Positions 1-64,000 of a stretch of 64,000 nt of DNA are shown here, piece by piece. Within the stretch, counting starts at the first letter, position 1. Every line of letters begins with the position of its first letter. The notes beneath the pieces are model-generated. The model did not search any database, was not told the origin of the DNA, and worked only from the letters and a program-made list of their open reading frames with translations. The position numbers and the translations under genes were made by a program. The DNA comes from Pedococcus dokdonensis. GTDB lineage: Bacteria; Actinomycetota; Actinomycetes; Actinomycetales; Dermatophilaceae. Location: contig NZ_LT629711.1 in NCBI RefSeq assembly GCF_900104525.1, forward strand, positions 3,878,065 through 3,942,064, read 5' to 3'.

Positions 1-1
1 C

Positions 2-1732
2 CCGGACGTGGGGGGTGGCTTCGGTGGCAAGCTCCAGCACACCCCCGAAGAGGTCCTCACGGTCCTCGCTGCGCGACACGTGGGCAAGCCGTGCAAGTAC
101 ACCGAGACCCGCAGCGAGTCGCTCCTGTCGGCTCACCACGGGCGCGACCAGTGGCAGAAGCTCACCCTGACCGCGACCAAGGACGGCACGGTCACCGGGC
201 TCAAGGTCGACCTGCTGGCCGACATGGGGGCCTACCTCGGGCTGGTCACGTCCGGCATACCGGTGCTCGGCGCGTTCATGTTCAACGCGATCTACAAGTT
301 CCCCGCCTACCAGTTCAACTGCACCAACCTGTTCACCAACAAGACGTGGACCGACGCCTACCGCGGCGCCGGGCGGCCGGAGGCGACCTACGCCATCGAG
401 CGGCTGATGGACGAGCTGGCCGTCGAGGTCGGGGTCGACCCCCTGGAGATCAGGGAGAAGAACTGGATCAAGCACGAGGAGTTCCCGTTCACCACGGTGG
501 CCGGGATGACCTACGACTCGGGCAACTACGAGGCCGCGACCGCGCGGGCGCGAGAGCTCTTCGACTACGACGGGCTGCGGCGCGAGCAGCAGGAGCGTCG
601 CGACCGCAAGGACCCGGTCCAGCTGGGCATCGGTATCTCGACATTCACCGAGATGTGCGGTCTCGCGCCGTCCCGGGTCCTCGGAGCCCTGCGCTACGCC
701 GCAGGCGGGTGGGAGCACGCGACGGTGCGGATGCTGCCCACCGGCAAGGTCGAGGTGGTCACCGGCACCTCGCCCCACGGCCAGGGCCACGAGACGGTCT
801 GGAGCCAGATCATCGCCGACAAGCTCGGGGTCCCGTTCGAGGACGTCGAGGTGCTGCACGGCGACACCCAGATCGCCAGCCGCGGACTCGACACCTACGG
901 CTCGCGGTCGCTGGTCGTCGGTGGGCAGGCCCTCGTGATGGCGGCCGACCGGGTGATCGAGAAGGCCAAGCCCCATGCCGCGCACCTGCTCGAGGTGTCG
1001 GTCGAGGACATCGAGTTCTCCGGTGGCCAGTTCAAGGTCAAGGGCACGGACAACGGCAAGGCGATGGCCGAGGTGGTCTGGGCGGCCTTCGCGTCGCACG
1101 ACCTGGCCGAGGGGCTCGAGCCCACGCTGGACGCCGACGCCACCTACGACCCGGTGGACTTCTCCTTCCCCCACGGCACCCACCTGTGCGCCATGGAGGT
1201 CGACACCGAGACCGGTCAGGTGACGATGCGCAAGTACGTGTGCGTCGACGACATCGGCAACATCATGAACCCGCTCATCGTCGAGGGGCAGGTGCATGGC
1301 GGGCTCGTGCAGGGCATCGCCCAGGCACTCTGGGAGGAGGCGGTCTACGACGACCAGGGCACCCTGGTGTCGGGTTCGTTCGTCGACTACACGCTGCCCA
1401 CGGCCGCAGACACGATCTCGTTCGTCACCGACAACACCGTCTCCCCGTCGACGACGAACGACCTCGGGGCCAAGGGGGTCGGCGAGGCGGGCTGCATCGC
1501 CTCCACCCCGGCTGTCGTCAACGCCGTCGTCGACGCGCTGCGGCCGATGGGGATCAACGACATCCGGATGCCGTGCACCCCGGAGCGGGTCTGGCGGGCG
1601 ATCCAGTCCGCCGGCGCGAACCAATCCGACGCCACCACCGGTGACGCCCAGCCGCACTTCGACGCGGCGGCCCCCAACCAGGACGAGCCGGGCGGTCCAG
1701 CCGGCACCGCGACGAACGGAGCAGACCAGTGA
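2..1732 (+). CDS. Molybdenum hydroxylase large subunit, form II CoxL-like (5' partial)
   Basis: Molybdopterin-binding catalytic subunit of a xanthine dehydrogenase/CO dehydrogenase-family enzyme, cytoplasmic, acting with an FAD subunit and an iron-sulfur subunit. The frame is open to the window edge and starts inside the conserved PDVGGGFGGK motif, so the N-terminal part is missing. AYRGAGR at 356-376 is the form II signature; true CO dehydrogenases (form I) carry AYRCSFR. HGQGHET and, near the C-terminus, GVGEAG with the catalytic Glu (1484-1486) are present. The stop overlaps the FAD-subunit start. Substrate is unknown; oxidation of CO is not supported by the active-site loop. Confidence 0.9.
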   Translation, partial: PDVGGGFGGKLQHTPEEVLTVLAARHVGKPCKYTETRSESLLSAHHGRDQWQKLTLTATKDGTVTGLKVDLLADMGAYLGLVTSGIPVLGAFMFNAIYKFPAYQFNCTNLFTNKTWTDAYRGAGRPEATYAIERLMDELAVEVGVDPLEIREKNWIKHEEFPFTTVAGMTYDSGNYEAATARARELFDYDGLRREQQERRDRKDPVQLGIGISTFTEMCGLAPSRVLGALRYAAGGWEHATVRMLPTGKVEVVTGTSPHGQGHETVWSQIIADKLGVPFEDVEVLHGDTQIASRGLDTYGSRSLVVGGQALVMAADRVIEKAKPHAAHLLEVSVEDIEFSGGQFKVKGTDNGKAMAEVVWAAFASHDLAEGLEPTLDADATYDPVDFSFPHGTHLCAMEVDTETGQVTMRKYVCVDDIGNIMNPLIVEGQVHGGLVQGIAQALWEEAVYDDQGTLVSGSFVDYTLPTAADTISFVTDNTVSPSTTNDLGAKGVGEAGCIASTPAVVNAVVDALRPMGINDIRMPCTPERVWRAIQSAGANQSDATTGDAQPHFDAAAPNQDEPGGPAGTATNGADQ

Positions 1733-2583
1733 TCCCCGCAGCGTTCGACTACGTCGCGCCCACCTCTGTCGCCGACGCGCTCGCCGCCATGGCGGAGGCC
1801 GGTGACGAGGGCAAGGTGCTGGCCGGCGGGCAGAGCCTGCTGCCGATCCTGCGGATGCGGCTCAACGCCCCGGAGAAGGTCATCGACCTCGGCCGGATCG
1901 AGGAGCTCAAGGGAGTGTCCGAGGACGGCGACCACGTGGTGATCGGTGCGATGACCACGTATGCCGACGTGCTGGCGAGCGACCTCGTGCGTCAGCACGC
2001 GGGGGTGCTCACCGACGCGATCGCCGAGGTGGCCGACCCGCAGATCCGGCACCGTGGCACGGTCGGTGGCGCCCTGGTCCACGCCGACCCCGCCGGTGAC
2101 GTCGGGGCGCCGGCCCTCGCGCTCGACACCGAGTTCGTCATCACCGGCAGCGGTGGTGAGCGACGGGTCGCCGCCGCCGACTTCTTCCAGGACCTCTTCG
2201 AGACGGCCGTGGGAGAGGGTGAGCTGCTCACCGCCATCCGGATCCCGAAGCACACCGGATGGGGGCACCGCTACGAGAAGTTCGTCAGGGTGTCCCACCA
2301 GTGGTCGATCGTCGCGGTCGCGGCGACGGTCCGGGTCGACGGCGGCAGCATCGCCGAGGCGCGGATCGGCCTGACCAACATGGGCTCGACCCCGCTGCGG
2401 GCCACGAGCGTCGAGCAGGCTCTCGTGGGTGCGTCGGCGACGGACGAAGCAGTCCGCGCGGCGTGTGCCGCCGCGGCCGACGGCACCAACCCGCCGTCGG
2501 ACCTCAACGGTGACGCCGACTACCGCAAGCACCTGGCGACGGTGCTGACCCGGCGAGCCGTCCTGGCCGCGGCAGGCGGGTGA
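1729..2583 (+). CDS. Molybdenum hydroxylase FAD-binding subunit, CoxM-like
   Basis: FAD-binding middle subunit that passes electrons from the iron-sulfur subunit onward. The 284 residues match the usual family size. The two flavin-binding motifs are visible: AGGQSLLPILRMRL near residue 30 and TVGGALVHADPAGD near residue 105. The GTG start overlaps the TGA of the large subunit, implying translational coupling. Order here is L-M-G; the small iron-sulfur subunit gene is not in the window and would be expected upstream. Confidence 0.92.
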   Translation: MIPAAFDYVAPTSVADALAAMAEAGDEGKVLAGGQSLLPILRMRLNAPEKVIDLGRIEELKGVSEDGDHVVIGAMTTYADVLASDLVRQHAGVLTDAIAEVADPQIRHRGTVGGALVHADPAGDVGAPALALDTEFVITGSGGERRVAAADFFQDLFETAVGEGELLTAIRIPKHTGWGHRYEKFVRVSHQWSIVAVAATVRVDGGSIAEARIGLTNMGSTPLRATSVEQALVGASATDEAVRAACAAAADGTNPPSDLNGDADYRKHLATVLTRRAVLAAAGG

Positions 2584-2587
2584 GCCC

Positions 2588-3427
2588 GTGGAGCTGAACC
2601 ACTCCTTCACCGTGCCCGCGGACGTCGCGACCACCTGGGCGACCTTCATGGACCTGCCCCTGGTCGGCGGCTGCTTCCCCGGCGCCACCGTCACGGAGGT
2701 GACGGAGGAGGGCTTCGCGGGCACGGTGAAGGTCAAGCTCGGCCCGATCGCGCTGGTCTACTCGGGCACCGGGTCCTTCCTCGAGCGCGACGACACTGCG
2801 CACCGGGCCGTGATCGAGGCCAAGGGCAAGGACAAGCGGGGCAACGGCACGGCCGGGGCCACCGTCACGATCCAGCTCTCCGAGGCGGGTGCCGGCTCGA
2901 CCCGCGCCGACGTGCAGACCGACCTGGCGGTGACCGGCAAGCCGGCGCAGTTCGGCCGGGGCGTCATGCAGGACGTCTCCGACAAGCTGCTCGGCCAGTT
3001 CATCGCGTGCATCGAGGGCAAGATCGGCGACGCCACCCCGGTCGCAGGCCCCGCGCGGCCCGAGGGGGCCGAGGGCCCGGTCTCCCAGGCGCCGGGCGGC
3101 GACCCGGCCGGGAAAGCGGGCGATGGGCCGGTTTCCGAGGCTGCCCCGGCCGACGTCGTCCCGCCCGGGGACGCTGCTCCGACGCCGGCTCCCGCCGTCG
3201 CCGAGGCGCCGCCCGCCCCGGCCGCACCGCCTCCCGCCCCGGCCGCACCGCCTCCCGCCGCAGCGGCGCCACCACCTCGGTCGGTCCCGGCGGCGAAGCA
3301 GGACGACGCCCTCGACCTGGGGTCCACCGTCCTCCCGGTCCTGCTGAAGTCCTACGGCAAGCAGGTCGCGATCGGCGTCGTGGTCGTCGTCGCGGTGATC
3401 GTGATCTGGCGGGCGATGAGCGGCTGA
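2588..3427 (+). CDS. CoxG-like SRPBCC protein with C-terminal membrane anchor
   Basis: CoxG family protein, 279 residues. The first ~150 residues form the SRPBCC/CoxG fold (starts MELNHSFTVPADVATTWATF). An Ala/Pro-rich linker follows (about 160-235), then a single hydrophobic segment near the C-terminus (VAIGVVVVVAVIVIW) that should anchor it in the membrane. Known CoxG recruits the CO dehydrogenase complex to the membrane; a similar docking role here is inferred. GTG start four bases after the coxM-like stop, so part of the same operon. Confidence 0.85.
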   Translation: MELNHSFTVPADVATTWATFMDLPLVGGCFPGATVTEVTEEGFAGTVKVKLGPIALVYSGTGSFLERDDTAHRAVIEAKGKDKRGNGTAGATVTIQLSEAGAGSTRADVQTDLAVTGKPAQFGRGVMQDVSDKLLGQFIACIEGKIGDATPVAGPARPEGAEGPVSQAPGGDPAGKAGDGPVSEAAPADVVPPGDAAPTPAPAVAEAPPAPAAPPPAPAAPPPAAAAPPPRSVPAAKQDDALDLGSTVLPVLLKSYGKQVAIGVVVVVAVIVIWRAMSG

Positions 3428-3470
3428 GCCGGCCACCCGGCATACCGGCGCCACCCGTCCCGCCACCCCT

Positions 3471-3540
3471 CGCAAAACGGCGGTTGCGCGCACTTCCGCC
3501 CAGCAACAGCTGGGCGGAAGGCGACGCAACCGCCGTTTTG
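3471..3540 (+). terminator. Long two-part hairpin after the cox-like operon
   Basis: Outer arms CAAAACGGCGGTTGCG (3473-3488) and CGCAACCGCCGTTTTG (3525-3540) are perfectly complementary. They enclose a second stem CTTCCGCCCAGC/GCTGGGCGGAAG (3493-3504 and 3509-3520) with an AACA loop. It follows coxG and precedes aroQ, so it probably ends the cox-like transcript. A CGGCATAC octamer lies just upstream at 3438. Confidence 0.6.
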
Positions 3541-3724
3541 TCGTCAGCACCGGGCGCCGACCCGCCCAAACGGATGAGGACCGGGTCATCCGGTCATGTG
3601 GACCTGCGGTGACCTACCCTGAAAGTGAACGGCGGCGTGGAAGGGTGACCGGCTAGGCGCCACCCTGAGCGCCATCCCACCGCCGCGGCCCCGCGGCACC
3701 CTGCCAGCACAGGAGCGCGCCACG

Positions 3725-4177
3725 ATGAGCGAGCCGCAGACCGTCGTCGTCCTCAACGGACCGAACCTCAACCTGCTCGGCGAGCGCGAGCCGGAGGTGT
3801 ACGGCTCCGACACCCTCGCCGAGATCGAGGCACTGTGCCGCAAGGCCGCCGGCCTGGCCGGGCTGGAGATCGACTTCCGCCAGAGCAACCACGAGGGTGC
3901 CCTGATCGACGCCATCCACGAGGCCCGCAAGACGGCCGTGGGCATCGTCATCAACGCCGGTGCCTACACGCACACCTCGATCGCACTGCGCGACGCCCTG
4001 GCCGCCGTGAGCCTGCCGGTCTTCGAGGTGCACCTCACGAACGTGCACGCCCGCGAGGAGTTCCGGCACCACTCCTACCTGTCGGCGGTGTCCGACGGCG
4101 TGATCATGGGCTGTGGCCCGAGCGGCTACGCCTACGCGATCGCCCGCATCTCCGAGCTGATCGACGACCGCCACTGA
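3725..4177 (+). CDS. aroQ: 3-dehydroquinate dehydratase, type II
   Basis: Shikimate pathway enzyme converting 3-dehydroquinate to 3-dehydroshikimate; type II enzymes are small dodecamers in the cytoplasm. The 150 residues fit the family length. Motifs in order: [17 protein letters not shown] with the catalytic Tyr, the substrate loop [33 protein letters not shown] with the catalytic His region, and [11 protein letters not shown]. It stands alone, away from other aro genes. Confidence 0.96.
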
Positions 4178-4214
4178 GCCACCGGGGACTGCGTCCCCTG
4201 CAAGACTGCGGGGC

Positions 4215-5402
4215 ATGACCCCTACGCCCCTCGACCCGATGGACCTCGCGGGCATCGACGACCTGCTCTCCGACGAGGAGAAGGCGGTCCGCGGCACCGT
4301 CCGCACGTTCCTGGACCGGCGCGTGGAGCCGTTCGTCGCCGACTGGTTCGAGCGCGGTGAGGTCGACGACGTCCGGGGACTGACCCAGGAGCTGGGCGCC
4401 CTCGGCCTGCTCGGGATGCACCTCGAGGGCTACGGCTGCGCGGGCATGAGCGCCGTCGACTACGGGCTCGCGTGCCTGGAGCTCGAGGCGACCGACTCCG
4501 GCATCCGCAGCCTGGTGTCGGTGCAGGGGTCGCTGGCGATGTTCGCGATCCACCGCTGGGGCACCGAGGAGCACAAGCAGCGCTGGCTGCCGCTGATGGC
4601 GACCGGGGAGGCGATCGGCTGCTTCGGGCTGACCGAGCCGGACCACGGCTCCGACCCCGCCTCGATGCGCACGAGGGCCCGCCGGGACGGCGACGACTGG
4701 GTGCTGGACGGGTCGAAGATGTGGATCACCAACGGCTCGATCGCCGATGTCGCGGTGGTCTGGGCCAATGCCGGTGAGGAGCACGGCGGGATCCGCGGCT
4801 TCGTGGTGCCGACCGACACCGCTGGCTTCTCGGCCCCGGAGATCAAGCACAAGCTGTCGTTGCGTGCGTCGGTGACCAGCGAGCTGGTGCTCGACGGCGT
4901 GCGGCTGCCGGCGGAGGCGGTGTTCCCGGAGGTCCGCGGTCTGAAGGGGCCGCTCTCGTGCCTGTCCGAGGCCCGCTACGGCATCGTCTGGGGGTCGCTC
5001 GGTGCGGCTCGCTCCAGCCTCGACACCGCACGCCGCTACTCGATCGAGCGCGAGCAGTTCGGGCGGCCGCTGGCCGGCTTCCAGCTCACCCAGCAGAAGC
5101 TCGCCGACATGGCCCTCGAGCTGGTCAAGGGCCAGCTGCTGGCGCTGCACCTCGGCCGCCGCAAGGACGCCGGCACCCTGCGGCCCGAGCAGGTCAGCCT
5201 CGGCAAGCTGAACAACATCCGCGAGGCGATCGAGATCTGCCGCACCTCCCGAACCATCTTGGGCGCCAACGGGATCAGCCTTGAGTACCCCGTCATCCGG
5301 CACATGAACAACCTCGAGTCGGTGCTCACCTACGAGGGCACCGTGGAGATGCACACACTCGTCGTCGGGCAGGCGATGACCGGGCAGCAGGCCTTCCGGT
5401 AG
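4215..5402 (+). CDS. Acyl-CoA dehydrogenase, glutaryl-CoA dehydrogenase type
   Basis: FAD-dependent acyl-CoA dehydrogenase, 395 residues, cytoplasmic. Sequence features favour the glutaryl-CoA subgroup: CFGLTEPDHGSDP and MWITNGSIADV in the middle beta domain, ARYGIVWGSLGAARSSL, and the C-terminal TYEGTVEMHTL whose Glu matches the catalytic base of glutaryl-CoA dehydrogenases. That reaction gives crotonyl-CoA in lysine and tryptophan breakdown. No electron-transfer partner is adjacent, and exact substrate is inferred from subgroup motifs only. Confidence 0.88.
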   Translation: MTPTPLDPMDLAGIDDLLSDEEKAVRGTVRTFLDRRVEPFVADWFERGEVDDVRGLTQELGALGLLGMHLEGYGCAGMSAVDYGLACLELEATDSGIRSLVSVQGSLAMFAIHRWGTEEHKQRWLPLMATGEAIGCFGLTEPDHGSDPASMRTRARRDGDDWVLDGSKMWITNGSIADVAVVWANAGEEHGGIRGFVVPTDTAGFSAPEIKHKLSLRASVTSELVLDGVRLPAEAVFPEVRGLKGPLSCLSEARYGIVWGSLGAARSSLDTARRYSIEREQFGRPLAGFQLTQQKLADMALELVKGQLLALHLGRRKDAGTLRPEQVSLGKLNNIREAIEICRTSRTILGANGISLEYPVIRHMNNLESVLTYEGTVEMHTLVVGQAMTGQQAFR

Positions 5403-5551
5403 GACCGTGTGACACGGTGCCAGGCGAGCACTCCGGAATGCCTTCGCGCGGGCCCGGCCGCACGGCATACCCTCGATTTTCGGTGCGGGCTCCCGACCGT
5501 GTAGTCTCACCGTCGCACTTCCGCGCGGGTCCGCCCGCGAGGTCCGTGCCC

Positions 5552-5624
5552 GCCCCCTTAGCTCAGTCGGCAGAGCGTTTCCATGGTAAGGAAAAGGTCG
5601 TCGGTTCGATTCCGACAGGGGGCT
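5552..5624 (+). tRNA. tRNA-Thr (anticodon GGT)
   Basis: A full cloverleaf can be drawn: acceptor GCCCCCT pairs with AGGGGGC, D-stem GCTC/GAGC, anticodon stem TTTCC/GGAAA with loop ATGGTAA, T-stem GTCGG/CCGAC with loop TTCGATT. The anticodon GGT reads Thr codons ACC/ACU. CCA is not encoded. It is followed 32 bases later by tRNA-Met, as in mycobacteria before rpmG. Confidence 0.97.
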
Positions 5625-5656
5625 CTGGGAAGTTCGTCGCAAGGCGCACGCCCCAT

Positions 5657-5730
5657 GGCGGGGTAGCTCAGCTGGTTAGAGCGCACGACTCATAATCGTG
5701 AGGTCGCGGGATCGAGCCCCGCTCCCGCTA
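5657..5730 (+). tRNA. tRNA-Met (anticodon CAT)
   Basis: Acceptor GGCGGGG pairs with TCCCGCT (two G-U pairs), D-stem GCTC/GAGC, anticodon stem CACGA/TCGTG with loop CTCATAA, T-stem GCGGG/CCCGC. Anticodon CAT. Its G1-U72 acceptor pair is weak but formed, unlike the mispaired first position of initiator tRNA, and synteny supports elongator Met. A tRNA-Ile with modified CAT cannot be fully excluded. Confidence 0.9.
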
Positions 5731-5857
5731 CAGCCGCGATTTCAGGATTCACCCTGGACTCGCGTATTCTGATGCGTCGTTGCCCGTCCCACCTGGGCAG
5801 CCCACATTCTGTACGTAAGACAACAGACCACCAGTCAGTTCGAGAGCAGGTTGCCCC

Positions 5858-6028
5858 GTGGCTAGCAAGAGCGCAGACGTCCGCCCCAAGATCACCTTGG
5901 CGTGCGTGGATTGCAAGGAGCGCAACTACATCACCAAGAAGAACCGTCGGAACAACCCCGACCGCCTGGAGATGAAGAAGTTCTGCCCGCGCGACGGCAA
6001 GCACACCGTGCACCGCGAGACCCGCTGA
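5858..6028 (+). CDS. rpmG: 50S ribosomal protein L33
   Basis: Small 56-residue large-subunit protein. GTG start; the protein begins [19 protein letters not shown] and ends KHTVHRETR, typical of actinobacterial L33. The N-terminal CxxC (CVDC) is intact. The second pair is broken: the sequence reads FCPRDGKH where zinc-type L33 has CPxCG, so only three of the four usual zinc ligands remain. Position after tRNA-Thr/tRNA-Met and before the hadA homologue matches the mycobacterial rpmG2 locus. A hairpin terminator follows. Confidence 0.95.
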
Positions 6029-6044
6029 CCTGACGCGCCTCGAC

Positions 6045-6078
6045 AGCCGCCCCGGACGATCCGTCCCGGGCGGCTTTG
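6045..6078 (+). terminator. Intrinsic terminator after rpmG
   Basis: Arms AGCCGCCC (6045-6052) and GGGCGGCT (6068-6075) pair perfectly; after one mismatch GGAC/GTCC extends the stem. A short T-run (TTTG) follows. It sits 16 bases after the rpmG stop and before hadA. Confidence 0.75.
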
Positions 6079-6112
6079 TCGTCCCTGCGGGGGTGCGCAA
6101 TAGGGTGGGGCC

Positions 6113-6559
6113 ATGGCCGTGAACGCAGACTTCGCAGGGCGCAGCTACCCACCCAGTGGCCCGTATCTCGTGGACGCGGCGATGCTCGCGGCGTTCGCCT
6201 CCGCGGTGGGCTCCCAGGACCCGGTGCACACCTCGGCCGAGGCCGCGCAGGCGGCGGGCTACCGCGACGTGATCGCGCCGCCGACCTTCGCGGTGACGAT
6301 CGCCCAGCAGTGCGACGCCGTGTTCGTCCAGGACCCCGAGGCCGGCATCGACTACAGCCGCGTGGTGCACGGCGAGCAGCGGTTCGTGCACCACCGCCCG
6401 ATCACGGCCGGGGACTCGGTGGTCGGCACCCTCACCGTCGACTCCGTGCGCGAGGCCGGTGGCCACGCGATGGTCACCACCCGCACCGAGCTCACCACCG
6501 AGGACGGCGAGGCGCTCTGCACCTCGACCTCCACCATCGTCATCCGAGGAGGGGAGTGA
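6113..6559 (+). CDS. hadA: HadA-like MaoC N-terminal dehydratase subunit
   Basis: Non-catalytic-type MaoC/FAS1-like dehydratase domain protein of 148 residues (UPF0336 style). Segments RSYPPSGPYLVD, DVIAPPTFAV, VVHGEQRFVHHRPITAGD and TTRTELTTEDGEA are characteristic. In mycobacteria HadA pairs with HadB as a (3R)-hydroxyacyl-ACP dehydratase of FAS II. Here the same gene order after rpmG suggests the same heterodimer, but mycolic acid synthesis should not be assumed. The hadB start lies two bases after this stop, so the pair is coupled. Confidence 0.85.
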   Translation: MAVNADFAGRSYPPSGPYLVDAAMLAAFASAVGSQDPVHTSAEAAQAAGYRDVIAPPTFAVTIAQQCDAVFVQDPEAGIDYSRVVHGEQRFVHHRPITAGDSVVGTLTVDSVREAGGHAMVTTRTELTTEDGEALCTSTSTIVIRGGE

Positions 6560-6561
6560 CC

Positions 6562-6984
6562 GTGGCTGCGCGCACCCTGGCCCAGGCCACCGCCGGCGAC
6601 ACCATCGGCCCGGTCACCCTGCCCGTCGGCCGCGAGACCCTCGTCGCCTACGCGAACGCCTCGGGCGACCAGAACCCGATCCACCAGGACGAGGACTTCG
6701 CGAAGTCGGTCGGCCTGCCCGACGTCATCGCCCACGGCATGTGGACCATGGGCGCGGCCGGTGCGGTCGTCGAGGAGTGGGCCGGCGACGGTGGTCGGGT
6801 CGTCGAGTTCGGCACCCGGTTCACCAAGCCCGTGGTCGTCCCGCAGGGCGGTGGCTCGGTCGAGGTCACGGGGGTGGTGAAGTCCGTCGACGAGCAGACC
6901 CGTCGCGCGACCGTCGAGCTGACCGCCACGAGCGAGGGTGCCAAGGTGCTCGGACGCTGCATCGCCGTCGTCCAGCTCGACTGA
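6562..6984 (+). CDS. hadB: HadB-like MaoC dehydratase subunit (catalytic)
   Basis: Catalytic partner of the upstream HadA-like protein, 140 residues, hot-dog fold. The hydratase motif is visible as SGDQNPIHQDEDFAKSVGLP followed by DVIAHGMWTMG; the Asp and His of this motif are the MaoC catalytic pair. GTG start at 6562 was chosen because it follows the hadA stop by two bases with a GGAGGGG ribosome site. No hadC homologue is present; murB follows instead. Confidence 0.86.
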   Translation: MAARTLAQATAGDTIGPVTLPVGRETLVAYANASGDQNPIHQDEDFAKSVGLPDVIAHGMWTMGAAGAVVEEWAGDGGRVVEFGTRFTKPVVVPQGGGSVEVTGVVKSVDEQTRRATVELTATSEGAKVLGRCIAVVQLD

Positions 6985-7085
6985 CCACCCACCAGCACAC
7001 ACCGAACCCGTCGAAGGGGCCGGTACGTTCGGTCCCCGCTGCAAGGTCCGGTCCCACCGGCCCCAGTCCAGAGAGAGCGCGCCCG

Positions 7086-8162
<1,077 letters not shown>

Positions 8163-8269
8163 GGTCAGGGTCGGCCGCGAGCTCTGACCCACGGGTGGCG
8201 CGCGAGCCGTAGGCCCAGCACCGGCAGCAGCTCCACCTCAAGAGCCCCCGACCCACCCCGGCCGGTGGT

Positions 8270-8345
8270 GTCGCTATCTCATGCAAAAGGCGAGTTAGCG
8301 CCACCCTGCAGCGGCGCTAACTCGCCTTTTGCATGAGGTAGCGAC
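8270..8345. repeat. Near-perfect 33-bp palindrome, convergent-gene junction
   Basis: Arms 8270-8302 and 8313-8345 match at 32 of 33 positions with a 10-nt loop. Each arm carries TCATGCAAAAGGCGAG inside a smaller partial palindrome (CGCTATCTC...GAGTTAGCG). It sits between convergent murB and the deaminase gene, so a bidirectional terminator role is plausible. A related single unit is at 13822-13856, so this is also a dispersed repeat. Confidence 0.8.
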
Positions 8346-8353
8346 GGGGCGGG

Positions 8354-9388
8354 TCAGTCGGTGGGCGGGGTCGCGAGCCAGGTGTCGATGTCGGCGAGCG
8401 CCGCTGCACGGACGTCGGCGGGGGCGCACGAGGCGGTGACCGAACCACGCGCGAGGGTGGCCAGCTCGTCGTCGGTGAACCCGAGGGCCTCTCGCGCCAG
8501 CTGGTACTGGTCGGCCAGCCGCGACCCGAACAGCAGCGGGTCGTCCGCCCCCAGGGCCACCGGTATGCCGTGCTCGACGATGGCGCGCAACGGCACCTCC
8601 GCGGTGCTTGCGTACACCCCCAGCGCGACGTTGCTGCGCGGGCACACCTCGAGCGCTACCCCCGACTCCGCCACCTGCTCCAGCACCCGGGGGTCCTCGA
8701 CGCTGCGCACGCCGTGGCCGATCCGGTCCGGCCGGATGGCTTCGAGGGTCGACTCCACGGCAGTGGGTCCGAGCAGCTCGCCGGCGTGCGGCACGAGGGC
8801 GAGCCCGGCCCGGCGGGCGATGCCGAAGGCCGGGGCGAACTCGGCGGTGACACCGCGACGTTCGTCGTTGCTCAACCCGAACCCGACCACGGTGCCGGGG
8901 TCGGAGCCGGCATGCTGCGCGGCGAGCCGGGCCAGCGTGCGCGCGTCGAGCGGGTGGCGGATCCGGCTGGCGGCCACGATGACGGCGACCTGCGTGGTCC
9001 CCTCCCGGGAGACGACGGCGGCCTCGTCGAGGACGATCTCGAGCGCCGGTGTGATGCCCCCGACGAACGGCGCGTAGGAGGTCGGGTCGACCTGGATCTC
9101 GAGCCAGCGCGACCCCTCGCTGGCGTCGTCGAGCGCGGCCTCGCGGACGATCCGGCGCAGGTCCGCCTCGTCGCGCACGCAGGCCCGTGCGGCGTCGTAC
9201 AGCCGCTGGAACCGGAACCAGCCGCGTTCGTCGCGGGCGCTCAACCGGGGCGGGTAGCCGGTGGTGAGCGCGTCGGGCAGCCGCAGGTGGTGCTTCTCGG
9301 CCAGCTCGCGCACGGTCTCGACGCGCATCGAGCCGGTGAAGTGCAGGTGCAGGTGCGCCTTGGGCAGGGTGGTCACCGGGCGCGGCAT
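8354..9388 (-). CDS. Adenosine deaminase family protein
   Basis: Metal-dependent purine deaminase of the amidohydrolase superfamily, 344 residues, likely hydrolysing adenosine or deoxyadenosine to inosine (or adenine to hypoxanthine). Visible motifs: metal-binding HLHLHF with KAHLH start, VPHAGE (general-acid Glu and His), DRIGHGVRS, EVCPRSNVAL and ALGADDPLLFGS with the metal-binding Asp pair. Start at 9388 gives MPRPVTTLPKAHLHLHF, right for the family. Choice between adenosine and adenine deaminase cannot be made from motifs alone. Confidence 0.85.
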   Translation of the reverse strand: MPRPVTTLPKAHLHLHFTGSMRVETVRELAEKHHLRLPDALTTGYPPRLSARDERGWFRFQRLYDAARACVRDEADLRRIVREAALDDASEGSRWLEIQVDPTSYAPFVGGITPALEIVLDEAAVVSREGTTQVAVIVAASRIRHPLDARTLARLAAQHAGSDPGTVVGFGLSNDERRGVTAEFAPAFGIARRAGLALVPHAGELLGPTAVESTLEAIRPDRIGHGVRSVEDPRVLEQVAESGVALEVCPRSNVALGVYASTAEVPLRAIVEHGIPVALGADDPLLFGSRLADQYQLAREALGFTDDELATLARGSVTASCAPADVRAAALADIDTWLATPPTD

Positions 9389-9438
9389 GCGAGGCAGTCT
9401 TGCACCCACCCCGCGACCACGCGGACCGGCCCCGCCGG

Positions 9439-10446
9439 TCAGCGCACGACCGACGCGGACCAGGCCTGGGGAACGAGCAGGCGGGGTCGGCCGACGCCGT
9501 CCGCGGCGACGGCATACAGGTCGGTCTCGCCACCCCGCGCCCCGGTGAGCGGCAGCCCGTAGAGCACCGTGTCGGCGTCGAGCCACTGCACCTGGTCGTC
9601 GACGCTGCGGGTCTCGGTGAGCAGCACCTCGCGGCCCGCCCCGAGGTCGAGCACGGCGATCCGCCAGCCGCCCGACGGCTGCATCCGCTTGTAGGCCACT
9701 CGGGTGCCGTCGGGCGACAGCGAGGGGCACTCGGCGCCCGACCGCACGGTGGTGACGGAGCGGCGCGCGAGCGACCCCTTCGCGAGCCAGGGTGTCCCGT
9801 CGAAGGCGACGGTGAGGTAGAAGGTGTCGTCGTCGACGAAGGTCACGCCCCAGTAGTTGCGGTCGACCGGGGTGATCCGGCGGCCCTGGTGGGTCAGCGC
9901 GAAGTCCTCGAGGTGCACCGCAGTGCCCTTGGTGAGGTCGTGGAGGTAGGTGCGCGTCGCGAAGCCCGCGCTCAGGTAGGAGTCCCCGGTGACGAAGGCG
10001 GTGGTGGCCGCGAGCCTTCCGTCGGGCGACAGCCGCGCACGACTGGGTATGCCGGGCAGGTTGCGTCGGTAGGTGACCCGGCCCGAGCGGTCCCACGCCG
10101 TGACGGAGCTGCCGAGCACGACTCCGGGCCTCGAGCGCAGGCAGAGGGTGGTGTCGCCGCGCTGGTCGACGCGTTCGCAGGCATCTGTGGTGACGGCACG
10201 GGGGCCGTCGGGGTCGGCGAGGGTCGACATCGCCACCTTGCCGAAGTCGGGGCCGAGAGCCGTGGACCGGTAGACGAGGTGCGGGACGCCCTGCACCTGG
10301 GCGAGGGAGGCGCTGGGGACGCTGGGTGCACCGGCCGGCGGCGCGGGCGGTGGCGCCTGGGCGCGCAGCACCGCGTAGGCGAAGACGCCGGCGACGGCGA
10401 GCACGACGACTGCGACGAAGATGGCCACCCGGGCGCGCTGGTTCAT
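9439..10446 (-). CDS. Membrane-anchored TolB-like beta-propeller protein
   Basis: 335-residue protein of unknown function. Residues 1-30 contain one hydrophobic segment (RVAIFVAVVVLAVAGVFAYAVL), then a Pro/Ala-rich linker (about 33-50). The rest has propeller-type repeats, with LSPDGRLAATT and SLSPDGTRVAYKR as the clearest blades. It is probably an extracytoplasmic domain tethered to the membrane. Its ATG overlaps the stop of the MFS gene (ATGA), so the two are cotranscribed and may work together. No catalytic motif is seen. Confidence 0.7.
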   Translation of the reverse strand: MNQRARVAIFVAVVVLAVAGVFAYAVLRAQAPPPAPPAGAPSVPSASLAQVQGVPHLVYRSTALGPDFGKVAMSTLADPDGPRAVTTDACERVDQRGDTTLCLRSRPGVVLGSSVTAWDRSGRVTYRRNLPGIPSRARLSPDGRLAATTAFVTGDSYLSAGFATRTYLHDLTKGTAVHLEDFALTHQGRRITPVDRNYWGVTFVDDDTFYLTVAFDGTPWLAKGSLARRSVTTVRSGAECPSLSPDGTRVAYKRMQPSGGWRIAVLDLGAGREVLLTETRSVDDQVQWLDADTVLYGLPLTGARGGETDLYAVAADGVGRPRLLVPQAWSASVVR

Positions 10447-11768
10447 CGGGTCGCTCCGGTCAGCATGGCGGGCCGCAGCACGAGCCACGCAGCCGGCACG
10501 GCGACGGCCAGCAGGGCGGCCATGAGCAGCACCGCGCGGCCCGGGCCGACGAGCGTCCAGGCCGCACCGAAGACGAGGGCCGCCCCGAGCCGGCTGAGTG
10601 CCACCGCGGACTGTGCCGTCGCGATCGCGCTGCCCCGCACCTGCGGCCGCACCACCGACGATGCCGCCGCGGCGAGCACCCCGTCGGTGGAGGCGTAGAA
10701 GGCGCCGAGCAGCAGCAGGCAGCCGGCGCCGACGACGAGCGACCCGGTCGGGCCGGACGCGCAGACGTAGGCGCCGACGAGGAAGGCGTGGCCCAGCACC
10801 ATCACGCGCCCCCGCCCGAGCCAGTCCGCGACCCGGCCGAACGGCACTGCGAGGGCGAGGTAGGCGAGGTTCGTGCCGACGAACAGCAGGGGGAACCACT
10901 GGGCGGCGAGGTCGTTGCGGTCCTGGAGCACCAGGTAGACGAACGCGTCGCTGAGGGTGAGCAGCCCGAGCAGCGCGGCGGCCGCCACCAGGCGCGCGAA
11001 GCCGGGCTGGGCGAGCATCCGCAGGGTCGGGCGCGGCTGTTCCGCGACGGTCGAGTCCGGCCCCGCCGTCGTCGCCGCGTCCGTCGCCTTGGCCGCCGCC
11101 GCCGTGGCCGCCGTGGCCGTCGTCGCCGAGGCACGGGTGGGGCGCAGGTCGGGCACCAGCAGCGCCAGCAGGGCGACCCCGATCACCGCCGCCGCCAGGG
11201 AGATGACGAAGACCAGCCGGTAGTCCTCCGGCACCGCCCACAGCGCGACGAACGCGATCAGCGGCCCGAGCATCGCCCCGGTCGTGTCGAGCGCCCGGTG
11301 CACGCCGAAGGAGCGACCCAGCGATGCGGGGTCGCTGGAGGCGGCGATCAGCACGTCGCGCGGCGCCGTCCGCAGCCCCTTGCCGAGCCGGTCGACCCCC
11401 AGGACTGCGGCGACGACTCCCGCGCCGGGCGTCCACAGCAGCACGGTGCGGGCCAGGGCCGAGAGCGAGTAGCCGGCCAGCGCCACCGGCTTGGGCCGGT
11501 CGAACCGGTCCGCCAGCCACCCGCCGAGGTAGCGCACGACCACGGAGGCCGCCGAGTAGGTGCCGTCCACCAGGCCGTAGGCCAGCGGCGACAGCCCGAG
11601 ACCGGCGGTCAGGTAGAGCGGCAGCACGGCCTGCGCGGACTCGGAGGAGATGTCGGTGACGAGGCTGACCAGCCCCAGCAGGATGACGGTGCGCGCGACC
11701 GGGCCGCGAGCTCGGCGCGAACCGGGGGCGCGGGAGGCTACCGGGCGGTGCCGGTCGGCGAGGTACAC
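10443..11768 (-). CDS. MFS transporter
   Basis: Major facilitator superfamily permease, 441 residues with about a dozen hydrophobic segments. After a basic N-terminal stretch the first helix reads VILLGLVSLVTDISSESAQ. The loop after the second helix carries the MFS-type GGWLADRFDRPKPV, and there is an Ala/Thr-rich cytoplasmic loop near the middle. A shorter start in VARTVILLG is possible. Substrate cannot be told. It is the first gene of a two-gene unit with the propeller protein. Confidence 0.85.
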   Translation of the reverse strand: MYLADRHRPVASRAPGSRRARGPVARTVILLGLVSLVTDISSESAQAVLPLYLTAGLGLSPLAYGLVDGTYSAASVVVRYLGGWLADRFDRPKPVALAGYSLSALARTVLLWTPGAGVVAAVLGVDRLGKGLRTAPRDVLIAASSDPASLGRSFGVHRALDTTGAMLGPLIAFVALWAVPEDYRLVFVISLAAAVIGVALLALLVPDLRPTRASATTATAATAAAAKATDAATTAGPDSTVAEQPRPTLRMLAQPGFARLVAAAALLGLLTLSDAFVYLVLQDRNDLAAQWFPLLFVGTNLAYLALAVPFGRVADWLGRGRVMVLGHAFLVGAYVCASGPTGSLVVGAGCLLLLGAFYASTDGVLAAAASSVVRPQVRGSAIATAQSAVALSRLGAALVFGAAWTLVGPGRAVLLMAALLAVAVPAAWLVLRPAMLTGATR

Positions 11769-11867
11769 GAGCGCCCCCTGGTGACCCGCGGGTCCGTGCG
11801 GGGTGCGCCCAGTCTACGAACCGCGCTCGCTCACGGTCCGGCGTTCGCCGAGATCAACCAGCTCGGA

Positions 11868-12374
11868 TCAGTCCTCGACGATGTGCATGGCCTGCTCCTC
11901 GGCGCTGAGCCCACCGCCGTCGCCAGGGCTGTCGGAGCTCTCCTCGCCGACCATTTCGGAGTCGACGTCCTCCCGGGCTCCCTCGTCGGGATCGGTCAGC
12001 GACCCGGCCCGCGCCGCGCCGACCTCGGCGTCGCCGAGGAAGTCGTCTGCGGCGTCGATGCTGTCGGGGTCGTCACCGCCGACGCGCGGGTCGGCGTCGA
12101 GGCCGGACTCGTTGTCGGGGGCGCCGTAGGCGGAGTCGGGGTCGGGCTCCTCCTGGCGGATCCGTTGCTCGATCGACTCCTCCTGCGCCTGCTCGGCGGC
12201 CGTCGTGCCCCACTCGGTGTTGCGCGGCTGGCTGTCCGGTGGCGACCAGGGCTCGTTGTCGCCCTCGCTGGAGTCCAGCAGCTCGTCCTGCGCGCTGCCG
12301 GCGTCCGTCGCGTCGTCGATGCTGATGCTCCCGAGGTCGTCCTCGAAGCTCTCCGTGCCGGGTTGGTCGCTCAT
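11868..12374 (-). CDS. Acidic DUF5709-type hypothetical protein
   Basis: 168-residue very acidic, low-complexity protein dominated by Asp, Glu, Ser and Gly with no hydrophobic segment. The conserved C-terminal GLSAEEQAMHIVED and the WSPPDSQP segment resemble the actinobacterial DUF5709 family, whose function is unknown. It stands alone between the MFS and aminotransferase genes, all on the minus strand. Family assignment rests on recalled C-terminal similarity. Confidence 0.7.
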   Translation of the reverse strand: MSDQPGTESFEDDLGSISIDDATDAGSAQDELLDSSEGDNEPWSPPDSQPRNTEWGTTAAEQAQEESIEQRIRQEEPDPDSAYGAPDNESGLDADPRVGGDDPDSIDAADDFLGDAEVGAARAGSLTDPDEGAREDVDSEMVGEESSDSPGDGGGLSAEEQAMHIVED

Positions 12375-12458
12375 GGCTCCACCCTGCGCGACGCGGCGGG
12401 ACCCCGCAAGGTGGGCACCCGGGATACCGACAGGCCGGTGGGCCGGGCGAGCCGGAGC

Positions 12459-13766
12459 TCAGGCGGCGCGCAGCCGCTCCGCCGCCGCGAGCAGCACGCA
12501 GGTCGCGACCGCCTCCATCGCCTCGCTCACCTGCTCGAGCGGCGGGAAGGTCGGGGCGAGGCGGATGTTGCGGTCGCGCGGGTCGTCGCCGTGCGGGAAG
12601 GACGCGCCCGCCGGGGTGAGGGCGATCCCGGCGTCCTTGGCCAGCTGCACGACTCGCGAGGCGGTGCCGTCGAGGACGTCGAGGCTGACGAAGTAGCCCC
12701 CGGTGGGGTGCGTCCAGGTGGCCACGCCGAGGCCCCCGAGCCGCTCGCTGAGGATGCGCTCCACCTCGGCGAACTTGGGCGCGATGATCTCGCGGTGCTT
12801 CACCATGTGGTCGCGCACACCCTGCGGTGACGCGAAGAACTGTGCGTGCCGCAGCTGGTTGACCTTGTCGGGTCCGATGGCGCCCTTGCCCAGGTGGTTG
12901 GTGTACCACTTCACCGTCTCGACCGACCCGGCCAGGAAGGCGACGCCGGCGCCGGCCAGCGTGATCTTCGACGTGGACGCGAACATGATCGGCCGGTGCG
13001 GGTGGCCTGACGCCGCCGCGAGGGTGAGGATGTCGGCGCTCTTGGCCTCGTCCTCGGTGAGGTGGTGGAACGCGTAGGCGTTGTCCCAGAAGATCTTGAA
13101 GTCCGGCGCCGCGGTCGGCATCGACGCGAGCCGGGCGGCGACCTCCTGCGCGACGACCGCTCCCGTGGGGTTGGCGTAGGTCGGCACCAGCCACATGCCC
13201 TTGATGCTGGGATCGCTCGCCGCGAGCCGCTCGACCTCCGCCAGGTCGGGACCGTCGTCGTGCATGGGCACGGTGACCATGTCGATGCCGAACCAGTCGA
13301 GCAGCGTGAAGTGGCGGTCGTACCCGGGGACCGGGCAGATGAAGGTGACCTTGTCCTCCTGGCCCCACGGGCGCTCGCTGTCGACGCCGCCGTGCAGCCA
13401 GAGGTCGACGAGCACCTCGCGCATCATCACCAGGCTGGAGTTGCCGCCGGCCACGACCTGCTCGGGCTCCACCCACAGGAGCTCGGCGAACATCTCGCGC
13501 AGCTCCTGGATCCCCTCGAGCCCGCCGTAGTTGCGGGTGTCGACGCCGGCCGCGTCCTTGACGCCGCGGGGCAGGGAGAGCAGCTCCTCGGAGAGGTCGA
13601 GCTGGGCGGCGGCGGGCTTGCCGCGGGTGAGGTCGAGGGACAGGCCGCGCGCCTTCAGGGCGTCGTACGCAGCCTGCTGCTCCTGCGCGAAGGCGTCGAG
13701 CTCCTCGGCGGAGCGCTCGGCGAGGGGAGTGGTGGCGGTGGCGGTCTGCTCGGTCACGTCCCCCAT
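12459..13766 (-). CDS. PLP-dependent aminotransferase, class I subfamily Ic
   Basis: Fold-type I aminotransferase, 435 residues. Substrate/PLP motifs: DLTRGKPAAAQLDLS near the N-terminus, NYGGLEGIQELR, GNSSLVMM, VPTYANPTGAVV, FWDNAYAFHHL, and the PLP lysine in STSKITLAGAGVAF. GGYFVSLD and NIRLAPTFPP close the small domain. This pattern fits the Ic aspartate-aminotransferase-like group common in Actinomycetota. Start at 13766 (MGDVTEQTATA) was chosen over a longer frame because the upstream part is repeat DNA. Confidence 0.88.
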   Translation of the reverse strand: MGDVTEQTATATTPLAERSAEELDAFAQEQQAAYDALKARGLSLDLTRGKPAAAQLDLSEELLSLPRGVKDAAGVDTRNYGGLEGIQELREMFAELLWVEPEQVVAGGNSSLVMMREVLVDLWLHGGVDSERPWGQEDKVTFICPVPGYDRHFTLLDWFGIDMVTVPMHDDGPDLAEVERLAASDPSIKGMWLVPTYANPTGAVVAQEVAARLASMPTAAPDFKIFWDNAYAFHHLTEDEAKSADILTLAAASGHPHRPIMFASTSKITLAGAGVAFLAGSVETVKWYTNHLGKGAIGPDKVNQLRHAQFFASPQGVRDHMVKHREIIAPKFAEVERILSERLGGLGVATWTHPTGGYFVSLDVLDGTASRVVQLAKDAGIALTPAGASFPHGDDPRDRNIRLAPTFPPLEQVSEAMEAVATCVLLAAAERLRAA

Positions 13767-13821
13767 CGTCCCAGAGCCCCGGTATGCCGCGCAGTCGCCG
13801 TCCGCAGCCCGGTCACCCCCG

Positions 13822-13856
13822 CGTCGCTGTCTCATGCAAAAGGCGAGATAGCGACG
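13822..13856. repeat. Dispersed hairpin repeat, single-unit copy
   Basis: Arms CGTCGCTGTCTC and GAGATAGCGACG pair at 11 of 12 positions around the loop ATGCAAAAGGC. The unit is nearly the same as each half of the 8270-8345 palindrome, showing a mobile-looking, REP-like intergenic element. Confidence 0.7.
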
Positions 13857-13881
13857 GACGGACGGGCTGACGGGTAGGCGT

Positions 13882-13953
13882 GCGGCCCCCGGGATGGGTA
13901 GGCGGGCGGCCCCCGGGATGGGTAGGCGGGCGGCCCCCGGGATGGGTAGCCGA
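13882..13953 (+). repeat. Three tandem copies of a 24-bp unit
   Basis: Unit GCGGCCCCCGGGATGGGTAG plus GCGG, at 13882, 13906 and 13930; the last copy diverges at its end (TAGCCGA). A degenerate fragment (GGGTAGGCG) precedes the array at 13872. Units are adjacent with no spacer, so this is not CRISPR. Confidence 0.85.
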
Positions 13954-14081
13954 GGTGCACCCAGATGGGCAGGAGGTACCGATGCCCGCGACCCCCGCCG
14001 CGCCGGACTCTTGGAGGGCGGCGGCAACGGGTCGCCGCAGCACCACCGATCAAGCAACAGACAAGACAAAGGAACAGTTCA

Positions 14082-14387
14082 ATGAAGCGTTTTCTGATCG
14101 AGCGTGAGATCCAGGGTGCCAGCGAGCTCACCATGGAGCAGCTGGCCGAGATCTCCCGCACCTCCAACGCCGCCGTCGCGTCCCTCGGGGTCGAGTACCA
14201 CTGGGAGCGCAGCTACGTCGCCGGAGACAAGATCTACTGCCTCCACGAGGCGCCGGACGCCGAGACCATCCGCGAGCACGCCCGTCGCGGCGGGTTCCCG
14301 TGCGAGGTCGTGGCCGAGGTCGTCGCCGAGTTCGGTCCGCACACCGCGGACGAGTTCGAACGTGAGCGAGTGGGGGCCGTGCAGTGA
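14082..14387 (+). CDS. DUF4242 family protein
   Basis: 101-residue cytoplasmic protein beginning MKRFLIEREIQGASELTMEQL. The pattern of an alpha/beta ferredoxin-like fold with YHWERSYVAGDKIYCLHEA and a following segment IREHARRGGFPCEVV is typical of DUF4242, which includes a nickel-binding Streptomyces protein. Metal binding here is inferred. It precedes the large LuxR-type regulator by 223 bases on the same strand and might be cotranscribed. Confidence 0.8.
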   Translation: MKRFLIEREIQGASELTMEQLAEISRTSNAAVASLGVEYHWERSYVAGDKIYCLHEAPDAETIREHARRGGFPCEVVAEVVAEFGPHTADEFERERVGAVQ

Positions 14388-14610
14388 TCGACGCCCAGAT
14401 GCATGTCTTCCTCACCGAAACCGTCGGCGGCGGCCGGCGGGGAGCTGTCCGGACGGTCGGTCCGCGCAGTGCCCGCCGGATCGTCCTCGACGTCCGTCGC
14501 CGTCGCCGGAGCGAGAACCGGTGACCCCCCTCACTGCCCTCGGGGCGCCGCCACGCCCCGGGGGCGGTGAGGTCTTCCGGGACCCGGCCCCCGGCTCGTA
14601 CCCTGTCGGG

Positions 14611-17178
14611 GTGGAGCTCGTGGAACGGGAACCGCAGCTGGAGCAGCTCCGCACGGCGCTCCAGCGCAGCCACGACCAGGGGTGCGTCGTCGCCGTGGCC
14701 GGGGAGGCCGGGGCAGGCAAGTCCGCGCTGGTCAGGGTCGCCACCACGGGGCAGCAGTGGACCCGGGTCGCGCGTGGGCTCTGCGACCCGCTGGAGACAC
14801 CACGACCGCTCGGGCCGGTGCGCGACCTGCTCGCCGACCTCGGGGCGCCTGTCGGGGCCGACGCCGGCTCCCCGGTGCCCGTGGCCGAGCGGCTGATCGA
14901 GGCGGTCGGGACCGAACCGACCACCTTCGTCATCGAGGACGCGCAGTGGGTCGACGAGGCGTCCGTGGAGGTGCTGCGCTTCCTGGCGCGCCGGGTCGAG
15001 ACGTTGCCGTTGGTCGTCCTGCTCACCTACCGCGATGGCGAGATCGGCCCGGACCATGCCCTGCGGCCGCTGCTCGGTGACCTCGCCCGGCTCGAGGCGG
15101 GCCGCACCATCGTGCTCCAGGGCCTGTCCATCGGCGCCATCCGGACCGTCCTGGACGGCACGGGGATCGACGCCCCCTCGGTGCTCGCGCTCACTGCCGG
15201 GAACCCGTTCTTCGTGACCGAGATCGCCCGGCACCCGACCGAGGCCCTGCCTGCGTCGGTCCGCGACGCGGTGCTCGCCAGCACCAGTGCGGTCGACGCC
15301 GCAGACCTGGAGGCGCTGCAGGTCATCGCCACCGCCCCCGACTCCCTCGACGACCGGCTGCTGCCGGCCCTCGAGATCGACGTGCCCCAGCTCCGCCGGC
15401 TGGAGGCCACCGGGCTGCTCGTCCGGTCGCGCCGCGGCGTGGGCTTCCGGCACGAGCTGGCCCGGCGAGCCGTCGAGGACTCGATTCCGGCCGGTGTGGC
15501 TGCTTCCCTGCACACGCGGATGCTCGACGCGCTGGAGGAGCTCGCCGCGGACCCGGCCGTGCTCGCCCACCACGCGCACGCCGCAGGCGACCACGAACGC
15601 ACCCGGAGGTTCGCTGACCGGGCCGCCGCCGAGGCGGGGCAGGCGGGGTCGCACCGGGAGGCCGCCGCGTTCCTGGAGCTCGCCCTCGCCCATCCCGGAG
15701 GTGACCCGGGGGAGCGGGCCGCCCTGCTGGAGCGGCTGAGCTTCCAGCAGTACATGGTGAGCCGGCTGCCCGATGCCGTCGACTCGATCACCGAGGCGGC
15801 GCGGCTCTGGGCGGAGGCCCGGGACGACGACGGCGTCGCGGCGGCGCACAGCCGTCGTGCCCTGGTCGAGTACTACTCCGCCCGCAGGGCCGCGGCCGAG
15901 CGGCACATCGGGCTGGCGCTCGACCACCGTGACGCCCCGGCCTACGGCGCCGCCCGGTCGCTCGAGATGCTGCTGGCGTTCCGGCGCAACGACGCCGAGG
16001 CGACCGCGCTCGGCCGCGTCGAGACCCGCACCCTGGCCGTCGAGCGGGCGGACGACGAGCTGCTCGTGCGCTCGGAGATCCTCGGGACCGCCGGAGACGT
16101 CTTGATGGGGGACGACCCGGCCGCGCGGGAGCGGCTGCTCACGCTCGTCCACGACGCCGCCGCCCGGCTGTTCGACGAGACGGCTTCGACCGGGTGGTCG
16201 CAGCTCGCCGCCATCGACGTCGAGCAGCGGCGGTTCCGCGACGCCGAGAGCCTGCTGTCGCATTCGCTGCCCTTCACGGTCGACCGCGACATCCCGATCT
16301 GCGAGCAGTGGCAGACCGGGGTGCGGTCCCGCCTGCAGTTCGAGCGCGGCCACTGGGAGGCCGGGCTCGAGGATGCGCGGACCGTGCTCGACGGTGGGGC
16401 GCCGATCGCGAGCCTCTGGCCGCACCTGGTCGCTGCACTCGTCACCGTGCGTCGCGGCGAGCCGGAGGGCGACGACGGCAGCGAGCACCTCGCGCACGCC
16501 GTTGCGCTGGCCGACCTGATGGACGAGCCGCTCGCCCGCCTGGCCGTGATGGCCGCGCTCGCGGAGCGGGCCTGGCTGCTCGACGTCGACGACCCCCGGC
16601 TCGCCGACGCCGGACGGCTGCTCGACGAGGTGGGCGGGCTGCCGGGCGTGCAGTGGTCCACCGGGCGCCTCGCCGTGTGGCTGCAGCGGCTCGGCGGCGA
16701 GCACGCACCGGCCGCGCTCGCGGCCGGCACCGTCGCCGAGCCCAGCGCGCTGGAGCTGGCCGGCCGGTTCGACGAGGCGGCCGCCCGGTGGACCGAGCTG
16801 GGGGCGCCCTACGAAGCGGCCCTCGCCCGCATCGGATCCTCCGACGAGCAGGTGGCCGTCGCCGCCGTGTCCGACCTCGAGACGATGGGAGCGTGGGCGG
16901 CCGCGGAGCGGGCCAGGGGCGCCTTGCGCCAGCGAGGGGTGAGCCGCGTGCCGGCCCGGCGCCGTGCCACCACCGTGGCCAACCCGTCGGGCCTGACCTC
17001 CCGCCAGCTCGACGTGGCTCGCCTGGTGGCCCTGGGCCTGACCAACGCCGAGCTGGCCCAGAAGCTGTTCATCTCCCCCCGCACCGCCGACCACCACGTC
17101 TCGGCCGTGCTGACCAAGCTCGGGCTCGGCACCCGCCGCGAGGTGGTGCGGCGGGCCACCGAGCTGGGGCTCGTGTGA
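14611..17178 (+). CDS. Large ATP-binding LuxR-family (LAL) transcriptional regulator
   Basis: 855-residue regulator. N-terminal AAA/NACHT-like ATPase: Walker A GEAGAGKS at residues 31-38 and Walker B-like TTFVIEDAQWVDEAS about 105-120. A long helical, TPR-like central region follows. The C-terminal LuxR helix-turn-helix (about 793-855) includes GLTSRQLDVARLVALGLTNA and FISPRTADHHVSAVLTKLGL. GTG at 14611 starts VELVEREPQLEQL, typical for the family; the open frame extends further upstream but lacks family character. The signal sensed is unknown. Confidence 0.88.
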   Translation: MELVEREPQLEQLRTALQRSHDQGCVVAVAGEAGAGKSALVRVATTGQQWTRVARGLCDPLETPRPLGPVRDLLADLGAPVGADAGSPVPVAERLIEAVGTEPTTFVIEDAQWVDEASVEVLRFLARRVETLPLVVLLTYRDGEIGPDHALRPLLGDLARLEAGRTIVLQGLSIGAIRTVLDGTGIDAPSVLALTAGNPFFVTEIARHPTEALPASVRDAVLASTSAVDAADLEALQVIATAPDSLDDRLLPALEIDVPQLRRLEATGLLVRSRRGVGFRHELARRAVEDSIPAGVAASLHTRMLDALEELAADPAVLAHHAHAAGDHERTRRFADRAAAEAGQAGSHREAAAFLELALAHPGGDPGERAALLERLSFQQYMVSRLPDAVDSITEAARLWAEARDDDGVAAAHSRRALVEYYSARRAAAERHIGLALDHRDAPAYGAARSLEMLLAFRRNDAEATALGRVETRTLAVERADDELLVRSEILGTAGDVLMGDDPAARERLLTLVHDAAARLFDETASTGWSQLAAIDVEQRRFRDAESLLSHSLPFTVDRDIPICEQWQTGVRSRLQFERGHWEAGLEDARTVLDGGAPIASLWPHLVAALVTVRRGEPEGDDGSEHLAHAVALADLMDEPLARLAVMAALAERAWLLDVDDPRLADAGRLLDEVGGLPGVQWSTGRLAVWLQRLGGEHAPAALAAGTVAEPSALELAGRFDEAAARWTELGAPYEAALARIGSSDEQVAVAAVSDLETMGAWAAAERARGALRQRGVSRVPARRRATTVANPSGLTSRQLDVARLVALGLTNAELAQKLFISPRTADHHVSAVLTKLGLGTRREVVRRATELGLV

Positions 17179-17342
17179 CCGGTATGCCCTGTGGTGCGGC
17201 GAACGAGCGCCCGGCGAGTTCGCGTTCGGCCGGTCGCCTCACGTATGCTTCTTGCTCGGTTGACTCTGGCCATGCTTCCGGCATGCCCACGCACAGGTCG
17301 GACCAACCTCCCGGAACCCTCCGCCCCCGCGGTGAGTTCCGT

Positions 17343-17415
17343 AGGGCAGTGGCTCAATTGGTAGAGCTCCGGTCTCCAAAACCGGCGGTTGGGGGTTCGA
17401 GTCCCTCCTGCCCTG
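17343..17415 (+). tRNA. tRNA-Trp (anticodon CCA)
   Basis: Acceptor AGGGCAG pairs with CTGCCCT, D-stem GCTC/GAGC, anticodon stem CCGGT/ACCGG with loop CTCCAAA giving CCA, T-stem GGGGG/CCCTC around TTCGAGT. Discriminator base is G, as expected for Trp. Location directly before secE is conserved in Actinomycetota. Confidence 0.97.
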
Positions 17416-17474
17416 CGTAGCAGGACCTGTGACCGGACCCGGTCGCGGCGAAGGTGGATGAAAGCAGAGGCATC

Positions 17475-17744
17475 GTGACGGACGTGAGCGCGGGCACCCG
17501 CGGCTCTGGTCGCACCGGTCGCAAGAGCGACAAGGGCGGCAACCCCATCTCGCGGTTCTTCCGCTCGCTGTCCCTGTTCGTCAGCCAGATCCTCGACGAG
17601 CTGCGCAAGGTCGTGCGGCCGACGCGCTCGGAGCTGATCAACTACACGATCGTCGTGATCGTCTTCGTGACCTTCGTGATGGCGCTGGTCTCGGCGGTCG
17701 ACTACGGGTTCACCAAGCTCGTCCTGTGGGTCTTCGGCGGCTGA
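17475..17744 (+). CDS. secE: Preprotein translocase subunit SecE
   Basis: Small essential subunit of the SecYEG channel in the cytoplasmic membrane, 89 residues. A polar basic N-terminus (about 1-30) is followed by the amphipathic helix RFFRSLSLFVSQILDELRKV, the conserved VVRPTRSELINYT hinge and one transmembrane helix (IVVIVFVTFVMALVSAV). GTG at 17475 is preferred because AGAGG lies five bases upstream; an in-frame GTG at 17454 would add seven residues. It is in the order tRNA-Trp, secE, nusG. Confidence 0.95.
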   Translation: MTDVSAGTRGSGRTGRKSDKGGNPISRFFRSLSLFVSQILDELRKVVRPTRSELINYTIVVIVFVTFVMALVSAVDYGFTKLVLWVFGG

Positions 17745-17809
17745 CCGCCGCCCTCCCGCAGTCATCCCGGGGTCACCCGGCGAACACCAGAAGGAAGTAG
17801 GTCATCAGC

Positions 17810-18778
17810 GTGTCCGACCAGTGGACCGAGAACGCCGAGCCCGGCACCGACGAGGTGTCGGTCGACGGTGCTGCCGCCGAGCTCGAGACCAGTGAGACCC
17901 CGGCGCAGGAGACCTCTGTCGAGGACAGCGTCGTGGACGAGACCGACACCGAGGCCACCGTCGCGGACGAGACCGACACCGACGAGACCGACACCGACGA
18001 GGTGGAGGTCGAGCGCGACGAGACCGACGTCGACGGCCAGGTGCACCAGCCGTCCGTGTCGACCCTGACCTTCTCCGACGACGAGGCCGAAGCCGGCACC
18101 GACGACTCCGCCGAGGCCTCCGCGGCCGCCGACGAGACGGCCGACGCCGACGTCGACGCGCCCGCGGGTGACCCGGTGCAGGAGTTCAAGGACGCCCTGG
18201 CCGCCAAGTTCGGTGACTGGTACGTCGTGCACTCCTACGCGGGCTATGAGAACCGCGTGAAGGCCAACCTCGAGAACCGGACGACCTCCCTCAACATGGA
18301 GGACTACATCTTCGAGGCCGAGGTGCCGATGGAAGAGGTCACCGAGATCAAGAACGGCCAGAAGAAGCTGGTCCGTCGGGTCCGGATGCCCGGTTACGTG
18401 CTGGTCCGCATGGACCTCACCGACGAGTCGTGGGGCGCCGTGCGGCACACGCCGGGGGTCACCGGCTTCGTCGGCAACGCCCACCAGCCGGTGCCGCTGA
18501 GCCTCGACGAGGTCTTCACCATGCTGGCCCCGGCCGACCTCGGGAGCCCGGCCGCGGCCGGTGCGGCCCAGGGTGGCACCTCGGGCAAGCCCAAGGAGGT
18601 CGCGGTCGTCGACTTCGAGGTCGGCGAGTCCGTCACCGTCATGGAGGGCCCGTTCGAGACCCTTCCCGCGACGATCTCCGAGATCAACCCCGACACCCAG
18701 AAGCTCAAGGTGCTCGTCTCCATCTTCGGCCGGGAGACCCCGGTCGAGCTGTCGTTCAACCAGGTCGCCAAGATCTGA
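17810..18778 (+). CDS. nusG: Transcription termination/antitermination protein NusG
   Basis: Elongation factor binding RNA polymerase and, in many bacteria, Rho or S10. The NGN domain starts at [14 protein letters not shown] (about residue 137) and includes [15 protein letters not shown]; the KOW domain occupies about 265-322 ([19 protein letters not shown]). The first ~135 residues are a Glu/Asp/Thr-rich extension with repeated DETDTDE, longer than in most NusG proteins but of a kind seen in actinobacteria. GTG start follows AGGAAG. Confidence 0.95.
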
Positions 18779-18867
18779 TCGCACGGCAGCACCTGTTCCC
18801 GGCACCCCGGGAGCATGCAACCGGGTCATCGCCCACGGCGTAGGCCCACCACCCAGAAGGAACAGCA

Positions 18868-19299
18868 ATGCCTCCGAAGAAGAAGGTCTCCGGCTTCATC
18901 AAGCTGCAGATCCAGGCCGGTGCGGCCACGCCCGCGCCCCCCGTGGGCCCCGCCCTCGGTCAGCACGGCGTCAACATCATGGAGTTCGTCAAGGCGTACA
19001 ACGCTGCGACGGAGTCCCAGCGCGGCAACGTCATCCCGGTGGAGATCACGGTCTACGAAGACCGCTCCTTCACGTTCATCACCAAGACGCCGCCGGCCGC
19101 CGAGCTGATCAAGAAGGCCGCCGGTGTGCCCAAGGGCTCCGGTGAGCCGCACAAGACCAAGGTCGCCAAGCTGTCGGCCGACCAGGTCCGCGCCATCGCC
19201 GAGCAGAAGATGGAAGACCTGAACGCCAACGACATCAACCAGGCGATGAAGATCATCGCCGGCACCGCCCGCTCGATGGGCATTGACACGTCGCTCTGA
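18868..19299 (+). CDS. rplK: 50S ribosomal protein L11
   Basis: 143-residue L11, part of the GTPase-associated centre with L10/L12. N-terminal [13 protein letters not shown] and [17 protein letters not shown], and C-terminal domain [19 protein letters not shown] that binds 23S rRNA. ATG start with AGAAGGAAC upstream. A CCCGG/CCGGG mini-hairpin lies in the 89-base spacer after nusG. rplA follows after a 188-base spacer. Confidence 0.98.
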
Positions 19300-19390
19300 C
19301 GACAGGGCCAGGAGCCGACCGAGCGTCAGCGAGGAAGGCCCGCAGCCCCGAGGAAGAGCGACAATCAAGTACCTCTCTGACGAGAGCCGC

Positions 19391-19418
19391 CCGGTATGCC
19401 GCCCACGCGGCATACCGG
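19391..19418. promoter_or_regulatory. Perfect hairpin with paired CGGCATAC octamers, rplK-rplA spacer
   Basis: Arms CCGGTATGCCGC (19391-19402) and GCGGCATACCGG (19407-19418) around CCAC. The stem contains two inverted copies of the window's over-represented octamer. It lies in the long rplK-rplA spacer, where it could attenuate transcription or affect L1 regulation; there is no strong T-run. Confidence 0.6.
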
Positions 19419-19487
19419 GGCACGTGGCAGGACCGCGCTGGTCCGATTGACCACACCTCCACCGAAACACTCAGCACAGGAGCAGAA

Positions 19488-20207
19488 ATGAAGCGCAGCA
19501 AGGCTTACCGCGAGGCCGCGGAGAAGATCGACGCGGGCAAGAGCTACGCCCCGCTCGAGGCCGTCCGCCTCGCCAAGGGTGCCGCCAAGGCCAAGTACGA
19601 CGAGACGGTCGAGGTCGCGATGCGACTCGGCGTCGACCCGCGCAAGGCCGACCAGATGGTCCGCGGCACCGTCAACCTCCCGCACGGCACCGGCAAGACC
19701 GCCCGCGTCCTCGTGTTCGCCAACGGCGACAAGGCCGAGGCCGCCCGCGAGGCCGGTGCGGACCACGTCGGCTCGGACGAGCTGCTGGAGAAGGTGGCCG
19801 GCGGCTGGCTCGACTTCGACGCCGTCGTCGCGACCCCCGACATGATGGGCAAGGTCGGCCGACTCGGCAAGGTGCTCGGCCCGCGTGGCCTCATGCCCAA
19901 CCCGAAGACCGGCACCGTCACGATGGACACGGCCAAGGCCGTGACCGACATCAAGGGCGGCAAGATCGAGTTCCGCGTCGACAAGCACGCGAACCTGCAC
20001 TTCATCATCGGCAAGGCGTCGTTCGACGAGAAGTCGCTCGTGGAGAACTACGCCGCAGCCCTCGAAGAGGTCCTGCGCCTCAAGCCGTCCTCCTCGAAGG
20101 GCCGCTACATCGAGAAGGCGACCATGTCGACGACGATGGGCCCCGGCATCCCGCTGGACTACACCCGCACCCGCAACCTGCTGGTCGAGGACGAGGTCAC
20201 CGCCTGA
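19488..20207 (+). CDS. rplA: 50S ribosomal protein L1
   Basis: 239-residue L1 of the ribosomal stalk, which in many bacteria also represses its own operon by binding mRNA. Begins [15 protein letters not shown] and contains the signature [20 protein letters not shown] and [23 protein letters not shown] start with CACAGGAG upstream. A strong terminator follows 27 bases after the stop, separating it from the lipoprotein gene. Confidence 0.98.
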
Positions 20208-20234
20208 GTCCGCGCCCACCGGCTGCACCACGCG

Positions 20235-20265
20235 GAGCCCGTCACCCCCGAGGGGTGGCGGGCTC
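20235..20265 (+). terminator. Intrinsic terminator after rplA
   Basis: Arms GAGCCCGTCACCCC (20235-20248) and GGGGTGGCGGGCTC (20252-20265) form a 14-bp stem with one T-G pair and a 3-nt loop. No long T-run, as is common in high-GC genomes. Confidence 0.75.
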
Positions 20266-20340
20266 TCGCCGTGCGGCACCACCCGGCGGTTACGATCGTT
20301 GGGCAGCACGTATCCGCAGTACGTCGATGGGGGAGATCTC

Positions 20341-21105
20341 GTGAAGAAGACCATGGTTCCGGCGCTGGCGCTGGTCGCAGCGCTCGGTCTGAGTGCCTGT
20401 GGGGACGCCGGCGACGACAGCGGCACCAAGAGCTCGACCAGCTCGACGAGCTCCTCCGGCTCCGCCGCCTCGGGCCCGAAGGCGGGCGCCACCGTCGACG
20501 GGGCCGACCTGGCCGCGAAGATGACCGCGGCGATGGTCGAGGCGGGGTCGGGCACGATCTCGATGGACCTCGGCACCGAGGGCAAGGCGAGCGGCGCGTT
20601 CTCGATGAAGGGCGGGGTCATGGAGCAGCAGATGACCATGCCGATCGAGGGGCAGACGATGGAGATCGTCTCCACCGGCGGCATCATCTACATGAAGGGC
20701 CTGCCCGGGTCGAAGAAGCCGTGGGTGAAGATCGACCCCAAGGCCGACGACCCGATCAGCCAGATGTTCGCGGGGATGACCGGCGACATGGGCGACCCGC
20801 GACAGCTCGCCAAGGCGCTCGAGGGCAGCAAGGCGACGGTGGTCAGCTCCACCGGCGACTCGACCACCTACGACGTGACCATCGACCCCAAGACCCTGCT
20901 CGGCGGAGCCGCCGCGACGGCCGCACCGTCGGCCGAGCCGGTGAAGGCGCGCTACACGCTCGACGCCAAGGACCTGCCCACCTCCATGGTGGTCGAGGTC
21001 CAGGGCCAGAAGCTCACGATCAGCTTCGGCGACTGGGGCAAGCCGGTGTCGATCAAGGCCCCGCCCGCCGACCGGGTCGGCGCCTTCGAGCTGCCCACCT
21101 CCTGA
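20341..21105 (+). CDS. LppX/LprAFG-type lipoprotein
   Basis: 254-residue secreted lipoprotein. GTG at 20341 gives a short signal peptide VKKTMVPALALVAALGLSAC with lipobox LSAC at 17-20, then a Gly/Ser/Thr-rich linker and one globular domain with features of the LprG/LppX family (GTISMDLGTEG, MPIEGQTMEIVSTGGIIYMK, VSSTGDSTTYDVTIDPKTLL). Family members bind lipids and move them across the periplasm. It interrupts the rplA-rplJ interval with its own flanking terminators, so it is a separate transcript. Confidence 0.82.
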   Translation: MKKTMVPALALVAALGLSACGDAGDDSGTKSSTSSTSSSGSAASGPKAGATVDGADLAAKMTAAMVEAGSGTISMDLGTEGKASGAFSMKGGVMEQQMTMPIEGQTMEIVSTGGIIYMKGLPGSKKPWVKIDPKADDPISQMFAGMTGDMGDPRQLAKALEGSKATVVSSTGDSTTYDVTIDPKTLLGGAAATAAPSAEPVKARYTLDAKDLPTSMVVEVQGQKLTISFGDWGKPVSIKAPPADRVGAFELPTS

Positions 21106-21126
21106 GCCGACCCGTGCTCCGGTCGA

Positions 21127-21160
21127 CCGGGCTCCCCACCCGATTTGGTGGGGAGCCCGG
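21127..21160 (+). terminator. Terminator after lipoprotein gene, overlapping the rplJ promoter
   Basis: Perfect 14-bp stem: CCGGGCTCCCCACC (21127-21140) and GGTGGGGAGCCCGG (21147-21160) with loop CGATTT. The loop and 3' arm coincide with the predicted -35 element of the rplJL promoter. Confidence 0.75.
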
Positions 21161-21173
21161 CGGCCCGTACTCT
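21145..21173 (+). promoter_or_regulatory. Predicted rplJ-rplL promoter
   Basis: TTGGTG (21145-21150), 17-base spacer, TACTCT (21168-21173). The preceding CGATTTGGT context is also found before rpsL (41567) and rpsJ (51396), supporting a shared housekeeping promoter type. Confidence 0.55.
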
Positions 21174-21179
21174 GGACCC

Positions 21180-21392
21180 TGACCAAAGACCGCTCGGTTG
21201 TCGCGTGCCACCGCAAGAGGCAGCACGTGACCGAAGGTTCCACCGTGGTGGACGTCCAGCGCAGGCCACGATTCACCCGCCGGAACGGCTCACGAGCCCG
21301 GACTGCGTGCGAGCCCCGTGCCCTGTGCACGGGGCTTCTTCCATGTGGGGCCCTCAGCTCCGGCCGGTCGCACCACACGGAAGGGAGGCCAC
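21180..21392 (+). promoter_or_regulatory. rplJL 5' leader (L10 leader RNA)
   Basis: The long leader before rplJ contains GC-rich pairing segments and a final hairpin AGCCCCGTG/CACGGGGCT (21312-21320 and 21328-21336) followed by TCTT. In bacteria the L10-L12 complex binds such leaders to repress its own synthesis; that role is assigned here by position and general shape only. Confidence 0.6.
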
Positions 21393-22052
21393 ATGGCCAA
21401 GGCTGACAAGGCTGCCGCCATCGCCGAGCTGTCGGACAAGTTCCGCACCTCCGGCGCGGCCGTGCTGACCGAGTACCGCGGGCTGTCGGTGAAGCAGATC
21501 ACCGACCTCCGCAACTCGCTGCGCGGGAACGCCACCTTCGCCGTCGTGAAGAACACGCTCACCGAGCTCGCTGCGAAGGACGCCGGCGTCACGGCGTTCG
21601 ACGGCCAGCTCGTCGGCCCGTCCGCCATCGCGTTCGTCGATGGTGACCCGGTCGAGGCCGCCAAGGGCCTGCGTGACTTCGCCAAGGCGAACCCCCTCCT
21701 CGTGATCAAGGGCGGCGTCCTCGACGGCAAGGCCCTGACTCCCGCGGAGATCACGAAGCTCGCGGACCTCGAGTCCCGCGAGGTTCTCCTGGCCAAGCTG
21801 GCCGGTGCCATGCAGGCGTCGCTCAGCCAGGCTGTCTACCTCTTCGCCGCACCGCTGTCGCAGACCGCTCGGGTCGTCGACGCGCTGCGCGCCAAGGTCG
21901 AGGCCGAGGGCCCGGTGGCTGCTGCCGCCGCTCCCGCCGCCGAGGCCGAGGTCGCCGAGGCTCCGGCCGAGGCAGCTGCCGAGGAGACCCCCGCCGAGGC
22001 CCCCGCGGCCGAGGCAACCGCAGACGTCGCCGAGGGTGGCGACGAGAGCTGA
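21393..22052 (+). CDS. rplJ: 50S ribosomal protein L10
   Basis: 219-residue stalk-base protein that carries L7/L12 dimers. Begins [17 protein letters not shown], with [19 protein letters not shown] and [19 protein letters not shown]. The C-terminal ~40 residues are an Ala/Glu/Pro-rich tail ([20 protein letters not shown]) longer than in E. coli L10 but usual in actinobacteria. ATG start preceded by AAGGGAGG. rplL follows after 84 bases containing one CGGCATAC octamer (22105). Confidence 0.97.
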
Positions 22053-22136
22053 CTCCGCCGGGGCAACCCGCGCTGAGCCCGCTCGCACACCAAACCGCCA
22101 CTCACGGCATACGAAGAAATAGAAAGGACGCCCATC

Positions 22137-22526
22137 ATGGCGAAGCTCTCCACCGACGAGCTCCTTGAGGCTTTCAAGGAAATGACCCTCATCGAGCTCT
22201 CCGAGTTCGTGAAGCAGTTCGAGGACACCTTCAACGTCACCGCTGCCGCCCCCGTGGCCGTGGCCGGTGCCGCCCCCGCCGCTGGCGGCGGCGACGCTGG
22301 TGCTGCCGAGGAGCAGGACGAGTTCGACGTCATCCTCGAGGCTGCTGGTGACAAGAAGATCCAGGTCATCAAGGAGGTCCGCGCGCTGACCTCCCTCGGC
22401 CTGAAGGAGGCCAAGGACCTCGTCGACGGCGCCCCCAAGCCTGTCCTCGAGAAGGTCGACAAGGCTGCGGCCGACAAGGCCAAGGAGGCCCTCGAGGGCG
22501 CCGGGGCCACCGTCACCCTCAAGTGA
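22137..22526 (+). CDS. rplL: 50S ribosomal protein L7/L12
   Basis: 129-residue acidic stalk protein that recruits translation factors. N-terminal dimerisation domain [20 protein letters not shown], Ala/Gly/Pro hinge ([16 protein letters not shown]), and C-terminal factor-binding domain with [20 protein letters not shown] and [21 protein letters not shown] start with AGAAAGGAC. A terminator follows, then the mce operon instead of rpoB. Confidence 0.98.
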
Positions 22527-22564
22527 TCTGAGCTCCCCTCGGGGAGCACCAGCACACTGCTGCG

Positions 22565-22596
22565 AAGCGGGTCCGACCACACGGTCGGGCCCGCTT
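22565..22596 (+). terminator. Intrinsic terminator after rplL
   Basis: AAGCGGGTCCGACC (22565-22578) and GGTCGGGCCCGCTT (22583-22596), 14-bp stem with one T-G pair and ACAC loop. Confidence 0.8.
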
Positions 22597-22658
22597 CCGC
22601 TGTACCCGGCCGTAACTTCCTCGCACGCACCTCGTTGAGCCTTCCGAACCGGGGCCTG

Positions 22659-22671
22659 CCACCAGTGGTGG
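22659..22671. promoter_or_regulatory. Candidate operator palindrome upstream of mce operon
   Basis: CCACCAGTGGTGG is a perfect 6+1+6 palindrome 26 bases before the first mce-operon gene. Position fits a repressor site; the regulator is not in the window (mce operons are often controlled by TetR or GntR proteins). Confidence 0.35.
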
Positions 22672-22697
22672 GCGTGGACATCACGACGAGGTGAGCT

Positions 22698-23696
22698 GTG
22701 GGCGTTGAGATCAAGGTCGAGGGACTGACGAAGCGGTTCGGGTCGCAGGTGATCTGGAACGACGTCACCCTGACCCTCCCCGCAGGCGAGATCTCGGTCA
22801 TGCTCGGGCCCTCCGGCACCGGCAAGTCGGTCTTCCTCAAGACGCTGGTCGGGCTGCTGAAGCCGGACGCCGGCTCGATCTGGATCGAGGGCAGTGACCT
22901 GACCCGGCTGCGCGAGAACGACCTCTACGAGATCCGCAAGCTGTTCGGGGTGCTGTTCCAGGACGGCGCGCTGTTCGGCTCGATGAACCTCTACGACAAC
23001 GTCGCCTTCCCGCTGCGCGAGCACACCCGCAAGAGCGAGTCCGAGGTGCGCTCGATCGTCATGGAGAAGATGGACCTGGTCGGCCTCACCGGGGCCGAGT
23101 CCAAGCTGCCCGGCGAGATCTCCGGTGGCATGCGCAAGCGCGCCGGCCTGGCGCGGGCCCTCGTGCTCGACCCCGAGATCCTGCTCATCGACGAGCCCGA
23201 CTCCGGCCTCGACCCGGTGCGCACGTCCTACATCAACCAGCTCTTCATCGACCTCAACGCGCAGATCGACGCGACCTTCCTCATCGTCACGCACGACATC
23301 AACTCGACGCGCACGGTGCCGGACAACATCGGGTTGCTCTACCACAAGCACCTCGCGATGTTCGGGCCGCGCGAGATGCTGCTGAGTTCGGAGGAGCCGG
23401 TCGTGCGCCAGTTCCTCAACGCCCAGACGATCGGCCCGATCGGGATGTCCGAGGAGAAGGACGCCGACGAGCTCGCGGCCGAGGCGAAGTCCGGGCAGGA
23501 GCTGCCGCCCCTGCCGCCGATCCCGCTGCAGCTCGGCACCAGCGACGGCACTCCCCGACGTGGCGAGCGCCCGGCCGGCCAGTGGTGCCGCGACAACGGC
23601 GTCACCCCGCCGCCGGGGTCGTTCCAGTCGCAGAACGCGGGTGTCCCGGGCGTCCGCCCGACCGAGTCGGCCGAACCGACGGCGGTGCCGTCATGA
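22698..23696 (+). CDS. mkl: Mce transporter ATPase (Mkl/MceG)
   Basis: ABC-type ATPase that powers Mce lipid import, 332 residues. Walker A GPSGTGKS at 37-44, Q-loop in LFGVLFQDGALFG, signature ISGGMRKRAGLARAL and Walker B ILLIDEPDSGLDPV, with the switch His in LIVTHDIN. A Pro-rich C-terminal extension (about 245-332) matches the longer Mkl proteins of actinobacteria. GTG start. In mycobacteria mkl also lies between rplL and rpoB but is unlinked from mce genes; here it leads the whole operon. ATGA overlap with the next gene. Confidence 0.93.
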   Translation: MGVEIKVEGLTKRFGSQVIWNDVTLTLPAGEISVMLGPSGTGKSVFLKTLVGLLKPDAGSIWIEGSDLTRLRENDLYEIRKLFGVLFQDGALFGSMNLYDNVAFPLREHTRKSESEVRSIVMEKMDLVGLTGAESKLPGEISGGMRKRAGLARALVLDPEILLIDEPDSGLDPVRTSYINQLFIDLNAQIDATFLIVTHDINSTRTVPDNIGLLYHKHLAMFGPREMLLSSEEPVVRQFLNAQTIGPIGMSEEKDADELAAEAKSGQELPPLPPIPLQLGTSDGTPRRGERPAGQWCRDNGVTPPPGSFQSQNAGVPGVRPTESAEPTAVPS

Positions 23697-24463
23697 GCAA
23701 CCCGGCCATCGGAGCCCTGCGCCAGAGCGGCTCGCTCTTCGCCCTCGTCCTGGACGTCATCCGGGCGCTGCCGAAGCGACCGTTCCAGACCAAGGAGTTC
23801 ATCCAGCAGTGCTGGTTCATCGCCTCGGTCACGATCGTCCCGACCGCGCTGGTGTCCATCCCGTTCGGTGCGGTGATCGCGCTCCAGCTCGGCACGCTGA
23901 CCCGCCAGCTCGGCGCGCAGTCGTTCACCGGTGCGGCGTCGGTGCTCGCCGTGATCCGCGAGGCCAGCCCCATCGTCACCGCGCTGCTCATCGCCGGGGC
24001 CGGCGGCTCGGCCATCTGTGCCGACCTCGGCTCGCGCAAGATCCGCGAGGAGATCGACGCGATGGAGGTGCTCGGCATCAGCCCGATCCAGCGCCTCGTG
24101 GTGCCGCGCGTGCTCGCGGCGATGCTCGTGGCGCTGCTGCTCAACGGCCTGGTCTCGGTCGTCGGTGTCGCCGGTGGCTACTTCTTCAACGTGATCATCC
24201 AGGGCGGCACCCCGGGGGCCTACATCGCGTCGTTCACCGCCCTGGCCCAGCTGGCCGACCTGTGGACCAGTGAGATCAAGGCGGTCATCTTCGGCTTCAT
24301 CGCCGCCGTGGTCGCGTCCTACAAGGGGCTGACGGCTGGTGGCGGCCCCAAGGGCGTCGGCGACGCGGTCAACCAGAGCGTCGTCATCACCTTCATGTTC
24401 CTGTTCGTCGTGAACTTCGTGGCGAGCGCCGTCTACTTCCAAGTCGTCCCCCAGAAGATCTGA
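23693..24463 (+). CDS. yrbEA: Mce transporter permease YrbEA
   Basis: MlaE-family permease, 256 residues, several transmembrane segments. The family's conserved cytoplasmic motif appears as ADLGSRKIREEIDAMEVLGI followed by SPIQRLVVPRVLA. It pairs with YrbEB to form the membrane channel coupled to Mkl. Start overlaps the mkl stop. Confidence 0.93.
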   Translation: MSNPAIGALRQSGSLFALVLDVIRALPKRPFQTKEFIQQCWFIASVTIVPTALVSIPFGAVIALQLGTLTRQLGAQSFTGAASVLAVIREASPIVTALLIAGAGGSAICADLGSRKIREEIDAMEVLGISPIQRLVVPRVLAAMLVALLLNGLVSVVGVAGGYFFNVIIQGGTPGAYIASFTALAQLADLWTSEIKAVIFGFIAAVVASYKGLTAGGGPKGVGDAVNQSVVITFMFLFVVNFVASAVYFQVVPQKI

Positions 24464-24479
24464 AGGAGGTGCACACCCC

Positions 24480-25307
24480 ATGAGCAAGGTCCTCGACCTC
24501 GCCGGTCGACCGGCCCAGGCCCTCGACAGCCTCGGCGAGCAGCTGCGGTTCTACGTCCGCTCGCTGGCCTGGAGCCCGCGCACCCTGCGCCGCTACAAGA
24601 AGGAGGTGATGCGCCTCCTCGCCGAGGTGTCCCTCGGTTCCGGTGCCCTCTCTGTCATCGGTGGCACCGTCGGCGTGATCGCCTTCCTCGCGTTCTTCAC
24701 CGGCAGCCAGGTGGGTCTGCAGGGCTACTCGTCCCTCAACCAGCTCGGCACCGGCGCCTTCACCGGCTTCGTCTCGGCCTACCTCAACACCCGTGAGATC
24801 GCGCCGCTGGTCGCCGGGCTGGCGCTCGCGGCGACGGTGGGCTGTGGCTTCACCGCCCAGCTCGGCGCGATGCGGATCTCCGAGGAGGTCGACGCGCTGG
24901 AGGTGATGGGGGTGCCGTCGCTGCCGTTCCTGGTGACGACGCGCATGATCGCCGGCTTCGTGGCGGTCGTGCCGCTCTACGTCCTCGGGCTGCTCTCGTC
25001 CTACGGCGCGACCAGGTTCATCGTGGTGCACTACTTCGGGCAGTCGGCCGGCACCTACGACCACTACTTCCACCTGTTCCTGCCGCCGATCGACGTCCTC
25101 TACTCGTTCCTCAAGGTGATGGTCTTCGCGGTCGTCATCATCCTGATCCACTGCTACTACGGCTACAACGCCAGCGGTGGCCCGGCGGGTGTCGGTGTCG
25201 CGGTGGGGAAGGCGGTCCGCACCTCCATCGTCGCGATCAACATCGTCGACTTCTTCTTCTCGCTCGCGGTGTGGGGCGCGACGACGACCGTGCGGATCGC
25301 GGGTTGA
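24480..25307 (+). CDS. yrbEB: Mce transporter permease YrbEB
   Basis: Second MlaE-family permease, 275 residues. Motif AQLGAMRISEEVDALEVMGV, then LPFLVTTRMIAGF, plus multiple hydrophobic helices. Strong ribosome site AAGGAGGT 8 bases before the ATG. The 16-base gap to yrbEA and 3-base gap to mceA keep it in the operon. Confidence 0.93.
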   Translation: MSKVLDLAGRPAQALDSLGEQLRFYVRSLAWSPRTLRRYKKEVMRLLAEVSLGSGALSVIGGTVGVIAFLAFFTGSQVGLQGYSSLNQLGTGAFTGFVSAYLNTREIAPLVAGLALAATVGCGFTAQLGAMRISEEVDALEVMGVPSLPFLVTTRMIAGFVAVVPLYVLGLLSSYGATRFIVVHYFGQSAGTYDHYFHLFLPPIDVLYSFLKVMVFAVVIILIHCYYGYNASGGPAGVGVAVGKAVRTSIVAINIVDFFFSLAVWGATTTVRIAG

Positions 25308-25310
25308 GCC

Positions 25311-26624
25311 ATGGCTGAGTCCTCCACCGGAACCATGTCGCGCCTGGGCAACCGGGCCTACGGCGTGGGCTTCATCCTCGTCGTGGCCCTTCTCGTGGGG
25401 CTGTCGATCGCCTCGTTCCAGAAGCGGTTCACCTCCGTGGTCATGGTCAACCTGCTGACCGACCGGATCGGGTCGCAGCTGCAGACCTCGTCCGACGTGA
25501 AGCTCCGCGGCCTGATCGTCGGTGAGGTGCGCAGCATCGAGACGACCGGTGACGGCGCCCGGCTGCAGCTCGCGCTCAAGCCCGAGATGGTCGACCTGAT
25601 CCCCGCCGACGTCTCCGCGCGACTGCTGCCGAAGACCCTGTTCGGAGAGCGGTTCGTCGACCTGGTGACCCCGGCGGGTGCTCCCGCCAAGCACATCGAG
25701 GCGGGCGACACGATCGGGCAGGACCGCACGACGGTCGCGATCGAGCTGGAGAAGGTCTTCGACGACCTGCTCCCGCTGCTGCGCACCGTCCAGCCCGAGA
25801 AGCTGTCCGCCACCCTCAACGCGCTCGCCAGCGCCCTTGAGGGGCGCGGCACGCGGCTGGGCGAGAACCTCGTCCTCGTCGACAGCTACTTCAAGGAGAT
25901 CAACCCCAAGCTTCCGACGATCAAGGCCGACATCAGCGGTCTGGCCGACCTCGCGAGCACGTATGCCGTGGCGGCGCCAGACCTCGTCCGCGCCGCCAAG
26001 GCGCTGGTCACCACCTCCACCACCATCGTGGAGAAGAAGGACGCCCTGTCGGGCTTCCTCGTCGGCACCGCGGGCTTCGCCAACACCACCGCCGACTTCC
26101 TGGACGCCAACGGCGACCGCATCATCCGCGTCGGAGCCGTGCAGCGCCCGACCGTCGAGGTGCTGGCGAAGTACTCGCCGCAGTACCCGTGCATCGCGAC
26201 CGCGATGGTCAACTGGATCCCGCGGATCGACGAGGCCTGGCGCGACAAGAAGTTCCACATCACGGTGGAGATCACCAAGCAGCGGTCCGGCTACAAGCCG
26301 GGCGAGGAGCCGCGGTGGGGCGAGCGTCGCGGTCCGAGCTGCCAGGGCCTGCCCGGGCGTTACGGCACCCAGGAGAACCCCTGGACCGGCAACCACTTCG
26401 ACGACGGCGCGAACCACTCCGGCTCGAGCGCGGGCAGCGCCCTGCCGTCGATGTTCTCGGGCCCCTCGGGCCAGTCCATCGTCGGGGCCGACTCCGGCCT
26501 GGCGGGCACCGAAGGTGAGCAGGACGTCGTCGCGGCGCTGCTGTCCTCGAGCGGGCAGCGGTCGGCGATCACGACGCTCCTGGCCGGTCCGATGCTGCGT
26601 GGAACGGTGGTGAACCAACAATGA
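25311..26624 (+). CDS. mceA: Mce family protein MceA
   Basis: First of six MCE substrate-binding subunits, 437 residues. One N-terminal transmembrane helix (AYGVGFILVVALLVGLSIASF), then the MCE/MlaD domain with SSDVKLRGLIVGEVRSIE and LPKTLFGERFVDLV, a helical stretch (about 150-270), and a Gly/Ser-rich C-terminal tail. Mce subunits assemble into a hexameric tunnel carrying lipids or sterols across the envelope. Stop overlaps the mceB start (ATGA). Confidence 0.9.
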   Translation: MAESSTGTMSRLGNRAYGVGFILVVALLVGLSIASFQKRFTSVVMVNLLTDRIGSQLQTSSDVKLRGLIVGEVRSIETTGDGARLQLALKPEMVDLIPADVSARLLPKTLFGERFVDLVTPAGAPAKHIEAGDTIGQDRTTVAIELEKVFDDLLPLLRTVQPEKLSATLNALASALEGRGTRLGENLVLVDSYFKEINPKLPTIKADISGLADLASTYAVAAPDLVRAAKALVTTSTTIVEKKDALSGFLVGTAGFANTTADFLDANGDRIIRVGAVQRPTVEVLAKYSPQYPCIATAMVNWIPRIDEAWRDKKFHITVEITKQRSGYKPGEEPRWGERRGPSCQGLPGRYGTQENPWTGNHFDDGANHSGSSAGSALPSMFSGPSGQSIVGADSGLAGTEGEQDVVAALLSSSGQRSAITTLLAGPMLRGTVVNQQ

Positions 26625-27667
26625 GCACCCGTTCCAGCCTGGCCAAGTTCATCGTCTTCGTGGTGGCCACGTTGCTCGCCACCGGGACCCTCGCGGCCAC
26701 GATCGCGAACACCCAGTTCGGCGACAAGGCCACCTACCACGCCGTGTTCCAGGACGTCACCGGTCTCGCCGCCGGACAGGAGGTCCGCATCGCCGGTGTC
26801 CGTGTGGGTGAGGTGAAGTCGATCGCGGTGGCGGCCGACCGCGTGCACGCCACCGTCGAGTTCAACGTGCTGAAGACCAGCGTCCTGACCCAGGGCACCA
26901 AGGCGACGATCAAGTACCGCAACCTCGTGGGCGAGCGCTACGTCGCCCTGACCCAGGAGGTCGGGGGAGCGGCGCCGCTCAAGGACGGCGCGACCCTGGG
27001 TCTCGACCACACGCAGTCGGCGCTCGACCTCACGGTGCTCTTCAACGGGTTCAAGCCGCTGTTCGCCGCGTTGTCGCCCAAGGACGTCAACGAGCTGTCG
27101 AGCAACATCATCAGCGTCCTGCAGGGCGAGGGGGGCAACATCAACTCCCTGCTGTCCAAGACCGCGTCGCTCACCTCCACCCTCGCCGACCGGGACGAGG
27201 TCATCGGCCGCACCATCGCCAACCTCAACACCGTGCTCGGCACGGTGGACGAGCACGACGCCGCCCTCAAGGAGCTGATCGACCAGCTGCAGCGGTTCGT
27301 CTCCGGGCTCGCCGCCGACCGCAAGACCATCGGCGCCTCGCTGACCAACATCAACAGCCTCACCGCGGAGACGGCCGACCTGCTCAAGGTGACCCGCCCG
27401 TCGATCAAGGCCGACATCGCCCACCTGCACGACCTGTCGACCAACCTCAACAAGCCGTCGAACACCGCGACCTTCGAGAAGTTCCTCTCGACCTCGCCGG
27501 GCAAGATCAACACGATCACCCGCACCGCCACCTACGGCTCCTGGTTCAACTTCTACATGTGCGACTTCAAGGGCACGATCGTCGTCCCGGCCGCCGTCAA
27601 GGGCGCTCCGGCCATCAAGATCCCGGTGAGCAAGCCGGCCGGCCTGTCCGCCGCGAGGTGCTCATGA
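26621..27667 (+). CDS. mceB: Mce family protein MceB
   Basis: 348-residue MCE subunit. N-terminal helix KFIVFVVATLLATGTLAATI, MCE domain with FQDVTGLAAGQEVRIAGVRV and KYRNLVGERYVAL, then a coiled-coil-like helical region. The C-terminal part has MCDFKGTIVVP, typical of the MceB class. ATGA overlaps at both ends. Confidence 0.9.
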   Translation: MSTRSSLAKFIVFVVATLLATGTLAATIANTQFGDKATYHAVFQDVTGLAAGQEVRIAGVRVGEVKSIAVAADRVHATVEFNVLKTSVLTQGTKATIKYRNLVGERYVALTQEVGGAAPLKDGATLGLDHTQSALDLTVLFNGFKPLFAALSPKDVNELSSNIISVLQGEGGNINSLLSKTASLTSTLADRDEVIGRTIANLNTVLGTVDEHDAALKELIDQLQRFVSGLAADRKTIGASLTNINSLTAETADLLKVTRPSIKADIAHLHDLSTNLNKPSNTATFEKFLSTSPGKINTITRTATYGSWFNFYMCDFKGTIVVPAAVKGAPAIKIPVSKPAGLSAARCS

Positions 27668-28635
27668 CCATCCCGTTCCGCGAGCGCAACCCCGTCCCGA
27701 TCGGGGCCGCCGGCCTGCTGGCCATCGGCCTGGTGCTGTTCCTCGCGTTCAACATCCAGACCATCCCGTTCCTCGGGGGCGGTGACCACTACAGCGCGGC
27801 CTTCAGCGAGGCCGGTGGCCTGATCGAGGGTGACGACGTCCGCATCGCGGGGGTGAAGGTCGGCAAGGTCGAGAAGGTCGACCTCGCGGGCGACCACGTC
27901 GTCGTCGGCTTCAAGGTCACCGAGCCGGTGGCGTTCGGCACCCGCACCGGTGCGAGCGTGCGGATGAAGACCCTGCTCGGGGCGAAGTACCTCGCCCTCG
28001 AGCCGGGTGGCGGTGGCCAGCTCAAGGAGGACAGCGAGATCCCGCTGGACCGGACCGTCTCGTCCTACGACATCGTGAACGCCTTCACCGACCTCGCGAC
28101 CACCTCGGAGCGGATCGACACCGACCAGCTGGCGAAGTCGCTGACCACCCTGGCCACCGAGTTCAAGGACAGCCCGCCCGACGTGAAGGCTGCCCTCGAC
28201 GGGCTGAGCCGGCTCTCGAACACGATCGCCTCCCGCGACGACGAGCTCCGTCGGCTGCTGGCTTCCGCGAACTCCGTCAGCGGCACCGTGGCCCAGCGCA
28301 ACAAGGCAGTGGAGTCGATCATCAAGAACGCCGACCTGCTGATGGTGGAGCTGAACGCCCGGCGCGACGCCATCCACACGCTCTTCACCAACACCTCGGC
28401 GATGGCCCAGCAGATCACCGGTCTGGTGCGCGACAACCGCACCGAGCTCAAGCCCGCGCTCGACCAGCTGACCAAGGTGCTTGCCGTGCTGCAGAAGCAC
28501 GAGAAGGACCTCGGCGACACGATCCAGGCGATGGGTCCCTTCACCCGGCTGTTCGCCAACGTGCTGGGCAACGGCCGCTGGTTCGACACCTACATCGCGA
28601 ACCTCACCACCCCCGTCTCCGCGGGAGGCAACTGA
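27664..28635 (+). CDS. mceC: Mce family protein MceC
   Basis: 323-residue MCE subunit. N-terminal helix GAAGLLAIGLVLFLAFNI, MCE domain with FSEAGGLIEGDDVRIAGVKV and MKTLLGAKYLALEPGG, followed by helical repeats and a GNGRWFDTYI C-terminus. The stop shares a base with the mceD start. Confidence 0.9.
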   Translation: MTIPFRERNPVPIGAAGLLAIGLVLFLAFNIQTIPFLGGGDHYSAAFSEAGGLIEGDDVRIAGVKVGKVEKVDLAGDHVVVGFKVTEPVAFGTRTGASVRMKTLLGAKYLALEPGGGGQLKEDSEIPLDRTVSSYDIVNAFTDLATTSERIDTDQLAKSLTTLATEFKDSPPDVKAALDGLSRLSNTIASRDDELRRLLASANSVSGTVAQRNKAVESIIKNADLLMVELNARRDAIHTLFTNTSAMAQQITGLVRDNRTELKPALDQLTKVLAVLQKHEKDLGDTIQAMGPFTRLFANVLGNGRWFDTYIANLTTPVSAGGN

Positions 28636-29873
28636 TGATGCGCCTGCCCACCGTGCCCCGCGTCGGCCTCATCCCGAGGCTCGTCGCCGCCCTCGTCGTG
28701 GTCGCGCTGGCCGCCGGCGCGTACGCCTTCTGGCCGCGCCAGGACGACCTCCACGTGACCGGGGAGTTCACCCGCGCGGTCGGCCTCTTCCCGGGTTCGG
28801 ACGTCCGCATCCTCGGCGTCGCCGTCGGCAAGGTCACCGAGGTCACCCCCAAGGGCGACAAGGTCGAGGTGAAGTTCCAGTTCGACCGCAAGTACAAGGT
28901 GCCCGCGGACGCGAAGGCGGCCGTGGTGGCCCCCTCGCTGGTGAGCGACCGCTACGTGCAGCTGCTGCCGGCCTACACCTCGGGTCCGGTCATGAAGGAC
29001 GACGCGCAGATCGGGCTGGACCGCACCGCGGTCCCGGTGGAGCTGGACCGGATCTCCTCGAGCCTCGACGACCTGCTGGTCGCCCTCGGCCCCAACGGCG
29101 CCAACAAGGACGGTGCCTTCGCGGACGTGCTCGACACCGGCGCCAAGAACCTCGACGGGCAGGGCCAGAAGCTGCACGACACCAACCGCGACCTGTCCAA
29201 GGCACTGGAGACGCTGTCGGGCGGTCGCAACGACCTGTTCGGGACGGTGAAGAACCTGCAGGCCTTCACGACCATGCTGGCCACCAACGACGACCAGGTG
29301 CGGCGGCTGAACACCGACCTCGCCAACGTGTCGGTGCAGCTGGACGGCGAGCGCGACGACCTGGCGGCCGCGCTGAAGAACCTGGCCGTCGCGCTCAGCG
29401 AGGTCAGCTCCTTCGTGCACGACAACCGCGCGGGCCTCACGACGAACCTGAAGCAGCTGGCCGACGTGACCGGCACGATCGCGAAGCAGCGCGACGCCCT
29501 GGCGGAGACGCTGACCAACGCCCCCGTGGCCGTGAGCAACCTGCAGAACGCCTACAACCCCCAGACCGGCACCCTCGACACCCGCGCCAACGTCAACGAG
29601 AACCTCAAGCTCCAGAACCTGCTGTGCAGCCTGATCACCGAGGGCGGTCAGTCGGCCTCGCTGTGCAAGACCGTCAACGGCGTGCTCAAGCCGGTCGAGG
29701 ACCTGCTCGACACGCTCGACGGGCTGGGCGTGAAGCTGCCCCTCGACCTGCTGTCGGCGCTGCCGCAGTCCCAGAGCGGCGGCGCGACGTCCGGCCCGTC
29801 GGCGACCGGCAGCACGGTCCGGATGCGTGGCGCCGACCCGACCCTGGGTGGCCTCCTGGGAGGCACCCGATGA
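28635..29873 (+). CDS. mceD: Mce family protein MceD
   Basis: 412-residue MCE subunit. N-terminal helix RLVAALVVVALAAGAYAFW, MCE domain with FTRAVGLFPGSDVRILGVAV and APSLVSDRYVQLLP, long helical region, and a Ser/Gly-rich C-terminal tail. Overlaps mceE by ATGA. Confidence 0.9.
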   Translation: MMRLPTVPRVGLIPRLVAALVVVALAAGAYAFWPRQDDLHVTGEFTRAVGLFPGSDVRILGVAVGKVTEVTPKGDKVEVKFQFDRKYKVPADAKAAVVAPSLVSDRYVQLLPAYTSGPVMKDDAQIGLDRTAVPVELDRISSSLDDLLVALGPNGANKDGAFADVLDTGAKNLDGQGQKLHDTNRDLSKALETLSGGRNDLFGTVKNLQAFTTMLATNDDQVRRLNTDLANVSVQLDGERDDLAAALKNLAVALSEVSSFVHDNRAGLTTNLKQLADVTGTIAKQRDALAETLTNAPVAVSNLQNAYNPQTGTLDTRANVNENLKLQNLLCSLITEGGQSASLCKTVNGVLKPVEDLLDTLDGLGVKLPLDLLSALPQSQSGGATSGPSATGSTVRMRGADPTLGGLLGGTR

Positions 29874-31090
29874 GGAACCCGATGAGCCACCAGCCGACCA
29901 CCACCCGGACCAGCGGGACCACCACCGGTATGGCGCGTGGCCGGCGGCTGCTCTCCGGCGCGGTCGTGGCCGCCACCGTCCTCGGTGTGTCCGGGTGCCA
30001 GGGCGCCTTCGACCTGCCGCTCCCGGGCGGTGCCGCCAACCGCGGCGACATCTTCCGGGTCACCGCGGAGTTCGCCGACGTGCTCGACCTGGTGCCGCAG
30101 TCGTCGGTCAAGGTCGACCAGGTCACCGTCGGCTCGGTCGAGAAGATCGAGCTCAACGGCTGGACCGCCCGGGTGACCCTGCGCCTCCCGAAGGACGTGG
30201 ACCTGCCGGACAACGCCGTCGCCGAGCTCAAGCAGACCTCCCTGCTGGGTGAGAAGTACGTCCAGCTGTCGCCGCCTACGACGGGCGCGCCCGAGGGGCA
30301 CCTGGGGGAGGGGGACAACATCCCGTTGGCGCGCACCGGCCGCAACCCCGAGGTCGAGGAGGTCCTCAGCGCGATGTCGCTGCTGCTCAACGGCGGCGGG
30401 GTGGCCCAGCTCAAGGTGATCGAGACCGAGCTCAACAACGCCATGCGCGGCAACCAGGCGCAGATCAAGGACGTCATCAAGCAGCTCGACACGTTCGTCG
30501 GGGGGCTCGACCAGCAGAAGTCGGAGATCGTCCGCGCGATCGACAACATCGACAAGCTCTCGGCCAGGCTGGCCGCCCAGAAGGACGACATCGCCGCCGC
30601 GCTCGAAGCCCTGCCCAAGGGCCTGAAGGTGCTCGCCGACCAGCGCCAGCAGCTGGTGCAGATGCTCCAGGCGCTGAGCCGTCTCGGCGCCGTCGGCACC
30701 CAGGTGATCCAGCAGAGCAAGGCCGACACGGCCGCCAACCTCAAGGCGCTGGCGCCGATCCTGGCGCAGCTGACCAAGGCCGGCGACGACCTGCCGAAGT
30801 CGCTCCAGCTGCTGCTGACCTACCCGTTCTCCGACGCGACGACCGGGGCGATGCGGGGCGACTTCACCAACATGTCGGCCGACCTCGACCTCAACCTCAG
30901 CAACCTCGCGGGCAACCTGGGCATCCCGACCACCCCGCCCGGTGGCGGTGGCCTCCCGACCACCCCGCCCAGCCTCCCGACCCTGCCCATCCCCAGCGTG
31001 ACCATCCCGCCGCTGCCGGGCGCTCCCACCCCGACCGGCACCCAGCCGCCGTGCACCATCCCGCTCCTCTGCCCCGGAGGTGGGTCGTGA
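29870..31090 (+). CDS. mceE: Mce family lipoprotein MceE
   Basis: 406-residue MCE subunit and the lipoprotein of the set, like mycobacterial MceE/LprK. Signal peptide with lipobox GVSGC near residue 44, then MCE domain (VTAEFADVLDLVPQSSVKVD, LKQTSLLGEKYVQL), helical region, and a Pro/Thr-rich C-terminus (about 350-406). ATG at 29870 overlaps the mceD stop; a nearer ATG at 29882 is a possible alternative start. Confidence 0.9.
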   Translation: MRNPMSHQPTTTRTSGTTTGMARGRRLLSGAVVAATVLGVSGCQGAFDLPLPGGAANRGDIFRVTAEFADVLDLVPQSSVKVDQVTVGSVEKIELNGWTARVTLRLPKDVDLPDNAVAELKQTSLLGEKYVQLSPPTTGAPEGHLGEGDNIPLARTGRNPEVEEVLSAMSLLLNGGGVAQLKVIETELNNAMRGNQAQIKDVIKQLDTFVGGLDQQKSEIVRAIDNIDKLSARLAAQKDDIAAALEALPKGLKVLADQRQQLVQMLQALSRLGAVGTQVIQQSKADTAANLKALAPILAQLTKAGDDLPKSLQLLLTYPFSDATTGAMRGDFTNMSADLDLNLSNLAGNLGIPTTPPGGGGLPTTPPSLPTLPIPSVTIPPLPGAPTPTGTQPPCTIPLLCPGGGS

Positions 31091-32358
31091 TCCGCCGGTC
31101 CGTGCAGGTGCAGCTGTTCGCCTTCCTGCTCCTCACGTTGTTCACCGTCTCGATCCTGTCGGCGCGCTACGTCGGCCTCTACGACCGGGTGGCCGGCGGG
31201 CAGTACCACGTGACGGCCGACTTCGAGCAGTCCGGCGGCATCTTCGTCGGCTCCGAGGTCTCCTACCGCGGCGTCACCGTCGGCACGGTCGACGACCTGC
31301 GGCTGTCCAAGGACGGCGTGGTCGTCGACGCGAAGATCAAGCGCGGCGTGCGGATCCCCAAGGACACCAAGGTCGTCGTCGAGAACCGCTCCGCCGTCGG
31401 CGAGCAGTACCTCGACTTCCAGCCGCGCAGCGACCGGGGCCCCGTGCTCGCCGACGGCGACGCGATCCCACGCAAGGACACGGCATACCCCCTACGGGTC
31501 GACACGCTCCTCCTGGACCTCGACCAGACCGTCAACTCGGTCGACAAGCAGGACCTGTCGACCGTGGTCGACGAGCTCGGCAAGGGCTTCGCCGACGGCG
31601 GCGAGGACCTCCAGCGGCTGATCGACAGCGGTGACCGGCTCACCCGGTCGGCGACCGAGGCGCTGCCGGAGACGAAGAAGCTGATCGACGACGGCCGGAT
31701 CGTGCTCGACACGCAGCGCGACTCCTCCGGCGACATCAAGGTGTTCGCGAAGAACTTCGCCGACCTGTCCGAGACCCTCAAGGGCTCGGACGGCGACCTG
31801 CGGCTCATCCTCGACCGGGGCGCCGTCGCCTCCAAGGAGCTGGACACCCTCGTCAAGGACAACCGGGGCAACCTCGCCGCGCTGTTGGCCAACCTGATCA
31901 CCATCGGCCAGGTCACCACCGCTCGCGTGGACGGCATCCAGCAGCTGCTCGTCACCTACCCCGACGTGGTCGCCGGTGGCTACACCGTGGTGCCCGGCGA
32001 CGGGTCGGCGCACTTCGGGCTGGCGCTGGCCCAGGACCCCCCGGTCTGCACGCAGGGCTACGGCGGCACGAAGAAGAAGAGCACCCGCGACCTCAGCAAC
32101 ACCAAGGCCAACACCTCGGCCAGGTGCACCGCCCCCCGCGGCTCGGGCACCAGCGTCCGCGGCGCGCAGAACGCCCCCGGGCCCTCGTCGAGCACGAACT
32201 CCACCGTTCCGTTCGCTTTCGGCGACCAACCCGTATCCCCGGGCATGGCTGCGTCGTTGGGCATGTCGACGCCACAGGTTTCGGTTCCTGTTCCTCCCGC
32301 CGGGGGTGAGAGCAGCGAGGCCTCGTGGTTGTGGATCATGAAGGAGGCTGCTCGATGA
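31087..32358 (+). CDS. mceF: Mce family protein MceF
   Basis: 423-residue MCE subunit closing the six-gene set. N-terminal helix QLFAFLLLTLFTVSILSARY, MCE domain with FEQSGGIFVGSEVSYRGVTV and ENRSAVGEQYLDFQP. GTG at 31087 overlaps the mceE stop; a longer frame upstream lies inside mceE. A CGGCATAC octamer sits within the gene at 31481. Confidence 0.9.
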   Translation: MIRRSVQVQLFAFLLLTLFTVSILSARYVGLYDRVAGGQYHVTADFEQSGGIFVGSEVSYRGVTVGTVDDLRLSKDGVVVDAKIKRGVRIPKDTKVVVENRSAVGEQYLDFQPRSDRGPVLADGDAIPRKDTAYPLRVDTLLLDLDQTVNSVDKQDLSTVVDELGKGFADGGEDLQRLIDSGDRLTRSATEALPETKKLIDDGRIVLDTQRDSSGDIKVFAKNFADLSETLKGSDGDLRLILDRGAVASKELDTLVKDNRGNLAALLANLITIGQVTTARVDGIQQLLVTYPDVVAGGYTVVPGDGSAHFGLALAQDPPVCTQGYGGTKKKSTRDLSNTKANTSARCTAPRGSGTSVRGAQNAPGPSSSTNSTVPFAFGDQPVSPGMAASLGMSTPQVSVPVPPAGGESSEASWLWIMKEAAR

Positions 32359-32885
32359 GCTCGATCACCGCCCCTGCCGGCGCCGTCCGCGCCAGGGCCC
32401 TGACCGTCACCCCACGCCTCGTGTGGGCCGTGGTGGCCGTGGCCCTCGTCGCGAGCCTCGCGCTGGCGGCCACCCGTGGCCGCGACTGGTATGCCGCGCG
32501 GCAGACCGAGGCGGCCAACGCGTCGGCCGTGGCCGCCGCCAGGCAGCTGGCCATCAACTTCGTCACCGTCGACTACGCAAAGGTCGACGCGGACGTGGCC
32601 CGCGTGAAGGCGGGTGCGACGGGCGAGTTCCTCAAGAGCTACTCGGCCTCGACGGCCGACCTGACCAAGGTGCTGGTGGCCAACAAGACCGTCTCGACGG
32701 TCCAACGCACCGAGGCCTCGCTGGTCTCCGGTGACCGCGACTCGGCCGTGGCCCTCGTCGGGGTGGTCGCGCCGACCAGGAACACCGCCGTGCCGAACGG
32801 CGAGACCAAGACCTACCGGATGCGGCTCGACCTGCGCCTGGTGGGCGACGCATGGAAGGTGGAGAACCTTGAGTTCGTCGGTTGA
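32355..32885 (+). CDS. Mce-associated membrane protein 1
   Basis: 176 residues: one N-terminal transmembrane helix (WAVVAVALVASLALAATRG) then a small alpha/beta domain of the Mce-associated (Mas) type, as found after mceF in actinobacteria. Such proteins are thought to stabilise the Mce complex. ATG overlaps the mceF stop. A GTATGCCG octamer at 32499 encodes its Tyr-Ala (TAT GCC). Confidence 0.8.
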   Translation: MSSITAPAGAVRARALTVTPRLVWAVVAVALVASLALAATRGRDWYAARQTEAANASAVAAARQLAINFVTVDYAKVDADVARVKAGATGEFLKSYSASTADLTKVLVANKTVSTVQRTEASLVSGDRDSAVALVGVVAPTRNTAVPNGETKTYRMRLDLRLVGDAWKVENLEFVG

Positions 32886-33612
32886 GACCAGGCCCAGGTC
32901 CCGTCCCAAGGTGGCGGGGGAGCGGTCGCGCGTCCGCACCCCCGAGGGACACCGTCGCGAGTCGAGCACCGAGGCGCACCTGCAGCGCGCCGTCGCCGAG
33001 CTCGAGGTGGCCGAGCCGACGGCCCCGAGGAAGCTGCGGCTGACGAGGCCGAGGCGACCCGAGGCCGGCACCGCGACCTTCGCGGCCGTGGACGCGGTCG
33101 AGGCTGGCGAGACGCAGGCGGTCACGGCGACCGTCGGTCGTCGGCGATGGGCCGCGCCGCTGATCGCGCTCGTGGTGGCGCTGGCCCTGCTCGCGGTCGT
33201 CGTGGGGGTCAGCCTGCGCGACCCGGGCGCCCAGGCCCGCACCGACCGGGCTGCGGCCAGCCAGGCCCGCACCTCGATCGAGCAGCTGCTCAGCTACAAC
33301 TACAAGACCATCGACGCCCAGGCGGCCCAGGTGGAGGGCCTGCTGACAGGGTCGTTCAAGGGTGAGTTCAGCGCGGCGATGGCCAAGGACATCAAGCCGC
33401 TCGCGGTGCAGAACCAGACCGTCGTGCAGGCCAAGGTCTCCGACCTCGGGGTGATGAGCTCCTCGGACCGCACGGTCAAGGTGCTCGCCTTCGTCAACCA
33501 GGCCCGTGTCGGCACCGACCAGAAGGAGCCGGTGGTCGACCAGAACCGCGTCATCGCGACCCTGACGAAGGTCGGCGACCGGTGGTTGATCAGCAAGCTG
33601 GAGGCCTTCTAG
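32869..33612 (+). CDS. Mce-associated membrane protein 2
   Basis: 247 residues: a basic, charged cytoplasmic N-terminus of about 85 residues, one transmembrane helix (LIALVVALALLAVVVGVSL) and a C-terminal domain like the preceding protein (KVSDLGVMSSSDRTVKVLAF, VIATLTKVGDRWLISKLE). TTG at 32869 is chosen because GGTGGAG lies five bases upstream and it overlaps the previous gene by 17 bases; GTG at 32911 is an alternative. It ends the operon before a terminator. Confidence 0.75.
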   Translation: MSSSVETRPRSRPKVAGERSRVRTPEGHRRESSTEAHLQRAVAELEVAEPTAPRKLRLTRPRRPEAGTATFAAVDAVEAGETQAVTATVGRRRWAAPLIALVVALALLAVVVGVSLRDPGAQARTDRAAASQARTSIEQLLSYNYKTIDAQAAQVEGLLTGSFKGEFSAAMAKDIKPLAVQNQTVVQAKVSDLGVMSSSDRTVKVLAFVNQARVGTDQKEPVVDQNRVIATLTKVGDRWLISKLEAF

Positions 33613-33640
33613 GAGGCCGCGACACCCCCGCTGACCTGCG

Positions 33641-33668
33641 ACGACCCACCCCGATCGGGGTGGGTCGT
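33641..33668 (+). terminator. Terminator of the mce operon
   Basis: Perfect palindrome: ACGACCCACCCC (33641-33652), GATC loop, GGGGTGGGTCGT (33657-33668), 28 bases after the last Mce-associated gene. Confidence 0.8.
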
Positions 33669-34008
33669 GGTCGTCCGTTCGGCGACCCGCGCCGCGATTG
33701 TCTTGACGTGGGGGGATTGGCACGTCATCCTCGACTGCGTCGGATCGGCCCGTGGCGCTCTGCCCGGGCCCGACCCCCGTCGACGGTGTGGCGTGAGCCC
33801 GCTGGACACGGTTGGACGAGGCTGCCCTCTTTCGTGTATGCTCATCCTTTGCGCTGCCCTCTTTCCTGACCTCGCCTCAGACCCCAGCCCTTCGTGCCCT
33901 GCGGCACGGATTCGTGGCCTTGGTCCTCCGCGTGGTCGGAGCCGGCGGTCGGCGCTGCACCGGTTTCGAACCATCAGTATTGAACAAGGCCCGTGGAAGG
34001 ACCCCTCC
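33669..34008 (+). promoter_or_regulatory. rpoB upstream region with candidate promoter
   Basis: No gene seen in 33613-34008. Beyond the mce terminator, the best promoter match is TTGGAC (33812-33817), 19-base spacer, TATGCT (33837-33842), leaving a leader of roughly 160 bases to rpoB. The 19-base spacer is longer than ideal, so the exact site is uncertain. Confidence 0.4.
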
Positions 34009-37000
34009 TTGGCTGCCTCGCGCAACGCGACTCAGACTGTGTCCACCGCACGGACGGCTTCCGGCCGTCTGTCGTTCGCGAAGATCCGCGAACCCCTCGA
34101 GGTCCCCGACCTCCTGGCGCTGCAAACCGAAAGCTTCGACTGGCTCCTCGGCAACGAGCGCTGGCAGGCCCGGGTCGCAGCCGCCAAGGCCGACGGCCGG
34201 GGGGATGTGCCGGATCGCTCCGGCCTCGAGGAGATCTTCGAGGAAATCTCTCCCATCGAGGACTTCAGCGGCTCGATGTCGCTGTCGTTCCGTGACCACC
34301 GCTTCGAGGAGGTCAAGTACTCCATCGAGGACTGCAAGGAGCGCGACCAGACCTACTCGGCGCCCCTGTTCGTCACCGCGGAGTTCATGAACACCACGAC
34401 TGGCGAGATCAAGAGCCAGACCGTGTTCATGGGCGACTTCCCGCTCATGACCGAGCGCGGCACCTTCGTGATCAACGGCACCGAGCGCGTCGTCGTCTCG
34501 CAGCTGGTCCGCAGCCCGGGCGTCTACTTCGAGCGCACGCCCGACAAGACGTCCGACAAGGACATCTACACCGCCAAGGTCATCCCGAGCCGCGGTGCCT
34601 GGCTGGAGTTCGAGATCGACAAGCGCGACATGGTCGGCGTCCGCGTCGACCGCAAGCGCAAGCAGTCGGTCACGGTGCTCCTCAAGGCCCTGGGCATGTC
34701 CGAGGCCGAGATCCTCGAGGAGTTCGGCGACTTCGAGTCGATGCGCCTCACCCTGGAGAAGGACCACACGGCCGGCCAGGACGACGCGCTGCTCGACATC
34801 TACCGCAAGCTGCGCCCGGGCGAACCGCCGACCCGTGAGGCCGCCCAGACCCTGCTGGACAACCTCTACTTCAACCCCAAGCGCTACGACCTGGCCAAGG
34901 TCGGCCGTTACAAGATCGACCGCAAGCTGGGTGTCCCGGCCGAGCTCAACGCGTCCGTGCTGTCCGTGGACGACATCGTCGCCACGATCAAGTACATCGT
35001 CGCGCTGCACGCCGGCGAGGCCACGCTGACCGGCAAGAACGGCGAGGAGGTGCCGGTCGAGGTCGACGACATCGACCACTTCGGCAACCGTCGCCTGCGC
35101 AACGTCGGCGAGCTCATCCAGAACCAGGTCCGCACCGGGCTGTCCCGCATGGAGCGCGTCGTCCGCGAGCGCATGACCACGCAGGACGTCGAGGCGATCA
35201 CGCCGCAGACCCTGATCAACATCCGCCCCGTGGTGGCCTCGATCAAGGAGTTCTTCGGCACCTCCCAGCTGTCGCAGTTCATGGACCAGAACAACCCGCT
35301 CGCGGGCCTGACGCACAAGCGGCGTCTGTCGGCCCTCGGCCCGGGTGGTCTGTCCCGTGACCGCGCCGGCATGGAGGTCCGTGACGTCCACCCGTCGCAC
35401 TACGGCCGGATGTGCCCGATCGAGACCCCTGAGGGCCCGAACATCGGCCTGATCGGCTCGCTCGCCTCCTACGGCCGGATCAACGCGTTCGGCTTCATCG
35501 AGACGCCCTACCGCAAGGTCGTCAAGGGCAAGGTCACGGACGAGATCCACTACCTGTCCGCCGACGAGGAGGACCGCCACGTCATCGCACAGGCCAACGC
35601 CGTCATCAACGCCGACGGCCTGTTCACCGAGGACCGCGTCCTGGTCCGCACCAAGGGTGGCGAGGTCGACTACATCCCCGGCGCCGACGTCGACTACATG
35701 GACGTCTCGCCGCGCCAGATGGTGTCGGCCGCGACCGCGCTGATCCCGTTCCTCGAGCACGACGACGCCAACCGTGCACTGATGGGCTCCAACATGCAGC
35801 GCCAGGCGGTGCCGCTGGTGAAGTCCGAGGCGCCGCTGGTCGGCACCGGCATGGAGTACCGCGCCGCGCTCGACTCGGGCGACGTCGTCCGCGCCGAGAC
35901 CGCCGGTGTGGTCACCGAGGTGTCCGCCGACCTCGTCACCGTCGCCGGTGACGACGGCTCGACCCGCACCTACCGGATCGCCAAGTTCGCGCGCTCCAAC
36001 CAGGGCACGTCCTACAACCAGGTCGTCGTCGTCAACGAGGGCGACCGGGTCGAGGCCGGCGGCGTCATCGCCGACGGTCCCGCGACCGAGGGCGGCGAGA
36101 TGGCCCTGGGCCGCAACCTGCTGGTGGCGTTCATGCCGTGGGAGGGCCACAACTACGAGGACGCGATCATCCTCAGCCAGCGCCTGGTGCAGGACGACGT
36201 CCTCTCCTCGATCCACATCGAGGAGCACGAGGTCGACGCCCGCGACACCAAGCTCGGCCCCGAGGAGATCACCCGGGACATCCCGAACGTCTCCGAGGAG
36301 GTCCTGGCCGACCTCGACGAGCGCGGCATCATCCGCATCGGTGCCGAGGTCCGCGACGGCGACCTGCTCGTCGGCAAGGTCACGCCCAAGGGTGAGACCG
36401 AGCTGACCCCGGAGGAGCGCCTGCTGCGCGCCATCTTCGGTGAGAAGGCCCGCGAGGTCCGCGACACGTCGCTCAAGGTGCCCCACGGCGAGACCGGCAC
36501 GGTCATCGGCGTCAAGGTGTTCGACAAGGACGAAGGCGACGACCTGCCCCCGGGCGTCAACCAGCTGGTCCGCGTCTACGTCGCCAACAAGCGCAAGATC
36601 ACCGACGGTGACAAGCTCGCCGGCCGGCACGGCAACAAGGGCGTCATCTCCAAGATCCTGCCCGTCGAGGACATGCCGTTCCTCGAGGACGGCACGCCCG
36701 TCGACGTCGTGCTCAACCCGCTCGGTGTCCCCGGTCGCATGAACGTCGGCCAGATCCTCGAGCTGCACCTCGGCTGGGCCGCCTCGCGCGGTTGGGAGAT
36801 CGCCGGCAACCCGGACTGGGCCAAGCTCATCCCCGAGGACGCGCGTCAGGCCCCGGCCGGCACCCGCGTCGCCTCGCCGGTGTTCGACGGTGTGCGCGAG
36901 GACGAGATCGTGGGTCTGCTCGACTCGACGACCAAGACCCGCGACGACGTGCGGCTCATCGACGGCTCCGGCAAGTCCCGGCTCTTCGACGGTCGCTCCG

Positions 37001-37485
37001 GCGAGCCCTTCCCCGAGCCGGTGTCCGTGGGCTACATGTACATCCTCAAGCTGCACCACCTCGTGGACGACAAGATCCACGCCCGCAGCACCGGCCCCTA
37101 CAGCATGATCACGCAGCAGCCGCTGGGTGGTAAGGCGCAGTTCGGTGGCCAGCGCTTCGGTGAGATGGAGGTGTGGGCCCTCGAGGCGTACGGCGCGGCC
37201 TACGCGCTGCAGGAGCTGCTCACCATCAAGTCGGACGACGTCCAGGGCCGCGTGAAGGTCTACGAGGCGATCGTCAAGGGCGACAACATCCCCGAGCCCG
37301 GCATCCCCGAGTCCTTCAAGGTGCTCATCAAGGAGATGCAGTCGCTGTGCCTCAACGTCGAGGTCCTGAACAGCGAGGGCACCTCGATCGAGCTGAAGGA
37401 GTCCGATGAGGACGTCTTCCGCGCGGCGGAGGAGCTCGGCATCGACCTGTCCCGGCGCGAGCCCAGTTCGGTCGAAGAGGTCTGA
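34009..37485 (+). CDS. rpoB: DNA-directed RNA polymerase subunit beta
   Basis: Beta subunit of RNA polymerase, 1158 residues, normal for Actinomycetota. TTG at 34009 is chosen: GGAAGGA lies upstream, and the product [14 protein letters not shown] leads into [15 protein letters not shown] as expected. The rifampicin region around residues 417-450 ([35 protein letters not shown]) has wild-type His436 and Ser441, equivalent to E. coli His526 and Ser531. C-terminal [20 protein letters not shown] and [20 protein letters not shown] are intact. Confidence 0.98.
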
Positions 37486-37486
37486 C

Positions 37487-37527
37487 GGTATGCCGCGTGG
37501 TCACCGCCGGTGACCACGCGGCACACC
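37487..37527. promoter_or_regulatory. Strong hairpin between rpoB and rpoC
   Basis: GGTATGCCGCGTGGTCACC (37487-37505) and GGTGACCACGCGGCACACC (37509-37527) pair at 18 of 19 positions around GCC, starting two bases after the rpoB stop. It contains one GTATGCCG octamer. The core GCCGCGTGGTCACC recurs in the hairpin after rpoC. It may partly attenuate or process the rpoBC transcript. Confidence 0.6.
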
Positions 37528-37582
37528 TCCCCTCACGACCAACCCCACAGTTTCAAGCAAGAGACACGGAAGAAGGAACCAC

Positions 37583-41461
<3,879 letters not shown>

Positions 41462-41481
41462 GCGAACGGCTCCGCCCGCGA

Positions 41482-41526
41482 AGGGGCGGGTGCGCCGCGT
41501 GGTCACCACGCGGCGCACCCGCCCCT
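41482..41526. terminator. Terminator after rpoC
   Basis: Perfect 22-bp inverted repeat (41482-41503 and 41505-41526) with a single central base; inner core GCGCCGCGTGGT pairs with ACCACGCGGCGC. It starts 20 bases after the rpoC stop and should end the rpoBC transcript. Confidence 0.85.
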
Positions 41527-41569
41527 CGCGCGTGGCCCGGGCGGTGGCGGTCGGCGTGCGGGAACCGAT

Positions 41570-41598
41570 TTGGTCGGGTCCCACGCAGGCGGTATCTT
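41570..41598 (+). promoter_or_regulatory. Predicted rpsL-rpsG promoter
   Basis: TTGGTC (41570-41575), 17-base spacer, TATCTT (41593-41598). Preceded by the CGATTTGGT context shared with the rplJ and rpsJ promoters. Leaves a leader of about 260 bases. Confidence 0.6.
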
Positions 41599-41865
41599 TG
41601 AACACTGTGTCTGAGGTCTGCCTCGGGCACGAGCGCCGGACAGCGGCACCGACCCGAGCAGCACGTCGGGACCGCGACCGGCACCACCTCTCGCCGGGCA
41701 ACCCGCAACCGACCGATCACGGGCGTGTGCGGGGAGTGCAGGGGAGAGCGCCGAGCACGACACACCCGAATGCGGGGGTCGGGCAAGGCACCACACCAAG
41801 GAGTGTCAGCAGGACCGCAACCGCGGCCCGGCGGCACCGAACATCAACTACGTACGGAGAACAGG
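41599..41865 (+). promoter_or_regulatory. rpsL leader with element shared with rpsJ
   Basis: No gene is supported in this GC-rich leader. At 41758-41782 it holds a 25-base element: CGACACACCCGA, two variable bases (AT), GCGGGGGTCGG, matching the rpsJ leader at 51615-51639 in 23 of 25 positions. CCGA and TCGG can pair as a short stem. It ends with GGAGAACAGG before the TTG start. Confidence 0.6.
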
Positions 41866-42240
41866 TTGCCTACGATCAACCAGCTTGTGCGCAAGGGGCG
41901 TCAGGACAAGGTCACCAAGACCAAGACCCCTGCCCTCAAGGGCTCGCCCCAGCGCCGTGGGGTGTGCACGCGTGTGTACACCACCACCCCCAAGAAGCCG
42001 AACTCTGCCCTGCGCAAGGTCGCCCGTGTGCGCCTCACCAGCGGCATCGAGGTCACGGCCTACATCCCGGGCGTCGGCCACAACCTGCAGGAGCACTCGA
42101 TCGTGCTCGTGCGTGGCGGTCGTGTGAAGGACCTCCCGGGTGTCCGCTACAAGATCGTCCGCGGCTCGCTCGACACCCAGGGTGTCAAGAACCGCAAGCA
42201 GGCCCGCTCCCGTTACGGCGCGAAGATGGAGAAGAAGTAA
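41866..42240 (+). CDS. rpsL: 30S ribosomal protein S12
   Basis: 124-residue S12 at the decoding centre. TTG start gives [20 protein letters not shown]. Conserved [20 protein letters not shown] and [21 protein letters not shown] carry the two lysines that, when changed, give streptomycin resistance; both are wild type. The TAA overlaps the ATG of rpsG. Confidence 0.98.
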
Positions 42241-42710
42241 TGCCTCGCAAGGGACCCGCGCCCAAGCGCCCCCTCGTCGTCGACCCGGTCCACAACTCCC
42301 CGCTGGTGACCCAGCTGGTCAACAAGATCCTCCTCGATGGCAAGAAGTCCATCGCCGAGACGATCGTCTACGGCGCCCTCGAGGGCGTCAAGGAGAAGAC
42401 CGGCTCCGACCCCGTCGTGACCCTCAAGCGCGCGCTGGACAACATCCGCCCGACGCTCGAGGTCAAGTCGCGCCGCGTCGGTGGCGCCACCTACCAGGTG
42501 CCGATCGAGGTCAAGCCCAACCGCGCGACCACGCTCGCCCTGCGCTGGATGGTCGGCTACTCGCGTCAGCGTCGTGAGAAGACCATGACCGAGCGCCTGA
42601 TGAACGAGATCCTCGACGCGTCCAACGGCCTCGGCGCCGCGGTGAAGCGTCGCGAGGACACCCACAAGATGGCCGAGTCCAACAAGGCCTTCGCGCACTA
42701 CCGCTGGTGA
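42240..42710 (+). CDS. rpsG: 30S ribosomal protein S7
   Basis: 156-residue S7, a primary 16S rRNA binder of the small-subunit head. Begins [20 protein letters not shown], with [37 protein letters not shown] and the C-terminal KAFAHYRW. Translationally coupled to rpsL by the TAATG overlap. A large hairpin follows the stop. Confidence 0.98.
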
Positions 42711-42716
42711 CAGCGA

Positions 42717-42757
42717 CCGGTATGCCGCGGGCGCACCTCGCGCCCGCGGCATACCGG
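42717..42757. terminator. Hairpin after rpsG built on paired octamers
   Basis: CCGGTATGCCGCGGGCG (42717-42733) and CGCCCGCGGCATACCGG (42741-42757) form a perfect 17-bp stem with a 7-nt loop. Both arms carry the GTATGCCG/CGGCATAC octamer. It lies 6 bases after the rpsG stop and may terminate or attenuate before fusA. Confidence 0.75.
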
Positions 42758-42832
42758 AGGCGCGTGGTCGATGCTCCGCCACCCACGCACCACCACGAAC
42801 TTTTCGCAACGAGCTGAGACGAGACGATCACA

Positions 42833-44948
<2,116 letters not shown>

Positions 44949-44950
<2 letters not shown>

Positions 44951-44968
44951 CCGGTAGCATTACCGGTC
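44949..44968. promoter_or_regulatory. Small perfect hairpin at the fusA stop
   Basis: GACCGGTA (44949-44956), loop GCAT, TACCGGTC (44961-44968). Overlaps the last bases of fusA and may tune fusA-tuf read-through. No T-run. Confidence 0.4.
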
Positions 44969-45066
44969 GCACCACGGACTGCAGAGTTCCACCACCCCCA
45001 ATCCGCGCCACGTCCCGCCTGGGAACACGGCGTTCCACCAAAGAAGAGTCCTGAGGAGGACATCAA

Positions 45067-46263
45067 GTGGCGAAGGCAAAGTTCGAGCGGACTAAGCCGC
45101 ACGTCAACATCGGCACCATTGGTCACATCGACCACGGTAAGACGACGCTGACGGCTGCGATTTCCAAGGTCCTGCACGACAAGTACCCGGACCTGAACCC
45201 GCAGTTCGCGTTCGACGACATCGACAAGGCACCCGAAGAGAAGCAGCGCGGTATCACGATCTCGATCGCGCACATCGAGTACCAGACGGAGAGCCGTCAC
45301 TACGCCCACGTCGACTGCCCCGGACACGCTGACTACGTGAAGAACATGATCACGGGTGCGGCGCAGATGGACGGTGCGATCCTCGTCGTCGCGGCCACCG
45401 ACGGCCCGATGCCGCAGACCAAGGAGCACATCATCCTGGCTCGCCAGGTCGGCGTCCCCTACATCGTCGTGGCGCTGAACAAGGCCGACATGGTCGACGA
45501 CGAGGAGATCCTCGAGCTCGTCGAGATGGAGGTCCGCGAGCTGCTGTCCACCTACGAGTTCCCCGGCGACGACGTCCCGGTGGTCAAGGTCTCGGCGCTG
45601 AAGGCGCTCGAGGGCGACGCCGAGTGGGGCAAGTCCGTCCTGGAGCTCATGGACGCGGTCGACGCCTCCATCCCGGAGCCCGAGCGTGACGTGGACAAGC
45701 CGTTCCTCATGCCCGTCGAGGACGTCTTCACGATCACCGGTCGTGGCACCGTCGTCACCGGCCGCATCGAGCGTGGCGTCCTGAAGGTCAACGAGGACGT
45801 CGAGATCGTCGGCATCCACGAGGGCCCCGCGACCAAGACCACGGTCACCGGCATCGAGATGTTCCGCAAGCTGCTCGACGAGGGTCGTGCGGGCGAGAAC
45901 GTCGGCCTGCTCATCCGCGGTATCAAGCGCGAGGAGGTGGAGCGTGGCCAGGTCATCGTCAAGCCGGGCTCGATCACCCCGCACACGAACTTCGAGGCCA
46001 ACGTCGTCATCCTCTCCAAGGACGAGGGCGGCCGTCACACGCCGTTCTACGACAACTACCGCCCGCAGTTCTACTTCCGCACCACGGACGTCACCGGCGT
46101 CGTCAAGCTGCCGGACGGCACCGAGATGGTCATGCCCGGTGACAACACCGAGATGTCGGTCGAGCTCATCCAGCCGATCGCCATGGAAGAGGGCCTGAAG
46201 TTCGCCATCCGCGAGGGTGGCCGGACCGTCGGCGCCGGCCGCGTCACCAAGATCACCAAGTAA
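45067..46263 (+). CDS. tuf: Elongation factor Tu
   Basis: 398-residue GTPase delivering aminoacyl-tRNA. GTG start with GAGGAGG upstream gives [21 protein letters not shown]1 [10 protein letters not shown]2 [10 protein letters not shown]3 DCPGHADY, G4 NKADM are all intact; domains 2 and 3 end GRVTKITK. Followed by a strong terminator. Confidence 0.98.
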
Positions 46264-46300
46264 GCACGGCGATCTGCCTGACGTAGCACCTGCACCACCG

Positions 46301-46331
46301 AAGGACCCCGCGGCATGGCCGCGGGGTCCTT
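46301..46331 (+). terminator. Terminator after tuf
   Basis: AAGGACCCCGCGGC (46301-46314), ATG loop, GCCGCGGGGTCCTT (46318-46331): perfect 14-bp stem, followed by CGTCTT. Confidence 0.88.
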
Positions 46332-46434
46332 CGTCTTGGGTGCAGGTTCTGGCCCGGTATGCCGGGTTCGCCCGGTTCCCGGGTACGGCTGCTGGGGGAG
46401 GTGCGCCGGTCCGGGCGGGACTACGTTCAGGGCC

Positions 46435-48627
46435 ATGGGCTTCGGGGTCGGGAACCGTCGGCTGCGCCGGGTGGCGTTGGGCGCTGCCGTGCTGCTCGTC
46501 GTGCTCGCCGGTCCCGTGGCGTCGGCTCCCGGCGACCCGACCGTGCGGTTCAGCGCCGCCGGTGACTTCTCGGCGGGTGCGAGCGCGACCAGCGTGTTGA
46601 ACCTGATCGGCTCGCTCGACAACGACTTCCACGCCGCCCTCGGCGACATGTCCTACGGGACCACCGGCGCGGAGGACGCCTGGTGCAACCTGGTCAAGGC
46701 CGGGGTGGGCGAGGGCTACCCGTTCGAGCTGGTCTCGGGCAACCACGAGAGCAACGGCCAGAACGGCAACATCAACGACTTCTCGGCCTGCCTGCCCAAC
46801 CAGCTCCCGGGACTCAAGGGCACCTACGGCCGGCAGTACTACGTCGACGTGCCCGCCAACGCGCCGCTGGTGCGCTACGTCGCGGTGAGCTCGGGCATCC
46901 CGTTCACGACCGGCACCAAGTCCTATGCGTCGGGCACGCCCGAGTACGCGTGGACGTCGGCAGCCATCGACGGGGCTCGAGCGGCCGGCATACCGTGGGT
47001 CGTCGTCGGCAACCACACGCCCTGCGTGAGCCTCGGTGAGTACGCCTGCGAGATGGGCTCCGACCTCGCGAACCTGTTGCTGGCCAAGAAGGTCGACGTG
47101 GTCCTGACCGGCCACGAGCACATCTACCAGCGCACCAAGCAGCTGACCACCCGCACCGGGTGCGCCACGCTCGTGCCCGGCACCTTCAACGCGACGTGCG
47201 TCGTCGACTCCGACAACGACCTCGCGGCCGGCGCGGGCACCGTCTTCGCCACGGTGGGCACGGGCGGGATCAACCAGCGCAACGTCAACACCACGGACCC
47301 CGAGGCGGGCTACTTCGCCGCCTATGCGGGTCTGAACGTCAACTCCACCTTCGGTGTCCTGGACTTCTCGCTGACCTCCGACGTGCTCACCGCGACCTTC
47401 CGCCGCGCGTCAGGGGGCACCTTCTCCGACGCCTTCACGATCACCAAGGGCGTGGCCCCGCCGAACCAGCCGCCCACGGCGGCCTTCACGCCGACCTGCA
47501 CGCAGCTGGCCTGCTCGGTCGACGCCTCGGCCAGCAGCGACGCCGACGGCACCATCGCGTCCTACGCGTGGCAGTTCGGTGACGGCACGACCGGCACCGG
47601 GGTCAACGCGAGCCGCACGTACGCCGCGGCGGGCACCTACACGATCACGCTCACCGTCACCGACGACGACGGCGCCACCGACACCACCACGCGGTCGGTC
47701 ACGGTCGCGCCCACGCCCAACCAGCTGCCCACGGCCAGCTTCACCACCAGCTGCACCGACCTGGCCTGCTCCTTCAACGGCACCGGCTCCAGCGACCCCG
47801 ACGGCACCATCGCCTCCTACGCCTGGCAGTGGGGTGACGGCACCGCCGACGGCACGGGCGCCACCGCCAACCACACGTATGCCGCGGCAGGCACCTACAC
47901 CGCGCGGCTCACGGTCACCGACAACGCCGGGGCCACGGGGACCACGACCAAGGACGTGACGGTCACGGCGCCGCCTCCGGTGACGGTGCTGGCCGCCGAC
48001 GCCTACGGGCGGACGCTCGCCACCGGCTGGGGCAGCGCCGACACCGGTGGCGCCTGGACCACCAACGCCTCGTCGAGCGCGCTGTCGGTCACCGGCGGGG
48101 CGGGACAGGTGCGGCTGAACGCCGGCTCCGGGCCGTGGCTCGCCCTGGCGGGGGTCTCCTCGTCCTCGACCGACCTGGTGACCACGATCTTCCTGGACAA
48201 GGTGCCGACCGGCAGCGGCGCCTACGTCTCCCTCAACGGCCGGCGGGTGCCCGGGGTCGGCGACTACCGCGCCAAGGTGCACTACACCTCCAACGGCGGG
48301 GTGTGGCTCTCCCTGCAGCGCGCCACCGCCGCGAACGCCGAGACGGTGCTGGCGGCCGAGACGCAGGTCCCGGGCATCACGATGGCAGCCGGTGAGAAGC
48401 TGCTCGCCCGCGTGCAGGTCACCGGCACCTCGCCCACGACGGTGCGCGCGAGGGTGTGGAAGGCCGGCACCACCGAGCCGACCACCTGGCAGAAGACCGC
48501 GACGGACTCCACGTCCGGGTTCCAGGCAGCCGGCGGAGTGGGTTTCTACCTCTACCTGTCCGGCGCGGCGACCAACGCCCCGATCGCGTTCAACTTCGAC
48601 GACCTCAAGGCCGTCCCGGGGCCCTGA
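46435..48627 (+). CDS. Secreted metallophosphoesterase with two PKD domains
   Basis: 730 residues, exported. Signal peptide 1-30 (RRVALGAAVLLVVLAGPVASA). Calcineurin-like phosphoesterase domain about 38-340 with metal motifs AAGDFS (Asp44), LGDMSYG (Asp71), SGNHES (about 101-106), a second GNH, and TGHEHIYQ (226-229). Two PKD domains (about 347-424 and 433-510) with SYAWQFGDG and SYAWQWGDG. The last ~210 residues form a beta-rich domain of the type beginning DAYGRTLATGWGSAD, often found in actinobacterial surface proteins. Substrate unknown. Its 3' end overlaps the convergent GNAT gene by 23 bases. Confidence 0.85.
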   Translation: MGFGVGNRRLRRVALGAAVLLVVLAGPVASAPGDPTVRFSAAGDFSAGASATSVLNLIGSLDNDFHAALGDMSYGTTGAEDAWCNLVKAGVGEGYPFELVSGNHESNGQNGNINDFSACLPNQLPGLKGTYGRQYYVDVPANAPLVRYVAVSSGIPFTTGTKSYASGTPEYAWTSAAIDGARAAGIPWVVVGNHTPCVSLGEYACEMGSDLANLLLAKKVDVVLTGHEHIYQRTKQLTTRTGCATLVPGTFNATCVVDSDNDLAAGAGTVFATVGTGGINQRNVNTTDPEAGYFAAYAGLNVNSTFGVLDFSLTSDVLTATFRRASGGTFSDAFTITKGVAPPNQPPTAAFTPTCTQLACSVDASASSDADGTIASYAWQFGDGTTGTGVNASRTYAAAGTYTITLTVTDDDGATDTTTRSVTVAPTPNQLPTASFTTSCTDLACSFNGTGSSDPDGTIASYAWQWGDGTADGTGATANHTYAAAGTYTARLTVTDNAGATGTTTKDVTVTAPPPVTVLAADAYGRTLATGWGSADTGGAWTTNASSSALSVTGGAGQVRLNAGSGPWLALAGVSSSSTDLVTTIFLDKVPTGSGAYVSLNGRRVPGVGDYRAKVHYTSNGGVWLSLQRATAANAETVLAAETQVPGITMAAGEKLLARVQVTGTSPTTVRARVWKAGTTEPTTWQKTATDSTSGFQAAGGVGFYLYLSGAATNAPIAFNFDDLKAVPGP

Positions 48628-49180
48628 CCTGGCTCGCGCGGCCGCGGTCGTACTCCGCCGCGGTCAGCTCGTAGACCACCTCGCCGAGCTCGGCGCCGGG
48701 CAGGGGGTCGGCCCACTCGCGCACCTCGGTGCGCGCGTGGCGCAGGCCGATCCGCTCTAGCACCGCACGGGAGCGCGCGTTGACAGCCATCGTCTCGGCC
48801 CAGATCCGCTGCAGCCGCACCGTCTCGAAACCGTGTTGCACGAGGCGGGCGGCGCCCTCGCTGGCCAGGCCGCGACCCCAGGCCCGCTGGCGCAGCCGGT
48901 AGCCGAGCTCCGCCTCGCCGTCGGCGGTCGGCGTCAGGCACAGCCAGCCGACGAACTCGTCGCCCTCGTAGGCCGACCAGTAACCCAGCCCCAGGGCGTC
49001 GTGCGCGGGGTCGGTGCGTTGCGGCAGCCACACCTCGATCGCCTCCTCGGCAGGCGTGGCGCGACCGGTGAGGTGCGCCATCACGGCGGGGTCGCCGTCG
49101 AGCTCGACGAGCAGGTCGCTCTCGTCGGCCGACAGCGGGCGCAGCGCCAGCCGGTCGGTGGTCAGACCCGGCCGGGCCAT
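48605..49180 (-). CDS. GNAT family N-acetyltransferase (RimJ/RimL-like)
   Basis: 191-residue acetyltransferase. Begins LTTDRLALRPLSADESDLLV, the usual start of RimJ/RimL-like members. The acetyl-CoA loop appears as RQRAWGRGLASEGAARLV, with WAETMAVNARSRAVLERIGL in the C-terminal half. Substrate unknown. Start overlaps the stop of the upstream FMN oxidase gene (ATGA), so they are cotranscribed. Confidence 0.85.
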   Translation of the reverse strand: MARPGLTTDRLALRPLSADESDLLVELDGDPAVMAHLTGRATPAEEAIEVWLPQRTDPAHDALGLGYWSAYEGDEFVGWLCLTPTADGEAELGYRLRQRAWGRGLASEGAARLVQHGFETVRLQRIWAETMAVNARSRAVLERIGLRHARTEVREWADPLPGAELGEVVYELTAAEYDRGRASQVRAPGRP

Positions 49181-50496
49181 CACGGTGCCGTCGCCAGCAG
49201 CTCCGGACCGAGCTCGGCCACCGAGCCGATGCCGGACAGGCCCATCGTGAGGTCGAGCTCGGCGACGATGTTGGCGAGCACGTCGCGCACGCCGTCGCGG
49301 CCGGCCAGCGCCAGCCCGTAGACGTACGGGCGCCCGATCGCGACGGCGTCGGCCCCGAGCGCCAGCGCCTTGACCACGTCGCTGCCGGTCCGGACCCCGC
49401 TGTCGAGCACGACCGGGAGGTCGGGTCCCACGGCAGACCGGACCGCCGGCAGGGCGTCGAGCGAGGCGATCGCGCCATCGACCTGACGCCCTCCGTGGTT
49501 GCTGACCACGATGCCGCTCGCTCCGATCTCGACCGCCCGGGCGGCGTCGTCGGGGTGGAGCACGCCCTTGACGAGGAACGGCAACGAGGTGCGGTCGCGC
49601 AGGGTGGCCAACCGGTCCCAGGTGAGGCCGGGGTTGGAGTAGATGTCGAGGAACGTCTCGACGGCGGCCCGGGGCACGGGGGAGCGCAGGTTCGTGCGCA
49701 GGTCGCCGGGGTGCTCCCGGCTGATCGACAGGAGTGACCGCAGCGCGCCGAGGGTCACCTTCACGTCGTCGGACCCGCCGTTCCCGGCCGCCTTCGCCGC
49801 CACCCGCTCGGCGACGATCTCCTGGAAGCGGGGATCGGAGGTGTACTGCGCGATCCCGATGCCCTGCGAGAACGGCAGCGATCCGAGGTTGAGGTCCTGC
49901 GGTCGCCAGCCCAGCATCGTCGTGTCGAGCGTGACCACGACGGCCTCGGCCCCGCTGGCCTCGGCCCGCGCGAGCAGGCTGTCGACGAGCGGCTCGTCGG
50001 TCGACCAGTAGAGCTGGAACCACCGCGGCCCCGACGCCATCGCGGCGGCGACGTCCTCCATCGGGGAGCAGCCCTGGTTGCTGAGGATGTAGGGCAGGCC
50101 CAGCTCGGCGGCGGCTGCCCCGATCGCGGTGTCGCTGTCGCGTCGCACGAGGCCGGCCGCGCCCACCGGGGCGAGCAGCACCGGTGCCGGCAGCCGCCGG
50201 CCGAGCAGCTCGACGGACAGGTCCCGGCTGACCCGGCCGGGCAGCATACGAGGCACGATGCGGTGCCGCTCGAAGGCGACCCGGTTGGCGCGGGCAGTCG
50301 TGCCCTCGCCGGCCGCGCCGGCGACGTACGCCCAGGCCCGCGGCGACATCTCGGCCTGCGCGCGGCGCTCCAGCTCGGCGAAGTCGGTGGGCACGGTGGG
50401 TCGCGACCCGAGCACGCCGGCGCGGTACACGAGCGACTGACGGGTGCGGCCGGGACCTGCGTGAGCCGGTCCGGGCGCCTGCGGTTCCTCCTGCAT
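49180..50496 (-). CDS. FMN-dependent alpha-hydroxy-acid oxidase, lactate 2-monooxygenase-like
   Basis: 438-residue (S)-2-hydroxy-acid oxidising flavoenzyme. Features: YVAGAAGEGTT near the N-terminus, PVLLAPVGAAGLVRRDSDTA, WFQLYWSTD, LDTTMLGWRPQDL, FLVKGVLHPDDAARAV with the FMN lysine, active-site SNHGGRQVDGAIASLDALP, and DSGVRTGSDVVKALALGADA. Insertion length and WRPQDL favour the lactate 2-monooxygenase branch; this is a family-level inference. ATGA overlap with the GNAT gene. Confidence 0.88.
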   Translation of the reverse strand: MQEEPQAPGPAHAGPGRTRQSLVYRAGVLGSRPTVPTDFAELERRAQAEMSPRAWAYVAGAAGEGTTARANRVAFERHRIVPRMLPGRVSRDLSVELLGRRLPAPVLLAPVGAAGLVRRDSDTAIGAAAAELGLPYILSNQGCSPMEDVAAAMASGPRWFQLYWSTDEPLVDSLLARAEASGAEAVVVTLDTTMLGWRPQDLNLGSLPFSQGIGIAQYTSDPRFQEIVAERVAAKAAGNGGSDDVKVTLGALRSLLSISREHPGDLRTNLRSPVPRAAVETFLDIYSNPGLTWDRLATLRDRTSLPFLVKGVLHPDDAARAVEIGASGIVVSNHGGRQVDGAIASLDALPAVRSAVGPDLPVVLDSGVRTGSDVVKALALGADAVAIGRPYVYGLALAGRDGVRDVLANIVAELDLTMGLSGIGSVAELGPELLATAP

Positions 50497-50676
50497 GGCC
50501 CGATCCTGCCAGCCCGGCGGCCACGCGCGGCTGTGGACGTCCCGCTGGAATGACAGCCTGGTGACAGGTTCGCCACGGGTGCCTCCAAGCGGGGGGACGC
50601 AGCCTCGAGGGAGCAGGGACGCACCGCAGCGTCCCGTGACCGAGAGACTGTGTCTCCGAAAGGAAGTGCGCCCACG

Positions 50677-51255
50677 ATGCCCACCGTCAGCAAGACCCTG
50701 AAGATCGCCGCAGCCGGAGGCGTGGCCGCCGTCGTCGCGGGCCTCGGCGCGAGCGCGGCGATGGCCGACAGCACGCCGAGCCCGAGCGGGACGACCACGA
50801 CGGCACCCTCCCAGGAGGGGCCGGGACGAGCCGGCCCGGGCGGCGGACCCGGCGGCCGGCACGGCGGACCCGGTGGCCTCGACGCCGCCGCGCTCGCCAA
50901 GCAGCTCGGCCTGACCGAGGCCAAGGTCACCGCGGCGCTGGAGAAGGTGCGGGCGACCGACCAGCCGCCCACACCGCCGGCCGAGGGGACCAGGCCCACC
51001 CCGCCCACGGAAGCCCAGCGCCAGGCCCGCGAGAAGGCCCACGTCGCCGCGCTGGCCAAGGCCCTCGGCGTCGGCGAGGCCAAGGTGCAGGCCGCTCTCG
51101 ACGGGGTCCGGGCCCAGCGCGAGGCCGGCCGTCGGACGGACCTGTCGACCCGGCTCGACGCCGCGGTCAAGGCCGGGAAGCTGTCCGCCGCCGACCAGGC
51201 ATCGGTGCTCAAGGCCTTCGACGCAGGTGTGCTCGGGGGTGGGCCCCGCCCCTGA
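50677..51255 (+). CDS. Small secreted protein, Gly/Ala/Pro-rich
   Basis: 192 residues, unknown function. Signal peptide about 1-31 ([22 protein letters not shown]), then a Ser/Thr/Gly-rich linker. Two similar helical segments follow: [20 protein letters not shown] and [20 protein letters not shown], which look like an internal duplication, and a C-terminal helix. ATG at 50677 with GAAAGGAAG upstream. It diverges from the FMN oxidase gene. Confidence 0.75.
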
Positions 51256-51399
51256 CCCGGGCCCGCCGCACCACCGGCCACGGCCACGCCTCGTTCCCCC
51301 GCGAGCGCGTGGCCGTGGTCCGTTTCGTGCTGCGATGGGGCATTCGGGCGGCCTGCGACGCGCCACCGGCACGGGTATGCCGGGTGCCTGCGGCTCGAT
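51256..51399. other. Spacer before the S10 operon promoter
   Basis: No gene seen. Together with the leader it makes a 440-base gene-free stretch before rpsJ. It contains a GTATGCCG octamer at 51375-51382, about 20 bases before the promoter. Confidence 0.6.
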
Positions 51400-51429
51400 T
51401 TGGTAGGTCACCGCCCGCTCTGGCACACT
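51400..51429 (+). promoter_or_regulatory. Predicted S10 operon promoter
   Basis: TTGGTA (51400-51405), 18-base spacer, CACACT (51424-51429), preceded by CGATTTGGT as at rplJ and rpsL. The -10 is weak, so the exact start is uncertain. Confidence 0.45.
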
Positions 51430-51695
51430 GGACCGGTTGCTTGACGCGCGCCGTTGACCCATGTCGACGCCGCCACCCCCGGTGCCACACCTCGAACCGT
51501 GCTCTCACGCACGGGGCGACACTCCAGGGAAGCGCAAGCCCCGGCTCTGCCGGACTTCCGAGAAATCCGCACGATCTGCGTGGAAGCGCATGTCGTCGGG
51601 CCGCGGAGCGGGTGCGACACACCCGACCGCGGGGGTCGGAGGGACGCAGAGGCGGCCACAAGCTAGATGTTCGGCGAGAGAGAGACGTAACGGAG
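51430..51695 (+). promoter_or_regulatory. S10 operon leader with element shared with rpsL
   Basis: About 260 bases of leader. At 51615-51639 it has CGACACACCCGA, CC, GCGGGGGTCGG, 23/25 identical to the rpsL leader element at 41758. Here CCGACC and GGTCGG form a 6-bp stem with loop GCGGG. A regulatory RNA role is inferred from conservation between two operons. Confidence 0.6.
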
Positions 51696-52004
51696 ATGGC
51701 GGGACAGAAGATCCGCATCCGACTGAAGTCGTATGACCACGAGGTCATCGACAACTCGGCGCGCAAGATTGTCGACACGGTGACCCGTGCCGGTGCGACG
51801 GTGGTCGGCCCTGTGCCGCTGCCCACGGAGAAGAACGTCTTCGTGGTGATCCGTTCGCCCCACAAGTACAAGGACAGCCGCGAGCACTTCGAGATGCGCA
51901 CCCACAAGCGCTTGATCGACATCATCGACCCGACGCCCAAGGCCGTCGACTCGCTGATGCGCCTCGACCTGCCGGCTGACGTCAACATCGAGATCAAGCT
52001 CTGA
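51696..52004 (+). CDS. rpsJ: 30S ribosomal protein S10
   Basis: 102-residue S10 (NusE), which also joins antitermination complexes. Begins [20 protein letters not shown], with [20 protein letters not shown] and [20 protein letters not shown]. First gene of the S10 operon. Intact. Confidence 0.98.
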
Positions 52005-52015
52005 GGCTGGCGACA

Positions 52016-52672
52016 ATGACCACCACTGCTACCAAGACCGTGAAGGGTGTGCTGGGCACGAAGCTCGGCATGACCCAGGTGTGGGACGCCGAGAACCGGC
52101 TCGTCCCCGTCACCGTCATCCAGGCGGGTCCCTGCGTCGTGACGCAGGTGCGCGCCAGCGCGACCGACGGCTACGACGCCGTCCAGATCGCGTTCGGCGC
52201 CATCGACCCCCGCAAGGTGACCAAGCCCCTGACCGGGCACTTCGAGAAGGCCGGCGTGACCCCGCGTCGCCACCTCGTGGAGCTCCGCACCGCTGACGCC
52301 GCCGAGTACTCGCTCGGCCAGGAAGTCACGGTCGAGACCTTCGAGGCCGGCCAGGACATCGACGTCACCGGCACCACCAAGGGCAAGGGCTTCGCCGGCG
52401 TCATGAAGCGACACGGCTTCCACGGCGTCAGCTCCTCCCACGGTGCCCACAAGAACCACCGCAAGCCGGGCTCGATCGGTGGCTGCGCCACCCCGGGTCG
52501 CGTCTTCAAGGGCATGCGCATGGCCGGCCGCATGGGCGGCGTGCGCCAGACCACCCAGAACCTCACGATCCACGCCGTGGACGTGGAGCGGGGCCTGCTG
52601 CTCGTCAAGGGTGCCGTCCCCGGCCCCCGCAACGGCACGGTCCTCGTCCGCACGGCTGCGAAGGGAGCCTGA
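52016..52672 (+). CDS. rplC: 50S ribosomal protein L3
   Basis: 218-residue L3, early large-subunit assembly protein. [20 protein letters not shown] at the start and [39 protein letters not shown] later. ATG 12 bases after rpsJ. Intact. Confidence 0.98.
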
Positions 52673-52677
52673 TCACC

Positions 52678-53502
52678 ATGGCTACCAAGACTGTCGTCGC
52701 CGACCTGCCCGCCGAGATCTTCGACGTCCAGGTCAACGTCCCGCTGATCCACCAGGTCGTCGTGGCCCAGCTGGCCGCTGCGCGTCAGGGCACGCACTCC
52801 ACCAAGACCCGCGGCGAGGTCCGCGGTGGTGGCCGCAAGCCTTACCGCCAGAAGGGCACCGGCCGCGCCCGTCAGGGCTCGACCCGCGCCCCGCAGTTCG
52901 CCGGTGGTGGCGTCGTCCACGGCCCGCAGCCGCGTGACTACTCCCAGCGCACCCCCAAGAAGATGAAGGCCGCCGCCCTGCGTGGCGCCCTCTCCGACCG
53001 GGCCCGCCACGACCGCGTGCACGTCGTCGAGTCGCTGGTGACGGGGTCCGCCCCGTCCACCAAGGACGCCGCCGCGCTGCTCGCCGGTCTGACCGAGCGC
53101 ACCAACCTGCTCGTCGTGCTCGACCGCAGCGACCTGGTGTCGCTGAAGTCGGTCCGCAACCTCGACGGCGTGCACGTGCTCGCCGCCGACCAGCTCAACA
53201 CGTATGACGTGCTGTGCGCGGACGACGTCGTGTTCACCAAGGCCGGCCTCGAGGCGTTCGTCACCAAGGCCCAGCCGGTCGGTGGCGTCGAGGTCACCAT
53301 CGTGACCGACGAGGCTGCGGACGAGAAGCCCGCCAAGGCCACCAAGACCGCTGCCAAGGCTGACAAGGCCGACAAGCCCGCCAAGGCTGAGAAGGCTGAG
53401 AAGGCTGAGAAGCCCGCCAAGAAGGCCGCCGCGAAGAAGGCCACCGCCACGAAGGCCGCCAAGGCCGACGCGGACGACAAGGCCGAGGAGGAGACCAAGT
53501 GA
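52678..53502 (+). CDS. rplD: 50S ribosomal protein L4
   Basis: 274-residue L4 of the exit tunnel. Core has [20 protein letters not shown] and [20 protein letters not shown]. From about residue 212 a Lys/Ala-rich tail of some 60 residues with repeated AEK and AKA units makes it longer than typical L4. The GTG of rplW overlaps its stop. Part of this gene (from 53246) recurs inverted at the window end. Confidence 0.97.
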
Positions 53503-53804
53503 GCAGCCTCGCTGCAGGCAAGGACCCGCGCGACATCCTGATCGCACCGGTCGTGTCGGAGAAGTCGTACTCGCTGCTCGACCAGGGCAAGTACACCTTC
53601 ATCGTCGACCCCCGGGCCAACAAGACCGAGATCAAGATCGCCGTCGAGCGCGTCTTCGGAGTGAAGGTCGACTCCGTCCACACCCTCAACCGAGTCGGCA
53701 AGACCCGCCGCACCCGGTTCGGCATCGGCAAGCGCAAGGACACCAAGCGTGCGATCGTCACCCTCCGCGAGGGCTCGATCGACATCTTCGGTGCCGGCGC
53801 CTGA
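53499..53804 (+). CDS. rplW: 50S ribosomal protein L23
   Basis: 101-residue exit-site protein that contacts trigger factor and SRP. GTG start; [20 protein letters not shown] and [20 protein letters not shown] are diagnostic. Overlaps rplD by four bases. Intact. Confidence 0.97.
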
Positions 53805-53838
53805 CGGACACGCTGAGAAACGTAAGGGATCACTAACC

Positions 53839-54675
53839 ATGGGTATCCGCAAGTACAAGCCGACGACGCCTGGCCGTCGTGGCTCCAGCGTCGCCGACTT
53901 CGTCGAGGTCACGCGCTCCACGCCGGAGAAGTCGCTGGTCCGCCCGCTGACGAAGTCCGGTGGACGCAACAGCAACGGCCGCATCACCACCCGCCACATC
54001 GGTGGTGGCCACAAGCGCGCCTACCGCGTCATCGACTTCCGTCGCCACGACAAGGACGGCGTGCCGGCCAAGGTCGCTCACATCGAGTACGACCCCAACC
54101 GCACCGCGCGCATCGCGCTGCTGCACTACGCCGACGGTGAGAAGCGCTACATCCTGGCCCCCCGTGGCCTGGAGCAGGGCGCCAACATCGAGAACGGCCC
54201 CTCGGCCGACATCAAGCCCGGCAACAGCCTGCCGCTGCGCAACATCCCGACCGGTACGGTCATCCACGCCGTCGAGCTCAAGCCCGGTGGCGGCGCGAAG
54301 ATCGCCCGCTCGGCCGGTGTGCGCGTGCAGCTCGTCGCCAAGGACGGCCCCTACGCGCAGCTGCGCATGCCGTCCGGTGAGATCCGCAACGTCGACCTGC
54401 GCTGCCGCGCCACGGTCGGCGAGGTGGGCAACGCCGAGCAGTCCAACATCAACTGGGGCAAGGCCGGCCGCATGCGGTGGAAGGGCAAGCGCCCGACCGT
54501 CCGTGGTGTCGCCATGAACCCGGTCGACCACCCGCACGGTGGTGGTGAGGGCAAGACCTCCGGTGGTCGCCACCCGGTCAGCCCCTGGGGTCAGGCCGAG
54601 GGCCGCACCCGCCGCCCCGGCAAGCCGAGCGACAAGCTGATCGTTCGCCGCCGTCGTACTGGCAAGAAGCGCTGA
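53839..54675 (+). CDS. rplB: 50S ribosomal protein L2
   Basis: 278-residue L2 near the peptidyl-transferase centre. [40 protein letters not shown], and C-terminal [18 protein letters not shown] with the conserved His. The inverted copy reads NTRH instead of TTRH and has several indels; this copy is the intact one. Confidence 0.98.
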
Positions 54676-54690
54676 TAGGAGCCTGGAAGC

Positions 54691-54972
54691 ATGCCTCGCA
54701 GTTTGAAGAAGGGCCCCTTCATCGACGACCACCTTCAGAAGAAGGTCGACGTCCAGAACGAAGCGGGTACCAAGAACGTCATCAAGACCTGGTCGCGTCG
54801 GTCGGTCATCAGCCCCGACATGCTGGGTCACACCCTCGCCGTGCACGACGGCCGCAAGCACGTCCCGGTGTTCGTCACCGAGTCGATGGTCGGTCACAAG
54901 CTCGGTGAGTTCGCGCCGACCCGCACGTTCAAGGGTCACGTGAAGGACGACAAGAAGGGGCGTCGTCGCTGA
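54691..54972 (+). CDS. rpsS: 30S ribosomal protein S19
   Basis: 93-residue head protein. [60 protein letters not shown]. Shares its last base with the rplV start. Intact here. Confidence 0.98.
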
Positions 54973-55373
54973 TGACCGCCTCCACCGACAACAAGGACAA
55001 CGTGATGGAAGCCAAGGCGAGTGCGCGGCACGTCCGCGTCACGCCCCAGAAGGCCCGCCGCATCGTGGACCTGATCCGCGGCAAGCAGGCCGTCGAGGCG
55101 ATTGCCGTGCTGCGGTTCGCGCCGCAGTCCGCGTCCGACCCGATCCAGAAGGTGCTCGAGAGCGCCATCGCCAACGCCCGGGTCAAGGCCGACAAGGCCT
55201 CCGAGGCGTTCGACGAGCGCGACCTGGTCATCAGCGCCGCCTTCGTCGACGAGGGTCCGACCATGAAGCGGTTCCGCCCGCGGGCCCAGGGCCGCGCGGC
55301 ACGCATCAACAAGCGGACCAGCCACATCACCGTGGTCGTCACGCCGAAGACCACCAAGGGAGGCACCCGCTAA
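54972..55373 (+). CDS. rplV: 50S ribosomal protein L22
   Basis: 133-residue tunnel protein; the beta-hairpin segment [20 protein letters not shown] is intact, as is [23 protein letters not shown] overlaps the rpsC ATG. Confidence 0.98.
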
Positions 55374-56191
55374 TGGGTCAGAAGGTCAACCCGCACGGCT
55401 TCCGCCTCGGTATCACCACCGAGCACAAGAGCCGCTGGTTCGCTGACTCCACCAAGGAGGGTCAGCGCTACCGCGACTACGTCAAGGAAGACGTCGCCAT
55501 CCGCAAGCTCATGTCCGAGGGCATGGAGCGGGCCGGCATCTCCCGCGTCGAGATCGAGCGCACCCGTGACCGCGTCCGTGTGGACATCCACACTGCGCGC
55601 CCGGGCATCGTCATCGGTCGCCGCGGCGCCGAGGCCGACCGCATCCGTGGCGAGCTCGAGAAGCTCACCGGCAAGCAGGTCCAGCTGAACATCCTCGAGG
55701 TCAAGAACCCCGAGGTCGACAGCCAGCTCGTCGCGCAGGGCATCGCCGAGCAGCTCTCTGCTCGCGTGTCGTTCCGTCGCGCGATGCGCAAGGGCATGCA
55801 GTCCGCCACCCGCGCCGGCGCCAAGGGCATCCGTGTCCAGGTCTCCGGTCGCCTCGGCGGCGCCGAGATGTCCCGCACGGAGTTCTACCGTGAGGGTCGC
55901 GTCCCGCTGCACACCCTGCGTGCGCAGATCGACTACGGCTTCTACGAGGCCCGCACCACCTTCGGCCGCATCGGCGTCAAGGTGTGGATCTACAAGGGTG
56001 ACGTCACCGCCCGTGAGCTGGCCCAGCAGCAGGCTGCTGCGCCGCGCCCGAGCCGTGGCCCCCGTCGTGACGGTGCCGACCGTCCGGCCCGCGCCCGTCG
56101 CGAGCGTCCGGAGGCCGCCGCCACCGAGACCGCTGCTGAGGCCCCCGCCGCTGAGGCGACCGCAGCCAGCACTGAGGGAGAGCAGTCCTGA
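55373..56191 (+). CDS. rpsC: 30S ribosomal protein S3
   Basis: 272-residue S3 at the mRNA entry site. [22 protein letters not shown]-domain [20 protein letters not shown] and C-terminal [14 protein letters not shown]. After about residue 220 a basic then Ala/Glu-rich tail ([20 protein letters not shown]) extends it beyond the E. coli length. Confidence 0.98.
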
Positions 56192-56192
56192 C

Positions 56193-56612
56193 ATGTTGAT
56201 TCCTCGTCGAGTCAAGCACCGCAAGCAGCACCACCCGGGTCGCTCGGGCGCTGCCAAGGGTGGCACCAAGATCGCGTTCGGCGACTACGGCATCCAGGCC
56301 CTCGAGCCCGCCTACGTCACCAACCGCCAGATCGAGTCCGCTCGTATTGCGATGACGCGTTACATGAAGCGTGGTGGAAAGGTGTGGATCAACATCTACC
56401 CCGACCGCCCGCTGACCAAGAAGCCGGCCGAGACCCGCATGGGTTCCGGTAAGGGCTCCCCCGAGTGGTGGATCGCCAACATCAAGCCTGGTCGCGTGAT
56501 GTTCGAGGTGTCCGGTGTGTCCGAAGAGGTCGCCCGTGAGGCCATGCGTCTGGCGATGCACAAGCTCCCCATGAAGTGCCGCTTCGTTCGGCGTGAGGGT
56601 GGTGACATCTGA
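56193..56612 (+). CDS. rplP: 50S ribosomal protein L16
   Basis: 139-residue L16 that contacts the A-site t[63 protein letters not shown]. Intact; stop overlaps the rpmC ATG. The inverted copy lacks one C in the GCTCCCCCGAG run. Confidence 0.98.
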
Positions 56613-56867
56613 TGGCAGTCGGATCCAAGGACCTGGTGTCGGCGAACCTGCGTGGTCTCGACGACGACCGCCTGGTCGACGAGCTGCGCAAGGCCAAGGA
56701 GGAGCTGTTCAACCTCCGGTTCCAGTCGGCCACCGGCCAGCTGGACAACCACGGCCGCCTGCGCGCCGTCCGCAAAGGACATCGCCCGCATCTACACCGA
56801 GCTGCGTGAGCGCGAGCTCGGGATCGGGCAGAGCCCGAGTGCATCGGCCGAGGAGGAGTCGGCATGA
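56612..56867 (+). pseudogene. rpmC: 50S ribosomal protein L29, frameshifted in this arm
   Basis: L29 ([20 protein letters not shown]) is correct up to LRAVRK, then one extra A in CGCAAAGGAC (about 56774) shifts the frame; the other arm reads CGCAAGGAC and continues [18 protein letters not shown]. Joining the two frames gives an 84-residue L29 ending AEEESA. An essential gene should not be broken, so the inserted base is most likely a sequencing error. Confidence 0.9.
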
Positions 56868-57166
56868 CCAAGAACACCAAGGACGACACCGTGGATGAGG
56901 CCGTGAAGGCGCAGGACCGCAACTACCGCAAGACCCGTCAGGGTTACGTGGTCAGCGACAAGATGGACAAGACCGTGGTGGTCGAGGTCGAGGACCGCGT
57001 CAAGCACGCGCTCTACGGCAAGGTCCTGCGGCGCTCGAGCAAGGTCAAGGCCCATGACGAGGACAACGCCGCCGGCATCGGTGACCGCGTCGCGATCATG
57101 GAGACCCGTCCCCTCTCGGCCACCAAGCGCTGGCGCGTGGTGGAGATCCTCGAGAAGGCCAAGTAA
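56864..57166 (+). CDS. rpsQ: 30S ribosomal protein S17
   Basis: 100-residue S17. [20 protein letters not shown], then [20 protein letters not shown] and C-terminal [11 protein letters not shown]. Intact and identical to the inverted copy at 60100-60402. Confidence 0.97.
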
Positions 57167-57266
57167 GCCACCTGCCGCCTCGGCAAGCCCATCTGTCATC
57201 AGACAGTCCAGTTCGGCCAGGCTCGCCCGCGAGGGTGAGAACCAGCACGACGAGTAGGAGTAAGAA

Positions 57267-57634
57267 GTGATCCAGCAGGAGTCGCGACTGCGTGTCGCCG
57301 ACAACACTGGTGCCAAGGAGTCCTTTGCATCCGTGTCCTCGGTGGCTCGGGTCGTCGTTACGCCGGCATCGGTGACGTCATCGTCGCCGCCGTCAAGGAC
57401 GCCATCCCCGGCGGCAACGTCAAGAAGGGCGACGTCGTCAAGGCCGTCATCGTGCGCACCACCAAGGAGCGCCGTCGCGGTGACGGGTCGTACATCAAGT
57501 TCGACGAGAACGCCGCCGTCATCCTCAAGGCCGACGGGGACCCCCGTGGCACCCGCATCTTCGGCCCGGTCGGCCGTGAGCTGCGTGAGAAGAAGTTCAT
57601 GAAGATCATCTCGCTGGCGCCGGAGGTGCTCTGA
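57267..57634 (+). pseudogene. rplN: 50S ribosomal protein L14, frameshifted in this arm
   Basis: Starts [18 protein letters not shown], then one A is missing (GGAGTCC here against GGAGATCC in the other arm, about 57321). The rest continues in another frame through [20 protein letters not shown] to SLAPEVL. The inverted copy (59631-59999) is intact with 122 residues, so this lesion is almost surely an error. Confidence 0.92.
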
Positions 57635-57637
57635 CCC

Positions 57638-57996
57638 ATGGCTGACAAGAAGAAGATGAAGATCAAGAAGGGTGACACCGTCAAGGTGCTCACCGGCAAG
57701 GACCGCAACAGCATCGGCAAGGTCATCGCCGTCTACCCCGAGACCGAGCGGGTGCTCGTCGAGGGTGTCAACCGGGTGACCCGCCACACCAAGGCCGGTC
57801 AGAGCGCCCGCGGCACCCGCACCGGTGGCCTGGTCGTCCAGGAGGCTGCGATCCACGTCAGCAACGTCGCGGTCGTCGACCCTGACGACAAGAAGGTCGG
57901 CACGCGGATCAAGACCGCGTCGAGACCGTCGAGCGCGACGGCCGCACCAAGACCGTTCGCACCCGTGTCGCGGTGCGCTCGGGCAAGGACCTGTGA
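57638..57996 (+). pseudogene. rplX: 50S ribosomal protein L24, frameshifted in this arm
   Basis: [20 protein letters not shown] through KKVGTRIKT is correct; one C is missing at about 57914 (GACCGCG against GACCCGCG). The inverted copy at 59268-59627 is intact (119 residues, ending VRSGKDL). Confidence 0.92.
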
Positions 57997-58004
57997 GAGA
58001 GACC

Positions 58005-58579
58005 ATGACCCAGACTGAAGTTTCCGCAGCGGTGACGCCGCGCCTCAAGCAGCGCTACGCGGACGAGATCAGGGCCAGCTTGTTCACGCAGTTCGGCTAC
58101 CAGAACGTCATGCAGGTGCCGGGCGTGGTCAAGGTTCGTCGTCAACATGGGTGTCGGTGACGCCGCCAAGGACGCCAAGCTCATCGAGGGCGCGATCAAG
58201 GACCTCTCGGCCATCACGGCCAGAAGCCCCTGGTCACCAAGGCCCGCAAGTCGATCGCCCAGTTCAAGCTGCGTGAGGGCATGCCGATCGGCGCGCACAC
58301 CACGCTGCGCGGCGACCGCATGTGGGAGTTCCTCGACCGTCTCGTGTCGGTGGGCCTGCCCCGCATCCGTGACTCCGTGGCCTGTCGCCCCAGCAGTTCG
58401 ACGGCAGGGGCAACTACACCTTCGGTCTCACGGAGCAGTCGATGTTCCACGAGATCGACCAGGACCGGATCGACCGCGTGCGTGGCATGGACATCACCGT
58501 GGTGACGAACCGCCACCAAACGACGACGAGGGCCGCGCACGTGCTCAAGGCGCTCGGCTTCCCCTTCAAGGAGAACTGA
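58005..58579 (+). pseudogene. rplE: 50S ribosomal protein L5, multiply frameshifted
   Basis: Recognisable L5 ([76 protein letters not shown]) but spread over several frames. Comparison with the other arm shows about eight single-base differences in this copy alone, for example near 58070, 58081, 58136, 58218, 58374, 58508, 58519 and 58541. The density rises toward the fold-back point. Confidence 0.9.
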
Positions 58580-58583
58580 CATG

Positions 58584-58688
58584 GCGAAAGACCGAGTGCC
58601 GGTCGGCCGCAGCGCTGGCAGCGCGTGTCAGGCGCGCCTTGAACTTCGGCTTCTTGTTGGCCTTGTTGACCAGGGCGGTCTTCGCCAT
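58584..58688 (-). pseudogene. rpsN: rpsN (S14 type Z) 5' fragment at the fold-back turn
   Basis: Reading leftward from 58688: MAKTALVNKANKKPKFK, then with indels the zinc-site segment TRCQRCGRP and HSVFR of type-Z S14. It stops at the turn. The plus strand also begins rpsN (ATGGCGAA at 58581), so both strands share GCGAA-GACCG microhomology at the junction. Only about 35 of the usual ~61 codons are present. Confidence 0.85.
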
Positions 58689-58689
58689 G

Positions 58690-59259
58690 TCAGTTCTCCT
58701 TGAAGGGGAAGCCGAGCGCCTTGAGCAGTGCGCGGCCCTCGTCGTCGTTGGTGGCGGTCGTCACCACGGTGATGTCCATGCCACGCACCGGTCGATCCGG
58801 TCCTGGTCGATCTCGTGGAACATCGACTGCTCCGTGAGACCGAAGGTGTAGTTGCCCCTGCCGTCGAACTGCTGGGGCGACAGGCCACGGAAGTCACGGA
58901 TGCGGGGCAGGCCCACCGACACGAGACGGTCGAGGAACTCCCACATGCGGTCGCCGCGCAGCGTGGTGTGCGCGCCGATCGGCATGCCCTCACAGCTTGA
59001 ACTGGGCGATCGACTTGCGGGCCTTGGTGACCAGGGGCTTCTGGCCGGTGATGGCCGAGAGGTCCTTGATCGCGCCCTCGATGAGCTTGGCGTCCTTGGC
59101 GGCGTCACCGACACCCATGTTGACGACGACCTTGACCACGCCCGGCACCTGCATGACGTTCTGGTAGCCGAACTGCGTGAACAGCTGGCCCTTGATCTCG
59201 TCCGCGTAGCGCTGCTTGAGGCGCGGCGTCACCGCTGCGGAAACTTCAGTCTGGGTCAT
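58690..59259 (-). pseudogene. rplE: rplE, second (inverted) copy
   Basis: Starts [20 protein letters not shown] and reads correctly (including [13 protein letters not shown] and [15 protein letters not shown]) to IAQFKL, where two missing bases (CTGTGAG against CTGCGTGAG) create a stop near 58990. The remainder continues in another frame. Merging this copy with the plus copy reconstructs a full L5. Confidence 0.9.
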
Positions 59260-59267
59260 GGTCTCTC

Positions 59268-59627
59268 TCACAGGTCCTTGCCCGAGCGCACCGCGACACG
59301 GGTGCGAACGGTCTTGGTGCGGCCGTCGCGCTCGACGGTCTCGACGCGGGTCTTGATCCGCGTGCCGACCTTCTTGTCGTCAGGGTCGACGACCGCGACG
59401 TTGCTGACGTGGATCGCAGCCTCCTGGACGACCAGGCCACCGGTGCGGGTGCCGCGGGCGCTCTGACCGGCCTTGGTGTGGCGGGTCACCCGGTTGACAC
59501 CCTCGACGAGCACCCGCTCGGTCTCGGGGTAGACGGCGATGACCTTGCCGATGCTGTTGCGGTCCTTGCCGGTGAGCACCTTGACGGTGTCACCCTTCTT
59601 GATCTTCATCTTCTTCTTGTCAGCCAT
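59268..59627 (-). CDS. rplX: 50S ribosomal protein L24, intact inverted copy
   Basis: 119 residues, [20 protein letters not shown] to VRSGKDL, with the KOW-type N-terminus. This is the correct reading of the gene that is frameshifted at 57638. Its existence as a second locus is doubtful, being part of the inverted duplication. Confidence 0.85.
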
Positions 59628-59630
59628 GGG

Positions 59631-59999
59631 TCAGAGCACCTCCGGCGCCAGCGAGATGATCTTCATGAACTTCTTCTCACGCAGCTCACGGCCGACCGGG
59701 CCGAAGATGCGGGTGCCACGGGGGTCCCCGTCGGCCTTGAGGATGACGGCGGCGTTCTCGTCGAACTTGATGTACGACCCGTCACCGCGACGGCGCTCCT
59801 TGGTGGTGCGCACGATGACGGCCTTGACGACGTCGCCCTTCTTGACGTTGCCGCCGGGGATGGCGTCCTTGACGGCGGCGACGATGACGTCACCGATGCC
59901 GGCGTAACGACGACCCGAGCCACCGAGGACACGGATGCAAAGGATCTCCTTGGCACCAGTGTTGTCGGCGACACGCAGTCGCGACTCCTGCTGGATCAC
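59631..59999 (-). CDS. rplN: 50S ribosomal protein L14, intact inverted copy
   Basis: 122 residues, standard L14 length: [60 protein letters not shown]. Correct version of the frameshifted copy at 57267; probably not a true second gene. Confidence 0.88.
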
Positions 60000-60099
60000 T
60001 TCTTACTCCTACTCGTCGTGCTGGTTCTCACCCTCGCGGGCGAGCCTGGCCGAACTGGACTGTCTGATGACAGATGGGCTTGCCGAGGCGGCAGGTGGC

Positions 60100-60402
60100 T
60101 TACTTGGCCTTCTCGAGGATCTCCACCACGCGCCAGCGCTTGGTGGCCGAGAGGGGACGGGTCTCCATGATCGCGACGCGGTCACCGATGCCGGCGGCGT
60201 TGTCCTCGTCATGGGCCTTGACCTTGCTCGAGCGCCGCAGGACCTTGCCGTAGAGCGCGTGCTTGACGCGGTCCTCGACCTCGACCACCACGGTCTTGTC
60301 CATCTTGTCGCTGACCACGTAACCCTGACGGGTCTTGCGGTAGTTGCGGTCCTGCGCCTTCACGGCCTCATCCACGGTGTCGTCCTTGGTGTTCTTGGTC
60401 AT
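60100..60402 (-). CDS. rpsQ: 30S ribosomal protein S17, inverted copy
   Basis: 100 residues, same as the plus-strand rpsQ. The only listed gene intact in both arms. Lies between the rplN copy and the frameshifted rpmC copy. Confidence 0.85.
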
Positions 60403-60652
60403 GCCGACTCTCCTCGGCCGATGCACTCGGGCTCTGCCCGATCCCGAGCTCGCGCTCACGCAGCTCGGTGTAGATGCGGGCGATGTCCTTGCGGACGGCG
60501 CGCAGGCGGCCGTGGTTGTCCAGCTGGCCGGTGGCCGACTGGAACCGGAGGTTGAACAGCTCCTCCTTGGCCTTGCGCAGCTCGTCGACCAGGCGGTCGT
60601 CGTCGAGACCACGCAGGTTCGCCGACACCAGGTCCTTGGATCCGACTGCCAT
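60399..60652 (-). pseudogene. rpmC: rpmC, inverted copy, frameshifted at its 3' end
   Basis: L29 reads correctly through [20 protein letters not shown] but one G is lost in the GAGGAGGAG run (about 60413), so the end reads through into rpsQ out of frame. It supplies the correct middle of the gene, missing in the plus copy. Confidence 0.88.
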
Positions 60653-61070
60653 CAGATGTCACCACCCTCACGCCGAACGAAGCGGCACTTCATGGGGAGC
60701 TTGTGCATCGCCAGACGCATGGCCTCACGGGCGACCTCTTCGGACACACCGGACACCTCGAACATCACGCGACCAGGCTTGATGTTGGCGATCCACCACT
60801 CGGGGAGCCCTTACCGGAACCCATGCGGGTCTCGGCCGGCTTCTTGGTCAGCGGGCGGTCGGGGTAGATGTTGATCCACACCTTTCCACCACGCTTCATG
60901 TAACGCGTCATCGCAATACGAGCGGACTCGATCTGGCGGTTGGTGACGTAGGCGGGCTCGAGGGCCTGGATGCCGTAGTCGCCGAACGCGATCTTGGTGC
61001 CACCCTTGGCAGCGCCCGAGCGACCCGGGTGGTGCTGCTTGCGGTGCTTGACTCGACGAGGAATCAACAT
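60652..61070 (-). pseudogene. rplP: rplP, inverted copy, frameshifted
   Basis: Same L16 as at 56193 but with one C missing in the C5 run of GGCTCCCCCGAG (about 60807), which turns GSPEWWIAN into another frame for the last third. Length is 419 instead of 420 bases. Confidence 0.88.
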
Positions 61071-61071
61071 G

Positions 61072-61889
61072 TCAGGACTGCTCTCCCTCAGTGCTGGCTG
61101 CGGTCGCCTCAGCGGCGGGGGCCTCAGCAGCGGTCTCGGTGGCGGCGGCCTCCGGACGCTCGCGACGGGCGCGGGCCGGACGGTCGGCACCGTCACGACG
61201 GGGGCCACGGCTCGGGCGCGGCGCAGCAGCCTGCTGCTGGGCCAGCTCACGGGCGGTGACGTCACCCTTGTAGATCCACACCTTGACGCCGATGCGGCCG
61301 AAGGTGGTGCGGGCCTCGTAGAAGCCGTAGTCGATCTGCGCACGCAGGGTGTGCAGCGGGACGCGACCCTCACGGTAGAACTCCGTGCGGGACATCTCGG
61401 CGCCGCCGAGGCGACCGGAGACCTGGACACGGATGCCCTTGGCGCCGGCGCGGGTGGCGGACTGCATGCCCTTGCGCATCGCGCGACGGAACGACACGCG
61501 AGCAGAGAGCTGCTCGGCGATGCCCTGCGCGACGAGCTGGCTGTCGACCTCGGGGTTCTTGACCTCGAGGATGTTCAGCTGGACCTGCTTGCCGGTGAGC
61601 TTCTCGAGCTCGCCACGGATGCGGTCGGCCTCGGCGCCGCGGCGACCGATGACGATGCCCGGGCGCGCAGTGTGGATGTCCACACGGACGCGGTCACGGG
61701 TGCGCTCGATCTCGAGCGGGAGATGCCGGCCCGCTCCATGCCCTCGGACATGAGCTTGCGGATGGCGACGTCTTCCTTGACGTAGTCGCGGTAGCGCTGA
61801 CCCTCCTTGGTGGAGTCAGCGAACCAGCGGCTCTTGTGCTCGGTGGTGATACCGAGGCGGAAGCCGTGCGGGTTGACCTTCTGACCCAT
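61072..61889 (-). pseudogene. rpsC: rpsC, inverted copy, frameshifted
   Basis: S3 copy with a one-base loss (about 61714, CTCGAGCGGG against CTCGACGCGGG) after GMERAGISR, splitting it into two frames. Otherwise matches 55373-56191. Confidence 0.88.
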
Positions 61890-62286
61890 TAGCGGGTGCC
61901 TCCCTTTGGTGTCTTCGGCGTGACGACCACGGTGATGTGGCTGGTCCGCTTGTTGATGCGTGCCGCGCGGCCCTGGCCCGCGGGCGGAACCGCTTCATGG
62001 TCGGACCCTCGTCGACGAAGGCGGCGCTGATGACCAGGTCGCGCTCGTCGAACGCCTCGGAGGCCTTGTCGGCCTTGACCGGGCGTTGGCGATGGCGCTC
62101 TCGAGCACCTTCTGGATCGGGTCGGACGCGGACTGCGGCGCAACCGCAGCACGGCAATCGCCTCGACGCCTGCTTGCCGCGGATCAGGTCCACGATGCGG
62201 CGGGCCTTCTGGGGCGTGACGCGGACGTGCCGCGCACTCGCCTTGGCTTCCATCACGTTGTCCTTGTTGTCGGTGGAGGCGGTCAT
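61889..62286 (-). pseudogene. rplV: rplV, inverted copy, multiply frameshifted
   Basis: L22 copy with at least four single-base losses (for example CAGGCGTCG for CAGGCCGTCG and CGGTTGCG for CGGTTCGCG) and a compensating change near the 3' end. Start and stop overlaps match the plus copy. Confidence 0.88.
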
Positions 62287-62566
62287 CAGCGACGACGCCC
62301 CTTCTTGTCGTCCTTCACGTGACCCTTGAACGTGCGGGTCGGCGCGAACTCACCGAGCTTGTGACCGACCATCGACTCGGTGACGAACACCGGACGTGCT
62401 TGCGGCCGTCGTGTGCACGGCGAGGGTGTGACCAGCATGTCGGGGCTGATGACGACCGACGCGACCAGGTCTTGATGACGTTCTTGGTACCCGCTTCGTT
62501 CTGGACGTCGACCTTCTTCTGAAGGTGGTCGTCGATGAAGGGGCCCTTCTTCAAACTGCGAGGCAT
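62286..62566 (-). pseudogene. rpsS: rpsS, inverted copy, frameshifted
   Basis: S19 copy with four indel sites, including a two-base gain in GTCGTGTGCACGG. Starts [20 protein letters not shown] and ends [14 protein letters not shown] in a different frame. Confidence 0.88.
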
Positions 62567-62581
62567 GCTTCCAGGCTCCTA

Positions 62582-63411
62582 TCAGCGCTTCTTGCCAGTA
62601 CGACGGCGGCGAACGATCAGCTTGTCGCTCGGCTTGCCGGGGCGGCGGGTGCGGCCTCGGCCTGACCCCAGGGGCTGACCGGGTGGCGACCACCGGAGGT
62701 CTTGCCCTCACCACCACCGTGCGGGTGGTCGACCGGGTTCATGCGACACACGGACGTCGGCGCTTGCCCTTCCACCGCATGCGGCCGGCCTTGCCCCAGT
62801 TGATGTTGGACTGCTCGGCGTTGCCCACCTCGCCGACCGTGGCGCGGCAGCGCAGGTCGAACGTTGCGGATCTCACCGGACGGCATGCGCAGCTGCGCGT
62901 AGGGGCCGTCCTTGGCGACGAGCTGCACGCGCACACCGGCCGAGCGGGCGATCTTCGCGCCGCACCGGGCTTGAGCTCGACGGCGTGGATGACCGTACCG
63001 GTCGGGATGTTGCGCAGCGGCAGGCTGTTGCCGGGCTTGATGTCGGCCGAGGGCCGTTCTCGATGTTGGCGCCCTGCTCCAGGCCACGGGGGCCAGGATG
63101 TAGCGCTTCTCACCGTCGGCGTAGTGCAGCAGCGCGATGCGCGCGGTGCGGTTGGGGTCGTACTCGATGTGAGCGACCTTGGCCGGCACGCCGTCCTTGT
63201 CGTGGCGACGGAAGTCGATGACGCGGTAGGCGCGCTTGTGGCCACCACCGATGTGGCGGGTGTTGATGCGGCCGTTGCTGTTGCGTCCACCGGACTTCGT
63301 CAGCGGGCGGACCAGCGACTTCTCCGGCGTGGAGCGCGTGACCTCGACGAAGTCGGCGACGCTGGAGCCACGACGGCCAGGCGTCGTCGGCTTGTACTTG
63401 CGGATACCCAT
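62582..63411 (-). pseudogene. rplB: rplB, inverted copy, multiply frameshifted
   Basis: L2 copy seven bases shorter than the plus copy, with many indels and at least one substitution (NTRHIGGG for TTRHIGGG, the latter being the conserved form). Begins [20 protein letters not shown]. Confidence 0.88.
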
Positions 63412-63445
63412 GGTTAGTGATCCCTTACGTTTCTCAGCGTGTCCG

Positions 63446-63749
63446 TCAGGCGCCGGCACCGAAGATGTCGATCGAGCCCTCGCGGAGGGTGACGATCGCA
63501 CGCTTGGTGTCCTTGCGCTTGCCGATGCCGAACCGGGTGCGGCGGGTCTTGCCGACTCGGTTGAGGGTGTGGACGGAGTCGACCTTCACTCCGAAGACGC
63601 GCTCGACGGCGATCTTGATCTCGTCTTGTTGGCCGGGGGTCGACGATGAAGGTGTACTTGCCCTGGTCGAGCAGCGAGTACGACTTCTCCGACACGACCG
63701 GTGCGATCAGGATGTCGCGCGGGTCCTTGCCTGCAGCGAGGCTGCTCAC
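63446..63749 (-). pseudogene. rplW: rplW, inverted copy, frameshifted
   Basis: L23 copy two bases short, broken in the [12 protein letters not shown] region (about 63627-63640). N-terminal [20 protein letters not shown] is correct. Confidence 0.88.
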
Positions 63750-64000
63750 TTGGTCTCCTCCTCGGCCTTGTCGTCCGCGTCGGCCTTGGCGGCCTTCGTG
63801 GCGGTGGCCTTCTTCGCGGCGGCCTTCTTGGCGGGCTTCTCAGCCTTCTCAGCCTTCTCAGCCTTGGCGGGCTTGTCGGCCTTGTCAGCCTTGGCAGCGG
63901 TCTTGGTGGCTTGGCGGGCTTCTCGTCCGCAGCCTCGTCGGTCACGATGGTGACCTCGACGCCACCGACCGGCTGGCCTTGGTGACGAACGCCTCGAGGC
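63746..64000 (-). pseudogene. rplD: rplD 3' part, inverted copy, truncated by window end
   Basis: C-terminal Lys/Ala-rich tail of L4 in reverse, with lost bases (for example in GCCACCAAGACC and CAAGGCCCAGCC). Corresponds to 53246-53502 of the plus copy; the rest lies beyond the window. Confidence 0.88.

Follow-up and report, generated by a model that had tools for sequence, protein, structure and literature searches.

The 64-kb stretch of DNA analysed here (the window) raises the question of why one octamer, CGGCATAC, recurs along it, and what might read such a word.

Occurrence in the window and in the genome

The 21 copies that an earlier note had picked out by eye are all present, 9 on the + and 12 on the - strand, compared with 0.8 expected (dinucleotide shuffles, mean 0.79; none of 100 reached 21). 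Seventeen of its coordinates were exact, while 8573, 9520, 32499 and 47878 had to be moved to 8563, 9510, 32489 and 47877. Extension to CGGCATACCGG, which it had put at about half of the copies, applies to 9 of 21, and independent gene calls likewise place 11 of the 21 between genes. No copy falls in a ribosomal-protein or RNA-polymerase coding region, as had been proposed: the Pfam-confirmed frames of rpoB, rpoC, L11, L1, S12 and S7 are free of the word, and so are those of EF-G and EF-Tu. Beyond position 51,382 of the window, where L3, L22, L2 and S3 were confirmed, no copy was found. The copies of CGGCATAC are:

253..260, +, in the molybdopterin-cofactor-binding-domain gene (2-1732)
1959..1966, -, coding, gene 1729-2583
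3438..3445, +, intergenic, extended to CGGCATACCGG
5463..5470, +, intergenic
8563..8570, -, coding, gene 8354-9388 (-)
9510..9517, +, coding, gene 9439-10446 (-)
10047..10054, -, coding, gene 9439-10446 (-)
13782..13789, -, intergenic
19394..19415, inverted pair (19394-19401 -, 19408-19415 +) in the L11/L1 gene gap, predicted hairpin, fold -29.3 kcal/mol
22105..22112, +, intergenic
25961..25968, -, coding, gene 25311-26624
31481..31488, +, coding, gene 31087-32358
32489..32496, -, coding, gene 32355-32885
37488..37495, -, in the gap between rpoB (end 37485) and rpoC (start 37583)
42720..42754, inverted pair (42720-42727 -, 42747-42754 +) in the gap between S7 (end 42710) and EF-G (start 42833), predicted hairpin, fold -47.1 kcal/mol
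46357..46364, -, intergenic, behind the EF-Tu gene
46986..46993, +, coding, PKD/metallophosphoesterase gene 46435-48627
47877..47884, -, coding, PKD/metallophosphoesterase gene 46435-48627
51375..51382, -, intergenic, final copy ahead of the word-free ribosomal-protein cluster

The excess in the window is real and reaches far beyond it. CGGCATAC is the top-enriched 8-mer both of the window (21 vs 0.58, order-2 Markov model) and of 864 kb of the genome (404 vs 21 expected, order-3 Markov model), counts far above the controls. The whole 3.94-Mb genome holds 1,927 copies, divided 954/973 between the strands, while the reversed word, taken as a control, occurs 57 times (29 + 28). Counts per 20 kb are near Poisson (mean 9.6, variance 9.7, 40 stretches). 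A strand switch, suggested by a run of + matches, was rejected as a listing artefact, the genome samples being balanced.

Maintenance at the DNA level

We found that the word is kept at the level of DNA, since codon usage is overridden, orthologous positions are retained, intergenic DNA is denser in copies and hairpins follow genes. In the context G-TAY-GCC-G, TAT outnumbers TAC by 171 to 27, yet TAT makes up 368 of the 4,794 Tyr codons; in the context CG-GCN-TAC, GCA is found 82 times and GCC 65 times, yet GCA accounts for 1,768 of 33,334 Ala codons. At orthologous positions of word-bearing relatives, 32 of 76 copies are retained exactly, compared with 76 of 429 nearby same-frame octamers, and in word-poor relatives the figures are 0/15 for CGGCATAC and 9/91 for control octamers. 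Density reaches 0.95/kb between genes and 0.40/kb within them. Inverted -+ pairs lying at most 100 bp apart number 21 (4.7 expected); among the 16 at most 40 bp apart, 13 are intergenic, and 9 of these 13 sit 9-21 bp past a stop. Such close pairs are predicted to form hairpins behind genes, with a putative role as terminators.

Distribution among relatives

Comparison with related genera revealed a family-limited word with flank dialects, confined to part of Intrasporangiaceae/Dermatophilaceae. Of 52 chosen family genomes, 24 carry 899-4,724 copies and 25 no more than 111, and no genome from the order's other families (272 examined) exceeds 177. In the dialect of G041 the word is lengthened to AGCYCAG-CGGCATAC-GR. 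Counts of the reversed word are elevated in genera g4 and g18 (e.g., 578 copies in G005 and 453 in G041); the flank GGC accounts for this in G041. Single word-poor species (G008, G084 and G114) occur inside word-rich genera. No comparable replacement word was found in 20-40 kb each of the word-poor G052, G155, G183, G013, G001, G084 and G008, where the strongest 10-mers reached 5 copies (G001), 4 (G155) and 10 (G084); the same search covered under 4 kb each in G092 and G096. A 40-kb mobile element inside comEC of G135 has 3 copies, compared with 17 in its 34.5-kb flanks (P 0.0005), so that scarcity in mobile DNA is seen in this one element.

Strand-specific spacing

Copies in the same orientation shun each other within about 1-1.5 kb, whereas copies in opposite orientation do not. 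At distances of 100-1000 bp the genome of the window has 18 same- and 87 opposite-orientation pairs, and none of 5000 label shuffles was as low; the same-orientation fraction is 0.17, against 0.38-0.68 (about 1-99%) for 187 control octamers. The avoidance is significant in five of six genomes (that of the window, G077, G164, G125 and G139), G041 being the one where it is not. As only same-orientation copies repel, the two strands seem to be read separately, and recognition is probably strand-specific. Along the chromosome, in line with the strand neutrality that had been described, eight 500-kb bins gave no clear strand difference or replication-arm bias, in a 22% sample with the origin unlocated and no formal test. 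Repulsion limited to the same orientation is compatible with directional, Chi-type action.

Competence genes and the transformation reading

The genome carries ComEA and ComEC, both of which the earlier note had suggested looking for, together with a ComF-like phosphoribosyltransferase and a Flp/Tad locus. Since comEA, comEC and the Flp/Tad locus are present, a signal for natural transformation is the best reading of CGGCATAC, and we rate as slightly better than even the chance that it serves part of Intrasporangiaceae as a DUS/USS-type signal of self-DNA. Transformation would favour word-bearing DNA at some step: when it binds to the cell surface, when it is made single-stranded or imported, or when the strand that has entered is protected and loaded. 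The word would then build up because kin DNA is preferentially imported and recombined; every single strand would need a copy, and one in about 1-1.5 kb would be sufficient. According to a review (PMC6370729), another actinobacterium, Micrococcus luteus, has comEA/comEC homologues and requires Flp pili for transformation. The earlier proposal of an uptake- or recombination-type signal is partly supported: the sequence tests fit it, but no receptor was found, and a directional signal of the Chi type would account for the strand-specific spacing too. In H. influenzae, USS orientation is reported to make no difference to uptake (PMC1939737), so that strand-specific spacing is not expected of DUS.

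No candidate for a sequence-specific surface receptor emerged from the search for PilM_2 and Flp pilins. As to the type IV pilus that the earlier note had suggested looking for, the type IVa marker PilM_2 is absent from the genome of the window, leaving no ComP-type system in sight, and is present in only 7 of 186 family genomes; a type IVa pilus was rejected on this ground. The Flp pilin model matches 15 of 24 word-rich genomes, with no match in the other 9, and 6 of 25 background genomes. T2SSF, found in 183 of 186 genomes, was discarded as a marker because it does not discriminate. ComEC occurs in 180 of 186 family genomes, word-poor genera included, so the transformation machinery as such does not discriminate either.

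The integrity of comEC was compared in genomes partly picked for weak comEC matches. In genus g42 (28 of 31 genomes tabulated) the lowest 11-mer counts belong to G114 (3), G111 (24) and G129 (26), in which comEC is cut, internally deleted or unfound; the G114 match breaks off close to the end of a contig, the G129 assembly is a fragmented draft, and G111 still retains 5 copies in 20 kb. Of two word-poor genomes, G084 shows a break in the comEC frame and G008 an unbroken match. The match is interrupted in the word-rich G145, G126, G135, G102 and G166, some of these cases possibly being assembly errors or recent insertions. Loss of comEC as the cause of word loss is thus suggestive only.

Recombination enzymes and a possible Chi-like signal

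The main rival, though unlikely, is a Chi-like recombination signal. A helicase-nuclease different from RecBCD, with the actinobacterial AdnAB as the most plausible candidate, would encounter the word in one orientation on one strand and there switch from degradation to recombination; close copies on the same strand would be redundant and opposite copies irrelevant. The spacing rule, which holds per strand, agrees with this, and codon override and positional retention are compatible with selection for repair as they are with drive. All 52 genomes tested have a PDDEXK_1 nuclease domain, which in that of the window lies within a 1,077-aa frame that we infer to be AdnAB-type. However, the domain is also present in word-poor relatives, where 20-40 kb yielded no comparable replacement word, and AdnAB is not known to us to respond to Chi. 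E. coli Chi shows an orientation bias relative to replication, whereas the 500-kb bins revealed no clear strand difference, and the G041 motif exceeds the length of any Chi site we know of. RecBCD-Chi itself was rejected in the genome of the window, which is word-rich yet without RecC, so that RecBCD is not the reader there; of the 11 genomes in the genus, 10 lack RecC, among them this one. Among 164 of the 186 genomes, RecC was present in 39 of the 87 with at least 30 11-mer copies and in 42 of the 77 below that number, some 11-mer-poor genomes (e.g., G041) being octamer-rich.

Other explanations

We regard as improbable that CGGCATAC is another strand-read chromosome mark, serving mismatch or damage repair, the nucleoid or segregation and unrelated to DNA transfer. 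Even genome coverage and strand-specific spacing would suit repair or maintenance, but no clear replication-arm bias was seen, and the word is missing from many family genomes (25 of the 52 chosen), including G008, G084 and G114, and is thus not needed for basic maintenance.

A dispersed REP-like or MITE-like repeat, or a terminator family that happens to contain the octamer, is very improbable, despite the hairpin pairs at gene ends and the longer conserved motif in G041. In the genome of the window, sharp conservation is limited to 8 bp, flank preferences are weak and no long flanks are common to the copies; a transposon origin was rejected on this ground, and the single repeat family that the earlier note had named as a possible explanation does not emerge from the flanks. 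Moreover, 301 of 404 sampled copies lie within genes, two frames accounting for 253 of these, and orthologous positions are kept. Least credible of all are codon or dipeptide bias, refuted by the rare codons that the copies employ, a restriction site, such sites normally being avoided and not enriched, and adapter contamination, rejected because an adapter-specific 15-mer had no match in 464 kb, although the Illumina P7 sequence, as printed in one abstract, includes the octamer.

Comparison with known systems

We tentatively propose, at somewhat less than even chance, that CGGCATAC represents the first DNA-uptake-type self-recognition beyond the Gram-negative families with DUS/USS. Its hosts are actinobacteria that have ComEA/ComEC and, for the most part, pili of the Flp/Tad type. 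On this view the word would be recognised in single-stranded DNA, each strand holding its own set of signals, spaced independently of the other. In the sources consulted, DUS/USS are ascribed to two families, both Gram-negative, and among the literature matches listed there was no report of CGGCATAC or of an actinobacterial DUS. If true, this would be a third, independent case. It would imply that recognition of self-DNA has arisen repeatedly, and would make transformation accessible in Intrasporangiaceae (Knoellia, Terrabacter, Phycicoccus, Nostocoides). The spacing rule per strand is a quantitative fingerprint; calculated for Neisseria and Haemophilus genomes, it could show whether the classical uptake words are read per strand.

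Like the DUS of Neisseriaceae and the USS of Pasteurellaceae, CGGCATAC is a non-palindromic word found each one to two kb, equally on both strands and more densely between genes; it forms inverted pairs at gene ends, is family-limited with dialects and scarce in one mobile element, and occurs in a genome with competence genes. In contrast to them, its sequence is unrelated, its hosts are actinobacteria with no type IVa pilus marker in the genome of the window, and its copies repel in the same orientation only. With Chi (RecBCD, AddAB) it shares the octamer length and the per-strand spacing logic of a one-orientation signal, but RecC is lacking in this genome, no clear orientation bias runs along the chromosome, the excess is about 20-fold over an order-3 Markov model, and the word is lineage-patchy with an extended motif in one genus. 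The frequent cyanobacterial palindrome listed in PMC1939737, which we take to be HIP1, is likewise a short word hugely over-represented genome-wide. HIP1 is palindromic, whereas CGGCATAC is non-palindromic and has polarity.

Abundance of the octamer

In the window we counted 21 copies of CGGCATAC, 9 on the plus and 12 on the minus strand, and no other 8-mer is as enriched there; dinucleotide shuffles carry 0.79 copies on average and 0/100 reach 21. The over-represented octamer of the earlier note is thus real at the copy number proposed, and most of its coordinates hold, except for four that were off by 1 or 10. The window is the terminal 64 kb of a single-contig genome of 3,942,064 bp, in which the word is present in 954 + 973 copies and the reversed word in 29 + 28. 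A sample covering 22% of the genome (the window plus 40 stretches of 20 kb at even spacing, 864 kb in all) contains 404 copies vs 21 expected under an order-3 Markov model, and counts across the 40 stretches show Poisson-like variance. The supposed strand neutrality is borne out by the genome totals; 500-kb bins of this sample gave no clear strand difference along the chromosome. One-mismatch neighbours are mostly near expected counts, those above expectation including CGGCATCC (84 vs 42), CGGCCTAC (44 vs 30) and CGGCAAAC (10 vs 3). The Illumina P7 adapter sequence includes the octamer; adapter contamination was ruled out by 0 copies of an adapter-specific 15-mer in 464 kb.

Strand-specific spacing and inverted pairs

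The most informative new fact, obtained from the spacing test suggested earlier, is the short-range depletion of same-orientation copies. Observed/expected ratios of such pairs are 0.11 (100–300 bp), 0.14 (300–600 bp), 0.33 (600–1000 bp), 0.41 (1000–1500 bp) and 0.90 (1500–2000 bp), whereas opposite-orientation pairs more than 100 bp apart are at chance level in both geometries. Between 100 and 1000 bp, 18 same vs 87 opposite pairs were counted (0/5000 label shuffles this low), and the same-orientation fraction of 0.17 compares with 0.38–0.68 (approximately the 1–99% range) in 187 control octamers of like abundance. A transcript effect was rejected, since at 100–1500 bp the depletion is seen among pairs sharing a gene (6 same vs 43 opposite) as well as among the rest (30 vs 90). 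The rule was replicated in the relatives G077 (27/61 same/opposite; 0/2000 shuffles), G164 (38/88; 0/2000), G125 (21/40; 13/2000) and G139 (3/17; 4/2000), while G041 has too few pairs (2/5; 463/2000 shuffles as low). The depletion is weaker or shorter-ranged in G077, G164 and G125 than in P. dokdonensis, and in G077 and G164 opposite pairs are somewhat in excess at distances under 1 kb. Most simply, the two strands would be read independently of one another, one copy per 1–1.5 kb of strand being enough.

Tight inverted (minus-plus) pairs within 100 bp, 21 vs 4.7 expected, are the exception to the neutrality of opposite pairs. Among the 16 lying within 40 bp, 13 are intergenic, 9 of these being located 9–21 bp past a stop codon. 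Two lie in the window and may be terminators or attenuators within translation operons:

Inverted word pairs with predicted hairpins
42712–42762: S7/EF-G gap, 9 bp after the S7 gene; −47.1 kcal/mol predicted
19386–19424: L11/L1 gap, 94 bp after the L11 gene; −29.3 kcal/mol predicted

Gene context and maintenance

According to our own gene calls, 301/404 sampled copies are inside genes, 253 of them in two frames reading Tyr-Ala (antisense) or Ala-Tyr (sense), and copies are 2.4 times as dense in intergenic DNA. At coding sites the word imposes rare codons: TAT accounts for 171/198 Tyr codons in word context vs 368/4,794 overall, and GCA for 82/147 Ala codons (only GCA and GCC counted) vs 1,768/33,334 overall. 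Positions 51383–64000 of the window, where ribosomal protein genes lie, are word-free (a chance of 0.003 for 12.6 kb at mean density); TAT and GCA, the rare codons that the word brings, may be shunned in highly expressed genes.

At orthologous positions, pooled from nine sets of word-bearing relatives with alignments containing copies, the exact word is kept in 32/76 cases vs 76/429 for same-frame octamers nearby; in word-poor relatives (few or no copies) the figures are 0/15 vs 9/91. Copies in leuS, degV and comEC are kept in Phycicoccus sp. Soil802 (6/7) and K. koreensis (5/7); more distant relatives keep few or none, save K. aerolata (3/4, degV and comEC).

Taxonomic distribution and flank dialects

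Screening of 80 named loci collected through ComEA revealed 5–12 copies per 12.4–12.8 kb in Phycicoccus sp. Soil802, Terracoccus, Nostocoides jenkinsii, two Knoellia (Intrasporangiaceae, order Micrococcales; NCBI taxonomy) and three Terrabacter loci, zero in five Janibacter, one Humibacillus and one Kytococcus locus, and at most one in each of the remaining 65. Comparison with related genera, as advised earlier, showed a patchy excess: among 52 family genomes, picked after a first survey, 24 carry 899–4,724 copies (word-rich), 3 are intermediate (189, 293, 361) and 25 have ≤111, and 272 genomes of other families of the order have ≤177 (reversed word, up to 185). Single word-poor species (G008, G084, G114) are nested in word-rich genera, and no comparable replacement word was found in 20–40 kb searched in each of seven word-poor genomes.

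Flanks vary by genus. Pedococcus favours C(G/A) upstream and C downstream, and in G041 (stretches L222–L231; 1,142 octamer copies genome-wide) the octamer sits within AGCYCAG-CGGCATAC-GR; the core looks constant across genera because the octamer itself was the query. The reversed word CATACGGC is also elevated in genera g4 and g18 (453–578 copies; G005, G009, G041), in G041 because the flank GGC follows the core.

Competence and recombination genes

The genome carries comEA-comEC, among the genes sought, and a Flp/Tad locus matching Flp pilin, RcpC/CpaB, T2SSE and T2SSF; according to a review, M. luteus, with comEA and comEC homologues, needs Flp/Tad pili for transformation (PMC6370729). A phosphoribosyltransferase gene close to the locus owes its ComF-like label to an unspecific Pfam match.

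Positions of the Flp/Tad and ComF-like genes and of the comEC interruption
L253, 4552–5205 and 7975–14914: Flp/Tad locus and ComF-like phosphoribosyltransferase gene, about 3 kb apart
L263, junction at ~1036–1120, and L264, 2335–3792, minus strand: comEC interruption in G135, with a serine recombinase gene at the junction

Only 3 words occur across the 16 kb holding the Flp/Tad and ComF-like genes. ComEC does not track the word, being found in 180/186 family genomes, and Flp pilins occur in 15/24 word-rich vs 6/25 background genomes; these distributions count against a simple link.

In four species (G126, G135, G067, G068) comEC is broken at about residue 262–278 by 28–89 kb, in G135 near the HLSAVSGSNV motif, and in G166 it is split between contigs. 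This competence gene thus seems to have been hit by mobile elements at one site more than once. The G135 element carries 3 words within its 40 kb, vs 17 in 34.5 kb of flanking DNA. Other comEC genes show an internal deletion of residues ~353–488 (L260, G111), a frame break near residue 620 (L262, word-poor G084) or an end near the contig end (L261, word-poor G114).

Comparison with known signals

A Chi-like signal read by an enzyme other than RecBCD seems rather unlikely. RecBCD itself is excluded as reader in the P. dokdonensis genome, which has no RecC; RecC shows no trend with a longer 11-mer word (present in 39/87 genomes with at least 30 copies, 42/77 with fewer). PDDEXK_1 nuclease domains occur in 52/52 genomes. 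Strand-specific spacing suits a Chi-like reader other than RecBCD as well as strand-specific handling in transformation. We prefer transformation on account of the patchy spread among lineages, the flank dialects, the inverted pairs at gene ends, the low word count of the mobile element and the sheer size of the excess, and a transformation-related self-DNA signal is favoured with slightly better than even confidence. In its genomic behaviour, as read from sequence, the word resembles the DUS and USS of Neisseriaceae and Pasteurellaceae, its function being proposed by analogy.
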